A stretch of 64,000 bases of DNA from assembly GCA_017465745.1 (NCBI GenBank), contig JAFTVM010000103.1, positions 1-64,000 on the forward strand, read 5' to 3'. Below are positions 1 to 64,000 of the stretch, in pieces. The position numbers and the translations under genes are program-made. Position 1 is the first letter of the stretch. Every line of letters begins with the position of its first letter. Below the pieces are notes generated by a model. The model worked only from the letters and a program-made list of their open reading frames with translations, was not told the DNA's origin and ran no database searches. The DNA comes from Oscillospiraceae bacterium (GTDB lineage: Bacteria > Bacillota > Clostridia > Oscillospirales > Oscillospiraceae).

Positions 1-180
1 CAGATCATAGTGGGCGTAGCTGGGGATGGCGTAGGGATCGGACAGGTACAGGGGGTTCAGGATCAGAATGTAGGCCAGGGCGATGTAGGTAGTCAGACCG
101 GCCAGCAGTTCTGTCTTGACGCTGGAGCCTCTCTCGGTGTAACCGAAGAAGCGGTCCAGAGCATTCTGGGGCTTGGACAT
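1..180 (-). CDS. NCS2-family purine permease, AzgA/GhxP-like (partial, N-terminus only)
   Basis: Reading on the minus strand from an ATG at 180 gives 60 residues that run off the window. They start MSKPQNALDRFFGYTERGSS and continue into a first membrane segment (TTYIALAYILILNP). A short cytoplasmic start followed by a TTYIxxAYI-x-NP segment is typical of AzgA-type adenine/guanine/hypoxanthine permeases. An AAGGAG site lies just upstream. The gene follows the permease at 286-1623 on the same strand with about 100 bases between and no clear terminator, so the two are probably co-transcribed. Exact substrate cannot be read from this fragment; the purine catabolic context favours hypoxanthine, adenine or guanine. 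Confidence 0.8.
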   Translation of the reverse strand, partial: MSKPQNALDRFFGYTERGSSVKTELLAGLTTYIALAYILILNPLYLSDPYAIPSYAHYDL

Positions 181-285
181 AAGAATTTCTCCTTTTTAAT
201 TTATTTGCAATCGCGCTGTCACCGGGATACGAAAAGGTTTCCAAAAGTTATCCCGATATGCGCGGTTTTGCTGTGGGACGGGGAA

Positions 286-1623
286 TTACTCCTCGTGGAT
301 GCCCATGTTCTTGGGCAGGACCAGATCCAGCACGATGGCGACGACGAAGATAACGGCAACGACGTTGGCAGAGAACACATCGCGGACCATCTGGGGGAAG
401 ATGTTCCAGATGCCAACCTCGGAAGCGGCAGTGGTGCCGACGCCGATGGCCAGGGACAGGGAGGCAATGGTGTTGTTTCTGTGGTTGAAGCCGGCGCGGG
501 ACAGCATCTCGAAGCCAGCGACGCAGATGTTGCCGAACATCATGACGGTGCAGCCGCCCAGGACGCAGTCAGGCAGGGATGCGAAGAAGTTGGCAATGGG
601 GGGCAGCAGGCCGCACAGGACCATGATGACAGCGCCGGTCATGATGGTGAAGCGGTTGACAACCTTGGTCATGGCGATCAGGCCAACGTTCTGAGAGAAG
701 GAAGTGACGGGAGGCGTGGAGAACAGGGAGGAGATGAAGGAGCCGAAGCCGTCGATGGCCAGGGAGCCGGAGATCTCCTTCTCGGTGATGTCGCGGTTCA
801 GACCGCCGTTGCACAGGGCGGTGGTATCGCCGATGGTCTCAGCTGCGGAAACCAGGTAGATCAGCACGACGGAGATGATGGCGTTGATGTTGAACTCGGG
901 AGCAACGGGCATCAGGTGGGGCAGGGAGAAGAAGCCGTCAGCCATGATGGCAGACAGATCGACCTTGCCGAAGAAGAAGGAAATGACATAGCCGACGATC
1001 ATGCCGACCAGAACGGAGATCTGCTTCAGGTAGCCCTTTGCCAGAGCGTTCCATGCCAGGCAGGTAGCCAGGGTGATGGTGGCGATCAGCAGGTTCTGCC
1101 AGGAGCCGAAGTCATCGTTGTAGCCGCCGCCGAAGGAACGGATACCGACGGTGAACAGGGACAGGCCGATGCCGGTGACGACGCAGCCGGCGACGATGGG
1201 GGTGATGACCTTACGCCAGTATTTGGCCAGCAGGCCAAGGATACCTTCCACAATACCGCCCACCATGACGGCGCCGACTACGGTACCATAGCCATAGGTT
1301 GCTGCCACGGAGGACAGAACAGCAACGAAGGTGAAGCTGACGCCCATAACGACGGGCAGGCCGGAACCGATCTTCCAGATGGGGTACAGCTGGATGAAAG
1401 TGGCGATACCGGCGGCGATCATGGCATTCTGCAGCAGAACAGCCAGAGTGGCACCATCCAGGCCGGCAGCTGCGGCAATGATGGTAATGGGGGACAGGTT
1501 GGCAACAAACATTGCCAGAATGTGCTGCAGACCGAAGGGAATCGCCTTGCCCAGGGGGACTCTGCCCTCAAGGGTAAAGACATTCTCCACGGAAGCAGCC
1601 TGCTTGGGAGCAGTGTTCTTCAT
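286..1623 (-). CDS. NCS2/NAT-family uracil-xanthine permease, likely xanthine or urate uptake
   Basis: A 445-residue polytopic inner-membrane protein, the usual length for nucleobase-ascorbate transporters. The NAT signature is visible around residues 305-320 as SFSQNVGLIAMTK (Q-N-x-G-x4-T), and the paired acidic region AAETIGDTTALCNGG lies in the middle of the protein. The family couples purine or pyrimidine uptake to protons. It is divergent from xdhABC and upstream of a second purine permease, so xanthine, urate or a related oxopurine is the best guess (inference). The start is preceded by AAGGAGATT and the gene has its own consensus promoter. Confidence 0.88.
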   Translation of the reverse strand: MKNTAPKQAASVENVFTLEGRVPLGKAIPFGLQHILAMFVANLSPITIIAAAAGLDGATLAVLLQNAMIAAGIATFIQLYPIWKIGSGLPVVMGVSFTFVAVLSSVAATYGYGTVVGAVMVGGIVEGILGLLAKYWRKVITPIVAGCVVTGIGLSLFTVGIRSFGGGYNDDFGSWQNLLIATITLATCLAWNALAKGYLKQISVLVGMIVGYVISFFFGKVDLSAIMADGFFSLPHLMPVAPEFNINAIISVVLIYLVSAAETIGDTTALCNGGLNRDITEKEISGSLAIDGFGSFISSLFSTPPVTSFSQNVGLIAMTKVVNRFTIMTGAVIMVLCGLLPPIANFFASLPDCVLGGCTVMMFGNICVAGFEMLSRAGFNHRNNTIASLSLAIGVGTTAASEVGIWNIFPQMVRDVFSANVVAVIFVVAIVLDLVLPKNMGIHEE

Positions 1624-1723
1624 GTTGAATCTCCTTTATAATATAGTATTTGTAACCGCGCTTTTCCGGGTGCATGAAAGGGACTCTGAAAGCTGCCCCC
1701 AGTACACGCAATTATACGGGTAC

Positions 1724-1752
1724 ATTATAATGGAATGTTCACATTTTTTCAA
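1724..1752 (-). promoter_or_regulatory. Sigma-A promoter for the purine permeases
   Basis: On the minus strand TTGAAA (1747-1752) is followed after exactly 17 bases by TATAAT (1724-1729), about 100 bases before the permease start. It is divergent from the xdh promoter, so the 1624-2046 spacer is a shared control region between import and oxidation genes. Confidence 0.75.
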
Positions 1753-1926
1753 TAATCTGCCTTTGAAACATATGTAGAAAACGGTTGTCATTTTTTGTTC
1801 ATTCTGCAAGTAACTTTTTTCTTGACGGGAGCATTTTTAGCATCATCGTTGGATGTTTTGGAGGAAACGACCAAAAATATGAAGTATTTTCCGTCCATGG
1901 GCGTTGTTTTTTTCCAGGGAACTCCC

Positions 1927-1955
1927 TTGACAATCTTATATCAATCAATTATAAT
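1927..1955 (+). promoter_or_regulatory. Consensus sigma-A promoter for xdhABC
   Basis: A perfect TTGACA (1927-1932), 17-base spacer and TATAAT (1950-1955) lie about 90 bases before the xdhA start. The start itself is preceded by AAGGAGATT. Such a consensus promoter suggests strong expression or control by a repressor. Confidence 0.85.
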
Positions 1956-2046
1956 TCTTGATAGGAATACCCTTATTTATCCTAATTCGCAATATCAAAC
2001 AAATCTGTCCATATTGTACAATCCCGCCAGGAAGGAGATTACTCAC

Positions 2047-4341
2047 ATGAACAAGTACACCGGCAAAAGCGCCATCCGCGTGGATGCCTATGACAAGGCT
2101 ACCGGCCGCGCCAAGTACGTGGACGACCTGCGTCCCCTGGACGCTCTGGTCATGAAGATCTACCATTCCAAGATCACCCACGGCTTTGTCAAGTCCATCG
2201 ACACCTCCGCCGCTGAGGCTGTCCCCGGCGTCGTCAAGGTTCTGACCTGCTTCGACGTCCCCGACATCCAGTTCCCCACCTCCGGCCACCCCTGGTCCAC
2301 CGACCCCCATCATCAGGACGTCGCTGACCGGAAGCTCCTGAACCAGCACGTCCGTTACTACGGCGACGATGTTGCCATCGTCATCGCAGAGAACGAGGTC
2401 GCAGCCGCCCAGGGCGTCAAGCTGATCAAGGCCGAATACGAGGAGCTGCCCTTCGTTCTGGATCCCCAGAAGACCCTGGAGCCCGATGCTCCCCAGATCC
2501 ACGAAGAGTGCCCCGGCAACCTGCTGGCCAAGTCTGAGACCCACATCGGTAACTACGAAGAGGCCATCAAGGAGCCCGGTCTGATCAAGATCGAAGGCTG
2601 GTACAATACCCCCACCGTTCAGCACTGCCACATCGAGAACCACGGCGTTTACGCCTACACCGAGAACGGCCGCATCGTGGTCGTTTCCTCCACCCAGATC
2701 CCCCACATCGTCCGCCGTATCACCGGCCAGGCTCTGGGCTGCCCCTGGGGCAAGGTCCGCGTCATCAAGCCCTACATCGGCGGCGGCTTCGGCAACAAGC
2801 AGGACGCGCTGTATGAGCCCCTGGTCGCTTGGGCTACTACCCAGGTGGGCGGTCGTCTGGTCCATTACGAGTGCGCCCGTGAAGAGACCTTCGTCTCCAA
2901 CCGCGTCCGTCACTCCATCCGCACCCACCTGATCTCCTGGGTCCGCGAGGACGGCACCCTGGTCGCCCGTAAGGGTGAGCAGTGGTCCAACGGCGGCGCC
3001 TACGCTTCCCACGGCCACTCCATCGTCGCCAAGGGCGCAGGCTCCATCCCCCAGCTCTACCCCGTTCCCAACTACGAGGGCGTTGCCTACTCCGTCTACA
3101 CCAACCGTCCCACCGCAGGCGCCATGCGCGGCTACGGCATGCCTCAGACTACCTTCGCAGTGGAGTCCCACACCGACGACATCTGCAAGAAGCTGGGTCT
3201 GGATCCCATTGACTACCGCCGCAAGACGCTGATGCCCAAGGGCTATGTTGACAGCTTCTCCAAGAACGAGATGTTCGAGGATACCTTCAACCAGTGCCTG
3301 GACAAGGGTATCGAGATCATGGACTACTACACCAAGTACAACGAGTACAAGAACCAGACCGGCCCCATCCGCAAGGGTATCGGCGTGTCTGCCTTCTGGT
3401 ACAACACCGCTGTCTGGCCCATCTCCCTGGAGTCCTGCTCCGTCCGCATGATCGTCAACCAGGATGGCTCCGTCCAGTTCCAGACCGGCGAGACCGAAAT
3501 CGGCCAGGGCTGTGACACCGCCTACTCCCAGATGGTGGCCGACGCTGTCGGTATCCCCCTGAAGGACGTCCATGTGGTCTCCTGCCAGGACACCGACGTG
3601 ACGCCCTACGGCACCGGCGCTTATGCTTCCCGTCAGACCTACATCGGCGCTCTGGGCATCTCCAAGTGCGCCACCGAGCTGCGCAAGAAGATCCTGCAGA
3701 TCGCCCATGACCAGACCCGTATGCCCATCGAGACCCTGGACCTGGTGGACGGCAACATCATCCGCACCACCGACGGCCGTGTCCTGAAGACCCTGGGCGA
3801 CCTGGCCTGCGAGAGCCTGTACTCCCTGGAGGACAGCCACCACATCACCGCAGAGACCACCTGCCAGATCAAGTCCAACGCCTACTCCTTCGGCGTCTGC
3901 TTTGCCGAAGTCGAGGTCGACATCCCCATGTGCAAGGCCAAGCTGACCCGCATCCTGAACGTTCACGACTGCGGCCGCCTGATCAACCCCGCCCTGGCTG
4001 AAGCCCAGGTCCACGGCGGTATGTCCATGGGCATCGGCTACGCACTGAGCGAGCAGCTGATCTTCGACGAGAAGACCGGCAAGCCTCTGAACAACAACCT
4101 GCTGGACTACAAGCTGTCCACCTTCATGGATCATCCCACCCTGGAAGTTGCCTTCGTCGAAAACTTCGAGCCCACCAACCCCTTCGGCACCAAGGCTCTG
4201 GGCGAGCCCCCCGCCTGCCCCGTTGCTTCCGCTGTGCGTAACGCTATCCGCAACGCCACCGATGTTTCCATCAATGTCTGCCCCATCAACCCCCATGTCC
4301 TGTACAAGGAGTTCACTGAGGCCGGACTGATCGAAGAGTAA
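2047..4341 (+). CDS. xdhA: Xanthine dehydrogenase-type molybdenum hydroxylase, molybdopterin-binding subunit
   Basis: A 764-residue large subunit of the xanthine oxidase family. The start at 2047 (MNKYTGKSAIRVDAYDKATG) follows a strong AGGAAGGAGA site; the frame is open further upstream but without a plausible start. Recognisable parts are the a/b hammerhead fold in the first 150 residues, the cofactor loop IGGGFGNKQ, AGAMRGYGMPQ, the GETEIGQGCDT loop and the C-terminal KALGEPP, which carries the catalytic glutamate of hydroxylases. It forms a trimeric enzyme with the next two genes. Purine permeases and guanine deaminase alongside suggest xanthine, hypoxanthine or purine as substrate. A labile selenium ligand on molybdenum is plausible because the maturation genes are in the window, but sequence alone cannot show it. 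Confidence 0.88.
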   Translation: MNKYTGKSAIRVDAYDKATGRAKYVDDLRPLDALVMKIYHSKITHGFVKSIDTSAAEAVPGVVKVLTCFDVPDIQFPTSGHPWSTDPHHQDVADRKLLNQHVRYYGDDVAIVIAENEVAAAQGVKLIKAEYEELPFVLDPQKTLEPDAPQIHEECPGNLLAKSETHIGNYEEAIKEPGLIKIEGWYNTPTVQHCHIENHGVYAYTENGRIVVVSSTQIPHIVRRITGQALGCPWGKVRVIKPYIGGGFGNKQDALYEPLVAWATTQVGGRLVHYECAREETFVSNRVRHSIRTHLISWVREDGTLVARKGEQWSNGGAYASHGHSIVAKGAGSIPQLYPVPNYEGVAYSVYTNRPTAGAMRGYGMPQTTFAVESHTDDICKKLGLDPIDYRRKTLMPKGYVDSFSKNEMFEDTFNQCLDKGIEIMDYYTKYNEYKNQTGPIRKGIGVSAFWYNTAVWPISLESCSVRMIVNQDGSVQFQTGETEIGQGCDTAYSQMVADAVGIPLKDVHVVSCQDTDVTPYGTGAYASRQTYIGALGISKCATELRKKILQIAHDQTRMPIETLDLVDGNIIRTTDGRVLKTLGDLACESLYSLEDSHHITAETTCQIKSNAYSFGVCFAEVEVDIPMCKAKLTRILNVHDCGRLINPALAEAQVHGGMSMGIGYALSEQLIFDEKTGKPLNNNLLDYKLSTFMDHPTLEVAFVENFEPTNPFGTKALGEPPACPVASAVRNAIRNATDVSINVCPINPHVLYKEFTEAGLIEE

Positions 4342-4355
4342 GGAGAATATTCGCT

Positions 4356-5237
4356 ATGTATGATATTAATGTTCTGTACCAGGCCAAGACGGTGGACGAA
4401 GCCATCGCCCTGCACCTGGAGCATCCCGAAGCTGACATCGTTGCCGGCGGCACCGACGTTCTGGTTCAGATGCACGAAGGCAAGCGCGCCGGCCGCTCCC
4501 TGCTGAGCATCCACGGCCTGGACGAGATCCGGGGCGTCAAGATGGAAGAGGACGGCACTCTGCGCATCGGTTCCCTGACCACCTTCTCCCACATTACCAA
4601 CGATCCTCTGATCCAGAAGTACATCAACGTTCTGGGCGAGGCTGTTGATACCATCGGCGGTCCCCAGATCCGAAACGCCGGCACCATCGGCGGCAACACC
4701 TGCAACGGTGCCACCTCCGCCGACTCCACCGCCACCCTGCACGCATGGGACGCCATCGTGGAACTGAAGGGTCCCAACGGCTACCGCCGTCTGCCCATCA
4801 GCGACTTCTACATCTGGGCCGGCCAGGTGGACCTGCAGCCCGGTGAGATCCAGACCGGCATCCTGATCCCCAAGGAGAGCTACGAGAACTGCTACGGCCA
4901 CTACATCAAGTACGCCATGCGTGAGGCCCTGGATATCGCTACCCTGGGCACCTCCGTCAACGTCCGCCTGTCCGCCGACAAGAAGACCGTCGAGCGCGTC
5001 CGTATCGCCTACGGCGTCGCTGGTCCCACCCCCCTGCGTGCCAAGAGCGCTGAGGCTGTGGGCAACGGCCAGCCCCTGTCCATGGAGCTGATCGAGAAAG
5101 TTGCAGCCGCTGTCGTGACTGACCTGAAGTGCCGTGACTCCTGGCGTGCTTCCAAGGCATTCCGTACTCACATGGCTGTGGAGTGCTGCAAGCGTGCCTT
5201 CATCGAATCCGTTAAGCTTGCTGGAGGTGAACTGTAA
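4356..5237 (+). CDS. xdhB: Xanthine dehydrogenase-type FAD-binding subunit
   Basis: A 293-residue medium subunit (CO dehydrogenase flavoprotein/XdhB family). The FAD-binding loops AGGTDVLVQMHEGK near residue 30 and GTIGGNTCNGATSAD near residue 110 are clear. The C-terminal domain contains the AYGVAGPTPLRA segment typical of the family. It would take electrons from the 2Fe-2S subunit and pass them to NAD or another acceptor. It sits 14 bases after xdhA behind an AAGGAG site. Its TAA overlaps the next start as TAATG, so it is translationally coupled to xdhC. Confidence 0.9.
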   Translation: MYDINVLYQAKTVDEAIALHLEHPEADIVAGGTDVLVQMHEGKRAGRSLLSIHGLDEIRGVKMEEDGTLRIGSLTTFSHITNDPLIQKYINVLGEAVDTIGGPQIRNAGTIGGNTCNGATSADSTATLHAWDAIVELKGPNGYRRLPISDFYIWAGQVDLQPGEIQTGILIPKESYENCYGHYIKYAMREALDIATLGTSVNVRLSADKKTVERVRIAYGVAGPTPLRAKSAEAVGNGQPLSMELIEKVAAAVVTDLKCRDSWRASKAFRTHMAVECCKRAFIESVKLAGGEL

Positions 5238-5761
5238 TGGAAAAGCATCAGATTCAGTATCAGACCGTCCACTTCAAGCTGAACGGTAAGGATGTCGAGA
5301 AGACTGTGGACGTCCGCGCTTCCCTGACCGACATGCTGCGCAACGACTTCAAGATGCACTCCGTCAAGAAGGGCTGCGAAGTCGGCGAATGCGGCGCCTG
5401 CAACGTCCTGATCGACGACGAGGCTGTCAACTCCTGCCTGTGCCTGGCTGTCTGGGCTGAGGGCAAGCACATCCGCACCCTGGAAGGCCTGCTGGGCCCC
5501 AACGGTGAGCTGCACGCCATCCAGGAAGCTTTCATCGAGGAAGCCGCCATCCAGTGTGGTTTCTGCACTCCCGGCTTCATCATGACCGCTGTCGAAATCA
5601 TCGAGTCCGGCAAGGAGTACACCGACGCCGAACTGCGCAAGCTGCTGTCCGGCCACCTGTGCCGCTGCACCGGCTACGAGAATATCCTGCGTGCCGTCAA
5701 GAAGGCCATCAAGCGCGTTATGTACCAGAACCTGGGCAAGGAAGTCCCCGCTGAGCAGTAA
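5237..5761 (+). CDS. xdhC: Xanthine dehydrogenase-type [2Fe-2S] subunit
   Basis: A 174-residue small subunit with both clusters of the family. The plant-type ferredoxin cluster has Cys47, Cys52, Cys55 and Cys67 (GCEVGECGAC...C). The second, helical cluster has Cys107, Cys110, Cys142 and Cys144 (QCGFC...LCRCTG). It relays electrons from molybdenum to the FAD subunit. Its ATG overlaps the xdhB stop, and an intrinsic terminator follows. The order Mo subunit-FAD-FeS matches E. coli xdhABC. Confidence 0.92.
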   Translation: MEKHQIQYQTVHFKLNGKDVEKTVDVRASLTDMLRNDFKMHSVKKGCEVGECGACNVLIDDEAVNSCLCLAVWAEGKHIRTLEGLLGPNGELHAIQEAFIEEAAIQCGFCTPGFIMTAVEIIESGKEYTDAELRKLLSGHLCRCTGYENILRAVKKAIKRVMYQNLGKEVPAEQ

Positions 5762-5774
5762 CCCCTGAATTACC

Positions 5775-5806
5775 GTCCGGGTCTCGTTTGAGACCCGGAC
5801 TTTTTT
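5775..5806 (+). terminator. Intrinsic terminator of xdhABC
   Basis: GTCCGGGTCTC, a 4-base loop and the perfect complement are followed by six T residues, 14 bases after the xdhC stop. Confidence 0.92.
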
Positions 5807-5870
5807 CTTGAAAACGTTTGCATTGTTCATCCTGCCCTGTTTGAAAACTTGATTTTATACACATTCACCA

Positions 5871-5899
5871 TTGAATTAGATACAAAAATATGGTATCCT
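5871..5899 (+). promoter_or_regulatory. Probable promoter of the guaD leader transcript
   Basis: TTGAAT (5871-5876), a 17-base spacer and TATCCT (5894-5899). Transcription would begin near 5906, giving an untranslated leader of about 160 bases before guaD. Confidence 0.5.
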
Positions 5900-5905
5900 A
5901 ATACT

Positions 5906-6050
5906 GTACAAATATGTCGGAAACACAGCGAAACTTCCGGCAGCTACACCCCCGCAACCTTGTAATTAACGGCCCGCCGAATCGGCCCGCCGCGAGTATC
6001 CAAGTCAAAATTGGATGCTCTTTTTCATGCAATCGTTCCAAACTTGAAAG
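5906..6050 (+). promoter_or_regulatory. Structured guaD leader, candidate riboswitch or attenuator of unassigned class
   Basis: The leader contains a hairpin CGGAA/TTCCG (5918-5938), a C-rich stretch, two near-repeats of CGGCCCGCCG (5970-5992) and finally a terminator hairpin directly before the guaD ribosome site. This layout, an aptamer-like region followed by a terminator inside a long leader, is that of transcriptional riboswitches. The region does not show the conserved core of the guanine/adenine class. An AGCTACACCC string resembles part of preQ1-I aptamers, but the matching stem is missing. Ligand and class are unknown; a purine or a downstream metabolite is a reasonable guess. Confidence 0.55.
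5994..6026 (+). terminator. Terminator hairpin in the guaD leader
   Basis: GAGTATCCAA (5994-6003) pairs with TTGGATGCTC (6011-6020), ten pairs with one U-G, around a 7-base loop. TTTTTC follows. It lies 39 bases before the guaD ATG, so transcription of guaD requires read-through. Confidence 0.8.
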
Positions 6051-6064
6051 GAGCCACAGAAACT

Positions 6065-7330
6065 ATGAAAGTGACCATTCTCCACGGCAACATCGTCTCC
6101 GCTCCCGAACTGGGCAAGCTGGACATCACCGAAAACGGCTACCTGGTAGCTGAAGACGGCATCATCGTGGGCGTCTACGAGACCCTGCCCGAAAAGTACG
6201 CCGGCTGCGAAGTCGAAGACTACGGCGACAAACTGGTCTTCCAGACCTTCTCCGACATGCATCTGCATGCTCCCCAGTACGCCATGCTGGGCATGGGTAT
6301 GGATATGCCCCTGATCGACTGGCTGAACACCTACACCTTCCCCACCGAGGCTCACTTCGCTGACACCGAGATGGCACGGAAGATCTACAAGCAGCTGGCT
6401 CATGAGCTGATTGCCAACGGCACCACCCGTGTTGTCATGTTCTCCTCCCTGCACCGCGAATCCACTCTGATCCTGATGGAAGAGCTGGAGAAGGCCGGTG
6501 TCACCGGTTACGTCGGTAAGGTCAACATGGACCGCAACGGCGGCGAGAACTACCAGGAGACCACCGAGGAATCCATGGAAGAGACCATCAAGTGGCTGGA
6601 GCAGTGCAACTTCGAGCACATCAAGCCCATCATCACCCCCAGATTCACCCCCACCTGCACCAACGAGCTGATGGCTTTCCTGGGCAAGCTGGCTAAGGAG
6701 AAGAACCTCCCCATCCAGTCCCACCTGTCCGAAAACACCGGCGAGCTGGCCTGGGTCGCTGAGCTGCATCCCGAGTGCAAGCAGTACTGGGAGACCTACG
6801 ACATCTACGATCTGTGGAACGACAAGACCGTCATGGCTCACTGCGTCTGGTCCGATGAGCGCGAGCGCAAGGCTATCAAGGACGCCGGCGTGTGGATCGC
6901 TCACTGCGGCGACTCCAACCTGAACCTGATCTCCGGCTACATGCCCGTTCGCGAGATGCTGAACGAGGGTCTGCGCGTTACCCTGGGCTCCGACATCGCT
7001 GGCGGCGACCGTCTGTCCATGTTCGCTGTCACCGCTTCCACCATCCGCGGCTCCAAGGCCCGCCGGATCATGGATAACTGGCAGTCCGAGTTCCTGTCCG
7101 TTCCCGAGGGCTACTACCTGGGCACCTCCGCTGCCGCTGAGTTCTTCGGCGAGAAGCCCGGCTTCGCAGCAGGCAACCCCCTGCACGCCATCGTCCTGAC
7201 CGACGACAAGCTGCCCGCAGTCCGCGAACTGACCGTTCAGGAGCGTTTCGAACGCTGCATCTACCGCCGTCAGCCCGACGCCGTTCAGGTCGTCTGGTCC
7301 GCCGGCCGCAAGGTCTACACCGCTGAGTAA
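6065..7330 (+). CDS. guaD: Guanine deaminase
   Basis: A 421-residue amidohydrolase converting guanine to xanthine and ammonia in the cytoplasm, feeding the xanthine dehydrogenase. Family landmarks are SDMHLHAPQY with the metal-binding HxH followed by the PQY typical of guanine deaminase, LIDWLNTYTFPTEAHF, HLSEN, AHCVW and GSDIAGGDRLSM, which holds the metal-binding aspartate. The ATG at 6065 is chosen because AAAGGAG lies upstream; an in-frame TTG at 6011 falls inside the terminator stem. The gene has its own promoter and a perfect terminator, so it is monocistronic. Confidence 0.93.
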   Translation: MKVTILHGNIVSAPELGKLDITENGYLVAEDGIIVGVYETLPEKYAGCEVEDYGDKLVFQTFSDMHLHAPQYAMLGMGMDMPLIDWLNTYTFPTEAHFADTEMARKIYKQLAHELIANGTTRVVMFSSLHRESTLILMEELEKAGVTGYVGKVNMDRNGGENYQETTEESMEETIKWLEQCNFEHIKPIITPRFTPTCTNELMAFLGKLAKEKNLPIQSHLSENTGELAWVAELHPECKQYWETYDIYDLWNDKTVMAHCVWSDERERKAIKDAGVWIAHCGDSNLNLISGYMPVREMLNEGLRVTLGSDIAGGDRLSMFAVTASTIRGSKARRIMDNWQSEFLSVPEGYYLGTSAAAEFFGEKPGFAAGNPLHAIVLTDDKLPAVRELTVQERFERCIYRRQPDAVQVVWSAGRKVYTAE

Positions 7331-7347
7331 TTTCGTTACTTAAACTG

Positions 7348-7381
7348 AACTCCCGGATGCCGCGGCATCCGGGAGTTTTTT
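7348..7381 (+). terminator. Intrinsic terminator of guaD
   Basis: AACTCCCGGATGC pairs perfectly with GCATCCGGGAGTT around a CGCG loop and ends in a run of T residues. Confidence 0.93.
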
Positions 7382-7396
7382 ACCCCGTAATGTGAG

Positions 7397-7424
7397 ATGC
7401 CCGGATGCTTTGGCATCCGGGCAT
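7397..7424 (-). terminator. Hairpin ending the nhaC transcript
   Basis: A perfect 12-base-pair hairpin (ATGCCCGGATGC, loop TTTG, complement) lies between the convergent guaD and nhaC genes, six bases past the nhaC stop. It lacks a good T run, so it may act as a 3' stabiliser or work with the neighbouring guaD terminator. Confidence 0.55.
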
Positions 7425-7429
7425 TGAAT

Positions 7430-8734
7430 TCACTTCTTTTCCTTCACCAGGAAAATGGCGATCAGGGAGCTGACCAGCAGCAGGTAGGGATAGAACAGGT
7501 ATGCCATGATATCAAAGGCAGACAGCTGCACGCCCATTTCCGCGCAGGCGGAAATGGCCACCAGCATCTGGGCACCATAAGGGATCACGCCCTGGAAGAT
7601 ACAGGAGAAGGTATCCAGCAGGCAGGCGGAGCGCTGGGGGCTGATACCATAGTCATGGCACATCTCCCTGGCGATGGGGTTGGCCATAACAATGGCCACG
7701 GTGTTGTTGGCGGTGGCGATGTCCATGGTGCCAACCAGCAGGCCGATGCCCAGCTGGCCGCCCCGGGTGCCCCGGAACAGCTTCCGGATCAGATACAGCA
7801 GGGCGTCGAAGCCGCCGTAGACACGGATCAGGGCGCACAGGGCAGCAACCAGGATGGCCACCATGGAGGTCTCAAACATGCCGCTGGCGCCGCTGCCCAT
7901 GGAGGCCAGCAGATCGGTAAATGTGGTCTGGCCGGCGGCAAGCATGATCACCGCGCCGGAGGCGATACCCCCCAGCAGCACCACAAAGACATTGATGCCG
8001 GCGATGCCGCCGATGAGTACCAAAACATAGGGCAGGATCTGCAGCAGGTTGTAGGGCTCGTCGATGGGGGCGGTCTGCTGGTTCATGGTGATGGCGATGA
8101 CGATGGCAATGGTAACCAGAGCAGCAGGCAGGGCAATGAAGAAATTGCCCTTGAACTTATCCTGCATGGCACAGCCCTGGCCGTTGCAGGCAGCGATGGT
8201 GGTATCGGAGATGAAGCTCAGGTTGTCGCCGAACATGGCGCCTCCCATCACAGTGCCCACGCACAGGGCCACACCGAAATTGGAGACATTGGCCACTTCC
8301 ACCGCGATGGGGGTCAGCAGGGTGATGGTACCCACGGAGGTGCCCATGGCGGTGGAGACGAAGCAGGCCACCACGAACAGGACAGCCACGGCAAACCGGG
8401 GCGGGATGACGCTGAGCATGAAATACGCCACGCTCTGGGCGGAACTGCGGCCCACGACGCCCACAAATGCGCCGGCGCACAGGAAGATCAGCAGCATGGT
8501 GATGATATTTTTATCACCCACGCCCTCACCCATGGCAGTAAGCTTGTCGTCAAATTTCAGCGCCGGATTCTGCAGGCAGGCCACCAGGATCGCCGCCAGG
8601 AAAGCAATAACGATGGGGATGTTGTAGAAGCCCATGGGGATCTTCAGTCCGTACTCGAACCAAAGGCCCAGACCCAGATACAGCGCCAGAAAGACGCCGA
8701 TGGGCAGCAGGGCAATGGGATTTCCTTTTTTCAT
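7430..8734 (-). CDS. NhaC-family Na+/H+ antiporter-like membrane protein
   Basis: A 434-residue protein with about eleven hydrophobic segments. The half-repeat motifs of the NhaC/ion-transporter family are present: FVSTAMGTSVGTITLLTPIA near residue 150, GGAMFGDNLSFISDTTIAA near residue 190, and the second repeat TMDIATANNTVAIVMANPIA. It would exchange ions, or ion and organic acid, across the membrane. Members of this family include malate/lactate antiporters, so the substrate is open. It has its own promoter at 8777-8805 and ribosome site AGGAGGA. No operon partner. Confidence 0.8.
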   Translation of the reverse strand: MKKGNPIALLPIGVFLALYLGLGLWFEYGLKIPMGFYNIPIVIAFLAAILVACLQNPALKFDDKLTAMGEGVGDKNIITMLLIFLCAGAFVGVVGRSSAQSVAYFMLSVIPPRFAVAVLFVVACFVSTAMGTSVGTITLLTPIAVEVANVSNFGVALCVGTVMGGAMFGDNLSFISDTTIAACNGQGCAMQDKFKGNFFIALPAALVTIAIVIAITMNQQTAPIDEPYNLLQILPYVLVLIGGIAGINVFVVLLGGIASGAVIMLAAGQTTFTDLLASMGSGASGMFETSMVAILVAALCALIRVYGGFDALLYLIRKLFRGTRGGQLGIGLLVGTMDIATANNTVAIVMANPIAREMCHDYGISPQRSACLLDTFSCIFQGVIPYGAQMLVAISACAEMGVQLSAFDIMAYLFYPYLLLVSSLIAIFLVKEKK

Positions 8735-8776
8735 TCATATTCCTCCGAATCTCTCTATTATCGCAAGATATGGAAC

Positions 8777-8805
8777 ATTTTATCATCATTATACACCGAA
8801 GTCAA
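8777..8805 (-). promoter_or_regulatory. Promoter of the NhaC-family gene
   Basis: Minus strand TTGACT (8800-8805), 17-base spacer, TAAAAT (8777-8782). Confidence 0.65.
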
Positions 8806-8834
8806 GAAAGGCCCGGATACAGATGTATCCGGGC
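8803..8834 (-). terminator. Intrinsic terminator of plsY
   Basis: A ten-pair hairpin (GCCCGGATAC with its complement, 4-base loop) is followed on the minus strand by CTTTCTT, just past the plsY stop. Its far end touches the -35 region of the nhaC promoter. Confidence 0.8.
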
Positions 8835-8839
8835 AGTAT

Positions 8840-9451
8840 TTATTTCCTCACCCGGTCATCGCCCCGGACTGCGCCCCGCAGGCCCGGCTCGGTGCCCTTG
8901 TACATCCGGACATAATTCATCCGGTGTTTATAGAGGATCACCGCTGTGGCAACGCACAGGATCAGCGCGATCAGCCAGCCGCCGGTGATGCCCAGATATA
9001 CGGGCGACGCCAGGATCGTCAGGGTGGTCCCGGCCACGATGTAGTCGGTGACGATGGTGACCACCGCCACCAGCACCAGAATCACCAGCGCAAATTTCCA
9101 GTTCAGTGCCAGGATCATGCCAAGATAGGAAGCGAAGCCCTTGCCGCCCTTAAATTTCAGATAGAACGGGAAGATATGCCCCAGCACCGATGCCACACCC
9201 GCCAATGCGCCCACATAAACGGCATCCGGGAACAGCAGCCGGGCCAGAACCACCGCCAGGACGGATTTTCCGATATCGTGCACCGCCGTCAGCACCCCGG
9301 CGCCCCAGCCCAGCTGCATGGTAACATTGGACGCCCCCAGATTGCCGCTGCCGCCCTTGCGGACGTCCACCCGGTTGATTTTGGAAAGATAGAGGGCCAT
9401 ATTGGAGCAGCCCAGCAGGTACCCAAGGAACACAGAAATGATGTAATGCAT
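8840..9451 (-). CDS. plsY: Glycerol-3-phosphate acyltransferase PlsY
   Basis: A 203-residue integral membrane acyltransferase that transfers the acyl group of acyl-phosphate to glycerol-3-phosphate, the first step of phospholipid synthesis. Diagnostic motifs are GGSGNLGASNV near residue 37 and GHIFPFYLKFKGGKGFAS near residue 95, with five or so membrane helices. The start at 9451 follows AAGGGAGGT. Terminators or own signals flank it, so it appears monocistronic and unrelated to the purine genes. Confidence 0.93.
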   Translation of the reverse strand: MHYIISVFLGYLLGCSNMALYLSKINRVDVRKGGSGNLGASNVTMQLGWGAGVLTAVHDIGKSVLAVVLARLLFPDAVYVGALAGVASVLGHIFPFYLKFKGGKGFASYLGMILALNWKFALVILVLVAVVTIVTDYIVAGTTLTILASPVYLGITGGWLIALILCVATAVILYKHRMNYVRMYKGTEPGLRGAVRGDDRVRK

Positions 9452-9500
9452 ACAATTACCTCCCTTTTTGTTCATCATATCACAAAAAAGAGAAAGACAC

Positions 9501-9530
9501 AAGAAAAAGGAGGCGCTTTCGCGCCTCCTT
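9501..9530 (-). terminator. Intrinsic terminator of the CofE-like gene
   Basis: AAGGAGGCGC, loop TTTC and the perfect complement, with TTTTTCTT following on the minus strand. Confidence 0.88.
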
Positions 9531-9542
9531 CGGAAGTTATGC

Positions 9543-10736
9543 TTAGTTGGTGTAGTTGTCGAAGTAGCCCTGGACCAGAATGATGGGGGTGCCCTTGTCG
9601 CCGGAGCCGGAGGTCAGGTCGCACAGGGAGCCGATCAGGTCGGTCAGGCGGCGGGGGGTGGTGCCCTGGGAAGCCATATTGCCCACCAGGCTGGAGCCGT
9701 CCTTGGCGCGGATGGCCTTCTCGATGGCGGCCTTCAGCTCAGCGCCGGAGAGGTTGGCGTAGTCGTTGTCAGCCAGATACTTCAGCTTCAGCTCGTTGGG
9801 AGTGCCCTCCAGGCCGGGGGTGTAGGCGGGAGAAACCACAGGGTCAGCCAGCTCCCAGATCTTGCCCACGGGATCCTTGAAGGCACCGTCGCCGTAGACC
9901 ATGACTTCGATGCACTTGCCGGTCTTCTCCAGGAACAGCTTCTGGATGTTTTCCACCAGATCCTGGCAGTCCCGGGGGAACAGCTTGACGGTGTTCTCGG
10001 TGGACTTGTTGGAGCCCAGCAGGCCGTACTTTTCGTTGCAGCCGTTGCCGTCGATGGACTCGGTCAGGATATCATCCAGGCCGCAGACGGTCTCAGCACC
10101 GGCGGCGTACAGCAGGCGCTTGGTGCGGGCGCGGGTATGAATGTCGCAGTTGAGGACCTTCTTGGCATAGGGCAGGATGGCACGGGGATCGTTGGCGAAG
10201 ATGATCTCCACCTCAGCGCCCATTTCCTTGACCAGGTCACCGTAGTACTGAACGTAGTCAACACCGGTGAAGGGATGGACATTGGCGCCGAACAGCTCGC
10301 GGTACTTCTCCAGGCTCAGGACGTCGGAGTAGGGGTTGACCTTGGCAGCGTCCAGCTGATCAAAGGACACCAGCTCGTTGCCCACCTCGTCGGAGGGGTA
10401 GGAGAGCATCAGGACGACCTTCTTGGCACCCTTGGCGATGCCGCGCAGGCAGATGGCGAAACGGTTGCGGGACAGGATGGGGAAGATGACGCCGATGGTC
10501 TCTCCACCCAGCTTATTGCGGACGTCGGTGGCGATGGCGTCAACGGAGGCATAGTTGCCCTGGGCACGGGCCACGATAGACTCGGTCAGGGCGACAACGT
10601 CGCGGTCACGCAGAGCAAAGCCCTCGCTCTCGGCGGCTTCGATGACGCTGTCAACAGTGATCTTGACCAGATCGTCGCCCTCGCGGATGATGGGGCAGCG
10701 GATGCCTCTGGACACAGTGCCGACTTTTCTTTCCAT
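9543..10736 (-). CDS. Coenzyme F420-0:L-glutamate ligase-like protein (CofE family)
   Basis: A 397-residue protein of the CofE/FbiB-N ligase superfamily. The N-terminal part (MERKVGTVSRGIRCPIIREGDDLVKI) and the ALRDRDVVALTESIVARAQG segment match the family start. Conserved acidic and asparagine segments (LSRNRFAICLRGIAKGAKK, HPFTGVDYVQYY) follow. Known members add glutamate to F420, but no other F420 genes are visible, and this longer Clostridia form probably glutamylates another acceptor. The start at 10736 is preferred over one four codons upstream because the GAGG site lies inside that upstream stretch. Monocistronic with its own promoter and terminator. Confidence 0.75.
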   Translation of the reverse strand: MERKVGTVSRGIRCPIIREGDDLVKITVDSVIEAAESEGFALRDRDVVALTESIVARAQGNYASVDAIATDVRNKLGGETIGVIFPILSRNRFAICLRGIAKGAKKVVLMLSYPSDEVGNELVSFDQLDAAKVNPYSDVLSLEKYRELFGANVHPFTGVDYVQYYGDLVKEMGAEVEIIFANDPRAILPYAKKVLNCDIHTRARTKRLLYAAGAETVCGLDDILTESIDGNGCNEKYGLLGSNKSTENTVKLFPRDCQDLVENIQKLFLEKTGKCIEVMVYGDGAFKDPVGKIWELADPVVSPAYTPGLEGTPNELKLKYLADNDYANLSGAELKAAIEKAIRAKDGSSLVGNMASQGTTPRRLTDLIGSLCDLTSGSGDKGTPIILVQGYFDNYTN

Positions 10737-10802
10737 AATGAACCTCATTTCCCCGGTTGGGAATGTCCCGCCCGGTTGGATTTGTTTGTTAATAACATCA
10801 TT

Positions 10803-10830
10803 ATTATACCGCAGTGATTTTCAATTTCAA
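10803..10830 (-). promoter_or_regulatory. Promoter of the CofE-like gene
   Basis: Minus strand TTGAAA (10825-10830), 16-base spacer, TATAAT (10803-10808). Confidence 0.65.
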
Positions 10831-10938
10831 TCATTATTTTATGGAAATTGACTGTGGGAAAAACTTTTGTAGAATTCCACAAAAATACGTTTTTCCCAGC
10901 GGGCATCCATGGATAGCGTGATTTTCTGGAAAAGGGGG

Positions 10939-11847
10939 TTATTCCTTGGGGCCGTTGGCGTAATACCGGGTGAGAAATTCCATGAACTCCTTGACGATGC
11001 CCCGGTCCGCCTGGTCCCGGCGGCAGGTGACATACAGGTCACGGGTGTCTGCCCGGTGGGGCAGCTCGAAGGCCAGGATCCGCTTCTCCCGCAGGAAATT
11101 GTTGGCCGCCCGCTTGGAGATGATGGATACGCCCAGGCCCCCCGCCACCAGATTCTTGATGGCCTCGGGATCGTTGACACGGGCGGTGACCTGAAGCTGC
11201 TCGTCGGCGATCCCCGCCTGTTCCAGAAAGAAATCGGCGCTCTTTTTGGTGCCGCTGCCCTTCTCCCGCAGGATCACCGGGGACTGCCGCAGGATCTCCA
11301 CCGCAGAAGCACCGGCGGCCTGGAGGTTCAGGTATTCCTCCGTCACCGGGGTGATCAGCACCATCCGGTCCTTGCAGAAGGGCATACAGACGACACTCTC
11401 CTTTTCACTGGGCATACCGATCAGACCCACATCGTAGATACCGTCTCCCAGCCCGTCCACCACGCCCTTGGAATCGGACTGGTGGATGACGAAGAAGGCG
11501 TTGGGGTTGAGCTTGCCGAACCGGGGCAGGACCTCCGGCAGGATATAGGCCGAGGGAATGGTAGAGGCGCCCAGGTGGATGATCTGCCGGCCCGCGGAGG
11601 AGCATTCGTTGACCATGCGGTCCCGGAGTTCCAGGATGTTGACGGAGTAGTCGTAGAGCTTCATGCCCTCGGTGGTGACTTCGATATTCTTGGTGGTGCG
11701 CATGATGAGCCGGGTGCCCAGCTCCTCCTCCAGCGCCCGGATGTGGGTGGAGATGGTGGGCTGGGAGATATACAGGCTCTCGGCGGCCTTGGTGAAGCTG
11801 TTGAGCCGCACCACAGCGGCAAAAGATTCCAGCTGCTTAAATTCCAT
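10939..11847 (-). CDS. LysR-family transcriptional regulator linked to selenium metabolism
   Basis: A 302-residue LysR regulator. The winged helix-turn-helix occupies residues 1-60 ([36 protein letters not shown]) and is followed by the periplasmic-binding-like effector domain ([22 protein letters not shown]). Its start lies 11 bases inside the end of the cysteine desulfurase gene, so both are translated from one message. It faces the YedE-SelD operon across a divergent promoter region, a usual place for a LysR regulator of both units. LysR proteins of this kind are recurrently found next to selD, yedE and desulfurase genes. The effector is unknown. Confidence 0.85.
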
Positions 11848-13000
11848 GGCAGATTTCCTCCAGTGCGTTCAGGGCAGCGTCCACGTCAGCTTCGGTGTTG
11901 AACCAGCCGAAGGAGAAGCGGATCGTACCCGTGGGATAGGTATTCAGTGTCTGATGGGCGGAGGGAGCGCAGTGAAGACCCACGCGCGTCATAATCCCGT
12001 AGGTGGCGTCCAGCTCAAAGGCCGCCTGGGAAAGTTCCCTGTTCAGGGTCTGGATGCTGACCACGCCGGTGCGGTTTGCCGTATCCCGGCGGCCGACGAT
12101 ACGAATGTGCCCCTCCCCTTCCAGTCTTTCAAGACCGGAAAGGAACCGGGCTGTCAGTTCCAGCTCGTGATTTCTGATATTTTCAATGCCCGTTTCCTTC
12201 AGCCAGCTCAGGCCAGCGTGGAGACCCATGATGCCGGGCAGGTTCATGGTGCCCGGCTCAAAGCGGTCGGGCATGAAGGCGGGGATCTGCTCTGTGTGGC
12301 TGATGGAACCGGTACCCCCGGACAGCAGCGGGTCAGTCAGGGGGATCATCTCCTCCTTTAAGATAAAGCCGCCGATGCCCTGTGGGCCCAGCAGGCCCTT
12401 GTGGCCGGTGAAGGCAAGGGCATCGATGTGCATTTTTTCCATGTCGATGTCAAAAACGCCGGCGGTCTGGGCGCAGTCGACGATCAATTTCAGCCCGTGG
12501 GCATGGCAGAAGCCCCCCACTTCTTCAATGGGCAGCACGGTGCCGCAGACATTGCTGGCATGCATCATGGCAACGGCCTTCGTGTTGGGGCGCAGCAGGC
12601 TTTCCATGGTGTCCAGGCGCAGATTTCCCTGATCGTCACAGGGGATCCGGTCAAAGGATACACCGGCTGCCTCCAGCTGGCGGATGGGGCGCATCATGGC
12701 ATTGTGCTCCATGGCGGACACCAGAACATGGTCGCCGGGACGCAGGAAGCCCTTGAGGATCACGTTCAGACTCTCGGTGACATTCTTGGTGAACACCACA
12801 TTCTTGCAGTCGCCGCCGTGAAACAGATCCGTCAGCATCTGCCGGGTCTCAAAAACCAGCTCCTCCACATCGTAGGCACTGTCGTAGCAGCCCCGGTTGA
12901 TGTTGGCGCCCTGGGTGGTCATATATTGGTAGACAGCCCCGGCCACCACTTCCGGCTTGGGGAACGTGGTGCTGGCATTGTCCAGGTAGATCTTATCCAT
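11837..13000 (-). CDS. PLP-dependent cysteine desulfurase / selenocysteine lyase-like (class V aminotransferase fold)
   Basis: A 387-residue enzyme starting [16 protein letters not shown], the classic NifS/CsdA start. The PLP lysine is in [12 protein letters not shown] near residue 200, and the catalytic cysteine lies in the C-terminal loop [13 protein letters not shown]. It belongs to the group of desulfurases (EF2568-like) found with orphan selD genes and probably releases selenium or sulfur from cysteine analogues for SelD or for hydroxylase maturation (inference). First gene of the operon with the LysR regulator; divergent from yedE. Confidence 0.88.
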
Positions 13001-13047
13001 GAAGCATCCTCAATTCGTCGTCATTGTTCTGATTGTAACGCAGCTGC

Positions 13048-13083
13048 AGATTCCCTGCCGTTGTCCCGGCAACCAGGGAATCT
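13048..13083. other. Long hairpin in the leader of the desulfurase-LysR operon
   Basis: AGATTCCCTG pairs perfectly with CAGGGAATCT around an inner GTTG/CAAC stem. It lies about 50 bases upstream of the desulfurase start, inside the predicted leader. No T run follows on either strand, so it is not a terminator. It could be an mRNA control element or a protein-binding dyad. Confidence 0.5.
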
Positions 13084-13114
13084 CCGCATCCAATCAATCC
13101 ATTATCTTTTTTAC

Positions 13115-13143
13115 ATGATACCATACACTTATATAAAAATCAA
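13115..13143 (-). promoter_or_regulatory. Promoter of the desulfurase-LysR operon
   Basis: Minus strand TTGATT (13138-13143), 17-base spacer, TATCAT (13115-13120). Its -35 box lies 32 bases from that of the divergent yedE promoter. Confidence 0.6.
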
Positions 13144-13175
13144 ATAAAATCGACAATTTCATCAAAGAAATCTAT

Positions 13176-13204
13176 TTGTCCCCCGTGTCTGACTGTGCTA
13201 TACT
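13176..13204 (+). promoter_or_regulatory. Promoter of the yedE-selD operon
   Basis: TTGTCC (13176-13181), 17-base spacer, TATACT (13199-13204), 37 bases before yedE, which has an ACGGAGGT ribosome site. Confidence 0.65.
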
Positions 13205-13241
13205 GACAAGGTAGAATTTTAACTACGGAGGTAGAAAAACT

Positions 13242-14348
13242 ATGAAGAAAAACGAAAAGATGGGTATCGCCCTTGCGGGTCTGGCCATCGGCGTCATCGC
13301 CGTGCTGCTGGTCCTCTTCGGCAACCCCGCCAACATGGGCTACTGCATCGCCTGCTTCCTGCGTGACACCGCCGGCGGTCTGAAGCTCCACTCCGCTGCC
13401 GTCGTGCAGTATGTCCGTCCTGAGATCATCGGTCTGGTTCTGGGTAGCTTCATCATGGCACTGCTCAAGAAGGAATGGGCCCCCAAGGGCGGCTCCGCCC
13501 CCTTCACCCGCTTCATCCTGGGCTTCTTCGTCATGATCGGCTGCCTGGCATTCCTGGGCTGCCCCTTCCGCATGACCCTGCGCCTGGCCGGCGGTGACCT
13601 GAACGCCGTGGTCGGTCTGCTGGGCTTCGTCGCCGGTATCCTGTGCGGCGTGTTCTTCCTGAACAAGGGCTACTCCCTGAAGCGTACCTACAAGCAGCCC
13701 AAGCTGGAGGGTGCTGTGGCTCCCGCCATCCAGGTGGTCCTGCTGGTGGTCCTGGTTGCTCTTCCCACCCTGCTGGTCTTCTCCGAGTCCGGCCCCGGCT
13801 CCAAGCACGCTCCCATCATCATCTCCCTGGCTGCCGGTCTGATCGTCGGCGCCCTGGCACAGCGTACCCGTATGTGCATGGTCGGCGGTATCCGTGACGT
13901 AGTCCTGTTCAAAGAGACCAAGCTGTTGAGCGGCTTCGTGGCCCTGTTCGTCGCTGCTCTGGCTGCAAATCTGATCCTGAACGCCGTCAAGGGCGGTGGT
14001 TACTTCAATCCGGGCTTCGAATCCCAGCCCGTCGCCCACACTGCCCACATCTGGAACTTCCTGGGCATGCTGCTGGTGGGCTACGGCTGCACCCTGTTGG
14101 GCGGCTGCCCCCTGCGTCAGCTGATCCTGGCCGGCGAGGGCAACACCGACTCCGCCATCACCGTCACCGGTCTGGTTGTCGGTGCCGCTTTCTGCCACAA
14201 CTTCGGTCTGGCCGGCGCTGCTGACTCCGTCGTCGACGGCGTCTATAAGGTCGGCGGCCCCGGCATCAACGGCCAGGTCATGGTCGTAGTCGGCATCATC
14301 GTGGTCACCATCATCGCCTGTGTCAACACCTTCGGCAAGAAGGATTAA
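13242..14348 (+). CDS. yedE: YedE-family putative selenium transporter
   Basis: A 368-residue membrane protein with about ten hydrophobic segments, of the YedE/YeeE (TsuA-like) family. The paired cysteine motifs are visible: GCPFRMTLR near residue 105, the RTRMCMVGGIRD segment near residue 210, and GGCPLRQLILAGEG in the last third. Related proteins carry thiosulfate. The subfamily found with selD and the next two genes is regarded as a selenium or selenium-compound importer. It is the first gene of a tight operon (spacing 16 bases to the TusA-like gene). Confidence 0.87.
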   Translation: MKKNEKMGIALAGLAIGVIAVLLVLFGNPANMGYCIACFLRDTAGGLKLHSAAVVQYVRPEIIGLVLGSFIMALLKKEWAPKGGSAPFTRFILGFFVMIGCLAFLGCPFRMTLRLAGGDLNAVVGLLGFVAGILCGVFFLNKGYSLKRTYKQPKLEGAVAPAIQVVLLVVLVALPTLLVFSESGPGSKHAPIIISLAAGLIVGALAQRTRMCMVGGIRDVVLFKETKLLSGFVALFVAALAANLILNAVKGGGYFNPGFESQPVAHTAHIWNFLGMLLVGYGCTLLGGCPLRQLILAGEGNTDSAITVTGLVVGAAFCHNFGLAGAADSVVDGVYKVGGPGINGQVMVVVGIIVVTIIACVNTFGKKD

Positions 14349-14364
14349 GAAAGGAGCACATACT

Positions 14365-14565
14365 ATGCTGGACGCAAGAGGTCTTTCCTGTCCCGAACCC
14401 GTCGTCATGATCCGCAAGGCCATGATGACCAAGGACGCTGAGTACACCATCGTGGTGGACAATCCCACCGCCAAGGAGAACGTTACCCGTTACGCTGAGC
14501 ATCAGGGCTACACCGTCACCGTCACTGAGGCAAACGACGAGTACACCCTGACCATCACCAAGTAA
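14365..14565 (+). CDS. TusA/YedF-like sulfur- or selenium-carrier protein
   Basis: A 66-residue SirA/TusA/YedF fold protein starting MLDARGLSCPEPVVMIRKAM. The CPxP motif carries the cysteine (residue 9) that accepts a persulfide or perselenide in TusA relatives. It lacks the extra C-terminal domain of full-length YedF. The AAGGAG site is 9 bases before the ATG. The stop overlaps the next start as TAATG. The position between a YedE transporter and SelD suggests it hands selenium from transporter or desulfurase to later steps (inference). Confidence 0.88.
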   Translation: MLDARGLSCPEPVVMIRKAMMTKDAEYTIVVDNPTAKENVTRYAEHQGYTVTVTEANDEYTLTITK

Positions 14566-14813
14566 TGACGACGTTTATCGCCACCTTCTTCTCCCATTTT
14601 GGTGCCATCCGTTTCAAGAAGCTCTGCCAAAAGGCAGGCTGGGCCGCCCAGGTCATGCCGGTCCCCCGGGATCTGAGCAGCAGCTGCGGCACCTGTGTCC
14701 GCTATGAGGGCACGGATATTTGCCCCGACGCAAGAATGCCCGAGGAAGTGGAGCAGATCGTGGAAGTATCTGACAACGGCTATATCTGCCGCCATCGGGC
14801 AGCAGACAGCTGA
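14565..14813 (+). CDS. DUF3343 small protein, putative Se/S carrier
   Basis: An 82-residue protein of the DUF3343 (Se/S carrier-like) family. It starts TTFIATFFSHFGAIRFKKLC and carries conserved Cys near residues 41 and 44 (SSSCGTCVRYEG), the family signature. These proteins are repeatedly encoded with TusA-like and SelD proteins and are thought to carry the sulfur or selenium atom. Translation is coupled to the previous gene through a TAATG overlap. A terminator-like hairpin follows, before selD. Confidence 0.82.
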   Translation: MTTFIATFFSHFGAIRFKKLCQKAGWAAQVMPVPRDLSSSCGTCVRYEGTDICPDARMPEEVEQIVEVSDNGYICRHRAADS

Positions 14814-14825
14814 TCCAATCTACCC

Positions 14826-14857
14826 GGGGCCGGGGTTTTCCCGGCCCCTCATTTTTA
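14826..14857 (+). terminator. Terminator-like hairpin between the DUF3343 gene and selD
   Basis: GGGGCCGGG, a 5-base loop and the perfect complement, followed by TCATTTTTAT. It lies 13 bases after the DUF3343 stop and 24 before the selD ATG. It may set lower expression of selD relative to the carriers, or respond to a regulator. Confidence 0.6.
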
Positions 14858-14880
14858 TACGGTCTATAAGGAGAATATTT

Positions 14881-15918
14881 ATGGAAACCGAAGTAAAGAT
14901 GACAAAACTGGCCCAGTGTGCCGGCTGCGGCGCCAAGGTGGGCGCGGGCACCCTGGCCAAGATGCTGGAGGGCTTCAAGACCCACACCGATCCCCGGCTG
15001 ATCGTGGGCTATGATAAATCCGACGACGCCAGCGTCTACTACCTGGACGAAAACACCGCTCTAGTGCAGACCACCGACTTCTTCCCCCCCATCGTCGACG
15101 ACCCTTACCTCTACGGTCAGATCGCCGCCACCAACGCCATCTCTGATATCTACGCCATGGGCGGCGAGCCCAAGCTGGCGCTGAACATCATGTGCGTCTC
15201 CGACAAGATGGGCAAGAAGGCCATCCAGGAAGTTCTGCGCGGCGGCTATGACAAGGCCTACGAAGCTGGCCTGATCATCACCGGCGGCCACACCATCAAC
15301 GGTGCCGAGCCCATTTACGGTCTGGCCGTTTCCGGCTTCGTGCATCCGGACAAGGTGCTGACCAACTCCGGCGCCAAGCCCGGCGACGTGCTGATCCTGA
15401 CCAAGCCCCTGGGTGTCGGCATCCTGACCACCTCCGCCAAGGCGGACATGGTGGAGAAGGAAGTGATGGACCGCATCTACGCTCAGATGGCCACCCTGAA
15501 CAAGGCCGCCCGGGACATCATGGTCAAATACGAGGTCCACTCCTGCACCGACGTCACCGGCTTCTCCCTGATGGGTCACGGCTACGAGATGGCCCAGGGC
15601 AGCGAAGCCACCCTGCACATCAAGTGCGCCGACGTCCCCTACCATCCCGAGGCTTACGAGCTGGCGGAGATGGGCTTCATCCCCGCCGGCGCCTACCGCA
15701 ACCGGGACTTCTGCGAGAAGGGCGTCAAGAATGTGGCCGGCGTGCCCCGCGCCCTGGAGGATATCTTCTTCGATCCCCAGACCAGCGGCGGCCTGCTCTT
15801 CGCCATCCCCGCCGGGCAGGCAGACGCATGCATGGCTGAACTGAAGAAAGCCGTCCCCGCCGCCCGCGTCATCGGCTACGTCACCGAGCAGCTGGATGCA
15901 GGCATCTATCTCGAATAA
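14881..15918 (+). CDS. selD: Selenide, water dikinase (selenophosphate synthase)
   Basis: A 345-residue SelD that makes selenophosphate from selenide and ATP. The N-terminal glycine-rich loop LAQCAGCGAKVG has Cys16 and Lys19 at the catalytic Cys/Sec and Lys positions, so cysteine is used, not selenocysteine. DKSDDASVY, TTDFFPPIVDDPY, GGHTINGAEPIYG and the C-terminal PQTSGGLLFAI are typical. The ATG at 14881 follows AAGGAG. No selA, selB or tRNA-Sec is in the window. The gene lies near yqeB, yqeC and two molybdenum hydroxylases. It therefore fits the known orphan SelD pattern, in which selenophosphate serves selenium-dependent molybdenum hydroxylases. Confidence 0.93.
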   Translation: METEVKMTKLAQCAGCGAKVGAGTLAKMLEGFKTHTDPRLIVGYDKSDDASVYYLDENTALVQTTDFFPPIVDDPYLYGQIAATNAISDIYAMGGEPKLALNIMCVSDKMGKKAIQEVLRGGYDKAYEAGLIITGGHTINGAEPIYGLAVSGFVHPDKVLTNSGAKPGDVLILTKPLGVGILTTSAKADMVEKEVMDRIYAQMATLNKAARDIMVKYEVHSCTDVTGFSLMGHGYEMAQGSEATLHIKCADVPYHPEAYELAEMGFIPAGAYRNRDFCEKGVKNVAGVPRALEDIFFDPQTSGGLLFAIPAGQADACMAELKKAVPAARVIGYVTEQLDAGIYLE

Positions 15919-15922
15919 GCGC

Positions 15923-15955
15923 AAAAAATCCGACCGCAATGCGGTCGGATTTTTC
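15923..15955. terminator. Bidirectional terminator between selD and the hydroxyacid dehydrogenase gene
   Basis: AAAAATCCGACCGC, loop AAT, then the perfect complement ending in T residues. It serves both convergent genes. Confidence 0.92.
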
Positions 15956-15957
15956 TT

Positions 15958-16905
15958 TTAATCTACCCGGTTCTGCGTTTCGCCCCGCTGCCAGGCGGCG
16001 ATGTTGCCGGCCACGATGGCCATGCAGCGGTTTCTCGTCTCGATGGCGCCCCAGGCGGTGTGGGGCGTCAGCAGCACATTGTCCCGGTCCATGATGCGGG
16101 TGTAAGGATGATCCTCCCCGAAGGGTTCGGCACTGAACACGTCCACGCCCAGACCACCCAGGCGTTCTTCCTCGATGGCGCGGGTCAGGGCTTCCTCGTC
16201 GGCCACCATGCCCCGGGCTACATTTATAAATAAGGTATGCTTCTTCATTTTGGCAATCTGCTTTTCCCCGATCATGCCCCGGGTCTCATCGTTCAGGGGC
16301 ACATGGACGGAGATGATGTCGGACTTCTGGCAGAGCGTGTCCACATCCACGGTTTCGTAACGCACATCAGCTTTCCGGCGGCACATGAGCACCTTGCAGC
16401 CGAAAGCCTCTGCCAGGCCCGCCACCCGCTGCCCGATGTTGCCGCCGCCGATAACGCCCCAGGTCTTCCCGGCGATCTCGTGCCAGACAGGGGTCAGGCA
16501 GTTGGCCACGCCGCCCCGGCTGTAGGCCCCGGAATGGACATGGCGGCGGTATTCGTGGAGGTGTCCCATCAGGGAGAGCGCCATGGCCAGCGTCAGCTGG
16601 GACACGCTCTCGGTGGAGTAGCCCGGCACATTGCAAACGCCGATGCCCCGCTCCCGGCAGTATGCCACATCGATGCAGTCGAAGCCCGTGGCACAGACGC
16701 AGATGAGCTTCAGCTTTTTCGCCCCCGCCAGGTTCTCCCGGTTCAGCTTCAGCTTGTTGGAGATCGTGATATCCGCATCCGCAACGCGGTCTGCCAGTTC
16801 GTCAGCGGTGGTGCCGTCATAGACGGTCACCTCCCCCAGCGCGTGCAGGGGGCTTAAGTCAAGGTCGCCGCCCAACGTGGCGGCATCCAGTACAATGATC
16901 TTCAT
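15958..16905 (-). CDS. D-2-hydroxyacid dehydrogenase (NAD-binding)
   Basis: A 315-residue enzyme of the D-isomer-specific 2-hydroxyacid dehydrogenase family. The Rossmann motif GVIGGGNIGQRVAGL is near residue 150. The catalytic set is present: Arg in INVARGMVADEEAL, Glu shortly after, and His in LTPHTAWG near residue 283. It reduces a 2-keto acid to a D-hydroxy acid or the reverse; glycerate, lactate and bulky hydroxy acids are all possible. It lies 56 bases downstream of the amidohydrolase gene on the same strand and may share its transcript. The gap holds a short GGGGAC/GTCCCC dyad. Confidence 0.87.
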   Translation of the reverse strand: MKIIVLDAATLGGDLDLSPLHALGEVTVYDGTTADELADRVADADITISNKLKLNRENLAGAKKLKLICVCATGFDCIDVAYCRERGIGVCNVPGYSTESVSQLTLAMALSLMGHLHEYRRHVHSGAYSRGGVANCLTPVWHEIAGKTWGVIGGGNIGQRVAGLAEAFGCKVLMCRRKADVRYETVDVDTLCQKSDIISVHVPLNDETRGMIGEKQIAKMKKHTLFINVARGMVADEEALTRAIEEERLGGLGVDVFSAEPFGEDHPYTRIMDRDNVLLTPHTAWGAIETRNRCMAIVAGNIAAWQRGETQNRVD

Positions 16906-16961
16906 AATTATTCCTCATAGCGCAGGTAGAGGCCGGGGGACCCGTCCCCTACAATCAATCA

Positions 16962-18548
16962 TTACAGCACCTGTCCGCCAAAGTGGTCGGTATACACGCC
17001 GTTCTCCAGGGCGGGCTTGCCCATGACGAAGACCATATCCATGCCCGCAGCAAACTGTGCAGGATCCGTCCAGGTTCCGGTCTGGTGGATGTTCTTTAGA
17101 TCAAACAGGCACAGGTCGGCATCCGCGCCCACCTCGATTTTACCCTTGCTGCGCAGACCGAACCGCCAGGCGGGCAGGCCGGTGATCTTATGGACCGCTT
17201 CCTCAATGGTCAGCAGGCCCCGCTCCCGGACGTAGTGCTCCAGCAGCCGGGGGATATTGCCATAGACCCGGGGGTGCATCAGGCCGTCCTCGGGATAGGT
17301 GGCGTCGGAAATGACGGAGGAATAGGGTTCCTTCAAAATGGCGTCGATGTCGTTGTCGTGGGTGATCCGGTCGATCATAGCGGGGGTGCAGTGCTCGGAA
17401 GCCAGCAGGTCAAAAAGGGCATCGTAGACGTCCTTGCCCTGGGCCTGGGCGATCTGCACGATGCTCATGCCCTCGAAGGCCTTGTTCTCCGGCAGACGCA
17501 GGGAGGTGGCCTGGATATTCTCAAAGCCCACCAGCAGGGAGATGTTCTCGAAATCGCTGCCGGTCTTCATGCGCTGTTTCATAATTTCCCGCTTCTCGGG
17601 ATCCAGCAGGGCAGCCGTCAGGGCGTCCATACCGCCGGCCTGGAACTCGGGGGGCAGTACGTGGATCAGCTGGGTGGAGCCGGCGGGATAGGGATAGACG
17701 TCGCAGGTGATGTCCACACCCTCGGCCCGGGCAGCGCGGAGCATCTCCAGCATCTTCGGCACGCTCTTTTCCCAGTTGCGGGTGCCGATGGCTTTCAGGT
17801 GACTGATCTGCATGGGGGTATTCAGAGCCTTGGCCACAGAAATCATCTCCGCCAGGGCCTCCACCACCTCGTCGCCCTCCTGGCGCATGTGGACGGTGAT
17901 AACGGTACCGGAATTTTTCAGGGGTTCCAGCGAACGGATCAGGCCTTCCGTGTCATAGAAGCACTCCGGCGCGTAGCCCAGACCCAGGGACACACCCAGA
18001 GCGCCCTGGGAAAGGCCCTCCTCCAGCAGCGCCCAGATGAATTGATATTCGTCGTCTGTCAGCCTGCCGTCCTTGAAACCGGCGGCGCAGCCCCGCAGGG
18101 TTCCCATGCCCACCTGCATACCGTTGTGGATGCGCTGAGGCACCCGGGACAGCTGCTCCTTGTACTCCGTCAGTGTGGAGAAATCGCAGCCTTCCGGCAT
18201 ATCGCCCACCACGGGAGCCAGATAATCCAGGATCTCCTGGCGGTGGGGGCCGCGGACAGGGATCATGGACAGGCCGCAGTTGCCGTTGATGACGGTGGTC
18301 AGGCCCTGGGCCAGCTCCGCCTTGCCGTAGCCGGCCCGGAAAGCCGCCGCCTCGCCGTGGCGGTGGACATCGATGAAGCCCGGAGTCAGGTAACGCCCGG
18401 CAGCATCCACAGTATGTACCGCTTCACAGTCCGCCAGACTGCCCACAGCGGCGATCCTTCCATTTTCCACAGCCACGTCGGCGGTAAAGGCCATTTTGCC
18501 GCTGCCGTCCACCACCCGGGCATTCCGGATCAGATAATCATACATCAT
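16962..18548 (-). CDS. N-acyl-D-amino-acid deacylase (D-aminoacylase)-like amidohydrolase
   Basis: A 528-residue amidohydrolase. The N-terminal b-sandwich and metal-binding strand PGFIDVHRHGEAAA (HxH near residue 60) are followed by TTVINGNCGLSMIPV, the NGNCG motif with the metal-binding cysteine of D-aminoacylases. The later HxxQEGDEVVEAL, QISHLKAIG and SDATYPEDGLMHPR motifs also match. In typical members the sequence is HTHDD; here it is HRHGE, so specificity may differ. It would release a D-amino acid from an N-acyl or related derivative. The start is one of two adjacent ATGs (18548 or 18545) behind AGGAGG. It has its own promoter; the hydroxyacid dehydrogenase follows. Confidence 0.82.
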   Translation of the reverse strand: MMYDYLIRNARVVDGSGKMAFTADVAVENGRIAAVGSLADCEAVHTVDAAGRYLTPGFIDVHRHGEAAAFRAGYGKAELAQGLTTVINGNCGLSMIPVRGPHRQEILDYLAPVVGDMPEGCDFSTLTEYKEQLSRVPQRIHNGMQVGMGTLRGCAAGFKDGRLTDDEYQFIWALLEEGLSQGALGVSLGLGYAPECFYDTEGLIRSLEPLKNSGTVITVHMRQEGDEVVEALAEMISVAKALNTPMQISHLKAIGTRNWEKSVPKMLEMLRAARAEGVDITCDVYPYPAGSTQLIHVLPPEFQAGGMDALTAALLDPEKREIMKQRMKTGSDFENISLLVGFENIQATSLRLPENKAFEGMSIVQIAQAQGKDVYDALFDLLASEHCTPAMIDRITHDNDIDAILKEPYSSVISDATYPEDGLMHPRVYGNIPRLLEHYVRERGLLTIEEAVHKITGLPAWRFGLRSKGKIEVGADADLCLFDLKNIHQTGTWTDPAQFAAGMDMVFVMGKPALENGVYTDHFGGQVL

Positions 18549-18572
18549 GCATTCCTCCTTTTGTTTTTCTTT

Positions 18573-18601
18573 ATTTTACCACCCAAAAGCGTGGTTTTCA
18601 A
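18573..18601 (-). promoter_or_regulatory. Promoter of the amidohydrolase gene
   Basis: Minus strand TTGAAA (18596-18601), 17-base spacer, TAAAAT (18573-18578), 25 bases before the start codon. Confidence 0.65.
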
Positions 18602-18868
18602 CGCATTGGAACAAATCCGGCGAAAAATTCCATTATGTTCCGTGTACACGGTTTCAGGCTATATTTTTATACCATTCCTGTTCAAAAAATCACACTTTCT
18701 CCGAAAAATTGGACATTGTGCCCAATTGGACACAGTCATTATCGGCAGTTCGCTATAAAGTTTTCCTTGAATTTTGACGGCTTTGATGGTATACTTTTGA
18801 TGAGCATGACTACCATTAGGACCACTGCGCCCAAATCCCGGATTTTTTCGCCATGTTTCGCGCAGGGC

Positions 18869-18898
18869 AAAAAAGCAGCCCCGGTTCCCCGGGACTGC
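18869..18898 (-). terminator. Intrinsic terminator of the YheO-like regulator gene
   Basis: GCAGtCCCGG and CCGGGgCTGC pair around a short loop and are followed on the minus strand by six T residues. Confidence 0.88.
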
Positions 18899-18906
18899 CT
18901 GTGGCT

Positions 18907-19554
18907 TTACTTGTCCTTGTCGCCCTTGCTCTCGTCGATGTAGCTGTAGAGGGTGTACTTGGAAATGCCGTAGAAATTGCACACCCGCTGACCGGCCTTG
19001 GTGATCAGGAAGGCGCCGCTCTCGTTGAGGAAGCGGATGGCCTTGACCTTGTCCTCCTTGGTCATCAGCGCCACGGGCTTGCCTACCAGCTGGGCACTCT
19101 GCTTGATCAGTTCATCCAGCAGGTCGTTGACATTGTGGGTGATGGTCTGGGGCTCTGCCGCGGCTTCATCGGTGGCGGTGAAGGCGTGGATGGTATCCTC
19201 CATCAGCTTCATCATGGTGATGTCGTAGTTGATGGCGAAGATGCCTGTCACCTGGTCATTTTCATCACGGATGAAAATGGTGGTGGACTTGAGGATCTTG
19301 CCGTCCTCGGTGCGGGTCAGATAGGCCAGCCGGTCCTGCAGCCTGGCGGGATCCGCCTTCAGCGCCTCCCACACCACGTGGGAAGGACCGTCGCCCAGAC
19401 GGCGGCCGGTGACATGGCCGTTCTCGATGACCACCACGGAATGCTCCGGATCTTCGACACGCAGGTCATGGACGACCACCTCGCAGTTGGAACCGAACTG
19501 ACGGGCAATGCCCCGGGCCAGCTGCTTGCACAGCTGAATTTCATAGGATTTCAT
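18907..19554 (-). CDS. YheO/DauR-type transcriptional regulator (PAS-like plus HTH)
   Basis: A 215-residue DNA-binding protein with the YheO-like PAS domain in residues 10-120 (FGSNCEVVVHDLRVEDPEHSVVVIENGHVTGR and KSTTIFIRDENDQVTGIFAINYDIT). A C-terminal helix-turn-helix follows (RFLNESGAFLITKAGQRVCNFYGISKYTLYSYI). Proteins of this family regulate amino-acid or purine-related catabolic genes in several bacteria. It stands between the amidohydrolase and the ssnA-led urate island, transcribed away from the island, and is the best local candidate for its regulator (inference). Own promoter at 19590-19617. Confidence 0.85.
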   Translation of the reverse strand: MKSYEIQLCKQLARGIARQFGSNCEVVVHDLRVEDPEHSVVVIENGHVTGRRLGDGPSHVVWEALKADPARLQDRLAYLTRTEDGKILKSTTIFIRDENDQVTGIFAINYDITMMKLMEDTIHAFTATDEAAAEPQTITHNVNDLLDELIKQSAQLVGKPVALMTKEDKVKAIRFLNESGAFLITKAGQRVCNFYGISKYTLYSYIDESKGDKDK

Positions 19555-19589
19555 GGATGCAAACCCCTTTCAAATTTTCTCTTTCACCC

Positions 19590-19617
19590 ATTATAACAGC
19601 TAATCCGGAAATTTCAA
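19590..19617 (-). promoter_or_regulatory. Promoter of the YheO-like regulator gene
   Basis: Minus strand TTGAAA (19612-19617), 16-base spacer, TATAAT (19590-19595). Confidence 0.65.
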
Positions 19618-19673
19618 CGATTCCTAAGAAATATTTGTCGGAACAAAAAATTATTTATTAGTTTTTGTCATTC

Positions 19674-19798
19674 CTGACAATCCCCCACCGATGGAGGGGA
19701 TTGCCACACCAGCGGTGCGCCGCGCAGCGAATGAAAATCTCAATGACTGCCGATGGCAGTCATACCACAAATTCAATGCGGACCGGTTCGCAATGACA
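19674..19798. repeat. Candidate dispersed intergenic repeat with a GATTGCCAC...TTCGCAATGACA frame
   Basis: The block opens with GGGATTGCCACACCAG and closes with CGGTTCGCAATGACA. The ends are partly complementary (ATTGC/GCAAT), and the interior holds a GACTGCCGATGGCAGTC hairpin. Such elements are common between genes in Clostridia and other bacteria. Only one copy is in this window, so repetition is inferred from general knowledge. It lies between the regulator and ssnA; no clear sigma-A promoter for ssnA is visible in the remaining sequence to 19894. Confidence 0.5.
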
Positions 19799-19894
19799 CC
19801 GTTATCTTGTCAAAGCGCAGGCTGAAACGCAGTGCTTCCCGCACGGGCCGGCTTTATATAAAACCCTTCATATACTTAAAGGAGGAAAAAACAT

Positions 19895-21238
19895 ATGCTG
19901 ATCGTAGGAAATGGTAAACTCATCACCCGCGACCCCGCGAACCCCTACCTGGTTGACGGCGCTGTCGTCATCGAGGGCGAGCTCATCAAGGAAGTTGGCA
20001 CCCTGGCTGACATGAAGGCCAAGTACCCCAACGCCGAGTTCGTGGACGCACAGGGCGGCGTTATTATGCCCGGCCTGATCAACGCCCACACCCACATCTA
20101 CTCCGGTCTGGCCCGCGGCCTGTCCATCGCCGGTAAGAACTCCCGCAACTTCATCGAAGTTCTGGAAGATACCTGGTGGAACATTGACCGCCACCTGACC
20201 ATGGACGGCACCAAGGCATGTGCTTACCCCACTGTCCTGGACTCCATCCGCAACGGTGTCACCACCATCGTTGACCACCACGCATCCTTCGGCGAGATCC
20301 CCGGCACCCTGTTCACCATCAAGGACGTCTGCCAGGAAATCGGCATCCGTGCCAACCTGTGCTACGAAGTCTCTGAGCGTGACGGCGAAGTCAAGACCGC
20401 TGAGTCCATCCAGGAGAACGCAGAATTCGCCCGCTGGGCAGCTGCTCAGAACGACGACATGATCTCCGCCATGTTCGGCGGTCATGCCCTGTTCACCATC
20501 TCCAACAAGACCTTCGAAAAGATGGTCGCAGAGAACAACGGCCTGACCGGCTTCCACATCCACGTGGCTGAGGGTCTGAACGACGTTTACGACTCCCTGA
20601 ACCACCACATGTGCTACCCCATCGAGCGTCTGGAGCGCATCGGCGGCATCCTGGGCCCCAAGACCATGCTGGGCCACTGCATCCACCTGACCGACTCCGA
20701 GCTTGACACCATCGCCGCCACCGGCACCATGTGCGTCAATAACCCCGAGTCCAACATGGGCAACGCTGTCGGCTGCTCCCCCGTTCTGAAGATGTTCGAA
20801 AAGGGCATCCACGTCTGCATGGGTACCGACGCTTACACCCACGACATGCTGGAATCCCTGAAGGTCTTCCTGGTCATCCAGCGCCACAACGCAGGCAAGC
20901 CCAACGTGGCATGGGGCGAAGGCACCACCATGCTGTTCCAGAACAACGCCAAGATGATGGCCAAGTACTGCAAGAAGCCCCTGGGCATCATTGCTCCCGG
21001 TGCTGCAGCTGACATCTGCGTCATGGACTACAAGCCCTTCACTCCCTTCTCCGACGAGAACATCGACGGCCACATGATCTTCGGCATGATGGGCAGAAGC
21101 AACCGCACCACCATCATCAACGGCAAGGTCATCTACAAGGACCGTGAGTTCGTCAACATCGACGAGGACGCCATCAACGCATGGACTCTGGAGCAGTCCA
21201 AGAAGCTGTGGGGCGAACTGAACAACCGCGTCTACTAA
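19895..21238 (+). CDS. ssnA: Putative aminohydrolase SsnA
   Basis: A 447-residue amidohydrolase of the SsnA family, related to chlorohydrolases and guanine deaminase. Metal-binding segments are GLINAHTHIYSGLARGL near residue 66, HIHVAEG, GHCIHLTDSE and GTDAYTHDM. It starts behind AAAGGAGG. It opens the catabolic island and is followed by ygfK, the same pairing as in E. coli. Genetic work on gut anaerobes has tied ssnA to anaerobic urate degradation. The chemical step (deamination or ring opening of a reduced purine intermediate) is inferred. Confidence 0.9.
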   Translation: MLIVGNGKLITRDPANPYLVDGAVVIEGELIKEVGTLADMKAKYPNAEFVDAQGGVIMPGLINAHTHIYSGLARGLSIAGKNSRNFIEVLEDTWWNIDRHLTMDGTKACAYPTVLDSIRNGVTTIVDHHASFGEIPGTLFTIKDVCQEIGIRANLCYEVSERDGEVKTAESIQENAEFARWAAAQNDDMISAMFGGHALFTISNKTFEKMVAENNGLTGFHIHVAEGLNDVYDSLNHHMCYPIERLERIGGILGPKTMLGHCIHLTDSELDTIAATGTMCVNNPESNMGNAVGCSPVLKMFEKGIHVCMGTDAYTHDMLESLKVFLVIQRHNAGKPNVAWGEGTTMLFQNNAKMMAKYCKKPLGIIAPGAAADICVMDYKPFTPFSDENIDGHMIFGMMGRSNRTTIINGKVIYKDREFVNIDEDAINAWTLEQSKKLWGELNNRVY

Positions 21239-21288
21239 TTCTTTCGTTAATTAAATATCGGGCACATATTTAATTATATATTTAATGA

Positions 21289-21306
21289 GTGTGAAGTCAT
21301 TCACAC
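21289..21306. promoter_or_regulatory. Inverted repeat GTGTGAA-GTCA-TTCACAC between ssnA and ygfK
   Basis: A perfect 7-base inverted repeat with a 4-base centre lies in an A+T-rich stretch. A second, G+C-rich hairpin lies at about 21332-21364. They could be an operator, a weak attenuator or an mRNA processing hairpin; no T run follows. Confidence 0.4.
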
Positions 21307-21393
21307 ACCCCTAAATTCTAAAGCGTTTCTGCCGGACGGCGGCGAGCACTGCCGCCGCCCGGTATAGACACCAAAAAATTGGAGGAAAAAAAC

Positions 21394-24387
21394 ATGGCAG
21401 ATATTATGCGTCCCATTCCCTTTGGTCAGCTGATGACCTGGATCCTGAAGGAGAACAAGGAAAAGGGTTCCATCTTCGGCGTTGCCAAGCAGGTCCACCA
21501 CACCACCGGTAAGGCTCTGCCCATCTTCGACGAGATGATCGAGACCCCCTACGGCCCCGCCGCAGGCCCCAACTCCCAGCTGGCTCAGAACATCATCGCT
21601 TCCTACGCAGCAGGCTCCCGCTTCTTCGAGCTGAAGACCGTTCAGCAGATGGACGGCGAAGAGCTGAGCGCATGCGTCAACAAGCCCTGCATCACCGCAG
21701 GCGACGAGTGCTACAACTGCGAATGGTCCACCGAGCTGTACGTCCCCGAAGCATACGTCGAATATGTCAAGGCATGGTGGGCACTGAAGCTGATGGCCAA
21801 GGAACTGGGTATGGGCGATCCCAATGGCTTCGTCTTCAATATGTCCGTTGGCTACAACCTGGCTGACATCAAGAAGAACAAGACCAACTCCTACATCGAT
21901 CAGATGATGGACGCTTCCACCACCGAGATCTGGAACTCTTGTAAGAACTGGACTCTGAATAACCTGGATCTGTTCGAGAATGTCGATGCTGACTACGTCA
22001 ACAACATCTCCGCTCGCATCTCCAACTCCATCACCGAATCTACCCTGCATGGCTGCCCCCCCAGCGAGATCGAAGCTATCGCAACCTACCTGATCACCGA
22101 GAAGCACCTGAACACCTACATCAAGTGCAACCCCACCCTGCTGGGCTACGAGTACGCACGCAAGCGCCTGGACTCCCTGGGCTTCAGCTACATCGCCTTC
22201 ACTGACAGCCACTTCGTGGAAGACCTGCAGTGGTGCGACGCTGTCCCCATGTTCGAGCGTCTGATGGCCCTGTGCGAGAAGGAAGGCGTCGAGTTCGGTC
22301 TGAAGCTGACCAACACCTTCCCCGTCGACGTCGAGGCCGGCGAGCTGCCCAGCAACGAGATGTACATGTCCGGTCGTTCCCTGTACCCCCTGTCCATCTC
22401 CCTGGCCCGCCGCATCACCGACCAGTTTGGTGGCAAGCTGCGTATCTCCTACTCCGGCGGTGCTGAAGCCCGTAACATCAAGGCCCTGTTCGATGCAGGC
22501 ATCTGGCCCATCACCATGGCTACCACCATCCTGAAGCCCGGCGGATACGAGCGCATGACCCAGATCTACAACGAGCTGGGCGACTGCGGTGACCAGCGCT
22601 GGAACGGCCTGAACGTGGAAGCTGTCCGCGCTCTGGACGACGGTGTTGCCACCGACGATCTGTACCAGAAGCCCATCAAGCCCCTGCCCGTCCGCCACAT
22701 CGGCAAGCAGGTTCCCCTGGTTGACTGCTTCAATGCTCCCTGCCGCAACGGCTGCCCCATTGAGCAGGACATTCCCGCTTACCTGACCGCTGTCGGCGAA
22801 GGCCGCATGGCTGATGCTCTGAACATCATCCTGGAGCGCAACGCTCTGCCCTTCATCACCGGTACCATTTGCCCCCACCACTGTGGCGACAAGTGCATGC
22901 GTAACTACTACGACGATCACGTCTACATCCGTGAGGCCAAGCTGACTGCCGCTACCGGCGCTTACGCTGATGTCCTGGCATCCCTGAAGCCCGCCGCTCC
23001 CGTGGCCGGCAAGAAGGTCGCTGTCATCGGCGGTGGCCCCGCTGGTCTGGCCGCTGCTTCCTTCCTGTCCCGTGCAGGCGTCGACGTCACCGTCTACGAG
23101 CGCACCGACAAGCTGGGCGGCATCGTCCGTCACGTGATCCCCGAGTTCCGTATCTCCACTCAGGCCATCGACAACGACGTGGCTCTGTGCAAGGCTTACG
23201 GCGCTAAGTTCGAGCTGAACACCGAGGTCACCTCCGTTGCTGACCTGCTGGCTGCCGGCTACACCGACGTCATCGTCGCTGTTGGTGCCTGGAAGTCCGG
23301 TGCTACCGGCGTTGAGTACGGCGAGACTCTGAACGTCATCAAGTTCCTGTACGCTGCAAAGAACGCTCCCGAGACCCTGAACCTGGGCAACGACGTCGTC
23401 GTCATCGGCGGCGGCAACACCGCTATGGACGCTGCCCGCGTCGCAAAGCGTCTGGGTGCCGAGAACGTCCGTCTGGTCTACCGCCGCACCAAGCGCTACA
23501 TGCCCGCCGACGAGGAAGAGCTGGCTGAGGCTCTGGAGGACGGCGTCCAGTTCATGGAACTGCTGGCTCCCATCGGTGTCAAGGACGGCGTCCTGACCTG
23601 CGATGTCATGCAGCTGACCGCTCCCGACGCTTCCGGCCGCCGTGGTGTTGAAGCCACCGGTGAGAAGGTCGAGATCCCCGCTTCCATCGTCATCACCGCC
23701 ATCGGTGAGAAGGTCGAGACCGGCCTGTACGAGGGCATCGGCGTTGAGCTGACCAAGAAGGGCACTCCCGTCGTCGACGAGAACATGGCTACCTCCGTCG
23801 CTCACGTCTACGCTGTCGGTGACGGCCGCCGTGGTCCCGCAACCATCGTTGAGGGCATCGCTGACGCCGCCAAGGCTACCACCGCTATCTGCGGCTACGA
23901 CTTCGGCAAGTACACCGAGGCCAACATCGAGGACGACTACCAGAAGGTTCTGGACAAGAAGGGCTCCCTGTGCGCCGACTGCTCCAGCTGCGAGGATTCC
24001 CGCTGCCTGGGCTGCGCCACCGTCTGCGAGACCTGCGCTTCCGTCTGCCCCAACCGTGCAAACGTCGCTGTTGCCGTTCCCGGCATGCGTCAGCGTCAGA
24101 TCGTCCATGTGGACGGCATGTGCAACGAGTGCGGCAACTGCCTGATCTTCTGCCCCTACGATTCCCGTCCCTACAAGGATAAGTGGACTCTGTTCTGGAC
24201 CGAGTGGGACTTCGAGAACTCCACCAACGCCGGCTGGCTCGAGCTGGGCAACGGCATGGTCAAGGTCCGTCTGGGCGACTCCGTCGCTGAGTACAACGTG
24301 GCCGATCCCGCCTGCGGCCTGTACGAGCCCCTGCGTCAGATCATCCTGGCTGTCGAGAAGGACTATCCCTGGATGCTGACCAAGTAA
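21394..24387 (+). CDS. ygfK: YgfK-type multidomain flavin/iron-sulfur reductase
   Basis: A 997-residue protein called putative selenate reductase subunit in E. coli. The first 400 residues are a dihydropyrimidine dehydrogenase/DHOD-like barrel region (IETPYGPAAGPNSQLAQNII). Then come a GltD-like Fe-S domain (PCRNGCPIEQDIPAYL), an FAD site (VAVIGGGPAGLAAASFL near residue 543), an NAD(P) site (VVVIGGGNTAMDAA) and a C-terminal cysteine-rich part from about residue 860 with 4Fe-4S motifs (CNECGNCLIFCPY). This plan resembles dihydropyrimidine dehydrogenase, so reduction of a purine-derived ring with NAD(P)H is likely (inference). The ATG at 21394 follows TTGGAGG. Confidence 0.9.
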   Translation: MADIMRPIPFGQLMTWILKENKEKGSIFGVAKQVHHTTGKALPIFDEMIETPYGPAAGPNSQLAQNIIASYAAGSRFFELKTVQQMDGEELSACVNKPCITAGDECYNCEWSTELYVPEAYVEYVKAWWALKLMAKELGMGDPNGFVFNMSVGYNLADIKKNKTNSYIDQMMDASTTEIWNSCKNWTLNNLDLFENVDADYVNNISARISNSITESTLHGCPPSEIEAIATYLITEKHLNTYIKCNPTLLGYEYARKRLDSLGFSYIAFTDSHFVEDLQWCDAVPMFERLMALCEKEGVEFGLKLTNTFPVDVEAGELPSNEMYMSGRSLYPLSISLARRITDQFGGKLRISYSGGAEARNIKALFDAGIWPITMATTILKPGGYERMTQIYNELGDCGDQRWNGLNVEAVRALDDGVATDDLYQKPIKPLPVRHIGKQVPLVDCFNAPCRNGCPIEQDIPAYLTAVGEGRMADALNIILERNALPFITGTICPHHCGDKCMRNYYDDHVYIREAKLTAATGAYADVLASLKPAAPVAGKKVAVIGGGPAGLAAASFLSRAGVDVTVYERTDKLGGIVRHVIPEFRISTQAIDNDVALCKAYGAKFELNTEVTSVADLLAAGYTDVIVAVGAWKSGATGVEYGETLNVIKFLYAAKNAPETLNLGNDVVVIGGGNTAMDAARVAKRLGAENVRLVYRRTKRYMPADEEELAEALEDGVQFMELLAPIGVKDGVLTCDVMQLTAPDASGRRGVEATGEKVEIPASIVITAIGEKVETGLYEGIGVELTKKGTPVVDENMATSVAHVYAVGDGRRGPATIVEGIADAAKATTAICGYDFGKYTEANIEDDYQKVLDKKGSLCADCSSCEDSRCLGCATVCETCASVCPNRANVAVAVPGMRQRQIVHVDGMCNECGNCLIFCPYDSRPYKDKWTLFWTEWDFENSTNAGWLELGNGMVKVRLGDSVAEYNVADPACGLYEPLRQIILAVEKDYPWMLTK

Positions 24388-24400
24388 TTCCTGCATTCCG

Positions 24401-24425
24401 GAGGGGGAGTGAAAGCTCCCCCTCT
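24401..24425 (+). other. Hairpin between ygfK and the xanthine dehydrogenase-like gene
   Basis: GAGGGGGAG and CTCCCCCTC pair around a 6-base loop without a T run, 14 bases past the ygfK stop. It probably stabilises or partly terminates the ygfK message. Confidence 0.5.
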
Positions 24426-24469
24426 ATCGCACAGCTGCGAAAAATTATGCTTGAAAGAAGGATACCGCT

Positions 24470-27049
24470 ATGAGTTATACTTTTACTGTTAACGGCGTCC
24501 AGCGTACTACCGATGAAAAGAAGTCCCTGCTGCGCTATCTGCGCGACGACCTGCGGCTGACCTCCGTCAAGGACGGCTGCAGCCAGGGCGCCTGCGGTGC
24601 ATGTACCGTCATCATCGACGGCGAAACCTGCAAGTCCTGTGTTCCTACCACCGACCGCCTGGTGGGCAAGAACATCGTCACCGTGGAAGGCCTGTCCGAC
24701 TGGGAAAAGGATGTCTTCACCTATGCCTACGGTGAGGCAGGCGCCGTTCAGTGCGGCTTCTGCATTCCCGGCATGGTCATGTGCACCAAGGCCCTGCTGG
24801 ACAAGAACCTGGATCCCACCGAGGACGAGATCAAGTACGCTCTGCGCAACAACTACTGCCGCTGCACCGGCTATGTCAAGATCATTGCCGCTGTCAAGCT
24901 GGCAGCTCAGGTCATGAAGGCCGGCAAGATCCCCGGCGCTTCCACCACCGACTGGCATGTCGGTAACCGCGTCCACCGTCTGGACGTTGCTGAAAAGGTT
25001 CTGGGCTTCGGCCAGTACCCCGACGATATCTACCCCGAGAACTTCGCATACGCCGGCGCCCTGCGCAGCAAGTATGCCCGTGCCCGCGTTCTCTCCATCG
25101 ACACCTCCAAGGCCAAGGCCCTGAAGGGCGTCGTCGCTGTTCTGACCGCCGATGATATCCCCGGTGAGAACATGATCGGTCACCTGAAGCACGACCAGTA
25201 CACCCTGGTTCCCGTGGGCGAACTGACCCACTACCTGGGCGACGCCGTTGCTCTGATCGTGGCCGAGGATATGGCAACCGTCGAAAAGGCCCGTAAGCTG
25301 ATCAAGGTCGAGTACGAGGTCCTGCCCGCTGTCCACAACATTGAGGAAGCCAAGGCTCCCGGCGCTCCCCTGGTTTTCGAGACTGACAAGTCCAACGTCC
25401 AGGCCCACGAGCACATCTCCCGCGGCAATGCCCAGGAGGCCATCGCCAAGGCTCCCCATGTCATCTCTCATCACTTTGAAACTCCCTGGACCGAGCATGC
25501 ATTCCTGGAGCCCGAAGCCACCGCTGCCTTCATCGACAAGGACGGCGATATCTTCGTCTACTCCACCGACCAGTCCGCCCACCAGACCCTCCATGAGTGC
25601 CAGTTGCTGCTGGGCACCAAGAAGGTCAAGGTCCAGAATGCTCTGGTCGGCGGCGGCTTCGGCGGCAAGGAAGACATGACCGTCCAGCATCTGGCTGCTC
25701 TGGCTGTCTACCACACCAAGCGCCCCATCAAGATGAACCTGACCCGTGCAGAGTCCCTGCTGGTCCATCCCAAGCGTCACCACTTCGTCATGGACTTCAC
25801 CATGGGCTGTGACAACGACGGCAAGATCCTGGGCGTCAAGGCTGTCTGCGAATCCGACACCGGCGCATACGCCTCCCTGGGCGGTCCCGTCCTGCAGCGT
25901 GCATGTACCCACGCCGCCGGTCCCTACGCCTATGAGAACTTCGAGATCGAAGGCACCGCTTACTACACCAACAATCCTCCCGCAGGCGCATTCCGTGGCT
26001 TCGGCGTCACCCAGACCTGCTTCGCCACCGAGACCCTGCTGAACATGATGGCCGAGAAGATCGGCATCACCCCCTGGCAGATCCGCTATGTCAACGCCAT
26101 CCGTCCCTGGGGCGTCCTGCCCAACGGCCAGATCGTTGACGACTCCACCGGTCTGGTGGAGACTCTGGAGGCTGTCAAGCCCTACTATGACGCCGCTCTG
26201 GCCGCCGGCAAGCCCGTTGGCATCGGCTGCGCCATGAAGAACGCCGGCGTCGGCGTGGGCATCCCCGATACCGGCCGCGTCAAGCTGCTGGTTCAGGACG
26301 ACAAGAAGGTCCATATCTACTCCGGCGCATCCTGCATCGGACAGGGTCTGGGCACCGTCCTGGTCCAGAACGTTGTCGAGTACACCGGCCTGAACCGTGA
26401 CGACATCGTCTACGAGCGCTCCCAGACCTGGTACGCGCCCGACTCCGGTACCACCTCCGGTTCCCGTCAGACTCTGGTCACCGGTGAAGCCTGCATCCGT
26501 GCAAGCCGCCTGCTGAAGGAAGCTCTGGACACCGGCAAGACCCTGGCTGACCTGGTTAACCAGGAGTTCTACGGCGAGTACCTGGCAAAGACCGACCCCC
26601 TGGGTGCCAATGTGCCCAACCCCGTTTCCCACGTCGCTTACGGCTACGCTACCCAGCTGTGCATTCTGAACAAGAAGACCGGCAAGGTCGAGCAGATGGT
26701 GGCTGCCCACGACGTCGGCAAGGCCGTCAACCCCCTGTCCTGCGAAGGCCAGATCGAGGGCGGCGTGGTCATGTCCATGGGTTACGCCCTCCGGGAGGAC
26801 TACCCCATCGACGGCAACTGCAAGCCCATCGAAAAGTACGGCTCCCTGGGTCTGTTCCGCGCCCATGAGATCCCCGAGATCGTGCCCATCGTGGTCAACA
26901 AGCCCGGTCTGAGCGTCGCCGGCGGTGCCATTGGTATCGGTGAGATCACCTCCATCCCCACCGCTCCCGCCATCACCGAGGCTTACTACCAGCTCGACGG
27001 CGAGCGCCGCTACAGCCTGCCCATCCACGGCACGCCCTACAATAAATAA
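24470..27049 (+). CDS. xdhD: Selenium-dependent xanthine dehydrogenase-like protein (fused 2Fe-2S and molybdopterin domains)
   Basis: An 859-residue fusion. Residues 1-150 hold two [2Fe-2S] clusters (Cys37, 42, 45, 57 and Cys95, 98, 130, 132). From about residue 165 comes the molybdopterin domain (HRLDVAEKVLGFGQYPDD), with GGGFGGKEDM, AGAFRGFGVTQ, ASCIGQGLGT and the C-terminal IGIGEITS carrying the active-site Glu. No FAD domain is present. The architecture matches the selenium-dependent XDH family and E. coli XdhD. In E. coli a FAD protein (YgfM) lies beside it; here a polyferredoxin follows instead. The substrate is probably urate or another oxopurine of the island (inference). Selenium dependence is implied by family and context, not visible directly. 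Confidence 0.9.
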   Translation: MSYTFTVNGVQRTTDEKKSLLRYLRDDLRLTSVKDGCSQGACGACTVIIDGETCKSCVPTTDRLVGKNIVTVEGLSDWEKDVFTYAYGEAGAVQCGFCIPGMVMCTKALLDKNLDPTEDEIKYALRNNYCRCTGYVKIIAAVKLAAQVMKAGKIPGASTTDWHVGNRVHRLDVAEKVLGFGQYPDDIYPENFAYAGALRSKYARARVLSIDTSKAKALKGVVAVLTADDIPGENMIGHLKHDQYTLVPVGELTHYLGDAVALIVAEDMATVEKARKLIKVEYEVLPAVHNIEEAKAPGAPLVFETDKSNVQAHEHISRGNAQEAIAKAPHVISHHFETPWTEHAFLEPEATAAFIDKDGDIFVYSTDQSAHQTLHECQLLLGTKKVKVQNALVGGGFGGKEDMTVQHLAALAVYHTKRPIKMNLTRAESLLVHPKRHHFVMDFTMGCDNDGKILGVKAVCESDTGAYASLGGPVLQRACTHAAGPYAYENFEIEGTAYYTNNPPAGAFRGFGVTQTCFATETLLNMMAEKIGITPWQIRYVNAIRPWGVLPNGQIVDDSTGLVETLEAVKPYYDAALAAGKPVGIGCAMKNAGVGVGIPDTGRVKLLVQDDKKVHIYSGASCIGQGLGTVLVQNVVEYTGLNRDDIVYERSQTWYAPDSGTTSGSRQTLVTGEACIRASRLLKEALDTGKTLADLVNQEFYGEYLAKTDPLGANVPNPVSHVAYGYATQLCILNKKTGKVEQMVAAHDVGKAVNPLSCEGQIEGGVVMSMGYALREDYPIDGNCKPIEKYGSLGLFRAHEIPEIVPIVVNKPGLSVAGGAIGIGEITSIPTAPAITEAYYQLDGERRYSLPIHGTPYNK

Positions 27050-27065
27050 GGAGGGGGAAAAGATT

Positions 27066-27560
27066 ATGGCTATCAAGAAGAAGTTCCCCTACAAGACCGC
27101 TGTCGTCGCCTGTAACGGCGGCTGCCGCGCCAGCAAGACCCCCGACACCAAGTGTGTCTACGGCTGTATCGGCTGTGAGCAGTGTGTCATCGCCTGTAAG
27201 TTCGGCGCCATCTCCATCAACGACCTGGGCGTCGCTGAGGTCGACGAGAGCAAGTGCATCGCCTGCGGCAAGTGCGCTACCTACTGCCCCCAGAACCTGA
27301 TCCGCATTCACGAGTGCGCCAACTACATCGTTGTCAAGTGCTCCAACCACGACAAGGGCAAGGATGCCCGCGCCGTGTGCGAAGTCAGCTGCATCGGCTG
27401 CGGCGTCTGCGAGAAGATCTGCACCGCCAGCGCCATCCATGTGATCGACAATGTGGCCGTCATCGACGACGCCAAGTGTCTTTCCTGTGGCATGTGTGCC
27501 GTCAACTGCCCCCGCGGTGCCATCATCGACACCCGCGGCGTGCTGACGAACAAGTATTGA
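27066..27560 (+). CDS. Polyferredoxin with multiple 4Fe-4S motifs
   Basis: A 164-residue protein rich in cysteine. It begins with an ACNGGCRA...CVYG segment and contains CIGCEQCVIACKFGAI, CIACGKCATYCPQ, CIGCGVCEKICTASAI and CLSCGMCAVNCPRGAI, so about four 4Fe-4S clusters can be read. The N-terminal part resembles RnfB-type ferredoxin domains; E. coli YgfS is a similar-sized protein in the equivalent region. It starts 16 bases after xdhD behind AAGGAGGGGG. It is therefore the likely electron partner of XdhD and perhaps of YgfK (inference). Confidence 0.88.
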   Translation: MAIKKKFPYKTAVVACNGGCRASKTPDTKCVYGCIGCEQCVIACKFGAISINDLGVAEVDESKCIACGKCATYCPQNLIRIHECANYIVVKCSNHDKGKDARAVCEVSCIGCGVCEKICTASAIHVIDNVAVIDDAKCLSCGMCAVNCPRGAIIDTRGVLTNKY

Positions 27561-27952
27561 TTCCAAGCCGGCGGCGGGTCCGCCCCGCCGCCGCCGTCGA
27601 ATCGCCTGACTTTTTGTCAGGTCAGGTTCGATGAATGAGCCCCGGTTTCCATAATTAACCGCAGTCAAAATTACCCCTCCCGGGTATACAAAACAGTGCA
27701 ATTGTATCGATTGAATTTTTTCAGGGCCAAAAACCCAGGTAATTTCCAAAAATCGGCACAAAATCCGCACGACAAATTAGCCAAAAATCAAGCCTTTTTC
27801 TCTGCTTAAAAGCGGTTATTTTCTCCAAATAGAGCACAGGATTTTGCTTGACAATTGACATGATTGCGGTTATGATGGATATATACCAAACTAAAAGTTT
27901 TGCAACCAGAAAAATTTTTAGGAAACCAAAATTCATTAGGAGGCTACAACAG
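27561..27952. other. Spacer between the ferredoxin gene and the dpaL-led unit
   Basis: The 392-base spacer starts with a G+C-rich hairpin (GGCGGCGGG/CCCGCCGCC, about 27572-27597) and a small GACTTTTTGTC dyad near 27610. Together these probably end the upstream operon. The rest is A+T-rich and contains the promoter at 27848-27876. No gene is apparent. Confidence 0.6.
27848..27876 (+). promoter_or_regulatory. Promoter of the dpaL unit
   Basis: TTGACA (27848-27853), 17-base spacer, TATGAT (27871-27876), about 70 bases before the start codon. Confidence 0.75.
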
Positions 27953-29167
27953 ATGGAACCCAAAATGAAATGGAAACTGAATACCATGCCCAAGGGCAAT
28001 GGTAACGAGCTGGAGATCATGGCTCTGGAGAACGTTGCTAAGGCACGCGCTTTCCACGAGAGCTTCCCCCAGTACTGCATCACCCCCCTGGCTAAGCTGG
28101 ACAAGATGGCTGAGTACCTGGGCCTGAACTTCCTGGCTATCAAGGACGAGAGCTACCGCTTCGGCCTGAACGCCTTCAAGGTTCTGGGCGGCTCCTTCGC
28201 CATGGCCAAGTACATCGCCAAGGAACTGGGCAGAGACGTTTCCGAGATGACCTATGACTACCTGACCAGCGCTGCTCTGAAGGAAGAGTTCGGCCAGGCC
28301 ACCTTCTGCACCGCCACCGACGGCAACCACGGCCGTGGTGTTGCATGGGCTGCCAACAAGCTGGGCCAGAAGGCTATCGTTCACATGCCCAAGGGTTCTT
28401 CCAAGACCCGTTTCGATAACATCGCCAAGGAAAACGCTAAGGTCACCATCGAGGAAGTCAACTACGACGAGTGCGTCCGTATTGCTGCCGCCGAGGCTGA
28501 CTCCGTTGAGCACGGCGTTATCGTTCAGGATACCGCTTGGGAAGGCTACACCGAGATCCCCAGCTGGATCATGCAGGGCTACGCTACCATGGGCAGCGAG
28601 GCTCTGGAGCAGCTGAAGGGCTACGGCGTTGAGCGTCCCGACGTCGTCATCCTGCAGGCTGGCGTCGGCTGCATGGCCGGTGCTATCTGCGCTTACATCG
28701 TCAACAGCTATCCCGACAACCCCCCCAAGATCGTCATCGCTGAGGCTGGCATCGCTGACTGCCTGTACCAGGGCGCTGTTGCCAACGACGGCAAGTACCG
28801 CATCGTTGACGGCGATCTGCAGACCATCATGGCTGGCCTGGCTTGCGGCGAGCCCAACATCGTCTGCTGGGAGATCCTGCGTAACCACGTTACCGCATTC
28901 TGCTCCTGCCCCGACTGGATGGCAGCTAAGGGCATGAGAATGCTGGCAGCTCCCGTCAAGGGCGACCCCGCAGTCTGCTCCGGCGAGTCCGGCGCCATCG
29001 GCATGGGCGTCATCGCTTCCCTGATGACCGATCCCGACTACGCCGAGCTGAAGGAAGCTCTGGGCCTGAACAAGGACTCCAAGGTCCTGCTGTTCTCCAC
29101 CGAAGGCGACACCGATCCCGACAAGTACAAGAGCATCGTCTGGGGCGGCGAGTACGCAACTGTGTAA
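27953..29167 (+). CDS. dpaL: Diaminopropionate ammonia-lyase (YgeX)
   Basis: A 404-residue fold-type II PLP enzyme that converts 2,3-diaminopropionate to pyruvate and two ammonia. The PLP lysine is in FGLNAFKVLGGS (Lys76). TATDGNHGRGVAWAA is the cofactor-phosphate and substrate loop, and AGVGCMAGA is the glycine loop near the middle. The ATG at 27953 follows AGGAGG and matches the family start; upstream codons in frame have no ribosome site. In gut anaerobes it is one of the genes linked to urate use. There it would yield the pyruvate at the end of the pathway. Confidence 0.93.
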   Translation: MEPKMKWKLNTMPKGNGNELEIMALENVAKARAFHESFPQYCITPLAKLDKMAEYLGLNFLAIKDESYRFGLNAFKVLGGSFAMAKYIAKELGRDVSEMTYDYLTSAALKEEFGQATFCTATDGNHGRGVAWAANKLGQKAIVHMPKGSSKTRFDNIAKENAKVTIEEVNYDECVRIAAAEADSVEHGVIVQDTAWEGYTEIPSWIMQGYATMGSEALEQLKGYGVERPDVVILQAGVGCMAGAICAYIVNSYPDNPPKIVIAEAGIADCLYQGAVANDGKYRIVDGDLQTIMAGLACGEPNIVCWEILRNHVTAFCSCPDWMAAKGMRMLAAPVKGDPAVCSGESGAIGMGVIASLMTDPDYAELKEALGLNKDSKVLLFSTEGDTDPDKYKSIVWGGEYATV

Positions 29168-29218
29168 TCCCTAGCAAGGTCTATTCACATACATTCATTA
29201 CTAAGGAGGAAACTACCA

Positions 29219-30631
29219 ATGGTTAATGCAAATCTGGACTACGCTCAGATCAAGGCTGCCGCTGAGGCATACAAGGCTGACATGTCCGCTTTCCTGCGCG
29301 CTATGATTTCCCATCCCTCTGAGTCCTGCGAAGAGGGTGCTGTCTGTGAGTGCATCAAGGCTGAGATGGAGAAGCTGGGCTTCGACGAAGTTGAGTTCGA
29401 CGGCCTGGGCAACGTCATCGGCTGGATGGGCACCGGCGACAAGATCATCGCTATCGACTCCCACATCGATACCGTCGGTATCGGCAACATCAACAACTGG
29501 ACCCATGATCCCTACCAGGGCTACGAAGACGACGAGGTCATCTACGGCCGCGGCGGCTCCGACCAGGAGGGCGGCATGGCTTCCGCTACCTACGGCGCTA
29601 AGATCATGAAGGACCTGGGCCTGATCCCCGAGGGCTACAAGATCATGGTCATCGGCTCCGTTCAGGAAGAGGACTGCGACGGCATGTGCTGGCAGTACGT
29701 TGTTAACAAGCACTTCCCCAAGAAGGGCATCAAGAAGGAGCAGGTTGAGTTCGTTATCTCCACCGAGCCCACCGACGGCGGCATCTACCGTGGCCATCGC
29801 GGCCGTATGGAAATCCGCGTTGACGTCAAGGGCGTTTCCTGCCACGGCTCCGCTCCCGACCGCGGCGACAACGCTATCTACAAGATGGCTGACATCCTGC
29901 AGGACGTCCGCGCTCTGAACGAGAACGACGCTGCTGACGAGACCGAGATCAAGGGTCTGGTCAAGATGCTGGATCCCAAGTACAACCCCGACCACTACGA
30001 GGATGCTCGTTTCCTTGGCCGCGGTACTTGCACCACTTCTCAGATCTACTTCACCTCTCCCTCCCGCTGCGCTGTTGCTGACAGCTGCTCCATCTCCATC
30101 GACCGTCGTATGACCGCCGGCGAGACCTGGGATTCCTGCCTGCAGGAGATCCGTGATCTGCCCAACGTCAAGAAGTACGGTGACGACGTCGTCGTTTCCA
30201 TGTACATGTACGATCGTCCCTCCTGGACTGGCGAAGTCTACGAGACCGAGTGCTACTTCCCCACTTGGATCAACAAGAAGGAGTCCGCTCACGTCAAGGC
30301 TCTGGAAGACGCACATCTGGCTCTGTTCGGCGACACCCGTACCTGCCCCAACTCCGAGATCGCCCGCGCTAAGCGCGAGGGCCGTCCCCTGACCGACAAG
30401 TGGACCTTCTCCACCAACGGTGTTGCTATCCAGGGCCGCTACGGCATCCCCTGCGTTGGCTTCGGCCCCGGTGCTGAGTCTCAGGCTCACGCTCCCAACG
30501 AGATCACCTGGAAGTCCGACCTGGTTACCTGCGCCGCTCTGTACGTCGCTGCTGTCAACCTGTACGACGAGTCCAAGAAGATCGACGTCTACGAGTTCCG
30601 CGCTGGCAAGACCGACAACGAGATCCTGTAA
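29219..30631 (+). CDS. ygeY: YgeY-family selenium-metabolism-linked M20 hydrolase
   Basis: A 470-residue metallohydrolase of the M20/ArgE-DapE group, YgeY type. Metal-binding motifs are [12 protein letters not shown] near residue 82, [11 protein letters not shown] near residue 115 and [10 protein letters not shown] near residue 146. A dimerisation domain follows ([25 protein letters not shown]). It is placed between dpaL and ygeW with an AAGGAGG ribosome site, as in E. coli. It may hydrolyse an N-acyl or ureido-amino acid produced by ring opening (inference). Confidence 0.9.
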
Positions 30632-30664
30632 TTAACACTACAGTAATTTCGTAATTCCTTAGCA

Positions 30665-30695
30665 CCTCCGGGTTCCCCGGAACCCGGAGGGTTTT
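30665..30695 (+). terminator. Terminator between ygeY and ygeW
   Basis: CCTCCGGGTTCC pairs with GGAACCCGGAGG and is followed by GTTTTG. The T run is short, so partial read-through into ygeW is likely. Confidence 0.75.
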
Positions 30696-30744
30696 GAAAC
30701 ATCCATTATAACCTTAAATTATTTATAAAAGGAGACTACTCAAA

Positions 30745-31944
30745 ATGGACAAGACCCTGCAGCAGTATATCGACAAGCTGAACTCCCTGAACTTCGCCGA
30801 GATGTACAATGGCGACTTCTACCTGACCTGGGACAAGACTCAGGACGAGCTGGAAGCCATCTTCACCGTCGCTGACGCTCTGCGTTACATGCGTGAGAAC
30901 AACATCTCCACCACCATCTTCGAGTCCGGCCTGGGCATCTCCCTGTTCCGCGACAACTCCACCCGTACCCGTTTCTCCTTCGCTTCCGCCTGCAACCTGC
31001 TGGGTCTGGAAGTTCAGGATCTGGACGAGGGCAAGAGCCAGGTCGCTCACGGTGAGACCGTTCGTGAGACTGCTAACATGGTTTCCTTCATGGCTGACGT
31101 CATCGGTATCCGTGACGACATGTACATCGGCAAGGGCCACACCTACCAGAAGGAGTTCATGGATGCTGTTACCGAGGGTAACAAGGCTGGCATCCTGGAG
31201 CAGAAGCCCACTCTGGTCAACCTGCAGTGTGACATCGACCATCCCACCCAGGCTATGGCTGACGCTCTGCACATCATCCACGAGTTCGGCGGCATCGAGA
31301 ACCTGAAGGGCAAGAAGGTCGCTATGACTTGGGCCTACTCTCCCTCCTACGGCAAGCCCCTGTCCGTTCCCCAGGGTATCGTTGGCCTGATGACCCGCTT
31401 CGGCATGGACGTCGTCCTGGCTCATCCCGAGGGCTACGAGATCATGCCCGAGGTCGAAGAGGTTGCTAAGAAGAACGCTGCCGCTTCCGGCGGTTCCTTC
31501 ACCAAGGTCAACACCATGGCTGAGGCATTCAAGGATGCCGACGTCGTTTACCCCAAGTCCTGGGCTCCCTTCGCTGCTATGGAAAAGCGTACCGTCCTGT
31601 ACGGCAACGGCGACATGGCCGGCGTTAAGGCTCTGGAGCTGGAGCTGCTGGAGCAGAACAAGCAGCACATGGATTGGTGCTGCACCGAAGAGCTGATGGC
31701 CACCACCAAGGACGGCAAGGCTCTGTACATGCACTGCCTGCCCGCTGACATCAACGACGTTTCCTGCGTCAATGGTGAGGTCGAGGCTACCGTGTTCGAT
31801 CGTTACCGCGATCCTCTGTACATGGAAGCTTCCTACAAGCCCTACATCATCGCTGCTATGATCTTCCTGGCTAAGGTCAAGGATCCTCAGGCTACCCTGA
31901 AGGCTCTGGAAGAGCGCTCCGTTGCTCGTTGGTTCCAGAAGTAA
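30745..31944 (+). CDS. ygeW: Knotted carbamoyltransferase YgeW
   Basis: A 399-residue member of the aspartate/ornithine carbamoyltransferase superfamily. The carbamoyl-phosphate loop is DNSTRTRFSFASACNLLG near residue 72. The HCLPADINDVS motif is near residue 330. The YgeW-specific insertion forms a knot in known structures. The catabolic setting, with carbamate kinase next and diaminopropionate lyase before, suggests phosphorolysis of a ureido compound such as a carbamoyl-diaminopropionate to give carbamoyl phosphate (inference). An AAAGGAG site precedes the ATG. Confidence 0.9.
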   Translation: MDKTLQQYIDKLNSLNFAEMYNGDFYLTWDKTQDELEAIFTVADALRYMRENNISTTIFESGLGISLFRDNSTRTRFSFASACNLLGLEVQDLDEGKSQVAHGETVRETANMVSFMADVIGIRDDMYIGKGHTYQKEFMDAVTEGNKAGILEQKPTLVNLQCDIDHPTQAMADALHIIHEFGGIENLKGKKVAMTWAYSPSYGKPLSVPQGIVGLMTRFGMDVVLAHPEGYEIMPEVEEVAKKNAAASGGSFTKVNTMAEAFKDADVVYPKSWAPFAAMEKRTVLYGNGDMAGVKALELELLEQNKQHMDWCCTEELMATTKDGKALYMHCLPADINDVSCVNGEVEATVFDRYRDPLYMEASYKPYIIAAMIFLAKVKDPQATLKALEERSVARWFQK

Positions 31945-31984
31945 GATTTTCCGCTAGGGATATCTCTACAATCTAACTGAAACC

Positions 31985-32026
31985 GGGGCCCGTACACGCC
32001 GCATACACGCAGTGTGTGCGGGCCTT
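31985..32026 (+). other. Hairpin between ygeW and the carbamate kinase gene
   Basis: GGCCCG...CGGGCC flanks an inner ACAC/GTGT stem and is followed by TTTGG. It looks like a weak terminator or processing site. Confidence 0.45.
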
Positions 32027-32081
32027 TGGTAATTTTCCCGCATTGCTACTATCTAAATTTTATTTTGAGGTGTTATAAATT

Positions 32082-32990
32082 ATGGGCAAGCGTATCGTTA
32101 TCGCTCTGGGCGGCAACGCACTGGGCAACAATCTGCCTGAGCAGATGGAAGCTGTTAAGATCACCGCTAAGGCTATCGTTGACCTGATCGAAGAAGGCCA
32201 CGAAGTCGTCGTCGCTCACGGCAACGGCCCCCAGGTCGGTATGATCAAGAACTCCATGGACAAGTCCATCCCCATGTCCGTCTGCGTCGCTATGAGCCAG
32301 GCTTACATCGGCTACGATCTGCAGAACGCACTGCGTGAAGAGATGCTGTCCCGCGGCCTGAACAAGGCTGTCTCCACCGTTCTGACCCAGGTCGAGGTCG
32401 ACCCCGCCGACCCCGCATTCCTGAAGCCCACCAAGCCCATCGGCTCCTTCATGACCAAGGAAGAGGCTGAGGCTCTGGAAGCCAAGGGCTTCACCTGCGT
32501 CGAGGATGCCGGCCGTGGCTACCGTCAGGTCGTTGCTTCTCCCCGTCCCCAGAGCATCGTCGAGCTGGACACCATCAAGACCCTGGTTGACGCCGGTTAT
32601 GTCGTCATCGCCTGCGGCGGCGGCGGTATCCCCGTTGTCAAGACCGAAGGCCATCACCTGAAGGGCGCTGCTGCCGTTATCGACAAGGACTTCGCTTCCT
32701 GCGTCCTGGCTCAGCAGCTGGATGCCGACTGCCTGATCATCCTGACCGCAGTCGAGAAGGTCGCTATCCACTTCGGCAAGCCCGACGTTGAGTGGCTGGC
32801 TGACCTGACCCCCGCAAAGGCTCAGGAGTACATCGCTGCTGGTGAGTTCGCTCCCGGCTCCATGCTGCCCAAGGTTCAGGCTGCTGTCGCATTCGCCGAG
32901 TCCAAGGAAGGCCGTACTGCTCTGATCACTCTGCTGGAGAAGGCTAAGGACGGCGTCGCTGGCAAGACCGGCACCGCTATCCATCAGTAA
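32082..32990 (+). CDS. arcC: Carbamate kinase
   Basis: A 302-residue amino acid kinase-fold enzyme making ATP from carbamoyl phosphate and ADP. It starts MGKRIVIALGGNALGNN, and HGNGPQVGMI, ACGGGGIPVV and the FAPGSMLPKVQAA segment match the family. It is equivalent to E. coli yqeA in the same gene neighbourhood. Coupled to YgeW it would give the main substrate-level ATP of ring degradation. The upstream spacer has an A+T-rich GAGGTG ribosome site. Confidence 0.94.
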   Translation: MGKRIVIALGGNALGNNLPEQMEAVKITAKAIVDLIEEGHEVVVAHGNGPQVGMIKNSMDKSIPMSVCVAMSQAYIGYDLQNALREEMLSRGLNKAVSTVLTQVEVDPADPAFLKPTKPIGSFMTKEEAEALEAKGFTCVEDAGRGYRQVVASPRPQSIVELDTIKTLVDAGYVVIACGGGGIPVVKTEGHHLKGAAAVIDKDFASCVLAQQLDADCLIILTAVEKVAIHFGKPDVEWLADLTPAKAQEYIAAGEFAPGSMLPKVQAAVAFAESKEGRTALITLLEKAKDGVAGKTGTAIHQ

Positions 32991-33021
32991 TCTCTGATTC
33001 AGGCTGAATAACCCACAAATA

Positions 33022-33058
33022 GGACCCGCCCCTCGAAATGATTTTCGGCGGGCGGGTC
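33022..33058 (+). other. Hairpin between the carbamate kinase and hydantoinase genes
   Basis: GACCCGCC and GGCGGGTC flank an inner CGAAAA/TTTTCG stem, followed by TGTCACTTTTATT. It is a probable partial terminator. Confidence 0.5.
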
Positions 33059-33110
33059 TGTCACTTTTATTCCCGTTTTCGGGGATATTTTACAGAAGGA
33101 CATAAAAAAT

Positions 33111-34460
33111 ATGACTATTCTGAAGAATGGCACTCTGGTCACCCCGGAGGGTCTTTTGAACGCAGATCTGGCCATGGAGGGCGACAAGATCACCGCCATC
33201 GGCGCCAATCTGCCCGTTTCCGAGGGCGACAATGTTGTTGACGTCGCCGGCTGCATCGTGTTCCCCGGCTTTATCGATGGCCACACCCATCTGGACCTGG
33301 TGAACAACCTGGGCCACACTGCCGACAATTTCGAAACCGGCACCCGCGGCGCCGTCTGCGGCGGCACCACCACCTGCATGGACATGGCCACCCAGGAGCA
33401 CGGTGACACCCTGGTCCATACCATGGAAGTCTGGAAGGACCTGGCACAGAACATTTCCTGCAACTACGGCATCCATATGTCCATCACTGACTGGAACGAG
33501 CGCACCAAGGCCGAGATCCAGACCATGGCTGAAGAGGGCATCACCACCTATAAGACCTACATGGCCTACGGCATCGCCATCGACGACGTGGCCACCATGG
33601 AAGTGCTGAAGGAACTGAAGACCGTCAACGGCATCTGCGGCGTCCATTGCGAGAACGGCCCCCTGATCCCCGTGCTGCAGAAGGAAGTTCTGGAATCCGG
33701 TATCACCTCCCCCGCCGGTCATCCCATCAGCAAGCCCGACTATCTGGAGGCCGAGGCCATCAACCGCCTGCTCTACATCGCAGCCATCGCGGACACCCCT
33801 GTCCACGTGGTGCATCTGTCCTGCAAGTCCGGCCTGGATGAGATCCGTGCCGCCCGTAAGCGCGGTCAGACCGTCTATGTGGAGACCTGCCCCCAGTACC
33901 TGCTGTTTGACGACAGTGTCTACTCCCGTCCCGACGGCTCCAAGTTCGTCCTGTCTCCCCCCATCCGGAAGCAGGCCGACAGCGAAGCCCTGCGCGAGGC
34001 CGTGATCAACGGTGAGATCCAGTCCATCGCCACCGACCACTGCCCCTTCAACTTCAGCCTGAAGCAGTCTCAGGCTGCCAAGGGCTTTGATCAGATCCCC
34101 GGCGGCGGCGCAGGCGTGGAGCATCGTCCCCTGCTGATGCTGACCCATTTCAAGGACGATATGGATTACGTACAGCTGAACAAGGTGCTCAGTGAAAACG
34201 CCGCGAAGCTGTTTAACCTCTACCCCAAGAAGGGTGCCCTGATGGTCGGCTCCGACGCCGACATCACCGTCTACGACCCCAGCAAGAAGTGGACCATCTC
34301 CGCTGCCAACCAGCATCAGAACGTGGACCACACCCCCTATGAGGGCTTCGAGGTCGTGGGCCAGATGAAGTATGTCTATGTCAACGGCCAGCTGGCTGTC
34401 GTCGACGGCGAACCCACCGGCGTTCAGGCCGGTACCTTCGTCCGGGCAGACTGCTTCTGA
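33111..34460 (+). CDS. hydA: Dihydropyrimidinase / D-hydantoinase-type cyclic amidohydrolase
   Basis: A 449-residue cyclic amidohydrolase. GFIDGHTHLDL near residue 55 is the first metal site. The lysine carboxylated in the family is in TTYKTYMAYG (Lys148). GVHCENG, HVVHLSCKSG and ATDHCPF supply further ligands. It opens hydantoin-like or dihydropyrimidine-like rings and corresponds to E. coli hyuA, a gene required for anaerobic urate use in gut bacteria. It starts behind AGAAGGA, 120 bases after arcC. Confidence 0.92.
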   Translation: MTILKNGTLVTPEGLLNADLAMEGDKITAIGANLPVSEGDNVVDVAGCIVFPGFIDGHTHLDLVNNLGHTADNFETGTRGAVCGGTTTCMDMATQEHGDTLVHTMEVWKDLAQNISCNYGIHMSITDWNERTKAEIQTMAEEGITTYKTYMAYGIAIDDVATMEVLKELKTVNGICGVHCENGPLIPVLQKEVLESGITSPAGHPISKPDYLEAEAINRLLYIAAIADTPVHVVHLSCKSGLDEIRAARKRGQTVYVETCPQYLLFDDSVYSRPDGSKFVLSPPIRKQADSEALREAVINGEIQSIATDHCPFNFSLKQSQAAKGFDQIPGGGAGVEHRPLLMLTHFKDDMDYVQLNKVLSENAAKLFNLYPKKGALMVGSDADITVYDPSKKWTISAANQHQNVDHTPYEGFEVVGQMKYVYVNGQLAVVDGEPTGVQAGTFVRADCF

Positions 34461-34481
34461 TCAAATTCCTTGAAAAACATC

Positions 34482-34510
34482 TTGTTTTATGCAAGTTGTT
34501 CCCTTATAAT
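34482..34510 (+). promoter_or_regulatory. Promoter of ridA
   Basis: TTGTTT (34482-34487), 17-base spacer, TATAAT (34505-34510), giving a leader of about 195 bases. Confidence 0.6.
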
Positions 34511-34516
34511 CAGAGT

Positions 34517-34712
34517 ATCCAAACGGCAACCTCTGAAAATGCTTTTTTGATGGACTGGGCGAGAGATTTTCTTCCAGATAAAGATGCGGAAATTCCGGAA
34601 TCCTTTGTGTATTGCGGGATTTTCGCAGCGCATAGCTGGGAGTAAAGCTCCGCACAGGACGCAAAAGGGGCGTTTTCAGCGGTGCCAGAATTAATAAAGG
34701 AGATTGATTCCA
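34517..34712 (+). other. Long A+T-rich ridA leader
   Basis: The region between promoter and ridA contains CAGAG/CTCTG and GCGGAAATTCCGGAATCC-type dyads, but no clear terminator and no recognised aptamer. A 31-codon frame at 34550-34645 has no ribosome site and is not called. Confidence 0.4.
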
Positions 34713-35093
34713 ATGAGCAACGTCGCTATCAACACCCCCAACGCTCCCGCCGCTATCGGCCCCTACTCCCAGGCTATTCAGGCTGGCAACACCATCTATG
34801 TTTCCGGCCAGCTGCCCATCGACCCCGCTACCGGCGCTTTCGCTGGTGACGAGATCAAGGCCCAGACCCGTCAGAGCCTGACCAACATGAAGAACATCCT
34901 GATCGAAGCCGGCACCGACATGTCCGCCGTGGTCAAGACCACCGTTCTGCTGGCTAACATCGCTGATTTCGCCGCCATGAACGAAGTCTACGCCGAGTTC
35001 TTCACCGCTCCCTATCCCGCCCGCGCTGCTTTCCAGGTTGCCTGCCTGCCCAAGAACGCTCTGGTCGAGATCGAGTGCGTCGCTGTTAAGTAA
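34713..35093 (+). CDS. ridA: RidA-family enamine/imine deaminase
   Basis: A 126-residue YjgF/YER057c/UK114 protein. It has the [17 protein letters not shown] start, the catalytic arginine in [10 protein letters not shown] near residue 105 and the terminal VEIECVAVK with the conserved Glu. RidA hydrolyses reactive enamine/imine intermediates such as 2-aminoacrylate released by PLP lyases. Diaminopropionate ammonia-lyase in the same island produces such an intermediate, giving it a clear job here. The ATG at 34713 follows AAAGGAG. Confidence 0.93.
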
Positions 35094-35109
35094 TTAACCG
35101 CAAAACTTT

Positions 35110-35133
35110 GAGGCTGTCCGCAAGGACAGCCTC
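35110..35133 (+). terminator. Intrinsic terminator of ridA
   Basis: GAGGCTGTCC, loop GCAA, perfect complement, then ATTTCATTTCT. Its 3' arm touches the stop codon of the minus-strand small gene. Confidence 0.8.
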
Positions 35134-35269
35134 ATTTCATTTCTATTGCTTTTTCCAGCATCTGAAGATGCAGTTCAACACATACCCCCAGATAATCCAG
35201 AAGAATTTCACGCTGCACTTCCGTCAGCTCCTGCACATCCAAAATACGTCTCGCAATCAACTGATTCAT
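35132..35269 (-). CDS. Small hypothetical protein divergent from the HTH gene
   Basis: A 45-residue frame on the minus strand, starting MNQLIARRILDVQELTEVQR and ending LQMLEKAIEMK. It reads as two amphipathic helices. A weak GGGGTGA site lies before the ATG, and codon use is more A+T-rich than the neighbours. It is divergent from the small HTH gene across operator-like palindromes, the usual arrangement of phage- or toxin-antitoxin-type control modules. I do not recognise a family; function unknown. Confidence 0.5.
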   Translation of the reverse strand: MNQLIARRILDVQELTEVQREILLDYLGVCVELHLQMLEKAIEMK

Positions 35270-35292
35270 CAATTATCACCCCATTGATATAA

Positions 35293-35336
35293 TTTTTGGA
35301 CATATAGTCCAAAAAGTCAATAGGACGATCTGTCCT
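35293..35336. promoter_or_regulatory. Twin operator-like palindromes GGAC-N5-GTCC
   Basis: TTTTTGGAC-ATATA-GTCCAAAAA (35293-35315) and AGGAC-GATCT-GTCCT (35322-35336) share the core GGAC-N5-GTCC with centres 25 bases apart. They lie between the divergent small gene and the HTH gene, so the HTH protein probably binds here. Confidence 0.7.
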
Positions 35337-35362
35337 GCGTTATTCTAGACACGGTGATGATT

Positions 35363-35581
35363 ATGAATTTACGAATCCGTGATTTGCGCGAAGATAAAGA
35401 TTTGAAGCAAAAGGACATCGCACAATACTTAATGTGTGATCAATCTCTTTACTCGAAATACGAACGCCTGGAGCGTCCCCTGCCCCTGGAATTGGCTGAT
35501 AAGCTGGCTGATTACTATAATGTCAGTGTTGATTATCTCATGGGGCGTACCAATGTGAAAGACCCCTATCCCAAACGCTAA
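35363..35581 (+). CDS. Small XRE-type helix-turn-helix regulator
   Basis: A 72-residue Cro/CI-type DNA-binding protein. LRIRDLREDKDLKQKDIAQYL and SLYSKYERLERPLPLELADKLADYY form the five-helix HTH, and it ends VSVDYLMGRTN, typical of XRE regulators in Firmicutes. The ATG at 35363 is preferred because GGTGAT precedes it; GTG and ATG codons lie up to three codons upstream. Base composition is lower in G+C than the surrounding genes, a possible sign of acquisition. It probably represses itself through the palindromes in front. Confidence 0.85.
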   Translation: MNLRIRDLREDKDLKQKDIAQYLMCDQSLYSKYERLERPLPLELADKLADYYNVSVDYLMGRTNVKDPYPKR

Positions 35582-35616
35582 AAAATCGTCCTGCCAGCTC
35601 GGCAGGACGATTTTTC
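35582..35616. terminator. Bidirectional terminator between the HTH gene and degV
   Basis: AAAAATCGTCCTGCC, a 5-base loop and its perfect complement ending in T residues. Confidence 0.93.
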
Positions 35617-35621
35617 ATAGT

Positions 35622-36452
35622 TTACTTAGCAAAGAAGGCCACAGCCACTGCGCCTGGGCCGGCGTGGGCACCGACAACGCCGCTGACGATCATGGTCTTG
35701 GCATCCTCGGGCCAGAAGCCCTCGCACTCAGTCATGTACTTTTTCAGCAGGCTGTCATCGACACCGGTGTAGCCCAGCAGCACGGGCTTGGTCAGATCAA
35801 CGCCCAGCTTCTCGACCTCCTGGTTCATCTGGCGGTTGGCTGCCTTGTTGCCACGGGCCTTGCCCACCATTTCCACCTTACCGTCCACGATGCCGATGAT
35901 GGGCTTGATGGACAACAGACCGCCGGCCAGCGCCACGGTCCTGGACACGCGGCCGCCGCGCTGCAGGAACTCCAGGGTATCGACAACAGCGAACAGGCGG
36001 ACCTTATCCCGGACAGCGTACAGTTCATCGGCGATCTCCTTTGCGCCCTTGCCGGCATCGGCCAGCTGCAGGGCATACTCGGCCATGATGGCACTGGACA
36101 GGGCGATGTTCAGGGTATCCACCACAAAGACCTTCTCAGGGAAGTCATCGGCAGCGATCCGGGCGCTCTGGAAGGTGCCGGACAGACGGGAGGAGCAGCA
36201 GATGCAAACGACCTCATCGCCTGCATTGACAGCCTCCTCGAACAACTCGCCGAACACAACAGGGTTGGCCTGGCTGGTGCTGGGCATATCCTTGGAAGAT
36301 GCCAGCTTCTCATAAAATTCATGGGCAGTCAGGGTCACACCGTCCACATAGTCCGTGTCACCAAAGTGGACAGTCAGAGGGGCAACGCTGACCCGCTCCC
36401 GCAGAGCGGGTACCAGGTCGCAGGTAGAGTCAACAACAATACGAACGCTCAT
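35622..36452 (-). CDS. DegV-family fatty-acid-binding protein
   Basis: A 276-residue DegV protein (MSVRIVVDSTCDLVPALRER start, TSQANPVVFGELFEEA with the conserved Ser region, CSSRLSGTFQSARIA, LQRGGRVSR). Family members bind fatty acids; FakB-type DegV proteins present them to a kinase. Whether this one is a FakB cannot be told here, as no fakA is in the window. It follows the MarR gene by 37 bases on the same strand and has a GGAGGT site, so the two are probably an operon. Confidence 0.9.
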   Translation of the reverse strand: MSVRIVVDSTCDLVPALRERVSVAPLTVHFGDTDYVDGVTLTAHEFYEKLASSKDMPSTSQANPVVFGELFEEAVNAGDEVVCICCSSRLSGTFQSARIAADDFPEKVFVVDTLNIALSSAIMAEYALQLADAGKGAKEIADELYAVRDKVRLFAVVDTLEFLQRGGRVSRTVALAGGLLSIKPIIGIVDGKVEMVGKARGNKAANRQMNQEVEKLGVDLTKPVLLGYTGVDDSLLKKYMTECEGFWPEDAKTMIVSGVVGAHAGPGAVAVAFFAK

Positions 36453-36489
36453 AATTTACCTCCAATATTTCAATCCAATCAAATTTCCA

Positions 36490-36945
36490 TCATTTTTCCG
36501 CCAGACCCTCTTCACCGATGGTCTGCAGATGCCCGGCGATGAGATCCAGGGCAGCGTAAAAGACCTTCCGATGCTCCGCCGTCAGGCCGGCGCCGGCGGC
36601 TTCCACCGCGCACTTGGCCCGCTCCGCCACGTGGGCGGCAGCCTCCTTGCCCCGCTCGGTCAGCATCAGCGCCGCCCGGTACAGGTTGCCGTTTTTGCCA
36701 ATCCTGCGGATCATGCCTTCCCGCTCCAGTTCAGCCACCGTCCGTGAAATGGCGGCCTTATCCTTGTCGCACAGCTTCACCAGCTCGCCGGAGGTGATAC
36801 CCTCGGGATACCGGCTCATGGCCAGCAGCGCCTGGGCGTGGGGACCCTTCAGGCCGTATTTAGCCATTTCCACCCGCTCGATCTTCTGGATATTGCGGTA
36901 GATGCAGGCAACGGAAGAAGAAAATTGCTCAAATCTAGTGATCAT
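36490..36945 (-). CDS. MarR-family transcriptional regulator
   Basis: A 151-residue winged-helix MarR protein. ALLAMSRYPEGITSGELVKLCDKDKAAISRTVAELEREGMIRRIGKNGNLYRAALMLTE is cited here by its parts: a recognition helix around KDKAAISRTVAELE and the wing around IRRIGKNGN. The start at 36945 follows GAGGTAA; the longer open frame upstream covers the promoter and is rejected. A GTTGAT/ATCAAC palindrome sits just after the predicted transcription start, suggesting autorepression. The same palindrome occurs at the 2-enoate reductase operon. Confidence 0.88.
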   Translation of the reverse strand: MITRFEQFSSSVACIYRNIQKIERVEMAKYGLKGPHAQALLAMSRYPEGITSGELVKLCDKDKAAISRTVAELEREGMIRRIGKNGNLYRAALMLTERGKEAAAHVAERAKCAVEAAGAGLTAEHRKVFYAALDLIAGHLQTIGEEGLAEK

Positions 36946-36967
36946 TGTGTTTACCTCAGCTTCTGTT

Positions 36968-36981
36968 GTTGATTTATCAAC
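36968..36981. promoter_or_regulatory. Predicted MarR operator at its own promoter
   Basis: GTTGAT-TT-ATCAAC lies at the transcription start of the marR gene. A second, looser TTGTTG...CAACAA element (about 37002-37019) overlaps the -35 box. The tight form recurs at 56035-56050. Confidence 0.6.
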
Positions 36982-36987
36982 CTCGAC

Positions 36988-37016
36988 AGCATACCATATC
37001 GTTGTTGTTTTGTCAA
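36988..37016 (-). promoter_or_regulatory. Promoter of marR-degV
   Basis: Minus strand TTGACA (37011-37016), 17-base spacer, TATGCT (36988-36993). Confidence 0.75.
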
Positions 37017-37088
37017 CAATATTTGTAATTAAGTTGTAATCTTTTTCAGAAACTTCCATCCTCCCTGTTTAAGATTCGTCCCTTCGAG

Positions 37089-37117
37089 TTGCTTTTCAAT
37101 TTCCGCTGTGATATAAT
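37089..37117 (+). promoter_or_regulatory. Promoter of trkAH
   Basis: TTGCTT (37089-37094), 17-base spacer, TATAAT (37112-37117), 38 bases before trkA. Confidence 0.65.
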
Positions 37118-37155
37118 TGTTTCAATCTTTCGAATTCCCGCAGGAGGGTGATCTT

Positions 37156-38514
37156 ATGAATATTATCATCGCCGGCGACGGCATGGTGGGCTCCACGCTG
37201 GCACGGCAGCTTTGCGCCGAAGGCCACAATGTGACCCTGGTGGATCGGGACAATTCCGTCCTGGAGCGAAGTGTGGAAACCTACGATGCCATGGGCATCT
37301 GCGGCAACTGCGCCTCCATGGAGACCCTGCTCCAGGCAGGCGTCAAGGAAGCTGAGCTGCTCATCGCAGTCACCAATTCCGACGAGGTCAATCTGCTCTG
37401 CTGCACCGTGGCCCACGGCCTGAATCCCGGGCTTCACGCCATCGCCCGGATCCGAAATCCGGAATACACCGAGCAGGCCTCTAAGCTCCGGAATATTTTC
37501 GGCCTGTCCCTGGTTATCAATCCCGACCGTCAGGCGGCCCTGGAGATCGAACGGCTGCTGAAATATCCCGGCTTCCTGAAGCGGGACAGCTTTGCCAAGG
37601 GACGCACCGAGATCGTGGAGCTGCGCATCACCGCCGACAGCAAGCTCTGCCATATTGCCCTGATCGACATGTACAACATTGTCAAATGCAAGGTCCTGGT
37701 CTGCGCCGTCCTCCGTGACGGCCAGTGCATCACCCCCCGGGGCGATTTCGTCCTGGAGGAGGGCGACCGGATCTTCGTCACTGCCCCCACGGAAAATCTG
37801 TCAACCCTGCTGCGTAATCTGGACATCATCACCCGCCGGGTGCGCCGTTGTCTGATCTGCGGCGGCAGCCGGGTGGCTTACCACCTGGCCCAGTTCCTGG
37901 AAAAGCACAACATCGCCGTCACCATCATCGAACAGGACTTCCACCGCTGCCAGAGCCTGACGGCCCAGCTGCCCGAGATCAATGTGATCCACGGCGACGG
38001 CAATGACCAGAGTCTGCTGGAAAGCGAGGGGCTGCGGGATGTGGACGCACTGGTGTCCCTGACCGGCTCCGACGAGATCAACATGATCATCTCCCTCTAT
38101 GCCCGGACCCAGCAGGTACCCCAGGTCATCACCAAGCTGCGCCGGGTGGATAACCGGGAGATCATCGACGCCCTGTCTCTGGACAGCGTCGTCAGCCCCA
38201 AGGAGATGTGCTCCAACACCATCGCCCGCTATGTCCGGGCCATGCAGAACCAGGTGGGTGCTGCCGTGTCCGTCCATTCCATTGCCGACGGCCAGGCGGA
38301 AGCCTCCGAATTCATCGTCGACAGCAATACCCGCTTCTGCAACACGCCCCTGAAGGATATCAAGCTGAAGCCCGGCGTGCTGCTGGTCAGCATCACCCGG
38401 GGCACCCGCACCGAGATCCCCGGCGGTCTGTCCACCTTCCGCAAGGGCGACTCCGTGGTGGTGGTCACCAGCCGGGAGAATGTGCTCTACCAGCTCAACG
38501 ATATCTTTGCCTGA
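37156..38514 (+). CDS. trkA: Trk potassium uptake system, TrkA regulatory subunit
   Basis: A 452-residue cytosolic protein with two RCK units: nucleotide-binding motifs IIIAGDGMVGSTLAR at residue 2 and CLICGGSRVAYHLAQFLEK near residue 235, each followed by a TrkA-C domain. It gates the TrkH channel in response to NAD(H) or ATP/ADP. The ATG at 37156 follows AGGAGGGTG. It is followed 12 bases later by trkH. Confidence 0.94.
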   Translation: MNIIIAGDGMVGSTLARQLCAEGHNVTLVDRDNSVLERSVETYDAMGICGNCASMETLLQAGVKEAELLIAVTNSDEVNLLCCTVAHGLNPGLHAIARIRNPEYTEQASKLRNIFGLSLVINPDRQAALEIERLLKYPGFLKRDSFAKGRTEIVELRITADSKLCHIALIDMYNIVKCKVLVCAVLRDGQCITPRGDFVLEEGDRIFVTAPTENLSTLLRNLDIITRRVRRCLICGGSRVAYHLAQFLEKHNIAVTIIEQDFHRCQSLTAQLPEINVIHGDGNDQSLLESEGLRDVDALVSLTGSDEINMIISLYARTQQVPQVITKLRRVDNREIIDALSLDSVVSPKEMCSNTIARYVRAMQNQVGAAVSVHSIADGQAEASEFIVDSNTRFCNTPLKDIKLKPGVLLVSITRGTRTEIPGGLSTFRKGDSVVVVTSRENVLYQLNDIFA

Positions 38515-38526
38515 CGAGGTTTCCCT

Positions 38527-39975
38527 ATGAACTATAAAATGATGGGGCGTTTTCTCGCCCAGATCCTGGCAATCGAGGGCATCCTGATGATTCCTGCCCT
38601 GCTGATCAGCGTATTCAGCGGCGAATCCCCGGCCATCCGGGGCTTCCTTTGCACCATTGCCCTGATTGCAGTGATTGCAGGCGGTCTCTGGGCCGTCTGC
38701 CGCAAAGCGCCCAGCGCCTTCTACGCCAAGGACGGTCTTGTCTGCGTGGGCGTCAGCTGGGTGGTACTGAGTCTGATCGGCTGCCTGCCCTTCTGGATCT
38801 CCCGGGAGATCCCCCGGTATATCGACGCATTTTTCGAGATCGTCTCCGGCTTCACCACCACCGGCTCCTCCATCCTGACAGATGTGGAGGCCCTGTCCAG
38901 CGGTATCCTCTTCTGGCGCAGCTTCAGCCACTGGATCGGCGGCATGGGCGTGCTGGTGTTTCTGCTGGCCTTCACCGGCGGCAAGGGACAGGGCTTCACC
39001 ATGCACCTGCTGCGGGCGGAAAGCCCCGGCCCCAATGTGGGCAAGCTGGTACCCAAGATGCGCACCACGGCCACGATCCTGTATGTGATCTACATCGTGA
39101 TGACCATCATCAACATCATCTTCCTGCTGCTGGGTGATATGCCCCTGTTCGATGCTGTCTGCACCGCCCTGGGCACCGCCGGCACCGGCGGCTTCGGTAT
39201 CAAAAACGACTCCATGGCCTCCTACTCCCCCTATATCCAGAACGTGACCACGGTGTTTATGGCCCTGTTCGGCATCAATTTCAGCTGCTACCATCTGCTC
39301 CTGCTGCGCCAGGTCAAGAGCGTATTCAAGGACGAGGAGTTGCGGCTGTATCTGGGCCTGATCTTCGGCGCCATTGTGCTGATCACCATCAATCTGGGGG
39401 ACTTCTACCCCACCCTGGGCGAGACCATCCGCCACGCCGCCTTCCAGGTCTCTACCATCATCACCACCACCGGCTTCGCCACCACAGACTTTGACCTGTG
39501 GCCCGCCTTCTCCAAGAGCATCCTGGTGTGTCTGATGCTGGTTGGCGCCAGTGCAGGTTCCACCGGCGGCGGTCTGAAATGCGCCCGGCTCCTGCTGCTG
39601 ATGAAGAGCCTGGCCCGGAATATCCGCCAGACCATCAACCCCAAGAAGGTGCTGGTGGTGCGTAACAACGGCCAGGTGGTGGATGAGAAGATCCTGAGCA
39701 ACTGCAGCGCCTATTTCGCCGCCTACATGATCATCATGTTCGTCAGCTTCATGGTGGTGAGCCTGGATGATTTCACCATCGGTACCAATTTCACCGCCGT
39801 AGTGGCCTGCTTCAACAACATCGGCCCCGGCCTGGAAGCCGTCGGCCCCACCTGCAATTTCTCCGCCTATTCGGATCTGTCCAAGCTGGTGCTCAGCTTC
39901 GACATGCTGGCGGGCAGACTGGAGATCTTCCCCATTCTGGCCCTGCTCTCCCCCAAAATCTGGAAGAACAAGTAA
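38527..39975 (+). CDS. trkH: Trk potassium uptake system, TrkH channel subunit
   Basis: A 482-residue membrane protein of the TrkH/KtrB family with four M1-P-M2 repeats. The filter-region glycines can be seen in SGFTTTGSSI, TAGTGGFG, TTTGFATTD and NNIGPGL. It moves K+ into the cell under TrkA control. Second gene of the trkAH operon, with a terminator behind it. Confidence 0.94.
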   Translation: MNYKMMGRFLAQILAIEGILMIPALLISVFSGESPAIRGFLCTIALIAVIAGGLWAVCRKAPSAFYAKDGLVCVGVSWVVLSLIGCLPFWISREIPRYIDAFFEIVSGFTTTGSSILTDVEALSSGILFWRSFSHWIGGMGVLVFLLAFTGGKGQGFTMHLLRAESPGPNVGKLVPKMRTTATILYVIYIVMTIINIIFLLLGDMPLFDAVCTALGTAGTGGFGIKNDSMASYSPYIQNVTTVFMALFGINFSCYHLLLLRQVKSVFKDEELRLYLGLIFGAIVLITINLGDFYPTLGETIRHAAFQVSTIITTTGFATTDFDLWPAFSKSILVCLMLVGASAGSTGGGLKCARLLLLMKSLARNIRQTINPKKVLVVRNNGQVVDEKILSNCSAYFAAYMIIMFVSFMVVSLDDFTIGTNFTAVVACFNNIGPGLEAVGPTCNFSAYSDLSKLVLSFDMLAGRLEIFPILALLSPKIWKNK

Positions 39976-39981
39976 AGAAAT

Positions 39982-40007
39982 ACGGCCGCACCTTTCGGTG
40001 CGGCCGT
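39982..40007. terminator. Terminator between trkH and yqeB
   Basis: ACGGCCGCACC, loop TTTC, perfect complement, then TTTG. It lies between convergent genes and may serve both. Confidence 0.8.
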
Positions 40008-40019
40008 TTGTTGTGTCAT

Positions 40020-40826
40020 TTACTTCAGCACAGCGGCGCAGACCTGCTGCAGGACACTGCCTGCGATGCAGCGAGCCTTGTCGGAGATGAGCCAGCAGTT
40101 CTCCAGTTCTCCCCGCCGGGGATCGATATCCGCGATCTTGAAGCCCACGGTGACGGGATAACCGTCCCGGATCAGGCCCCGGATGATGCCGGAAATGGTG
40201 GCAAGAACAGGTACATGGCCGTCTTCCGTCTCGATGTAGGCGATCTCGGTGCCGGCTTCCACAATATCGCCGATGGCGTGGACATTGCGCAGGATGCCTG
40301 CGGCGGGAGAATGCATGACCCGCTCCTTGCCGTAGCCGCCGATGATGCCGGGGATACCGGTATTGGGTTTGGCAGAACCGCTCCTGATGACCCGCCCCAG
40401 CTTATGGCCGCGACTGGTTTCAATAACCACGTCCACATCCTCGCCAGCCACAAAACCGGGGCCCAGGGCGATGGTGACAGGTGCCATATCCCGGCGGGTG
40501 CCCACGTTGTACTTGGCGATGATGGCATCCACCAGGGCCGCGGGCTTCACGGCAGCGAGGCACTTGGCCTCCGGATCCACCAGCATCGGCACTTCTCCGG
40601 CGGCCCAGACTGCTTCCATTTCCGAAACATCATGGATCAGCCGGGCAGTCAGGCCCTCAACGGTGGCAGTCCCCTGGTAGACCGCCTCGGACAGGGACAC
40701 CTGACGGCGAATGGCCGCAGGATACGCTGCCTCCAGGATCAGGACTTTGAAGCCGGCAGACGCCAGCATGTGGATGGAGCCGGTGGCCAGGTCGCCGCCG
40801 CCGCGGACAATAACGATCTTATTCAT
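40020..40826 (-). CDS. yqeB: YqeB, selenium-dependent molybdenum hydroxylase maturation protein
   Basis: A 268-residue protein of the EF2563/YqeB family, with a Rossmann-like start MNKIVIVRGGGDLATGSIHML and the RRQVSLSEAVYQGTATVEG segment. A C-terminal part rich in glycines follows (GSAKPNTGIPGIIGGYGKERVMHSPAAGI). The family co-occurs with orphan selD and selenium-dependent hydroxylases and is thought to help install the labile selenium. It lies 26 bases after yqeC. Biochemical role unproven. Confidence 0.9.
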   Translation of the reverse strand: MNKIVIVRGGGDLATGSIHMLASAGFKVLILEAAYPAAIRRQVSLSEAVYQGTATVEGLTARLIHDVSEMEAVWAAGEVPMLVDPEAKCLAAVKPAALVDAIIAKYNVGTRRDMAPVTIALGPGFVAGEDVDVVIETSRGHKLGRVIRSGSAKPNTGIPGIIGGYGKERVMHSPAAGILRNVHAIGDIVEAGTEIAYIETEDGHVPVLATISGIIRGLIRDGYPVTVGFKIADIDPRRGELENCWLISDKARCIAGSVLQQVCAAVLK

Positions 40827-40852
40827 AAGTGATACCTCGCAATGACACTTTT

Positions 40853-41614
40853 TTATTTCGTGCCCGCCATTTGGTTGAACAGCTCCCGTTCATGGGGATC
40901 AAAGGCCGTAAAAACCACATTGGGAACATCGTAACGCTGCAAATACTGGGCAATGAGCCCCGCTGCCCGGCGGCGGGGGCCGTCGTCGCACTGGTTGAGC
41001 ACCACGCAGAAATCCCGGTCGCCCACACCCTTGCGGCCGCCGAAGCTGGAGGAGAGGATCTTTGCAGCGTCCTCCTCCGTCAGAATATGGTCTTCCGCCA
41101 CCCCCAGAAGCCGCGTCACCTCCGGCAGACGGAAGGCGACTTCTTTCACGGGCTTGCCGATAGCGGAAAGGCCCATCACCGCCAGAACGCTGTCGCATTC
41201 CGGGATCAGCACCGGCTCCCCTTCCCGGGGAACCTTGACAGGAAAATGCCTGGAGCCGTCGGCTTCGATGAAAGTGATGTCCGCTGTGGCCACCAGCCGC
41301 TGAAAGAGCGTTTCATCCGGCGCTTTCAGCTTGTCCTTGCCGGGGATGGGGGTGCCGATGACGGCGATCTTTCCCTTCGCCCAAAGCTGCTTCGCCTGGT
41401 CTTCATTTTCAGCGTAGCTATCCGGGTTCGGAGCGAAGATATTGGTGGTGGTGGTGACCAGGACACGCTTGCCCTGCTTGGCGCTGGTGGAGGCCAGGAA
41501 GTACATCAGCGTACTTTTTCCGCCGCCGCCCACCAGGGAGATCACCCGGCGATTGCCGCCGAAAAAGCCGAATCCCCGCTGCAGCGCGCCGGGACTTGCC
41601 GCAAAGATCCGCAT
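40853..41614 (-). CDS. yqeC: YqeC, selenium-dependent hydroxylase accessory protein
   Basis: A 253-residue putative NTPase. A P-loop is visible at VISLVGGGGKSTLMYFLAS near residue 27, and TFIEADGSRHFPVKVP near residue 115 looks like a Walker B-type region. Members occur with YqeB and are inferred to act in maturation of selenium-molybdenum hydroxylases. First gene of the yqeC-yqeB pair, with a GGGGAGGTGG ribosome site and consensus promoter, divergent from the pyr genes. Confidence 0.9.
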   Translation of the reverse strand: MRIFAASPGALQRGFGFFGGNRRVISLVGGGGKSTLMYFLASTSAKQGKRVLVTTTTNIFAPNPDSYAENEDQAKQLWAKGKIAVIGTPIPGKDKLKAPDETLFQRLVATADITFIEADGSRHFPVKVPREGEPVLIPECDSVLAVMGLSAIGKPVKEVAFRLPEVTRLLGVAEDHILTEEDAAKILSSSFGGRKGVGDRDFCVVLNQCDDGPRRRAAGLIAQYLQRYDVPNVVFTAFDPHERELFNQMAGTK

Positions 41615-41656
41615 CCAACCACCTCCCCTGGAAAATTCTTTCCATTTTCTTATTTA

Positions 41657-41685
41657 ATTATATAATAAACAAGGCGGAATTTCAA
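41657..41685 (-). promoter_or_regulatory. Promoter of yqeC-yqeB
   Basis: Minus strand TTGAAA (41680-41685), 17-base spacer, TATAAT (41657-41662). Confidence 0.75.
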
Positions 41686-41731
41686 CCCAATATTGTCTGC
41701 CCCGCAGTGGTGTTCTTGGCGGTTTTTCCGA

Positions 41732-41761
41732 TTGACAAAGGGAGGGGGCCTATGTTATAAT
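41732..41761 (+). promoter_or_regulatory. Promoter of the pyrC leader
   Basis: TTGACA (41732-41737), 18-base spacer, TATAAT (41756-41761). The transcript would have a leader of about 110 bases with a terminator at its end. Confidence 0.75.
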
Positions 41762-41826
41762 TTCGCAAAGTGGGCGACTGCGGCCCGCAGATAAAAAGTT
41801 CGGTAAGAACACGCATTACACCACCC

Positions 41827-41856
41827 GTCTTGCCGGCATTTGGCAGGACTTTTTTT
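41827..41856 (+). terminator. Attenuator terminator in the pyrC leader
   Basis: GTCTTGCC and GGCAGGAC pair (one G-U) around a 7-base loop, with seven T residues following. It ends 22 bases before the pyrC ATG, so pyrC depends on antitermination. The upstream leader contains CTGCGGCCCGCAG. No pyrR gene is in the window. Confidence 0.8.
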
Positions 41857-41878
41857 ATGACAGAAGGGAGATCCAACT

Positions 41879-43075
41879 ATGGCAGAACAGATCAAGGCTA
41901 AGGTTTTCGGCATGGACGCTGCTACCATTTCTCTGGGCGATGACCTGGCTGTTTTCAACACCCCCAAATACGCCATTTTACCCGGCTTTTGCGATGTCCA
42001 TGTGCATTTCAGAGAGCCGGGTTTTTCTTATAAGGAGACCATGGTATCAGGCTCCGCCTCCGCGGCCCGGGGCGGCTACACCGCCGTGTGCACCATGCCC
42101 AACCTGAAGCCCGTTCCCGACAGCGTGGAGAATCTGAAGCAGCAGCTGGACCTGATCCGGGAAGGCGCTTCCATCCACGTCTACCCCTACGGCGCCATCA
42201 CTGTGGGCGAAAAGGGTGAGGCGCTGGCGGACCTTGCCGGCATGGCACCCGACGTCATCGCCTTCTCCGACGACGGCAAGGGTGTCCAGGCGGACGAGAT
42301 GATGAACGACGCCATGGTCAAGGCAAAGGAACTGGGTAAGATGATCGTGGCCCACTGTGAGGTCAACGACCTGCTCCACGGCGGCTACATCCATGACGGC
42401 AAATACGCCGCCGCCCACGGCCATCGCGGCATCTGCTCCGAGAGCGAATGGGCACAGGTTGCCCGGGATATCGAGCTGATCAAGCGCAACGGCTGCCCCT
42501 ACCATGTCTGCCACATCTCCACCAAGGAGACCGTCGATATCATCCGCAAGGCCAAGGCCGAGGGCGTGGATATCACCTGCGAGACCGGCCCCCACTACCT
42601 GGTCATGGACGACAGCTGGCTCCAGGAGGACGGCCGCTTCAAGATGAATCCTCCTCTGCGGGACGAGACCGACCGGGAAGCCCTGGTGGCGGGCATCCTG
42701 GACGGCACCATCGACATGCTGGCCACCGACCACGCCCCCCACTCCGCTGAGGAAAAGGCAAAGGGTCTGGAAAAGAGCGCCTTCGGCGTGGTGGGTCTGG
42801 AGACCGCCTTCCCCATCATGTACACCTACCTGGTGAAGCCCGGCATCATGACCATGGAGCGTCTGCTGGAGGTCATGGTCTACGCTCCCAGAAAGCGCTT
42901 CGGTCTGGAACTGGGCAACGAATTCTCCATCTGGGACCTGGAAAAGGAATACACCGTGGATCCTGACGACTTTGTCTCCCTCGGCAAGGCCAGCCCCTTC
43001 ACCGGCTGGAAGGTCCAGGGCGAATGCGTCGCCACCGTCTGCGACGGCCGTGTCGTCTGGAAAAAAGCCGAATAA
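41879..43075 (+). CDS. pyrC: Dihydroorotase
   Basis: A 398-residue amidohydrolase that closes carbamoyl aspartate to dihydroorotate. PGFCDVHVHFREPGF near residue 38 is the signature. AHCEVNDLLHGG, CHISTKETVDII and LATDHAPHSAEEK give the remaining metal and substrate residues. The N-terminus is shorter than usual, so metal-binding HVHFRE comes early (about residue 42). The gene is read as starting at 41879 behind AGAAGGGAG. It leads the pyrimidine cluster but has its own attenuated promoter and is followed by a separate promoter for pyrK. Confidence 0.93.
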   Translation: MAEQIKAKVFGMDAATISLGDDLAVFNTPKYAILPGFCDVHVHFREPGFSYKETMVSGSASAARGGYTAVCTMPNLKPVPDSVENLKQQLDLIREGASIHVYPYGAITVGEKGEALADLAGMAPDVIAFSDDGKGVQADEMMNDAMVKAKELGKMIVAHCEVNDLLHGGYIHDGKYAAAHGHRGICSESEWAQVARDIELIKRNGCPYHVCHISTKETVDIIRKAKAEGVDITCETGPHYLVMDDSWLQEDGRFKMNPPLRDETDREALVAGILDGTIDMLATDHAPHSAEEKAKGLEKSAFGVVGLETAFPIMYTYLVKPGIMTMERLLEVMVYAPRKRFGLELGNEFSIWDLEKEYTVDPDDFVSLGKASPFTGWKVQGECVATVCDGRVVWKKAE

Positions 43076-43077
43076 GG

Positions 43078-43106
43078 TTGAAGTGTCCTGGAAATTGTGA
43101 TATAAT
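43078..43106 (+). promoter_or_regulatory. Promoter of the pyrKDFEBI operon
   Basis: TTGAAG (43078-43083), 17-base spacer, TATAAT (43101-43106). The leader that follows contains a hairpin with CTTCG/CGAAG and TTTGTG/CACAAA arms (about 43126-43156). Confidence 0.7.
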
Positions 43107-43203
43107 TTCCAGTAGAAGGGAGAGCTTCGCCTTTTGTGCTGCACAAAGACGAAGACAACCCGTTTCCCAAAGCATCCCGATCAATATTATTTCGAGGTGA
43201 ACT

Positions 43204-43941
43204 ATGAAACAGAGTATCTTTACCATTACCGAACATACCGCGTTGACCCGCGACGTGTATCGCATGGTGCTGGCGGGCGACACCTCTGCCATCACCGCCT
43301 CCGGCCAGTTCGTCAACATCCTGCTGGATGGTTTCTATCTGCGCCGCCCCATTTCCGTCTGCGACTGGAATGAGGAGACCCTGACCATCGTCTACAAGGT
43401 GGTGGGCCATGGCACCGAGGCCATGAGCAAAATGTCTGTCGGCACTGAGCTGGACATCCTGACGGGTCTCGGCAACGGCTACGACCTGACCCTCTCCGGC
43501 GACAAGCCCGTCCTGCTGGGCGGCGGCGTCGGCGTGCCCCCCATGTACGGCTGTGCCAAGAAGCTCTGCGAGCTGGGCATCAAGCCCACCGTCATCCTGG
43601 GCTTCAACACCGCTGATGAAGTTTTCTACGAGGACGAGTTCAAGGCCCTGGGCTGCGAGACCATCGTCACCACCGTGGACGGCTCCAAGGGTGTCAAGGG
43701 CTTCGCCGTAGCGCCCCTGGAAGGCATGGACTACACCTATTTCTACACCTGCGGCCCCGAGCCCATGCTCAAGGCCGTCTACAAGGCAACCAACACCTCC
43801 GGCCAGATGAGCTTCGAAGAACGCATGGGCTGCGGCTTCGGCGCCTGCATGGGCTGCTCCTGCAAGACCCTCACCGGCTACAAGCGCATCTGCAAGGATG
43901 GCCCCGTCATGAAGAAGGAGGAGATCAAATGGGAAAGCTGA
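43204..43941 (+). CDS. pyrK: Dihydroorotate dehydrogenase electron transfer subunit
   Basis: A 245-residue FAD and [2Fe-2S] protein passing electrons from PyrD to NAD. YLRRPISVCDW near residue 43 binds FAD. LLGGGVGVPPMYGCAK is the NAD-binding loop near residue 102. The cluster cysteines are in MGCGFGACMGCSCKT and the following CKDGPVM. It overlaps pyrD by 13 bases. Confidence 0.93.
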   Translation: MKQSIFTITEHTALTRDVYRMVLAGDTSAITASGQFVNILLDGFYLRRPISVCDWNEETLTIVYKVVGHGTEAMSKMSVGTELDILTGLGNGYDLTLSGDKPVLLGGGVGVPPMYGCAKKLCELGIKPTVILGFNTADEVFYEDEFKALGCETIVTTVDGSKGVKGFAVAPLEGMDYTYFYTCGPEPMLKAVYKATNTSGQMSFEERMGCGFGACMGCSCKTLTGYKRICKDGPVMKKEEIKWES

Positions 43942-44840
43942 GCGTCAATCTGTGCGGCATTGAGATGGACAACCCCATCATCCCCGCCTCCGGTACCTTC
44001 GGCTACGGCTATGAGTACGCCGAGCTGTACGATATCAATGAGCTGGGCACCTTCTCCTTCAAGGGTACCACCAAGGATCCCCGCTTCGGCAACCCCACCC
44101 CCCGGATCGCTGAGTGCTACGCCGGCATGATCAACGCCGTCGGCCTGCAGAACCCCGGCGTGGAGAAGGTCATCTCCGAAGAGCTTCCCAAGCTCAAGGC
44201 GTGCTTCCACAAGCCCGTCATGGCCAATGTCTCCGGTTTCAGCGTAGAAGACTATGCCTATACCTGTGAGCGCCTGGATAAGGAAGAGCAAGTGGGCTGG
44301 CTGGAAGTCAATGTCTCCTGCCCCAACGTCCACGGCGGCGGCATGAGCTTCGGCACCTGCCCCGAGGCTGCTGCGGAAGTCACCGCAGCCGTCAAGAAGG
44401 TCACCACCAAGCCCGTCATCATCAAGCTGAGCCCCAACGTCACCGACATCGTCTCCATCGCCAAGGCCTGTGAGGACGCCGGCGCCGACGGCATCAGCCT
44501 GATCAACACCATGCTGGGCATGCGCATCAACCTGCGCACCCGCAAGCCCGTCATCGCCAACAAGATGGGCGGCTTCTCCGGCCCCGCCATCTTCCCCGTG
44601 GCCGTGCGCATGGTCTACCAGGTATCCAATGCCGTCAAGATCCCCGTGGTGGGCATGGGCGGCGTCAGCACCGCGGAAGACGTCATCGAGATGATGCTGG
44701 CCGGCGCCACTGCCGTTGAGGTGGGCGCAGCCAACCTGGTCAATCCGTATGTCTGCCGTGACATCGTCCGGGATCTGCCCGCCGTCATGGCCAAGTATAG
44801 AATCAATTCCCTGAATGAAATTATAGGAGGCGCAAAATAA
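43929..44840 (+). CDS. pyrD: Dihydroorotate dehydrogenase, class 1B catalytic subunit
   Basis: A 303-residue FMN barrel enzyme. NPIIPASGTFGYG at the start, EVNVSCPNVHGGGMSFG near residue 130 with the catalytic cysteine of class 1 enzymes, KLSPNVTDI and GMGGVSTAEDVIEMM near residue 240 are family hallmarks. It works with PyrK to oxidise dihydroorotate using NAD. The stop overlaps the pyrF start as TAATG. Confidence 0.94.
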   Translation: MGKLSVNLCGIEMDNPIIPASGTFGYGYEYAELYDINELGTFSFKGTTKDPRFGNPTPRIAECYAGMINAVGLQNPGVEKVISEELPKLKACFHKPVMANVSGFSVEDYAYTCERLDKEEQVGWLEVNVSCPNVHGGGMSFGTCPEAAAEVTAAVKKVTTKPVIIKLSPNVTDIVSIAKACEDAGADGISLINTMLGMRINLRTRKPVIANKMGGFSGPAIFPVAVRMVYQVSNAVKIPVVGMGGVSTAEDVIEMMLAGATAVEVGAANLVNPYVCRDIVRDLPAVMAKYRINSLNEIIGGAK

Positions 44841-45544
44841 TGGGTAAAGACGTAATCGTAGCATGTGACTTTGCTTCCGCTGAAGCAACCTACACATTCC
44901 TGGACAAGTTCGCGGGTTGCACCCGCAAGCCCTTCGTCAAGATCGGCATGGAGCTGTACTACGCAGAAGGCCCCGCCATCGTCAAGGAGATCAAGGCCCG
45001 CGGCCACAAGATCTTCCTGGACCTGAAGCTGCACGACATCCCCAACACCGTCAAGAAGTCCATGGCAGTTCTGAGCAAGCTGGATGTTGACATCACCAAC
45101 CTGCACGCTGCCGGCGCCACCGCCATGATGCAGGGTGCTCTGGAGGGTCTGACCCGTCCTGACGGCACCCGTCCCCTGCTGATCGCCGTCACCCAGCTGA
45201 CCTCCACCGACCAGGAGACCATGGAGCGGGATCTGCTGATCAAGGAGCCCATCGACCAGGTCGTCATGCACTACGCTGCCACCGCCAAGAACGCAGGTCT
45301 GGACGGCGTCGTCTGTTCCCCCCTGGAGGCAGGCAAGGTCCACGACCGCTGCGGCAAGGACTTCCTGACCATCACCCCCGGCGTCCGTTTTGCTGACGGC
45401 GATATTGGCGACCAGAAGCGCGTCATGACCCCCGCCGCCGCCAAGGCCATCGGCTCCGACTACATCGTCGTGGGTCGTCCCATCACCGCCGCCGCCGATC
45501 CCGTGGCTGCCTACGAGCGCTGCGTGGCCGACTTCGTCGACTGA
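44840..45544 (+). CDS. pyrF: Orotidine 5'-phosphate decarboxylase
   Basis: A 234-residue decarboxylase making UMP. The catalytic DLKLHDIPNTV motif is near residue 60, and the phosphate loops TPGVRFADGD and IVVGRPITAAADP follow. Coupled to pyrD by a TAATG overlap. A hairpin GCGGGCTGT/ACAGCCCGC (45577-45603) without a T run lies before pyrE. Confidence 0.94.
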   Translation: MGKDVIVACDFASAEATYTFLDKFAGCTRKPFVKIGMELYYAEGPAIVKEIKARGHKIFLDLKLHDIPNTVKKSMAVLSKLDVDITNLHAAGATAMMQGALEGLTRPDGTRPLLIAVTQLTSTDQETMERDLLIKEPIDQVVMHYAATAKNAGLDGVVCSPLEAGKVHDRCGKDFLTITPGVRFADGDIGDQKRVMTPAAAKAIGSDYIVVGRPITAAADPVAAYERCVADFVD

Positions 45545-45632
45545 GCAGGCAACCCTAAAAAATAAATTCGTGTCAGAGCGGGCTGTGACGCATAACAGCC
45601 CGCGATGATACAGAAAATAAAGGAGATAAATC

Positions 45633-46289
45633 ATGGAAGCTTACAAGAGAGAATTTATCGAATTCCTGAAGAGCGCCAACGTGCTGAAGTTTGGTGATTT
45701 CATCGCCAAGTCCGGCCGCCGCATCCCCTACTTCGTCAACGCCGGCGAGATCAAGACCGGTGACCAGATCTGCAAGCTGGGCGAATTCTACGCCAAGGCT
45801 TACGCTGACAAGCTGGGTGACAAGAAGACCGTCCTGTACGGCCCCGCCTACAAGGGTATCCCCATCGCTGTCGCTGTTTCCGTCGCCCTGTCCAAGGAAG
45901 GCATGGACCTGCCCTTCTTCTTCAACCGCAAGGAAGCCAAGGACCACGGCGAAGGCGGCATCTTTGTCGGCTACAAGCCCCAGCCCGGCCAGGAAGTCGT
46001 CATCGTTGAGGACGTCATCACCGCCGGCACCGCCATCCGCGAATCCATGGAGAACCTGAAGTCCCTGGAGGGCATCAAGGTCGCCGCCTGCTTCGTCATG
46101 GTCGACCGCAAGGAGAAGGGCCAGACCGAGTTGGCCGCCACCACCGAGGTCACCCGCAACTTCGGCTTCCCCGTCTACTCCGTCATCGATGTCTATGACA
46201 TCATCGAGTACCTGGAAGAGGATCCCGCCAACGAAGAAAATGTTACCCGCATCAAGAACTACCTGGCTGTGAATGGAGCAAAAGCATGA
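45633..46289 (+). CDS. pyrE: Orotate phosphoribosyltransferase
   Basis: A 218-residue PRTase joining orotate and PRPP. The PRPP motif [17 protein letters not shown] is near residue 125, and [13 protein letters not shown] is the catalytic lysine loop. It starts behind AAAGGAG, and its stop overlaps the pyrB start by four bases. Confidence 0.94.
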
Positions 46290-47203
46290 GAAATCTGATG
46301 AACATCACTGACCTCAGCCTGGAGGAGATCGACGAGCTGATCGCCACCGCCGAGGACATTATCGCAAACCCTGTGAAGTATCAGGACGCCTGCAACCACA
46401 AGCTGATGGCTGCCCTGTTCTTCGAGCCCTCCACCCGTACCCGCCTGAGCTTTGAGGCTGCCATGCAGCGCCTGGGCGGCAATGTCATCGGCTTCTCCGA
46501 GGCTGGCTCCTCCTCCACCGCCAAGGGCGAGAGCCTGTCCGACACCGTGCAGACTGTCGGCTGCTACGCCGACCTGATCGTCATGCGTCATCCCAAGGAA
46601 GGCGCTCCCGTGGTCGCTGCCCGCCGTGCAGGCGTGCCCATCATCAATGCCGGTGACGGCGCCCACAACCATCCCACCCAGACTCTGACCGACCTGCTGA
46701 CCATCTGGCGCAGCAAGCACACCTTCAACAACCTGACCATCGGTCTGTGCGGCGACCTGAAGTTCGGCCGTACCGTCCACTCCCTGGTTGCTGCCATGGC
46801 CCGCTACAGCGGCATCAAGTTCGTCTTCATCGCGCCTGAGGAGCTGCGCTTCCCCCGCTATATCATCGAGGAAGAGCTGGAGACCCGCGGCATCGAGTAC
46901 AAGGAAGTCACTTCCATGGAAGAGGCCATGCCCGAGCTGGACGTGCTGTATATGACCCGCGTCCAGAAGGAGCGCTTCTTCAACGAGGCCGACTATATCC
47001 GTCTGAAGGATACCTATATCCTGACTCCCGACAAGCTGGAGCCCGCCAAGAAGGATATGATCGTCATGCATCCCCTGCCCCGTGTCAACGAGATCGCAGT
47101 TTCCGTGGATGACGATCCCAGAGCCGCCTACTTCCCCCAGGCCAAGAACGGTATGTTCATCCGTATGGCTCTGATCCTGAAAATGCTGGAGGTGAACGTA
47201 TGA
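46286..47203 (+). CDS. pyrB: Aspartate carbamoyltransferase, catalytic subunit
   Basis: A 305-residue transcarbamoylase. [16 protein letters not shown] near residue 51 is the carbamoyl-phosphate loop. [15 protein letters not shown] near residue 128 and [10 protein letters not shown] near residue 263 are the other signatures. It uses carbamoyl phosphate, which the purine island may also yield. It overlaps pyrE and pyrI by four bases each. Confidence 0.95.
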
Positions 47204-47619
47204 TTATCGGACAGCTGAAGGACGGCATCGTCCTGGACCACATCACTGCCGGCAAGGGCATGAAGATCTATGAGGTTCTGAAGCTGGGCAGGCTGGATTG
47301 CTCCGTTGCCATGATCCAGAACGCTGACTCTGTCAAGATGGGCAAAAAGGACATCGTCAAGATCGGCACCCTGATGGACATTAACCTGGATGTCCTGGGC
47401 TATATCGATCCCGGCATCACCGTCAACACCATCCGCGACGGCAAGGTGGCAAAGCGCACCCACCTGTGGCTGCCTGAGCGCATCGTGGGCGTCATCAAGT
47501 GCCGCAACCCCCGCTGCATCACCTCCACCGAGGTCAATGCAGTCCACGAGTTCCGTCTGGCTGACAAGGAAAAGAAGATCTACCGCTGCATCTACTGCGA
47601 GCACAAGGCTGAAAAGTAA
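47200..47619 (+). CDS. pyrI: Aspartate carbamoyltransferase, regulatory subunit
   Basis: A 139-residue regulatory chain that binds nucleotides and zinc. The N-terminal allosteric domain is followed by a zinc site, C-x4-C (CRNPRC) and C-x2-C (CIYCE). PyrI points to a nucleotide-regulated holoenzyme of the E. coli type, unlike the PyrB-only enzymes of many Firmicutes. Last gene of the operon with a strong terminator. Confidence 0.94.
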
Positions 47620-47625
47620 AAACGA

Positions 47626-47659
47626 ACGCCCGGACGAGCAATCGTCCGGGCGTATTTTT
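47626..47659 (+). terminator. Intrinsic terminator of the pyr operon
   Basis: ACGCCCGGACGA, loop GCAA, perfect complement, then ATTTTT. Confidence 0.93.
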
Positions 47660-47698
47660 GCTTATCGGGGGATGGATGTTCCTTTCTTGCTCCGGAAC

Positions 47699-47745
47699 AA
47701 GAAAAGAACGTATTGTTTGTCGGAAGTATAAACTGCAATTTGAAA
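47699..47745. repeat. Intergenic repeat, copy 1
   Basis: This 47-base block matches 52134-52180 at 44 of 47 positions in the same orientation. Looser similarity extends a few bases upstream (CTTCTTGC..CCGGA). On the minus strand both copies read FKLQFI-PTNN-FFS. No real gene is implied. Confidence 0.85.
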
Positions 47746-47822
47746 TGCAACCCCATTTCCGACTACTTATGAAAAATGCAAATAAAACATCGGTTTTACA
47801 CAATCATCTTTGTAAATATTGA

Positions 47823-47851
47823 TTGCATTTTCTGGAACAGCATGTTAAAAT
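47823..47851 (+). promoter_or_regulatory. Promoter of the ROK-nagA unit
   Basis: TTGCAT (47823-47828), 17-base spacer, TAAAAT (47846-47851), 76 bases before the start codon. Confidence 0.55.
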
Positions 47852-47927
47852 AAACTTGCAACTGTGAGCTGATTTTCATATATTCAGCCGAACGAAAATA
47901 ATATTTCATTTTTCAGGAGGATTTGTC

Positions 47928-49310
47928 ATGCAGTACTTAGGCGTTGACTACGAACAGAAGCATGTTCCCGTTCTGGATCCCGGCTATATCCCCTTTGGTG
48001 TTTGGATGAAGAATTATCTGAACGGGGCTGAGAAACCCCTGGCCATCGCTGTGGAGCGTACCGGCGGCCATATCACCGTCCGCCACACCATGATCCACGG
48101 CACCCCCGAGATGGCTGAGGCTGACTACCGTTACGTTGAAAGAATCGTCAAGTTCCTGCTGTGGTCCGTGGGCGGCTTCAAGGTCTACATCTGCGGCTGC
48201 TCCGAGCTGGCGCAGAAGCTCCAGGCCGCCTACAAGATCGGCGGCGAGCGTGAGTTTGACTTTACCTTCGTTGATCAGCTCTTCGAGAAGACCCTGGAAG
48301 TCATCGACCTGCCCTACGATCAGGCTCCCGCTGCCAACGAGCAGCCCGAGCCCATGGGCGGCTACATGGATGGCTGCCGCATCGGCTTCGATGCAGGCGG
48401 TTCCGACCGCAAGGTCTCCGCTGTCATCGACGGCGAGTGCGTCTACTCCGAAGAAGTTGTCTGGTTCCCCAAGCTGAACGAGGATCCCGACTACCACTAC
48501 GAGCACATCCTGGCAGCATTCCAGACTGCCGCCTCCAAGATGCCCCGGGTTGACGCCATCGGCGTTTCCTCCGCCGGCGACTACATCGACAACGAGCCCC
48601 GTGTGGCTTCCCTGTTTATCAAGGTGCCCCGCAGCAACTGGGACAAGGTCAAGACCATCTATACCCGCGCCGCCGCCGCCATCGGTGATGTTCCCCTGGT
48701 GGTCGCCAACGACGGCGACGTTTCCGCTCTGGCCGGCGCTATGGGGCTGGGCAAGGGCAAGCTGATGGGCCTGGCTATGGGTACCTCCGAAGCCGTCGGC
48801 TATGTGGATGCCGACCAGAACGTGCTGGGCTGGATCAACGAGCTGGCCTTTGCTCCCGTTGACCTGAACCCCGCAGCCATGCAGGACGAGTGGTCCACCG
48901 ACATCGGTGTGGGCTGCAAGTACTTCTCCCAGGATGCTGTCATCAAGCTGGCTCCCGCTGCCGGTATTGAGCTGGATCCCAGCCTGTCCCTGGCTGAAAA
49001 GCTGAAGGTGGTCCAGAAGCTGATGGAGGCTGACGATCCCAGAGCACAGAAGATCTTCGAATCCATCGGTGTCTACTTTGGCTACACCGTGGTGCTGTAT
49101 TCCCAGTTCTACGATCTGGACTACATCATGCTAATGGGCCGCGTTATGTCCGGCAAGGGCGGCGATACCATTCTCCGGGTCACCAACGAGATCCTGGCCG
49201 ATGAGTATCCCGAACTGGCAGCCAAGTGCTGCGTCACCCTGCCCGACGAGAAGATGCGCCGTGTCGGTCAGGCTGTGGCTGCTGCCAGCCTGCCCGAGCG
49301 CAGAAAGTAA
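47928..49310 (+). CDS. Divergent ROK-family sugar kinase-like protein with N-terminal extension
   Basis: A 460-residue protein. Residues 1-145 are an extension I do not recognise. The ROK/ASKHA fold then begins with CRIGFDAGGSDRKVSAVIDG, and VVANDGDVSALAGAMGLGKGK carries the ND catalytic aspartate region. The usual ROK zinc motif CxCGxxGC is absent, and GTSEAVGY replaces GTGIG. It is followed by an N-acetylglucosamine-6-phosphate deacetylase gene, so an amino-sugar kinase or sensor role is plausible (inference). It starts behind CAGGAGG. Confidence 0.7.
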   Translation: MQYLGVDYEQKHVPVLDPGYIPFGVWMKNYLNGAEKPLAIAVERTGGHITVRHTMIHGTPEMAEADYRYVERIVKFLLWSVGGFKVYICGCSELAQKLQAAYKIGGEREFDFTFVDQLFEKTLEVIDLPYDQAPAANEQPEPMGGYMDGCRIGFDAGGSDRKVSAVIDGECVYSEEVVWFPKLNEDPDYHYEHILAAFQTAASKMPRVDAIGVSSAGDYIDNEPRVASLFIKVPRSNWDKVKTIYTRAAAAIGDVPLVVANDGDVSALAGAMGLGKGKLMGLAMGTSEAVGYVDADQNVLGWINELAFAPVDLNPAAMQDEWSTDIGVGCKYFSQDAVIKLAPAAGIELDPSLSLAEKLKVVQKLMEADDPRAQKIFESIGVYFGYTVVLYSQFYDLDYIMLMGRVMSGKGGDTILRVTNEILADEYPELAAKCCVTLPDEKMRRVGQAVAAASLPERRK

Positions 49311-49319
49311 GAGATTTGA

Positions 49320-49346
49320 CAGGGGCAGCGTGCATACGCTGCCCCT
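49320..49346 (+). other. Hairpin between the ROK gene and nagA
   Basis: AGGGGCAGCGT, loop GCAT, perfect complement, then ATATCTTTC. Terminator-like with a weak U tract; probably reduces rather than blocks nagA expression. Confidence 0.6.
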
Positions 49347-49371
49347 ATATCTTTCAAGAGGAGAGGATACT

Positions 49372-50505
49372 ATGTTCTATACCAATGCCCGCATTTTTGG
49401 TTCTGATTTCAAATTCCACAACGGTTCCTTTGAGGTGACCGCTGACGGCAAGTTCGGCATCGTCCTGGGCGAGGTGCCGGAATACGCCATCGACCTGGAA
49501 GGCGCCACTGTCATTCCCGGCCTCATCGAAGTCCACAGCCACGGCAACTCCGGCTACGACTTCTCTGACGGCGACTACGAGGGCCTGAAGAAGATGGCAC
49601 AGTTTTTCCTGTCCTGCGGTGTCACCTCCTTCGCCCCCGCTTCCATGACCCTGCCCTATGAGGTGCTTGAGAAGGCCTTTGCCACCGGCAAGCGCCTGGC
49701 CGAGGAGAAGCCGGTCGGCTGCTCCCGCATCCGCGGCATCCAGATGGAAGGCCCGTACTTCTCCTACAAGAAGCGCGGCGCACAGAACGCCGACTACCTG
49801 AAGGAGCCTGATTTCGAGGGCTTCAGGAAGCTCTATGAAGACTGCGGCGGCCTGGTGAAGATCGTGGATATCGCCCCTGAGCTACCCGGCAGCGTGGAGT
49901 TCGTCAAGCAGGCAAGCAAGCTGTGTACCGTGAGCGTTGCCCACACCGATTCCGATTACGAACACGCCCGGGATGCCTTCTCCGCCGGCGCCACGCATCT
50001 GACCCACCTGTTCAACGCCATGCCCGGCATCAACCACCGCAACCCCGGCGTCATTCCTGCCGCTGTGGAGTGCCCCAGCGTCCGGGCTGAGATCATCTGC
50101 GACGGCCTGCACATCCATCCCGCCTGCATCCGCATGGCCTTCTCCATGTTCGGCGGCGAGCGCATGATTGTGGTCTCTGACTCCGGCCGCTGCGCCGGTC
50201 AGTCTGAGGGCTACCAGTTCGATCTGGGCGGTCAGATGGCCGAGATCCGCGGCGGTGTTGCCAAGCTGGTGGGCACCGACACCATCGCCTGCTCTGCCAC
50301 CAACCTGTGGCAGTGTCTGGTCAACTGCATCTCCTTCGGCATCAGGGAGGAGGACGTGATCCGGGCCTGCACCTATAACCCCGCCTGTGCCCTGGGCGTC
50401 CAGGCCGAGGTGGGTTCCATTGCCACCGGCAAGCAGGCCGACTTCATCATCTGCACGCCCGACTACGCCAAGAAGCGCGTCTTCCTGGCCGGCAAGGAAA
50501 TCTGA
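49372..50505 (+). CDS. nagA: N-acetylglucosamine-6-phosphate deacetylase
   Basis: A 377-residue amidohydrolase producing glucosamine-6-phosphate and acetate. IPGLIEVHSHGNSGYDF near residue 50 has the HxHG motif. GIQMEGPYFSYKKRGAQ near residue 123 gives the metal-binding Glu. VAHTDSDYEHARDAF, THLFNAMPGINHRNPG and VVSDSGRCAG (catalytic Asp) follow in order. The start at 49372 follows GAGGAGAGG. No nagB is in the window. Confidence 0.9.
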   Translation: MFYTNARIFGSDFKFHNGSFEVTADGKFGIVLGEVPEYAIDLEGATVIPGLIEVHSHGNSGYDFSDGDYEGLKKMAQFFLSCGVTSFAPASMTLPYEVLEKAFATGKRLAEEKPVGCSRIRGIQMEGPYFSYKKRGAQNADYLKEPDFEGFRKLYEDCGGLVKIVDIAPELPGSVEFVKQASKLCTVSVAHTDSDYEHARDAFSAGATHLTHLFNAMPGINHRNPGVIPAAVECPSVRAEIICDGLHIHPACIRMAFSMFGGERMIVVSDSGRCAGQSEGYQFDLGGQMAEIRGGVAKLVGTDTIACSATNLWQCLVNCISFGIREEDVIRACTYNPACALGVQAEVGSIATGKQADFIICTPDYAKKRVFLAGKEI

Positions 50506-50515
50506 ATATCTTCAT

Positions 50516-50549
50516 AAAAAAGAGCGGGGCTTGTCCCCGCTCTTTTTTT
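50516..50549 (+). terminator. Intrinsic terminator of nagA
   Basis: AAAAAGAGCGGGG and CCCCGCTCTTTTTTT form a perfect hairpin with a long T run. Confidence 0.93.
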
Positions 50550-50590
50550 GTGTTATGATAATATATCATTTTTATTTCCCAGAGGTGCCT

Positions 50591-51973
50591 ATGTTACAGA
50601 AATATATCGGCGACAGAGCCTTTATCCGCCGGGTTCTGGCGGTGGCCTTGCCCATCATGATCCAGAACGCCATTACCAATTTTGTGTCCCTGCTTGACAA
50701 CGTGATGGTGGGGCAGGTGGGCACCGCGCCCATGAGCGGTGTCTCCATCGTCAACGGCATCCTGTTTGTGTTCAATATGTGTGTGTTTGGTGCGGCGTCG
50801 GGTCCCGGCATTTTTACGGCCCAGTTCTACGGTAACCATGACCATGAAGGCGTGCGGCATACCTTCCGGTTCAAGATCCTGACAGTGTTTGCGCTGACCC
50901 TGGTGGGATGGTCTGTTTTCATCCCCGGCGGCGGCTGGCTGGTGGACCTGTACCTGCAGGGTGATGGAGAGATCGCAGCCATCGAAGCCACCCGGGGCTA
51001 TGCCATGGAGTATCTGCAGATCATGCTCATCGGCATGCTTCCGTTTGCCCTGACCAACGCCTACTCCGGTACCCTCCGGGAGACGGGGCAGACCGTGGTT
51101 CCCATGGCGGCCAGCGCCATTGCGGTGGCTGTCAATATGAGCCTGAACTATCTGCTGATCTTCGGTAAGCTGGGGATGCCCGCCCTGGGATCCAATGGCG
51201 CTGCCATTGCCACGGTGACAGCCCGGTTCGTGGAACTGGCGGTGGTGGCCGGCTGGACCCATCTGAATCAGAGTAAAAATCCCTTCATCCGGGGGGCTTA
51301 CCGCAGCTTCCGGATCCCCGGCAGGCTCTGCAAAAATATGTGCGTCAAGGGGCTGCCGCTGCTGATCAATGAGTTTTTCTGGGCCTACGGCATGGCATTT
51401 CTGAACCAGTGCTACTCCACCCTGGGCTATGATGTGGTGGGCGCTATGAATATCACCCGGGTGCTGACGGATATTTCCAGCGTGGCCTTTATGGCCATGG
51501 GTATGAGCGTTGGCATCATCGTAGGCCAGCTCATGGGCTCCGGCGCATCGGAGTCGGAGATCCGGGACACGGACCGGAAGCTGATCACCATCGCGGTGCT
51601 GGTTTGTTTTATCTTTGGAAGCGCGATGGCGGCCCTCTCCGGCGTTTTTCCGCTGCTGTACGATACCGAGGACTCGGTGCGGAATCTGGCTACACAGCTT
51701 ATCTGCGTGGGCGCTGCCATCATGCCCTTCAATGCCTATACGACTTCCGCCTACTTCACCCTCCGCTCCGGCGGCAAGACTGCGGTGACCTTCCTCTTCG
51801 ACAGCTGCTTCGTCTGGGTGGTCATCGTGCCCATTGCCTACTGTTTCAGCCGATTTACCAGTCTTCCTATCGTCCCCCTGTACATCATCTGTCAGGGCAC
51901 GGACCTGATTAAATGTGTCCTGGGCTATGTGATGATCAAAAAGGGAAGCTGGATCCAGAATCTGGCGCAATAA
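50591..51973 (+). CDS. MATE-family efflux transporter
   Basis: A 460-residue membrane protein with twelve predicted helices and the two MATE halves: IMIQNAITNFVSLLDNVMVGQVGTAPMSGV at the start, ALTNAYSGTLRETGQT near residue 155 and a second-half NITRVLTDISSVAFMAMGMSVG. It would export cationic compounds against Na+ or H+. The start at 50591 follows AGAGGTG, close behind the nagA terminator. Substrate unknown. Confidence 0.9.
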   Translation: MLQKYIGDRAFIRRVLAVALPIMIQNAITNFVSLLDNVMVGQVGTAPMSGVSIVNGILFVFNMCVFGAASGPGIFTAQFYGNHDHEGVRHTFRFKILTVFALTLVGWSVFIPGGGWLVDLYLQGDGEIAAIEATRGYAMEYLQIMLIGMLPFALTNAYSGTLRETGQTVVPMAASAIAVAVNMSLNYLLIFGKLGMPALGSNGAAIATVTARFVELAVVAGWTHLNQSKNPFIRGAYRSFRIPGRLCKNMCVKGLPLLINEFFWAYGMAFLNQCYSTLGYDVVGAMNITRVLTDISSVAFMAMGMSVGIIVGQLMGSGASESEIRDTDRKLITIAVLVCFIFGSAMAALSGVFPLLYDTEDSVRNLATQLICVGAAIMPFNAYTTSAYFTLRSGGKTAVTFLFDSCFVWVVIVPIAYCFSRFTSLPIVPLYIICQGTDLIKCVLGYVMIKKGSWIQNLAQ

Positions 51974-52133
51974 GAAAATCCGCAGGGCGAAAATTGGAAC
52001 ATTTTCGCCTTCGATGCAACAGCATACCTCTCGGGTTTAGGCCGCGGGAGGGGTACATAGGGGAGGGCGTATTTTGCGAAGCAATTAGCGCCTCCCCCTA
52101 TACCGGCTTCTTTGGTTGCCTTCTTGCCGGAGT

Positions 52134-52180
52134 AAGAAAAGAACATATTGTTTGTCGGAACGATAAACTGCAATTTGAAA
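52134..52180. repeat. Intergenic repeat, copy 2
   Basis: Matches 47699-47745 at 44 of 47 positions. It abuts the terminator of the aconitase X operon. Confidence 0.85.
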
Positions 52181-52205
52181 CCCCGCCGGAATTTTTCCGG
52201 CGGGG
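52181..52205 (-). terminator. Terminator of the enoate reductase-aconitase X operon
   Basis: CCCCGCCGGAA, 3-base loop, TTCCGGCGGGG, then TTTC on the minus strand, ten bases past the stop. Confidence 0.75.
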
Positions 52206-52215
52206 TTATTTTCAC

Positions 52216-52659
52216 TTATCGGACGACCACCACGCCGTCTTCCTTGACGGTGATGGTCATGCCATCCTTGACATAGTTCAGGAGCTCCTCACCCAGGCTG
52301 TCAACGACAGGCATCTGCACATCGGGCAGCCAGACGGATGCCAGAATGGAACCGGCGGCAGCCAAAGAGTCGATGGGCTTACTGAACAGCATGCAGGCAG
52401 GCTGGCGCTCCATGGCGCAGGCGCAGTACAGCACCAGGCCGCCAGTGGTGGAGCCGATGGTCTGGGGCAGACACAGGGCGGTGCCCAGCATCTGCTTGCC
52501 GTACAGGTCGGGGTTGTTCTGATCGCCGCAGGTGGCCTTCTTGTCGCCGAACTGCAGGGCCTTCTGGAAGGAGGCCAGGGTGTTCAGACCGCCGTGGCTC
52601 ACCAGGGCGGGGGCGGTCACGGTACCGGGGGCAACGACGCGTCCAACAAATTCTCTCAT
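52216..52659 (-). CDS. Aconitase X, small (swivel, DUF126) subunit
   Basis: A 147-residue DUF126 protein: VAPGTVTAPALVSHGGLNTLASF, then TALCLPQTIGSTTGGLVLYCAC with the conserved serine/glycine loop of the aconitase swivel domain, and IDSLAAAGSILASVWLPDVQM. It pairs with the large subunit just upstream (5-base gap). Characterised two-gene aconitase X enzymes include hydroxyproline and mevalonate-5-phosphate dehydratases; the substrate here is unknown. Confidence 0.87.
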   Translation of the reverse strand: MREFVGRVVAPGTVTAPALVSHGGLNTLASFQKALQFGDKKATCGDQNNPDLYGKQMLGTALCLPQTIGSTTGGLVLYCACAMERQPACMLFSKPIDSLAAAGSILASVWLPDVQMPVVDSLGEELLNYVKDGMTITVKEDGVVVVR

Positions 52660-52664
52660 AACGC

Positions 52665-53936
52665 TCAGGCTCCTTTCGTGATCTTGGCGAGGATCTCGGC
52701 CTCGGTGTAGTAGCGGGCGGTGGTGTAGGTGCGCAGCTTGTTGGAGCAGGTGATGACGGGCATCTTGCCTGCCAGGGGGTTATTCATGTACATCAGGGGG
52801 CAGATATAGCTGAGGATCACGCCGGTGGCCTTCAGCCGGGCAGCATATTCGGTCTTTTCGAACTCCTTCTTGACGGCGGGGGCAGTGGTGAAGACGGTGG
52901 GAACCAGAACCTTCTGATTACCGGAAGCCTTCAGCCCCTCTTCCACGTTGACTGTCCAGTCGATGAGCTGCTGCATGCTCAGATGGGGGCAGCCGATGAA
53001 GCACAGCCTGGGCTTGGCGTCAACATTTTTCCAGATGACGGGGTAGTTGTCCTGGACACGCTGGAGCTCGGCGTCGTCGATGACGTAGACCTTGGCGCCC
53101 TCAGCGATGAGGGCTGCGCCCTGCTCCTTGGCTTCGGGGGTCAGGTTCTCGATGTGATACAGACCCACGGCACCGTTGGAGGCAGTGGCCGCGCCGAAAT
53201 CCTTCAGGTAGGCGCAGGCAGCGTCATCCAGCTCGGTGCCCAGCCACTTGGACAGGCCGGTGACGTAAGGAACATCCTCCATGACCTTCATGCCGATGGC
53301 GGAGCCCAGCAGCTGGGCTTCGGGCTTCTTGGTGGTCTCCACCTTGATGATCCAGGTGGCTTTTCTGCCCTCGTCAGTCAGCAGGCCGAAGTGGGGCACG
53401 CAGCCGGCGATGGAGCCCATGATGTCCATGATGCCGGAGTTGCGGTTGCAGCGGGCGCCCAGGACAGAGTTGGCGTAGACCACGGCGGAGGACTCGGCCC
53501 AGCTCAGGACCTCGCCCTTGGCGGGCTTGTTGCCCATCTGATCCAGGTAGCAGGCGCAGGAGAAGGCGTCGGCGTTCATCAGGCCCAGAGCTTGCAGCTG
53601 CTTTTCGTATTCCTCCTGCTTGGAGTACATGAACTTGTTGAAGATCAGGTTCTGCAGGAAGTTTGCGGGGACATTTCTGTCCAGGGGCCGGGGGTCCACA
53701 GAGAACTGCTGGGAAGACACCGCACCGGCGTCGATGAGCTGCTGCATCAGGTCAAAGACAGGACCCATCATCTTCAGGCCGAAGGAAGTGACCAGGTGGT
53801 TATATTTGGAAGTCACAGGCACCAGACAGTCTGCGCCGAAGGTCTCGCCGTACATGACCAGGGTCTTCATGACCTTGGCCATGGTATCGCCCTTGGAGCC
53901 GTTCAGAATGGCCTGCTGTTCGTCGGTTAAGTACAT
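52665..53936 (-). CDS. Aconitase X, large catalytic (DUF521) subunit
   Basis: A 423-residue catalytic subunit (MYLTDEQQAILNGSKGDTMAKVMKTL start, the usual aconitase X opening). SSAVVYANSVLGARCNRNSG, CVPHFGLLTDEGRKA and FIGCPHLSMQQL contain the conserved cysteines that bind the Fe-S centre in the family. It is a dehydratase or isomerase. It lies between the enoate reductase gene and the small subunit in one operon. Together they could dehydrate a hydroxy compound and then reduce the resulting double bond (inference). Confidence 0.88.
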   Translation of the reverse strand: MYLTDEQQAILNGSKGDTMAKVMKTLVMYGETFGADCLVPVTSKYNHLVTSFGLKMMGPVFDLMQQLIDAGAVSSQQFSVDPRPLDRNVPANFLQNLIFNKFMYSKQEEYEKQLQALGLMNADAFSCACYLDQMGNKPAKGEVLSWAESSAVVYANSVLGARCNRNSGIMDIMGSIAGCVPHFGLLTDEGRKATWIIKVETTKKPEAQLLGSAIGMKVMEDVPYVTGLSKWLGTELDDAACAYLKDFGAATASNGAVGLYHIENLTPEAKEQGAALIAEGAKVYVIDDAELQRVQDNYPVIWKNVDAKPRLCFIGCPHLSMQQLIDWTVNVEEGLKASGNQKVLVPTVFTTAPAVKKEFEKTEYAARLKATGVILSYICPLMYMNNPLAGKMPVITCSNKLRTYTTARYYTEAEILAKITKGA

Positions 53937-53958
53937 AATATTTCTCCTTTGTTCGGAA

Positions 53959-56019
53959 TCACAACTTCATACACACATCCCAGGCCTGCCAGATGACGGT
54001 GCGCAGGTTGCCCACCTTTTTGGCGTCGCCCACCACATGGATGTTCTTGCCCTTGGAAACCAGGGGGGCAGAACGGTAGCCGGTGGAAAGGATCACGGAA
54101 TCGGCCGCGATCTTGAAGGACTTACCATCCTTGTCCGTGACCTTGACGCCGTCGTCCATGACCTGAGAGAGCTTCGTCTCCAGATGGACGGGAACCTTGT
54201 TGGCCTTGAAGAAATCCCGCAGGTAGCTGGTGTTGGCAAGGCACACGCCCTTGGTGGTGACCAGGTCGTCCATCATCTCCACGATGGTGGGATTCTTGCC
54301 CTGGAGGTACAGCTCGTAGGCGATCTCGCAGCCCGTCAGGCCACCGCCCACGATGACCACGTTCTGGCCCACTTCCTTCTTGCCCAACAGGAAGTCCACA
54401 GCCTGGATGCCCTTCTCGATGCCCTTGACGGGGAGGGTGTTGGCCACGGAGCCGGTGGCGACGATTGTCTCGTCAGCGCCCAGGGCGGCCACGTCAGAAA
54501 CCTCGGTGTTCAGCTTCACCTCGATGGGGTACTTGGTCAGCTCCCGGCGGTACCAGGCGATCAGGTCACGGTCCTTCTCCTTAAAGGAGGGCGCGGCCGC
54601 GGCGATGAACACGCCGCCCAGTTCACCGGACTTCTCGTACAGGGTGACCTTGTGGCCCCGCTTGGCGCAGACCAGGGCGGACTCCATGCCGCCGATGCCG
54701 CCGCCAATAATTGCGATGTTCTTGACCTTCTTGGCAGGCTTCAGATTGTACTTCCTGGACTGCATGGTCTCGGGGTTCAGGGCGCAGCGGGCCAGGCCCA
54801 TGGTATCCGTCAGATCCTGGGTGTTGTAGTGGCCCTTGGAGGAGGAGAAATTGAAGCAGCCGGAATGGCAGCAGATGCAGGGCTTGATGTCCTCCAGCCG
54901 GTCCTCAATGAGCTTGGTGACCCAGGCGGGGTCCGTCAGGAACTGGCGGGCGATGCCCACGCCGTCGATCTTGCCCTCAGCCACCGCCTGAGCGCCCACC
55001 TCAGGCTCCATGCGGCCGGCGCAGACCACGGGGATATCCACGAACTGCTTGATATGGGCCACATCGTCCAGGTTGCAGTTCTGGGGCATGTACATGGGGG
55101 GATGTGCCCAGTACCAGGAGTCGTAGGTGCCGTTGTCGGCGTTGAGCATATCGTAACCAGCGTCCTGGAGGAACTTGACAGCCCGCTCGGATTCTTCCAT
55201 GGAGCGGCCGACCTCCTGCGCGTCATCGCCGGGAACGATGCCCTGCTGGAAGCCCTTCATCTTGGACTCCACGCTGTAGCGCAGGGAAACGGGGAAATCG
55301 TCGCCGCAGCTGCTCTTGATGGCTTTCACGACCTCTGCTGCGAAGCGGTAGCGGTTTTCGAAGCTGCCGCCGTATTCGTCGGTGCGCTTGTTGAAGAACT
55401 CGATGGCAAACTGGTCCAGCAGGTAACCCTCGTGAACGGCATGGACTTCCACGCCGTCAACGCCGGCGTCCTTGCACAGCTTGGCGGTCTTGGCGAAGGC
55501 CTCAATGATCTCGTGGATCTGCTCCACCGTCATCTCGGGGCACTCGATGTCGGGCGCCCAGCGGGAGGGCTGGGCGCTGGGAGATGCCAGCTCGTGGCTG
55601 GTATCGATGATGGGCTTGATAAGCGCCCGGGTGATCTTATTCTTGTGCAGGGGGCCAACCAGCTCGGTGATGGCCCAGGAGCGGCCCATGCCGGCGGTAA
55701 GCTGGATAAAGAGCTTGGCGCCGGTCTTATGAATTTCGTCCATAAAGACCTTCAGTTCTTCGAACATCTTGGGATTCTGCCAGAGCCATTTGCCCCAGAA
55801 GGTATCCCGCAGGGGGGCGATGCCGGGGATGATGAGGCCCACATTGTTGTTGGCCCGCTCAATGAAGAGCCTGGCCGCTTCCTTGTCAAAATGGCAGCCG
55901 CCCAGCTCGAACCAACCGAACAGGGAGGTACCGCCCATGGGACACATGACGATGCGGTTCTTGATCTGAACATTGCCGATCTTCCAGGGCGTAAACAGGG
56001 CGTTGTACTTTGCGTCCAT
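53959..56019 (-). CDS. 2-enoate reductase-family FMN/FAD/4Fe-4S oxidoreductase
   Basis: A 686-residue enzyme of the Old Yellow Enzyme/2,4-dienoyl-CoA reductase group. Residues 1-370 form the FMN barrel (VEVHAVHEGYLLDQF and NKRTDEYGGSFENRYRFA). Cysteines in CICCHSGCF and ARCALNP bind a 4Fe-4S cluster near residues 370-420. Residues 440-686 form a FAD/NAD(P) module (IAIIGGGIGGMESALV and VVIVGGGLTGCEIAYELY). It resembles anaerobic 2-enoate reductases and the bile-acid enzymes BaiCD/BaiH. It reduces an activated C=C bond; the substrate is open. First gene of the operon with aconitase X. Confidence 0.87.
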   Translation of the reverse strand: MDAKYNALFTPWKIGNVQIKNRIVMCPMGGTSLFGWFELGGCHFDKEAARLFIERANNNVGLIIPGIAPLRDTFWGKWLWQNPKMFEELKVFMDEIHKTGAKLFIQLTAGMGRSWAITELVGPLHKNKITRALIKPIIDTSHELASPSAQPSRWAPDIECPEMTVEQIHEIIEAFAKTAKLCKDAGVDGVEVHAVHEGYLLDQFAIEFFNKRTDEYGGSFENRYRFAAEVVKAIKSSCGDDFPVSLRYSVESKMKGFQQGIVPGDDAQEVGRSMEESERAVKFLQDAGYDMLNADNGTYDSWYWAHPPMYMPQNCNLDDVAHIKQFVDIPVVCAGRMEPEVGAQAVAEGKIDGVGIARQFLTDPAWVTKLIEDRLEDIKPCICCHSGCFNFSSSKGHYNTQDLTDTMGLARCALNPETMQSRKYNLKPAKKVKNIAIIGGGIGGMESALVCAKRGHKVTLYEKSGELGGVFIAAAAPSFKEKDRDLIAWYRRELTKYPIEVKLNTEVSDVAALGADETIVATGSVANTLPVKGIEKGIQAVDFLLGKKEVGQNVVIVGGGLTGCEIAYELYLQGKNPTIVEMMDDLVTTKGVCLANTSYLRDFFKANKVPVHLETKLSQVMDDGVKVTDKDGKSFKIAADSVILSTGYRSAPLVSKGKNIHVVGDAKKVGNLRTVIWQAWDVCMKL

Positions 56020-56034
56020 AGTATTTCTCCTTTA

Positions 56035-56050
56035 TGTTGATGAATCAACA
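56035..56050. promoter_or_regulatory. Predicted MarR operator of the enoate reductase operon
   Basis: TGTTGAT-GA-ATCAACA is a perfect palindrome just after the predicted transcription start. It has the same half-sites and position as the palindrome at the marR gene (36968-36981). A second AGTTGA...TCAACT pair (about 56070-56094) overlaps the promoter. Confidence 0.6.
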
Positions 56051-56063
56051 AACTAACATATCT

Positions 56064-56092
56064 ATTATAGTTGATTTGGTTATCATTGTCAA
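56064..56092 (-). promoter_or_regulatory. Consensus promoter of the enoate reductase-aconitase X operon
   Basis: Minus strand TTGACA (56087-56092), 17-base spacer, TATAAT (56064-56069): a perfect sigma-A promoter, consistent with control by a repressor. Confidence 0.85.
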
Positions 56093-56099
56093 CTTTTTA

Positions 56100-57527
56100 T
56101 CAGCACTTCTTCAGCAGCCGGATATAGAACTCTGCCGCCTTGCAGATGCCCTCCAGCCGGATGCGCTCGTTGTTGCCGTGGATGGTGGCCCGCTCGGCGG
56201 CGGTCAGATCCATGGCGGAGAAGCGGTAGACCCTGTCGGAGATGACGCCCCAGTGGCGGGAATCGGAGCACTGGACCATCAGGTAGGGAGCCACAATGCA
56301 GCCCGGCCAGTTTTCCGCCACGGCGGCCGCCACCTTGTCCCAGCCCTCGCAGTCGGTCCGGGAGACCCGGCTTGGCTCAAAGGACTCCAGGGCGGAAATC
56401 TCCACATTTTCATCCTTGACGACCTTGCGCAGGTAAGCCAGGGCAGATTCCACGCTGTCAGCGGGATTCAGGCGCATGTTGGCCACCATTTTCGCCTCGG
56501 GCGGGATAACATTCCGGGCGCTGCTTCCCTCCATCTGGGTAAAGGCCACTGTGGTACGCACCAGGGCGTTGATCTCGCCGCCGGACATGCGGCCCAGCAG
56601 GTCAATGACCCATCCGAAGCACCAGAGGTTGGCAAAAATCAGCCGAAAGAGGAAGGTGGAGTGGCGGCCCAGGGTATCGAACATCTGGGCAGCGGGACCT
56701 TCGATGTGGCAGGAGAAGGGATTCCCCTCAATGGCCGTACATGCCTGGGACAGGACGCCCACGGGCGTGTGGGGCTTAGGCGCGGAGGCGTGGCCGCCGG
56801 CGGATACCGTACGCAGCTGCACGTTCATCATGCCCTTCTCCGCGATGCCGATGAGGCCGCAGGGCTTTTTGACGCCGGGGAACACATTTTCCACCACGGC
56901 GCCGCCCTCGTCCACCACCATGGCCGGGGTGATGCCCCGCTCCCGGAAGTATTTGACAATATTGGGCGCACCCTTACCGTTGACCTCCTCGCCGCCGGAA
57001 AAGGCAAAATAGACATCATTTTCAGGAACGAAGCCCGTTGCGATCAGGTGGTCAGCGGCGAAAAGCGCGCCGTTGAAGGTCACCTTGGTATCCAGAGTCC
57101 CCCGGCCCCACATCACGCCGTCTTCAATAATGGCGTCGAAGGGAGGCTTGTCCCAGTTCTCTTCATTGACGGGCACCACGTCATAGTGGGCCATCATGAC
57201 GCTGGGGGAATCCGAAGATCTGCCGGGCCAGCGGAAAAGCAGCGCCCGGTCGGGCAGCTGCCGGAATTCACAGCAGGCAAAGACCTGGGGGTACAGGCCC
57301 GGGAGTTTAGAGATGAGCTTATCAAATTCTGCGTCATCCTCCAGGGAATGGTCAGAGTAGGAAATGGTTCTGCATTTTACCAGCTCCGCCAAGCTGGAGA
57401 TGGCTTTGTCTTTGTTGAATTCCACTTTTTCGGAAGCCTCCACCGGCTGCACCGTGGGGGTGAAGCGGAGGGTGCGCAGGAGCACCACCGCCAGGAAAAT
57501 CAGAACAATTGCCAGAACGACGATCAT
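56100..57527 (-). CDS. M20-family metallopeptidase with N-terminal membrane anchor
   Basis: A 475-residue protein. Residues 1-20 are a hydrophobic anchor (MIVVLAIVLIFLAVVLL), after which the M20 catalytic domain follows. Metal-site motifs are SVMMAHYDVVPV near residue 110, WGRGTLDTKVTF near residue 140 and FSGGEEVNGKGAPN near residue 171. A lid domain around residues 230-340 follows. The overall form resembles PM20D1/CPS1-type peptidases that cleave N-acyl amino acids or dipeptides. It starts one base after the upstream membrane protein gene, so the three genes form an operon. Confidence 0.85.
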   Translation of the reverse strand: MIVVLAIVLIFLAVVLLRTLRFTPTVQPVEASEKVEFNKDKAISSLAELVKCRTISYSDHSLEDDAEFDKLISKLPGLYPQVFACCEFRQLPDRALLFRWPGRSSDSPSVMMAHYDVVPVNEENWDKPPFDAIIEDGVMWGRGTLDTKVTFNGALFAADHLIATGFVPENDVYFAFSGGEEVNGKGAPNIVKYFRERGITPAMVVDEGGAVVENVFPGVKKPCGLIGIAEKGMMNVQLRTVSAGGHASAPKPHTPVGVLSQACTAIEGNPFSCHIEGPAAQMFDTLGRHSTFLFRLIFANLWCFGWVIDLLGRMSGGEINALVRTTVAFTQMEGSSARNVIPPEAKMVANMRLNPADSVESALAYLRKVVKDENVEISALESFEPSRVSRTDCEGWDKVAAAVAENWPGCIVAPYLMVQCSDSRHWGVISDRVYRFSAMDLTAAERATIHGNNERIRLEGICKAAEFYIRLLKKC

Positions 57528-57528
57528 A

Positions 57529-58194
57529 TTACAGCACTCCCCTCTTGTACAGGATCCGGGATACGGCGATGGTGAACAGCACGGAGACCGGCACCATAAT
57601 GCCCACCGTTCCGGAATCCAGGGCGGGCACGAAGATGAACAGCACCAGCATCAGCAGCACAGGGGCGATGGCGATCTTCCAGTTTTTGCTGACGAAGGCC
57701 ACGCCCAGGCCGCCGAAGAGGGCGGGCAGCATCTGCTCAAAAGCAGGATCCAGCACCGGTGCCTCCAGAATGGGCGTCAGGGGCACAATACAGATGACCC
57801 CGATGATGATAATGATGGTGGTAACGATGGAGGAAGTGGCGATGGCGATGGTGGAAATGATCTCGCCCTCCTCACTGCTGGCACTGACCTCTTTCTGCTC
57901 CAGGGCATTGATGGCACAGGGCAGCTTCAGGTTGGAAATATTGCCGGTGACGAAGCTCAGGTAGGAACCGCCGGCGCCCAGCATAGGCACAAACGTGATG
58001 GTCTCGATGACGCCCACCGCCCAGTACATGGGCGCCGTAGCGATGAGTCCCATGGCCAGCGCGCCCCAGTCCGGTGCCGCGCCGAAGGCCACCGCCACCG
58101 TCAGAGGAAAAGCCAGCAGCAGAAGCATCACGCCGATGTTCCAGATGGTTCCATCGCGATGGACAGAATCAATATAGGAAAGAGTCTTTTTCAT
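57529..58194 (-). CDS. Uncharacterised polytopic membrane protein paired with DUF5058 protein
   Basis: A 221-residue protein with about six hydrophobic segments, including GVMLLLLAFPLTVAVAF, a TSSIVTTIIIIIGVICIV stretch and IAIAPVLLMLVLFIF. A short acidic cytoplasmic loop (EQKEVSASSEEGE) lies near residue 105. I do not recognise its family. It sits between the DUF5058 gene (12-base gap) and the M20 peptidase gene (1-base gap) and starts behind AAGGAGGTG. A role as a transport partner of DUF5058 is suggested by context only. Confidence 0.7.
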   Translation of the reverse strand: MKKTLSYIDSVHRDGTIWNIGVMLLLLAFPLTVAVAFGAAPDWGALAMGLIATAPMYWAVGVIETITFVPMLGAGGSYLSFVTGNISNLKLPCAINALEQKEVSASSEEGEIISTIAIATSSIVTTIIIIIGVICIVPLTPILEAPVLDPAFEQMLPALFGGLGVAFVSKNWKIAIAPVLLMLVLFIFVPALDSGTVGIMVPVSVLFTIAVSRILYKRGVL

Positions 58195-58206
58195 AACGGC
58201 ACCTCC

Positions 58207-58950
58207 TTAACCCAGCCACGCGGTGATGGGAATGGCGGAGACCATGCCCAGGACCAAACTAATGGGCAGGGCGTAGTCCCCCAGCCACTTCCATTTGCGC
58301 ATGGCAAGTCCCAGGATCACCATGATCACAGCGGACACAGCCATGACAGCCACCGGCACCAGGCCGGAGGTGGGGCTGTAATCGCCGGGGATCCACAGCC
58401 GGGAAAAATCGCAGAACACGAAGCCCAGGAATGCGGCGATCATGCCGATGAACATGGCATTCTGGAAAATCTCCGCCCATTTATGATCCCGGCTTTCCAG
58501 CCTGCTCATGCCGCCCAGGAGCTTCTTGCCGATGACGGGTACCAGCCAGATGCCCACCAGGATGGAAATGGTCATCACCAGGGAGATATTGACGAACTGC
58601 TGCGCCGTCAGAGCCTCCACCTTGCCCAGTTCCAGGTCCATGGCGCTGAGGGCGTTGCCGGCGGCAATGGCCTCGTAGCTCAGGCTGCCGACGACGGAAA
58701 GCCGCAGCCAGGGCAGCGGCAGGCCCAGGCTCTTGCTCAGGGCAATCACGCTGATGACGATGGACACCGCCGGAGCCACCGTAAAAATGGCAGCGGTTTT
58801 GATGGTCTTGCGGATCTTGCGCTGATCCATGCCGATGGCGCGGCTTCTGTGCATGGCCTTCACCAGGAAGTACACCGACTGCCCCAGCACCACCGCCACG
58901 ATGCCCCCCGCCAGTACAAACAGCAGGGGATGATTGACAGAAAATGTCAT
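58207..58950 (-). CDS. DUF5058-family membrane protein
   Basis: A 247-residue protein with six or seven hydrophobic segments. It starts MTFSVNHPLLFVLAGGIVAV; RKIRKTIKTAAIFTVAPAVSIVISVIALSKSLGLPLPWLRLSVVGS, given here by its ends RKIRKTIK and PWLRLSVVGS, is the conserved core of DUF5058. The start at 58950 follows GGAGGT; a longer frame to 59007 lacks a ribosome site. First gene of a three-gene operon with a second membrane protein and an M20 peptidase. Function unknown; a two-part permease for a peptide or N-acyl amino acid is one idea. Confidence 0.75.
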   Translation of the reverse strand: MTFSVNHPLLFVLAGGIVAVVLGQSVYFLVKAMHRSRAIGMDQRKIRKTIKTAAIFTVAPAVSIVISVIALSKSLGLPLPWLRLSVVGSLSYEAIAAGNALSAMDLELGKVEALTAQQFVNISLVMTISILVGIWLVPVIGKKLLGGMSRLESRDHKWAEIFQNAMFIGMIAAFLGFVFCDFSRLWIPGDYSPTSGLVPVAVMAVSAVIMVILGLAMRKWKWLGDYALPISLVLGMVSAIPITAWLG

Positions 58951-59102
58951 AGAAACACCTCCAATTTCAGATAGCTTCATTATACCATGGCGAATTTTGC
59001 AATACAAGGGATTTCAGATCGCAGTTTCGCAGGCCCCACAGCGCATGTCATCCCGGGCATCCCACCACAATTGACCTGACTGAAATTTCCTCTTCCGCAA
59101 CC

Positions 59103-59131
59103 TTGATATTTTCCGAATTTTCTTGTACAAT
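59103..59131 (+). promoter_or_regulatory. Promoter of the DUF1846 gene
   Basis: TTGATA (59103-59108), 17-base spacer, TACAAT (59126-59131), 40 bases before the start. Confidence 0.65.
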
Positions 59132-59171
59132 GGATTGTAATTGATCGACTAAGGAAAGGCAGGCGCACTTT

Positions 59172-60638
59172 ATGGCAAATCTTGGATTTGATAACGACAA
59201 ATACCTGCAGACCCAGTCCGCCCACATTCGGGAGCGGCTGGCCCAGTTTGGCGGCAAGCTGTATCTGGAATTCGGCGGCAAGCTCTACGACGATTATCAC
59301 GCTTCCCGGGTTCTCCCCGGCTTTGCGCCGGACTCCAAGCTGCAGATGCTGCTGCAGCTGAAGGATCAGGTGGAGATGGTCATCGCCATCAACGCCGCTG
59401 ACATTGAAAAAAACAAAATCCGCGGCGACCTGGGCATCACCTATGACCGGGATGTCATCCGCCTCATCGATATCTTCCGGGGTCTGGGCCTGTATGTATC
59501 CAGCGTGGTCATGACCCGCTACAACGAGCAACCCCAGGCACGGGCCTTCCAGTCCCGTCTGGAGAGCATCGGCGTCAAGGTCTACCACCACTACGCCATC
59601 GAAGGCTACCCCGCCAACATCGCAAAGATCGTCAGCGACGAGGGCTTTGGCAGGAACGATTATATCGAGACCACCCGGGAGCTGGTCGTCGTCACCGCCC
59701 CCGGCCCCGGCAGCGGCAAGCTCGCCACCTGCATGAGCCAGCTCTATCACGACCACAAGCACGGCCGCCAGGCAGGCTATGCCAAGTTCGAAACCTTCCC
59801 CGTGTGGAATCTGCCCCTGAATCACCCGGTGAATCTGGCCTACGAGGCCGCCACCGCAGATCTGGCCGACGTGAACATGATCGACCCCTTCCATCTGGAA
59901 GCCTATGGCGTCACCACCGTCAACTACAACCGTGACGTGGAGGCCTACCCGTTGCTGGCCGCCATGTTTGAGAACATCCTGGGCCACTGCCCCTACAAGT
60001 CCCCTACAGACATGGGTGTCAATATGGTGGGCAACTGCATCTGCGATGACCAGGTGGTCCGGGCCGCCTCCGGACAGGAGATCCTGCGCCGGTACTACGA
60101 CGCCCTGTGCGAGCAGAAGAAGGGCAAGCTGTCCGATGATGTGGTGCTGAAGCTGGAGCTGCTGATGAAGAAGGCCGGCGTTGCCAAGGAAGACCGCCGT
60201 GTGGTGGCCCCTGCCCTGGCCCGGGAAGCCGAGACCGGAAACCCCGCCGCCGCCATGGAGCTGCCCGACGGCCGCATCATCACCGGAAAAACCTCCAAGG
60301 TCCTGGGCGCAGCCTCTGCCCTGCTGCTCAACGCCCTGAAAGCCCAGGCCGGTATCAACGAGCGGCTGCATCTGATCGCCCCCGCTGTCCTCAACCCCAT
60401 CACGCACCTGAAGGTGGATCATCTGGGCAACCGGAATCCCCGGCTCCACACCGATGAGACCCTCATCGCCCTGTCCATCAGCGCCGCCACCAATCCCACT
60501 GCAGAGCTGGCCATGGAGGCCCTCAGCGCCCTGCGCGGCAGTGAGGTTCACTCCACCGTCATCCTCTCCCCCGTGGACGAAAAGGTCTTTAAGCGCCTGG
60601 GCATCAACCTCACCTGCGAACCCAAGTATAAGGGATAA
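59172..60638 (+). CDS. DUF1846-family protein
   Basis: A 488-residue protein matching the whole length of DUF1846 (GFDNDKYLQTQSAHIRERL start, KLYLEFGGKLYDDYHASRVLPGF). A phosphate-loop-like VVVTAPGPGSGKLATCMSQLYHD lies near residue 180. A C-terminal domain contains KTSKVLGAASALLLNALK. The family is widespread in Firmicutes, and its structure suggests a nucleotide-dependent enzyme, but no reaction is assigned. Monocistronic, with its own promoter and terminator. Confidence 0.88.
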   Translation: MANLGFDNDKYLQTQSAHIRERLAQFGGKLYLEFGGKLYDDYHASRVLPGFAPDSKLQMLLQLKDQVEMVIAINAADIEKNKIRGDLGITYDRDVIRLIDIFRGLGLYVSSVVMTRYNEQPQARAFQSRLESIGVKVYHHYAIEGYPANIAKIVSDEGFGRNDYIETTRELVVVTAPGPGSGKLATCMSQLYHDHKHGRQAGYAKFETFPVWNLPLNHPVNLAYEAATADLADVNMIDPFHLEAYGVTTVNYNRDVEAYPLLAAMFENILGHCPYKSPTDMGVNMVGNCICDDQVVRAASGQEILRRYYDALCEQKKGKLSDDVVLKLELLMKKAGVAKEDRRVVAPALAREAETGNPAAAMELPDGRIITGKTSKVLGAASALLLNALKAQAGINERLHLIAPAVLNPITHLKVDHLGNRNPRLHTDETLIALSISAATNPTAELAMEALSALRGSEVHSTVILSPVDEKVFKRLGINLTCEPKYKG

Positions 60639-60640
60639 AC

Positions 60641-60675
60641 AAAAACGGAGCAGCCGGTCGGTTGCTCCGTTTTTT
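60641..60675. terminator. Bidirectional terminator between the DUF1846 and MocA-like genes
   Basis: AACGGAGCA and TGCTCCGTT flank a CCG/CGG inner stem and end in a run of T residues. It is flanked by A residues on the other side. Confidence 0.88.
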
Positions 60676-61265
60676 CATATCTGCTTCAGAAGGGCTTCCA
60701 GGATCTCGGGGGTGTCCACATCGATGAGTTCCCGCTCGCTGGATACTTCTACGGTACGGACCCAATCGGGGTGCTTCTTCACCACCGCGCCGCCGCCCTT
60801 TCCCACGGGCAGGCGCAGCAGTTCTTCGAAAGTGGACTCAGGGAACAGGACAGGATTGCCCACCGTCCCCCGCCAGGCCAGCCGCCAGATATTCTCCGGA
60901 GCGCCATCAAAGGCATGGCACAGCTTCTCAACGCTCCCCACCGTCAGGCAGGGCTGGTCGGAAGCGGCGAACATGCAGCCCGTCATGCGGGGGCAATTTT
61001 CCAGCAGGTATTCCACGCCCAGCCGGACGGTGTCGCTCTGCTCCGGCAGTGCATGGAGCAGAACGGGGATGTTCCGTTCGTCGCAGATCTTCCTGATTTC
61101 CGGATGCCGGGTCACCACCACCCGGGCCGCCAGGGGGGCTTTCTCCATCGTTTCCAGAATCCGCGTAATGATGGGTGCGCCGTGGAATTCTTGCAGTAAT
61201 TTATTGCTGCCGAACCGCCGGGCCAGGCCGGAGGCCATGATAACGCAGCCGATCTTCTGTTGCAT
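60675..61265 (-). CDS. MocA/YgfJ-type molybdenum hydroxylase accessory nucleotidyltransferase
   Basis: A 196-residue NTP-transferase. The N-terminal nucleotide-binding motif is CVIMASGLARRFGSNKLL, and FAASDQPCLT near residue 97 holds the metal-binding Asp. It resembles MocA, which makes molybdopterin cytosine dinucleotide, and its homologue YgfJ. Xanthine dehydrogenase-type hydroxylases of bacteria often carry that dinucleotide, so it would supply XdhA and XdhD. In E. coli the gene stands next to yqeC; here it is about 19 kb away from yqeBC. The start at 61265 follows GGGGGAG. Confidence 0.82.
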   Translation of the reverse strand: MQQKIGCVIMASGLARRFGSNKLLQEFHGAPIITRILETMEKAPLAARVVVTRHPEIRKICDERNIPVLLHALPEQSDTVRLGVEYLLENCPRMTGCMFAASDQPCLTVGSVEKLCHAFDGAPENIWRLAWRGTVGNPVLFPESTFEELLRLPVGKGGGAVVKKHPDWVRTVEVSSERELIDVDTPEILEALLKQI

Positions 61266-61295
61266 ACACACTCCCCCTTTCGCCCCATGATACCA

Positions 61296-61326
61296 TAAAA
61301 AAAGCCCGGGTTCAACCCGGGCTTTT
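61296..61326 (-). terminator. Terminator of the MBOAT-DHHW operon
   Basis: AAAAGCCCGGG, 5-base loop, CCCGGGCTTTTTTT on the minus strand, four bases after the stop of the DHHW gene. Confidence 0.93.
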
Positions 61327-61329
61327 CGT

Positions 61330-62415
61330 TTACTTGATGGTTTCGGCGTTATTGAGCACCAGCGTGCTGTACAGATACAGCACATCCTGACCGTGGAAGT
61401 CCAGGAAATTGCCCACCAGGGCGGCATTCAAGTAGCGGATATCCACCACATCCACCCGGGCGTAATCCTGCAGCAGCAGCGGCACCATGGCGCTGCCGAA
61501 GGAATCCCGGAAGACGATCAGCTCTTTGTCCGTCTTCGCATTGGGGTTCTCGATGGTCAGCAGGGACCGGGGACCGGAGAGAAACACCTCGTACAGGTCG
61601 TCACCGTTCAGCTTGCTCAGGTCATACACACTGCCCCAGGTACCGGATTCATGGTCGTAGACCCGGCAGTCGGACAGCCAGTCGCTTTCCATCAGCACCA
61701 GTTCATCCGGCTCCATGGGCAGGGCAGCCTGGCCATGGTAGACGCCATAGAAGGGCTCTTCTCTGGTCACGGGGGTGAACCCACCCACAGTAATACCCAT
61801 GGCATCCGCGATGATCTCAGCGGCAGGCAGCAGATTCTCCTGCCGCCAGTGGGTATCGGTGCGGTAGTAATCCTCCAGGGTCAGGGTATCCCGCAGGTCA
61901 ATAAACTTCGCATAGGGCATCCCCGCCTGCAGATCTGCAAACAGGGCGTCATAATCCATGGCGGGATAACCGTTTTCCTCCGCCAGGTAATAGCCCTTGT
62001 CCGGCACGATGGTCATATAGACATCGCAGCCCGTCAGGTAAGTGTCATAGACATACTGAAACCGTTTGGCGGCATGGGCGATGGACGCTTCGTCATAGGG
62101 ATACTCCAGCTTGGCAGCATGTCCATCCGTCACATAGATGCCGTTGTTGTCCTTCTGGCCCATGACGTACTTCTGGAACAGGGCCTTGACAGAGCGGAAG
62201 CCGTCCCGCAGGGGGAACTGGTCCAGGGTATAGTCCTCAAAATTCCCCATAAACCCGGCATCCAGGATATTCTCCACGGATATCTCCGGGAACTGCTCCA
62301 GGGGCCGCCGCTCAGCGGAGGAGACCGCGTCAGCGGGCTTAAACCAGGCCCATAGAGTCAGGCACATCCACAGCGCTGCCACGGCGGCAGCGCCGATGAT
62401 TCGAATTTTCTTCAT
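61330..62415 (-). CDS. DHHW-family (AlgX/AlgJ-like) acetylation partner protein
   Basis: A 361-residue exported protein with one N-terminal membrane anchor (IIGAAAVAALWMCLTLWAWF). ERRPLEQFPEISVENIL follows, typical of DHHW proteins. The catalytic-like TDTHWRQENLLPAAE motif is near residue 195 and an SGNH-type serine is in VFRDSFGSAMVPLL near residue 310. Such proteins act with an MBOAT transferase to O-acetylate a cell-surface polymer. It follows the MBOAT gene by 13 bases. Confidence 0.88.
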   Translation of the reverse strand: MKKIRIIGAAAVAALWMCLTLWAWFKPADAVSSAERRPLEQFPEISVENILDAGFMGNFEDYTLDQFPLRDGFRSVKALFQKYVMGQKDNNGIYVTDGHAAKLEYPYDEASIAHAAKRFQYVYDTYLTGCDVYMTIVPDKGYYLAEENGYPAMDYDALFADLQAGMPYAKFIDLRDTLTLEDYYRTDTHWRQENLLPAAEIIADAMGITVGGFTPVTREEPFYGVYHGQAALPMEPDELVLMESDWLSDCRVYDHESGTWGSVYDLSKLNGDDLYEVFLSGPRSLLTIENPNAKTDKELIVFRDSFGSAMVPLLLQDYARVDVVDIRYLNAALVGNFLDFHGQDVLYLYSTLVLNNAETIK

Positions 62416-62428
62416 AGCGCCACCCCCT

Positions 62429-63796
62429 TTAGAAACGGAAATACAGGAACGGGCTGAAGGAGCCGTCCACCAGATAGGCCGTGCACACGATCAGAAGCCC
62501 CGCCATCATGGCGATCTCCAGAACAGCGCCGATGGCCGTGTTCTCGATCCTGCGGCAGGTGTCCCGAACGATGGGCGTGGCGCCTACCATTGCCATGACA
62601 AACAGCGGCGCGAAGCTGCGCAGATAGTACAGGGTCTCCACCGTCACCAGGGGCAGCCCGGCCAGACCGAACATGGCGCCGATCTCATGGACAGCGGCCC
62701 CCAGATCCGCGGCGTTGAACACCACGAAGCTGAGCATGACGACCGGCAGCACATAGATGCTGCCCAGCTTTTTCAGCCAGGGCAGCCATTTCTCCGCCAG
62801 CAGCAGCACCGCGAAGATCAGGCCCCATACCACAAAATTCCAGCTGGCGCCGTGCCACAGGCCCGTCAGCATCCACACCGCCAGGATGTTCAGCACCCAG
62901 CGCACCTTACTGACCCGGCTGCCCCCCAGGGGAATGTAGACATAATCCCGGAACCAGGAGCCAAGGCTCATGTGCCAGCGCCGCCAGAACTCGGTGACGC
63001 TCTTCGACAGGTACGGATAGTTGAAATTCTCCAGGAAACGGAAGCCCAGGATCCTACCCAGACCGATGGCCATATCGGAATAGCCGGAGAAGTCAAAATA
63101 GATGTGCAGGCTGAAAGCCAGGGCGTACAGCCAGTAAAAGAGCACCGACGGTGCCTGGGCGGCGCGGAAATGCTCGATGAACAGGGCCAGGCCATCGGCG
63201 ATGAGCACCTTCTTGCCCAGTCCCACCAGAAACCGCCGCAGCCCCAGCGTAAACCCCTCCAGGGTGTGGCGGCGGTCATTCAGTTCCCGGGCCACATCCA
63301 CATAGCGGACGATGGGGCCGGCAATGAGTTGGGGGAACAGGCAGACATATGCGCCGAAGGAGAGCAGGTTATGCTGGGCCGGCACATTGCCCCGGTAGAC
63401 GTCGATGGTGTAGCTCAGGCACTGGAAGGTGTAGAAGCTGATGCCGATGGGCAGCGCCAACCGCAGCAGCGGCACAGACAGGCCGGTAACGGCGTTGAAG
63501 GAGCCGATAAAGAAATCCGCGTACTTGAAAATGCCCAGCAGCGCAGCACCCAGGGCCACACTGAGCCACATCCACAGCTTTTTCCGGTTGGGCCACCGCT
63601 CCATGGCCAGGCCGCAGCCGTAGTAGGCCAGGATGGAGCCGATCATCAGAAACAGGTACTTTGGCTCGCCCCAGCCGTAGAAAATCAGGCTGAACAGGAG
63701 CAGCACCGCATTCTTCAGCTTCCAGGGCGCCAGAAAATAGACGATCATCACCGCCGGGAGGAAGTAGAAAAGAAATGGAATACTTGAAAAGAGCAT
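62429..63796 (-). CDS. MBOAT-family membrane-bound O-acyltransferase (AlgI/DltB-like)
   Basis: A 455-residue polytopic membrane protein. FYTFQCLSYTIDVYRG near residue 118, FPQLIAGPIVRY near residue 154, NFNYPYLSKSVTEFWRRWHMSLGSWFRDYVYIPLGG (given by its ends NFNYPY and YIPLGG) and the catalytic histidine in GLWHGASWNFVVWG near residue 315 define the family. It moves an acyl group across the membrane to a surface polymer with the DHHW protein. It starts behind TGAGGAAC. Confidence 0.92.
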   Translation of the reverse strand: MLFSSIPFLFYFLPAVMIVYFLAPWKLKNAVLLLFSLIFYGWGEPKYLFLMIGSILAYYGCGLAMERWPNRKKLWMWLSVALGAALLGIFKYADFFIGSFNAVTGLSVPLLRLALPIGISFYTFQCLSYTIDVYRGNVPAQHNLLSFGAYVCLFPQLIAGPIVRYVDVARELNDRRHTLEGFTLGLRRFLVGLGKKVLIADGLALFIEHFRAAQAPSVLFYWLYALAFSLHIYFDFSGYSDMAIGLGRILGFRFLENFNYPYLSKSVTEFWRRWHMSLGSWFRDYVYIPLGGSRVSKVRWVLNILAVWMLTGLWHGASWNFVVWGLIFAVLLLAEKWLPWLKKLGSIYVLPVVMLSFVVFNAADLGAAVHEIGAMFGLAGLPLVTVETLYYLRSFAPLFVMAMVGATPIVRDTCRRIENTAIGAVLEIAMMAGLLIVCTAYLVDGSFSPFLYFRF

Positions 63797-63813
63797 AAAT
63801 GTTCCTCAGATTG

Positions 63814-63844
63814 AAAATGGCAGCGATCACTCGCTGCCATTTTT
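63814..63844. terminator. Terminator between the edge gene and the MBOAT gene
   Basis: AAAATGGCAGCGA, loop TCAC, perfect complement ending in T residues. It ends the transcript of the partial gene at the window edge and reads well on both strands. Confidence 0.88.
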
Positions 63845-63850
63845 GTTTGA

Positions 63851-64000
63851 TTAGCCGGCGATTGCTTCGCTGTACAGGGGGGTAATGCCGGGGTAAGCCT
63901 CGGCCAGCTTGGTCTCGAAGGGAGCCACAGCATCATTGCCGCCCAGCGCGATCAGCAGGTAGTTACCGCCCAGGTCGGCGATGACCAGCTTCTCGGGAGC
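63851..64000 (-). CDS. C-terminal fragment of an unidentified protein, possibly DUF4358-like
   Basis: The last 49 codons of a gene entering from the right edge. They read APEKLVIADLGGNYLLIALG, then a GNDAVAPFETKLAEAYPG stretch and TPLYSEAIAG before TAA. A small lipoprotein of the DUF4358 type is often found beside MBOAT/DHHW pairs in Clostridia and would fit in length and style. The fragment is too short to be sure. Confidence 0.45.
   Translation of the reverse strand, partial: APEKLVIADLGGNYLLIALGGNDAVAPFETKLAEAYPGITPLYSEAIAG

Follow-up and report, generated by a model that had tools for sequence, protein, structure and literature searches.

Around 30% of uric acid in humans is eliminated through the gut, and bacteria there are able to consume it; an anaerobic reductive urate pathway has already been published, rebuilt from enzymes of E. 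coli and C. difficile (PMC12507026). The E. coli K-12 region (locus L106) reads xdhABC-ygeWXY-hyuA-yqeABC-mocA-ygfK-ssnA-ygfM-xdhD; in C. difficile, UacY is a D-aminoacylase homologue, and reduced ferredoxin has been proposed as the donor for XdhD and UacX (PMC12507026). A 2025 commentary relates that a C. sporogenes protein named XdhAC, given an artificial donor, reduces urate to yanthine, and lists as an open question which donor serves the first enzyme where the design is of the XdhAC kind (PMC12990295). In E. faecalis, the orphan-SelD locus EF_2563-EF_2582 joins selenium genes to urate-pathway genes, and EF_2570 is the best match of both xdhA and xdhC (PMC2276186).

The window, the whole 64,000-nucleotide stretch of Oscillospiraceae DNA analysed here, comes from a metagenome-assembled genome (MAG) that is 95.5% complete and 7% contaminated, and its gene calls were tested with NCBIfam and Pfam models at curated cut-offs. 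It very probably (roughly 80%) encodes, broadly in line with the original prediction, an anaerobic pathway of reductive urate breakdown and the means to deliver selenium to the molybdenum hydroxylases of that pathway, and is mostly a further example of the known pathway beside selenium genes. The genes of the putative pathway are:

19895..21238, + strand: ssnA aminohydrolase (TIGR03314, 536 bits, cut-off 455.5)
21394..24387, + strand: ygfK reductase (TIGR03315, 1300 bits, cut-off 835)
24470..27049, + strand: XdhAC-type fused 2Fe-2S and Mo hydroxylase (TIGR03311, 1169.9 bits, cut-off 830, positions 1-848 of 848)
27066..27560, + strand: 4x[4Fe-4S] RnfB-like ferredoxin, proposed XdhAC partner (RnfB E 2e-27; four CxxCxxCxxxC motifs)
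28019..29167, + strand: ygeX, diaminopropionate ammonia-lyase (TIGR03528, 605.5 bits, cut-off 532; 28019 taken as the start within an open frame that runs from 27848)
29219..30631, + strand: ygeY, M20 hydrolase (NF009555, 602 bits, cut-off 321)
30745..31944, + strand: ygeW, knotted carbamoyltransferase (TIGR03316, 778 bits, cut-off 500)
32082..32990, + strand: carbamate kinase (TIGR00746, 361.5 bits, cut-off 358)
33111..34460, + strand: hyuA, hydantoinase (TIGR02033, 494 bits, cut-off 393)
34704..35093, + strand: ridA, Rid-family enamine/imine deaminase (TIGR00004, 175 bits, cut-off 106)

By gene content, the window belongs among the reductive urate clusters, with the marker enzyme SsnA and YgfK, HyuA (judged by the hydantoinase model TIGR02033), YgeW, YgeY and YgeX all over cut-off. 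The gene families and their operon-like order are plain from the DNA; the chemical steps are taken from the published biochemistry of homologues. The FAD-less XdhAC would reduce urate to 2,8-dioxopurine (yanthine), the adjacent 4x[4Fe-4S] ferredoxin being the probable supplier of electrons; YgfK and SsnA would reduce and open yanthine; HyuA would yield 2,3-diureidopropionate; YgeW and carbamate kinase would take off one ureido group, making ATP, and YgeY the other; and YgeX, perhaps aided by RidA, would release pyruvate and ammonia. Homology lends good support to the claim that urate yields pyruvate, ammonia and carbamoyl phosphate, since the pathway is biochemically established for homologous enzymes (PMC12507026, PMC12990295). 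Urate-derived carbamoyl phosphate as the sole source for the pyr genes (41.9-47.6 kb) was rejected, carB being present at C81.

Purine uptake and entry are represented by the following genes:

1..180, - strand: second permease piece, GhxQ-like, 59 aa, cut by the contig start (50% identity with E. coli GhxQ across 52 aa)
286..1623, - strand: NCS2 purine permease, PbuX/XanQ-like (general NCS2 model 303 bits, cut-off 292; PbuX 402 bits, below its cut-off of 414)
2062..4341, + strand: xdhA, Mo subunit (NF043082, 1172 bits, cut-off 780; open frame from 1795, homology from about 2062)
4356..5237, + strand: xdhB, FAD subunit (NF043083, 412 bits, cut-off 310)
5237..5761, + strand: xdhC, 2Fe-2S subunit (NF043084, 247 bits, cut-off 217)
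6011..7330, + strand: guaD, guanine deaminase-like amidohydrolase (TIGR02967, 309.5 bits, below cut-off 375)

GuaD may deaminate guanine, and XdhABC may hydroxylate xanthine or hypoxanthine to urate. Of the two purine permeases originally predicted, one is complete (286-1623; 33% identical to XanQ, 29% to UacT) and the other is a 59-aa fragment (1-180) with no Pfam match; by tblastn, E. coli UacT and XanQ both match one and the same permease in the window.

The predicted gene set is otherwise real: xdhABC, ssnA, ygfK, ygeX, ygeY, ygeW, carbamate kinase, hyuA and ridA, and likewise yqeB, yqeC, yedE, the TusA-like gene, DUF3343 and selD, score over the NCBIfam or Pfam cut-offs, and the guaD, mocA-like and SclA-like genes are matched below those of the named families. 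Chance matches are not an issue at such scores. Its description as a near-complete counterpart of the E. coli region goes too far: the pathway enzymes are shared (YqeA 65%, YgeW 64%, YgeY 57%, YgeX 49%, YgfK 43%, HyuA 36% and SsnA 31% identical to those of E. coli K-12), but not YgfM, YgeV, separate YgfS or YgfT, or an E. coli-type XdhD. The window has XdhAC and a ferredoxin where E. coli K-12 has XdhD-YgfM, and differs further in its YheO-type regulator and the selD next door. By tblastn, E. coli YgfM and YgeV have no match in the window at E 1e-3, and YgfS and YgfT match the ferredoxin and YgfK only; a blastn search of E. coli genomes with ygfK gave no match, and an Rfam scan of the window found no family at gathering score.

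The joining of the pathway to selenium genes is not new, because E. faecalis EF_2563-EF_2582 already has it (PMC2276186). Shared with that locus are yqeB, yqeC, a SirA-like gene, selD, a Sec lyase, ygfJ, EF_2570 and a permease, as well as carbamate kinase, ygeW, ygeY, ygeX, hyuA, ygfK and ssnA; as with the window, E. faecalis has no selenocysteine or selenouridine system and its genes lie in one locus-tag run, in a different order (PMC2276186). The window additionally has separate xdhABC, guaD, yedE, DUF3343, a selenium-associated LysR gene, the ferredoxin by XdhAC and a D-aminoacylase, some of which could also be in E. faecalis, as the comparison was made by the table of PMC2276186 alone.

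Related loci were compared as the best 80 by YgfK of at least 570 confirmed; many are close kin, so that counts among them are not independent. Removal of the 19 of these 80 lacking an XdhAC match over 850 bits left 61 XdhAC loci, including L022, L037 and L038, which end within 0.8 kb of XdhAC. The order D-aminoacylase, ssnA, ygfK, XdhAC, ferredoxin, ygeX, ygeY recurs in L009, L010 and L011, and L010 follows the window from yedE, tusA, DUF3343 and selD through D-aminoacylase, regulator, ssnA, ygfK, XdhAC and ferredoxin to ygeX and ygeY. The clusters L013-L088 (Flavonifractor, Intestinimonas, Olsenella and others) have ssnA-ygfK-XdhAC in common with the window, ygeX-ygeY-ygeW-arcC in many cases and a divergent YheO-type regulator in most. 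Their YgfK is 61-70% identical to that of the window, but for XdhAC identity falls to just 53-57%, on a separate branch, and their ferredoxin, where present, is on the 5' side of XdhAC, unlike that of the window. The upstream ferredoxin of Olsenella is a two-cluster type, and the cultured commensal Anaerobutyricum hallii DSM 3353 (L037) is one of those with the gene beside XdhAC. UacX was ruled out in L144 and its kin: at E 0.001 the 541-aa YgfK-like ORF of L144 gives no match to PF01180, its 4Fe-4S matches are weak and fall short of the cut-off, and the pyridine-nucleotide domain of the window YgfK is missing from it, so that it remains a short YgfK-like protein. The window has YgfK where C. 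difficile has UacX, and keeps YgeW and carbamate kinase (PMC12507026).

A hydroxylase gene is present where xdhD was predicted, but an E. coli-type XdhD was ruled out: its product is of the fused XdhAC type, scores 214.7 bits against the XdhD family TIGR03313 (cut-off 1101.9), is 25.5% identical to E. coli XdhD, and has, like all other XdhAC rows aligned, a gap in the column of EcXdhD Glu606. No FAD subunit gene lies beside it, E. coli YgfM being without a tblastn match in the window at E 1e-3; the C. difficile cluster likewise has an XdhD homologue without YgfM (PMC12507026). XdhAC of the window putatively reduces urate. Alternatively, XdhAC could be an oxidative, selenium-dependent xanthine or purine hydroxylase with the ferredoxin as its electron acceptor, urate being reduced by another enzyme or not at all. 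We consider this unlikely. The missing Glu606 is consistent with it, as are the title of the family model itself (selenium-dependent xanthine dehydrogenase), the label of selenium-dependent XDH given to EF2570, the relative named for the fused type (PMC11448449), a second XdhAC elsewhere in the genome, and L142, where XdhAC has xdhABC and selenium genes beside it and 18 kb of sequence lacks ssnA, ygfK and ygeWXY (ssnA is present elsewhere in that genome, outside this region). Xanthine oxidation, however, is already covered by the separate, complete XdhABC; XdhAC is placed between ygfK and the ygeX side of the cluster; E. coli XdhD finds by tblastn only XdhA, XdhC and XdhAC in the window; and C. 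sporogenes XdhAC, likened to the window protein by name and description rather than by sequence, makes yanthine from urate with an artificial donor, per the commentary (PMC12990295).

The gene that begins 16 bp downstream of XdhAC was missing from the gene list of the original prediction; its product is a likely electron partner. This 164-aa ferredoxin aligns to RnfB through its four CxxCxxCxxxC motifs over part of that protein only (residues 113-263 of 7zc6_B), and two RnfC genes score over cut-off in the same genome. The pairing recurs among relatives: of the 61 XdhAC loci from the best 80 of at least 570, 34 have a homologue of the window ferredoxin no more than 700 bp from XdhAC and, by the wider definition of motif within the span from ssnA to XdhAC plus 0.8 kb, a ferredoxin is found in 40, with an FAD subunit beside XdhAC in none (in L087 such a gene lies about 2.4 kb away). 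XdhD-type genes from the same best 80 of at least 570 have an FAD subunit in six of six loci and a ferredoxin in none of the six, and all six loci additionally carry XdhAC (families model-checked for L051 only). The ferredoxin of the window is therefore a candidate electron donor of its XdhAC. It is tentatively proposed, at slightly less than even odds, that gut anaerobes have two interchangeable designs of urate-reducing Mo hydroxylase: XdhD with an NADH-fed flavin subunit, and XdhAC with a dedicated, multi-cluster RnfB-like ferredoxin, encoded next to it, as physiological donor. A cluster-encoded ferredoxin is not named as donor in PMC12990295 or in the available portions of PMC12507026 and PMC12771579; the C. 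sporogenes study PMC12666987 may state it.

It is also possible, if less probable, that the ferredoxin is a general carrier adjacent to XdhAC by happenstance, while a housekeeping ferredoxin does the work. The cluster is without such a gene in 21 of the 61 XdhAC loci (from the best 80 of at least 570), so the ferredoxin is not obligatory, and its co-divergence with XdhAC is weak: ferredoxin distances agree better with those of YgfK than with those of XdhAC (partial correlation 0.63 versus 0.14, n = 41), by which a tighter co-divergence with XdhAC than with YgfK was rejected. In favour of the partnership, linkage to the ferredoxin changed at least 8 times on the XdhAC tree (L154-L157 left out) over 72 rows, comprising the wider, motif-based list, L141 and the window, without L022, L038, L085, L143 and L152 (ferredoxin in 42 of 72, with absence in L142, L144-L151, L153, L158 and L159 scored by homology alone). 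Against a general carrier, the 1.29 Mb of the 61 loci from the best 80 of at least 570 yielded, among ORFs not already assigned to another window family, no further one of 420 aa or less that carries at least two CxxCxxCxxxC motifs; the gene is paired with XdhAC, not with the XdhD type; and it occurs on either side of XdhAC, downstream in the window's clade (L009-L012) and on the 5' side in all other ferredoxin-bearing loci.

Two further genes adjoin the pathway cluster:

16962..18548, - strand: amidohydrolase of the D-aminoacylase family, not in the urate-linked (UacY-like) clade
18907..19554, - strand: YheO-type regulator with PAS and HTH parts, divergent from ssnA (PF08348, PF13309)

The original prediction allowed that the D-aminoacylase and a hydroxyacid dehydrogenase (15958-16905) supply extra steps. 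The latter was ruled out as a pathway step: it was found in none of the best 80 of at least 570 loci (tblastn, E 1e-10; flanks of up to 10 kb), and only about 490 bp separate selD from the D-aminoacylase gene in L010. The D-aminoacylase gene is kept in three of the best 80 of at least 570 (flanks of up to 10 kb), and the C. difficile cluster also includes a homologue (PMC12507026). Seven urate-linked D-aminoacylases, recognised by neighbourhood (ssnA in four; in three, only ygeX and a ygeY-like gene), make up a single clade (100/100) that excludes the window protein; a joint clade is rejected (p-AU 0.006), and the motif Q-D-G of the seven is N-C-G in the window protein, which rules out grouping it with UacY, the UacY-like clade being defined by those seven and C. 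difficile proteins being known from description. The window protein may nevertheless be an independently recruited second 2-ureido hydrolase beside YgeW, like UacY in C. difficile, a reading we regard as doubtful. It would fit that the gene adjoins the cluster regulator in the window, L009, L010 and L011, that motifs common to solved D-aminoacylases are kept, that UacY itself is a D-aminoacylase homologue, and that L224 combines a urate-linked D-aminoacylase with ygeW and carbamate kinase; its place outside the clade, the N-C-G motif, its rarity among the 80 loci and the intact YgeW and carbamate kinase of the window argue against it. The divergent regulator-ssnA arrangement is present in 48 of the 67 loci, from the best 80 of at least 570, that have an ssnA match over 450 bits and at least 1.5 kb upstream (of the other 13, six have less upstream sequence and seven no such ssnA); L033 (overlapping open frames), L077 (same strand, upstream) and loci with the regulator elsewhere were scored as misses. 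A published link between YheO-type regulators and urate was considered and rejected, as YheO occurs in none of the papers listed by a literature search.

The selenium genes of the window are:

10939..11847, - strand: selenium-associated LysR regulator (NF040786, 300.7 bits, cut-off 250)
11837..13000, - strand: SclA/EF2568-type selenocysteine lyase or cysteine desulfurase (TIGR01977, 451.5 bits, cut-off 377; SclA 428, below 525)
13242..14348, + strand: yedE, putative selenium transporter (TIGR04112, 510 bits, cut-off 200)
14365..14565, + strand: TusA/SirA-like protein (PF01206, 70 bits, cut-off 28.6; open frame from 14320)
14565..14813, + strand: DUF3343, putative Se/S carrier (PF11823, 52 bits, cut-off 25)
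14881..15918, + strand: selD, selenophosphate synthase, Cys form, CAGCGAK (TIGR00476, 395 bits, cut-off 125)
40020..40826, - strand: yqeB, Se-Moco maturation (TIGR03309, 339 bits, cut-off 220)
40853..41614, - strand: yqeC, Se-Moco maturation (TIGR03172, 195 bits, cut-off 73)
60675..61250, - strand: mocA/ygfJ-like nucleotidyltransferase (TIGR03310, 125.6 bits, below cut-off 186; PF12804; open frame to 61427)

The SclA-like lyase, YedE, the TusA-like protein (which covers the N-terminal part of YedF only, below the YedF cut-off), DUF3343 and SelD would provide selenophosphate, and YqeB, YqeC and the MocA-like protein would serve selenium insertion and cofactor cytidylation. With selD and yqeB present, the genome has the orphan-SelD selenium-cofactor (SDMH) trait: in the 95.5% complete MAG, selA has no match, selB reaches 105.7 bits (cut-off 242), the selenouridine synthase ybbB 23 bits (cut-off 220), and tRNA-Sec 46.1 (gathering score 47). 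Eight of nine tRNA-Sec candidates were typed as tRNA-Ser, -Leu, -Tyr or -Arg, the best as tRNA-Ser. The case for absence of these markers is strong but not final, given the completeness of the MAG and the untyped ninth candidate (C69, 29.9 bits). As no such marker passes its cut-off, SelD most likely serves selenium-dependent molybdenum hydroxylases, consistent with the predicted selenium link; selD and yqeB mutants of C. difficile grow poorly on xanthine and urate (PMC11448449).

The genome is thus one more SelD carrier apparently without selenocysteine. Carriers of the selenium-associated LysR were reported to be almost all selenocysteine-making bacteria (PMC5322559), and its gene in the window suggests that this regulator is not confined to them. 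The flavin-subunit and ferredoxin partners stay with their own enzyme even where one locus has both, as in six related loci, and this neighbourhood pattern supplies a concrete donor candidate that is testable by one in vitro assay. With this small iron-sulphur protein, the window offers a candidate for the electron source that the first step has been missing; if the ferredoxin encoded at 27066-27560 is the XdhAC donor, it would tie urate reduction to the reduced-ferredoxin pool.

The window comprises the first 64,000 of the 71,727 bases of contig C89 in a genome of 2.73 Mb (122 contigs, 95.5% complete, 7.1% contaminated). Two Oscillospiraceae MAGs of deer-gut origin (L009 and L010) encode a YgfK with 94-95% identity to that of the window. 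The original prediction of urate or related purine degradation is correct in outline, and nearly all of the genes it named were borne out by NCBIfam and Pfam scans, most of them above curated cut-offs. The guaD and mocA-like genes were found with weaker assignments, below the family cut-off, as were the SclA and PbuX labels, and of the second of two purine permeases only 59 aa are present, where the contig begins; 52 of them align with E. coli GhxQ at 50% identity. Corrections concern the xdhD label, an unlisted ferredoxin, a D-aminoacylase outside the UacY-like clade, and a prior case in E. faecalis. YgeY (29219-30631) has 470 aa, versus 403 aa in E. coli, and a relative's locus (L143) also has a 468-aa open frame; an ARAGORN tRNA-Asn call antisense within ygfK (23361-23452) is probably false. 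Among the genes named, ridA encodes a protein that may clear the aminoacrylate produced by YgeX. The features discussed below are:

14881-15918, selD, cysteine form
16962-18548, D-aminoacylase, matching solved D-aminoacylases (E 2e-75)
18907-19554, gene for a YheO-type PAS/HTH regulator, transcribed divergently from ssnA
24470-27049, + strand, XdhAC, fused 2Fe-2S and molybdenum hydroxylase gene
27066-27560, + strand, RnfB-like ferredoxin gene

Every step of the reconstituted urate pathway has a homologue or counterpart in the window. In the reconstitution study, XdhD-YgfM converts urate to yanthine (2,8-dioxopurine), YgfK with SsnA converts yanthine to ureidomethyl-hydantoin, HyuA then gives 2,3-diureidopropionate, YgeW or UacY (the D-aminoacylase homologue of C. 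difficile) gives albizziin, and YgeY with YgeX forms pyruvate (PMC12507026); which ureido cleavage comes first is disputed (PMC12990295).

The window clusters selD with yedE, a TusA-like gene, a DUF3343 gene, an SclA-like lyase and a selenium-associated LysR gene. In the source genome, selA has zero matches, selB and selenouridine synthase have none above cut-off, and none of the nine tRNA-Sec candidates reaches the gathering score (best 46.1 versus 47), eight being typed as tRNA-Ser, -Leu, -Tyr or -Arg, with the best one a tRNA-Ser. By gene content the genome, which has YqeB and YqeC, shows the orphan-SelD pattern, linked by Haft and Self to selenium-dependent molybdenum hydroxylases (PMC2276186). 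The union of urate and selenium genes is already known, because E. faecalis EF_2563-EF_2582 has the same joining: Table 1 of that paper places selD, a SirA-like gene, Sec lyase, yqeB, yqeC and EF_2570 together, and likewise ygeW, ygeY, ygeX, hyuA, ygfK and ssnA (PMC2276186). Poor growth on xanthine and urate is reported for C. difficile selD and yqeB mutants (PMC11448449). The genome that holds the selenium-associated LysR (NF040786, 10939-11847) seems to lack selenocysteine machinery; carriers of this regulator are described as almost all Sec-decoding (PMC5322559).

A D-aminoacylase and a hydroxyacid dehydrogenase had been suggested as extra steps. Among the best 80 loci by YgfK similarity (of at least 570), the latter has no match, and the D-aminoacylase adjoins the regulator in three (L009, L010 and L011). 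It lies outside the UacY-like clade. D-aminoacylase matches (E <=1e-60) occur in 26 of 391 genomes of the class, the source genome included, and 28 stretches covering all 30 matches outside it were examined. Seven accompany urate genes, four beside ssnA and three beside ygeX and a ygeY-like gene only, a neighbourhood that suggests that they are UacY. If so, the window protein is not: the seven form a single clade (support 100/100), joining the window group to them is rejected (p-AU 0.006), and they have the motif Q-D-G versus N-C-G in the window protein. The latter could instead be another ureido hydrolase, recruited independently. One stretch (L224) holds a D-aminoacylase of the urate-linked clade with ygeW, carbamate kinase, selD, yqeB and yqeC.

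The likeliest regulator of the urate cluster is the YheO-type gene, since a counterpart divergent from ssnA within 3 kb is found, besides the window, in 48 of the 67 usable loci among the best 80 of at least 570. Among the papers listed by a literature search, none linked a YheO-type regulator to urate. The E. coli region has YgeV in its place, which has no match in the window. A 54-base repeat (47692-47745 and 52127-52180, 91% identical) contains TTGTTTGTCGGAA, with a weaker copy (two mismatches) at 19631, upstream of ssnA; these matches do not clearly exceed chance (3 versus 0.89 expected, with 7 of 100 shuffles reaching 3). A pyr run (dihydroorotase, pyrK, pyrD, pyrF, pyrE, pyrB and pyrI, 41879-47619) directly follows yqeC, with carB elsewhere in the genome (C81). 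One strand of 52216-59007 encodes aconitase X, whose swivel subunit is a distinct protein, together with an M20 peptidase, a DUF5058 protein and a flavoenzyme akin to BaiCD and bilirubin reductase, with no evident link to urate.

The gene labelled xdhD is not of the E. coli XdhD family: TIGR03311, the model for selenium-dependent XDH that carries its Fe-S and Mo parts on a single chain, gives it 1170 bits, as against 215 bits from TIGR03313, to which E. coli XdhD belongs. Its product shows 25.5% identity to E. coli XdhD and 29% to XdhA. The name XdhAC is used here only because the protein fuses what are the A and C subunits in other systems. Glu606 is absent from it and from all other aligned XdhAC rows, and the window has no YgfM. 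A second XdhAC in the genome (C50:89148-91706, L140 and L159, 49% identical) adjoins a LysR-family gene.

Compared with loci named Flavonifractor or Intestinimonas, the window YgfK is 64-70%, SsnA 73-77%, YgeY 84-85% and YgeW 85-88% identical, and XdhAC only 54-55%. A quick tree nests the clade of the window (L009-L012, L141 and L142) in a mixed 19-row group, drawn open (support 92), with XdhACs from short-YgfK-like-ORF clusters in a different family within the order (L144-L147, L149 and L150; also L148 and L151), L143, L152, the genome's second XdhAC, and L153, from a YgfK cluster; the remaining 57 XdhACs, except the distant L158, group separately. These XdhACs may reflect a swap, which would be a fair reading. 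In the short ORF of L144 (L144:5836-7458, 541 aa) the pyridine-nucleotide domain of YgfK is missing and PF01180 finds no match, leaving it unsupported as UacX, the C. difficile reductase. The L144 cluster has no flavin-subunit match near XdhAC, and both of its reductases, the short YgfK-like protein and XdhAC, may depend on ferredoxin.

The ferredoxin, absent from the original prediction, begins 16 bases past the window XdhAC (164 aa, four CxxCxxCxxxC motifs; best solved relatives RnfB subunits, E 2e-27) and is proposed as its electron partner. Of the 80 loci ranked highest by YgfK (out of at least 570 confirmed), 61 have a complete XdhAC. In 40 of these the ssnA-XdhAC stretch encodes a ferredoxin carrying two to four motifs, and no further ORF of this kind, with a length limit of 420 aa, occurs in the 1.29 Mb of the 61 loci, ORFs of other window families being excluded. 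Within 700 bp of XdhAC, ferredoxin occurs in 34 of the 61 and a flavin subunit in none. An E. coli-type XdhD, present additionally in six of the best 80, has a YgfM-like flavin subunit in 6/6 and a ferredoxin in 0/6, in close relatives whose families were model-checked for L051 only. A role dedicated to XdhAC is opposed by the absence of ferredoxin from 21 of the 61 loci and by distance correlations, which favour no special bond between the two. Over the 72 rows placed on the XdhAC tree, the linkage changes eight times or more; ferredoxin lies downstream of XdhAC in loci of the window clade and 5' of it in the others that have it.

Within the source genus the urate cluster seems to be an accessory trait, because two other genomes of that genus (G111 and G268) have no XdhAC at E 1e-100 and no SsnA above cut-off. 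The part of this system that merits experiment is the proposed transfer of electrons from the ferredoxin to XdhAC.
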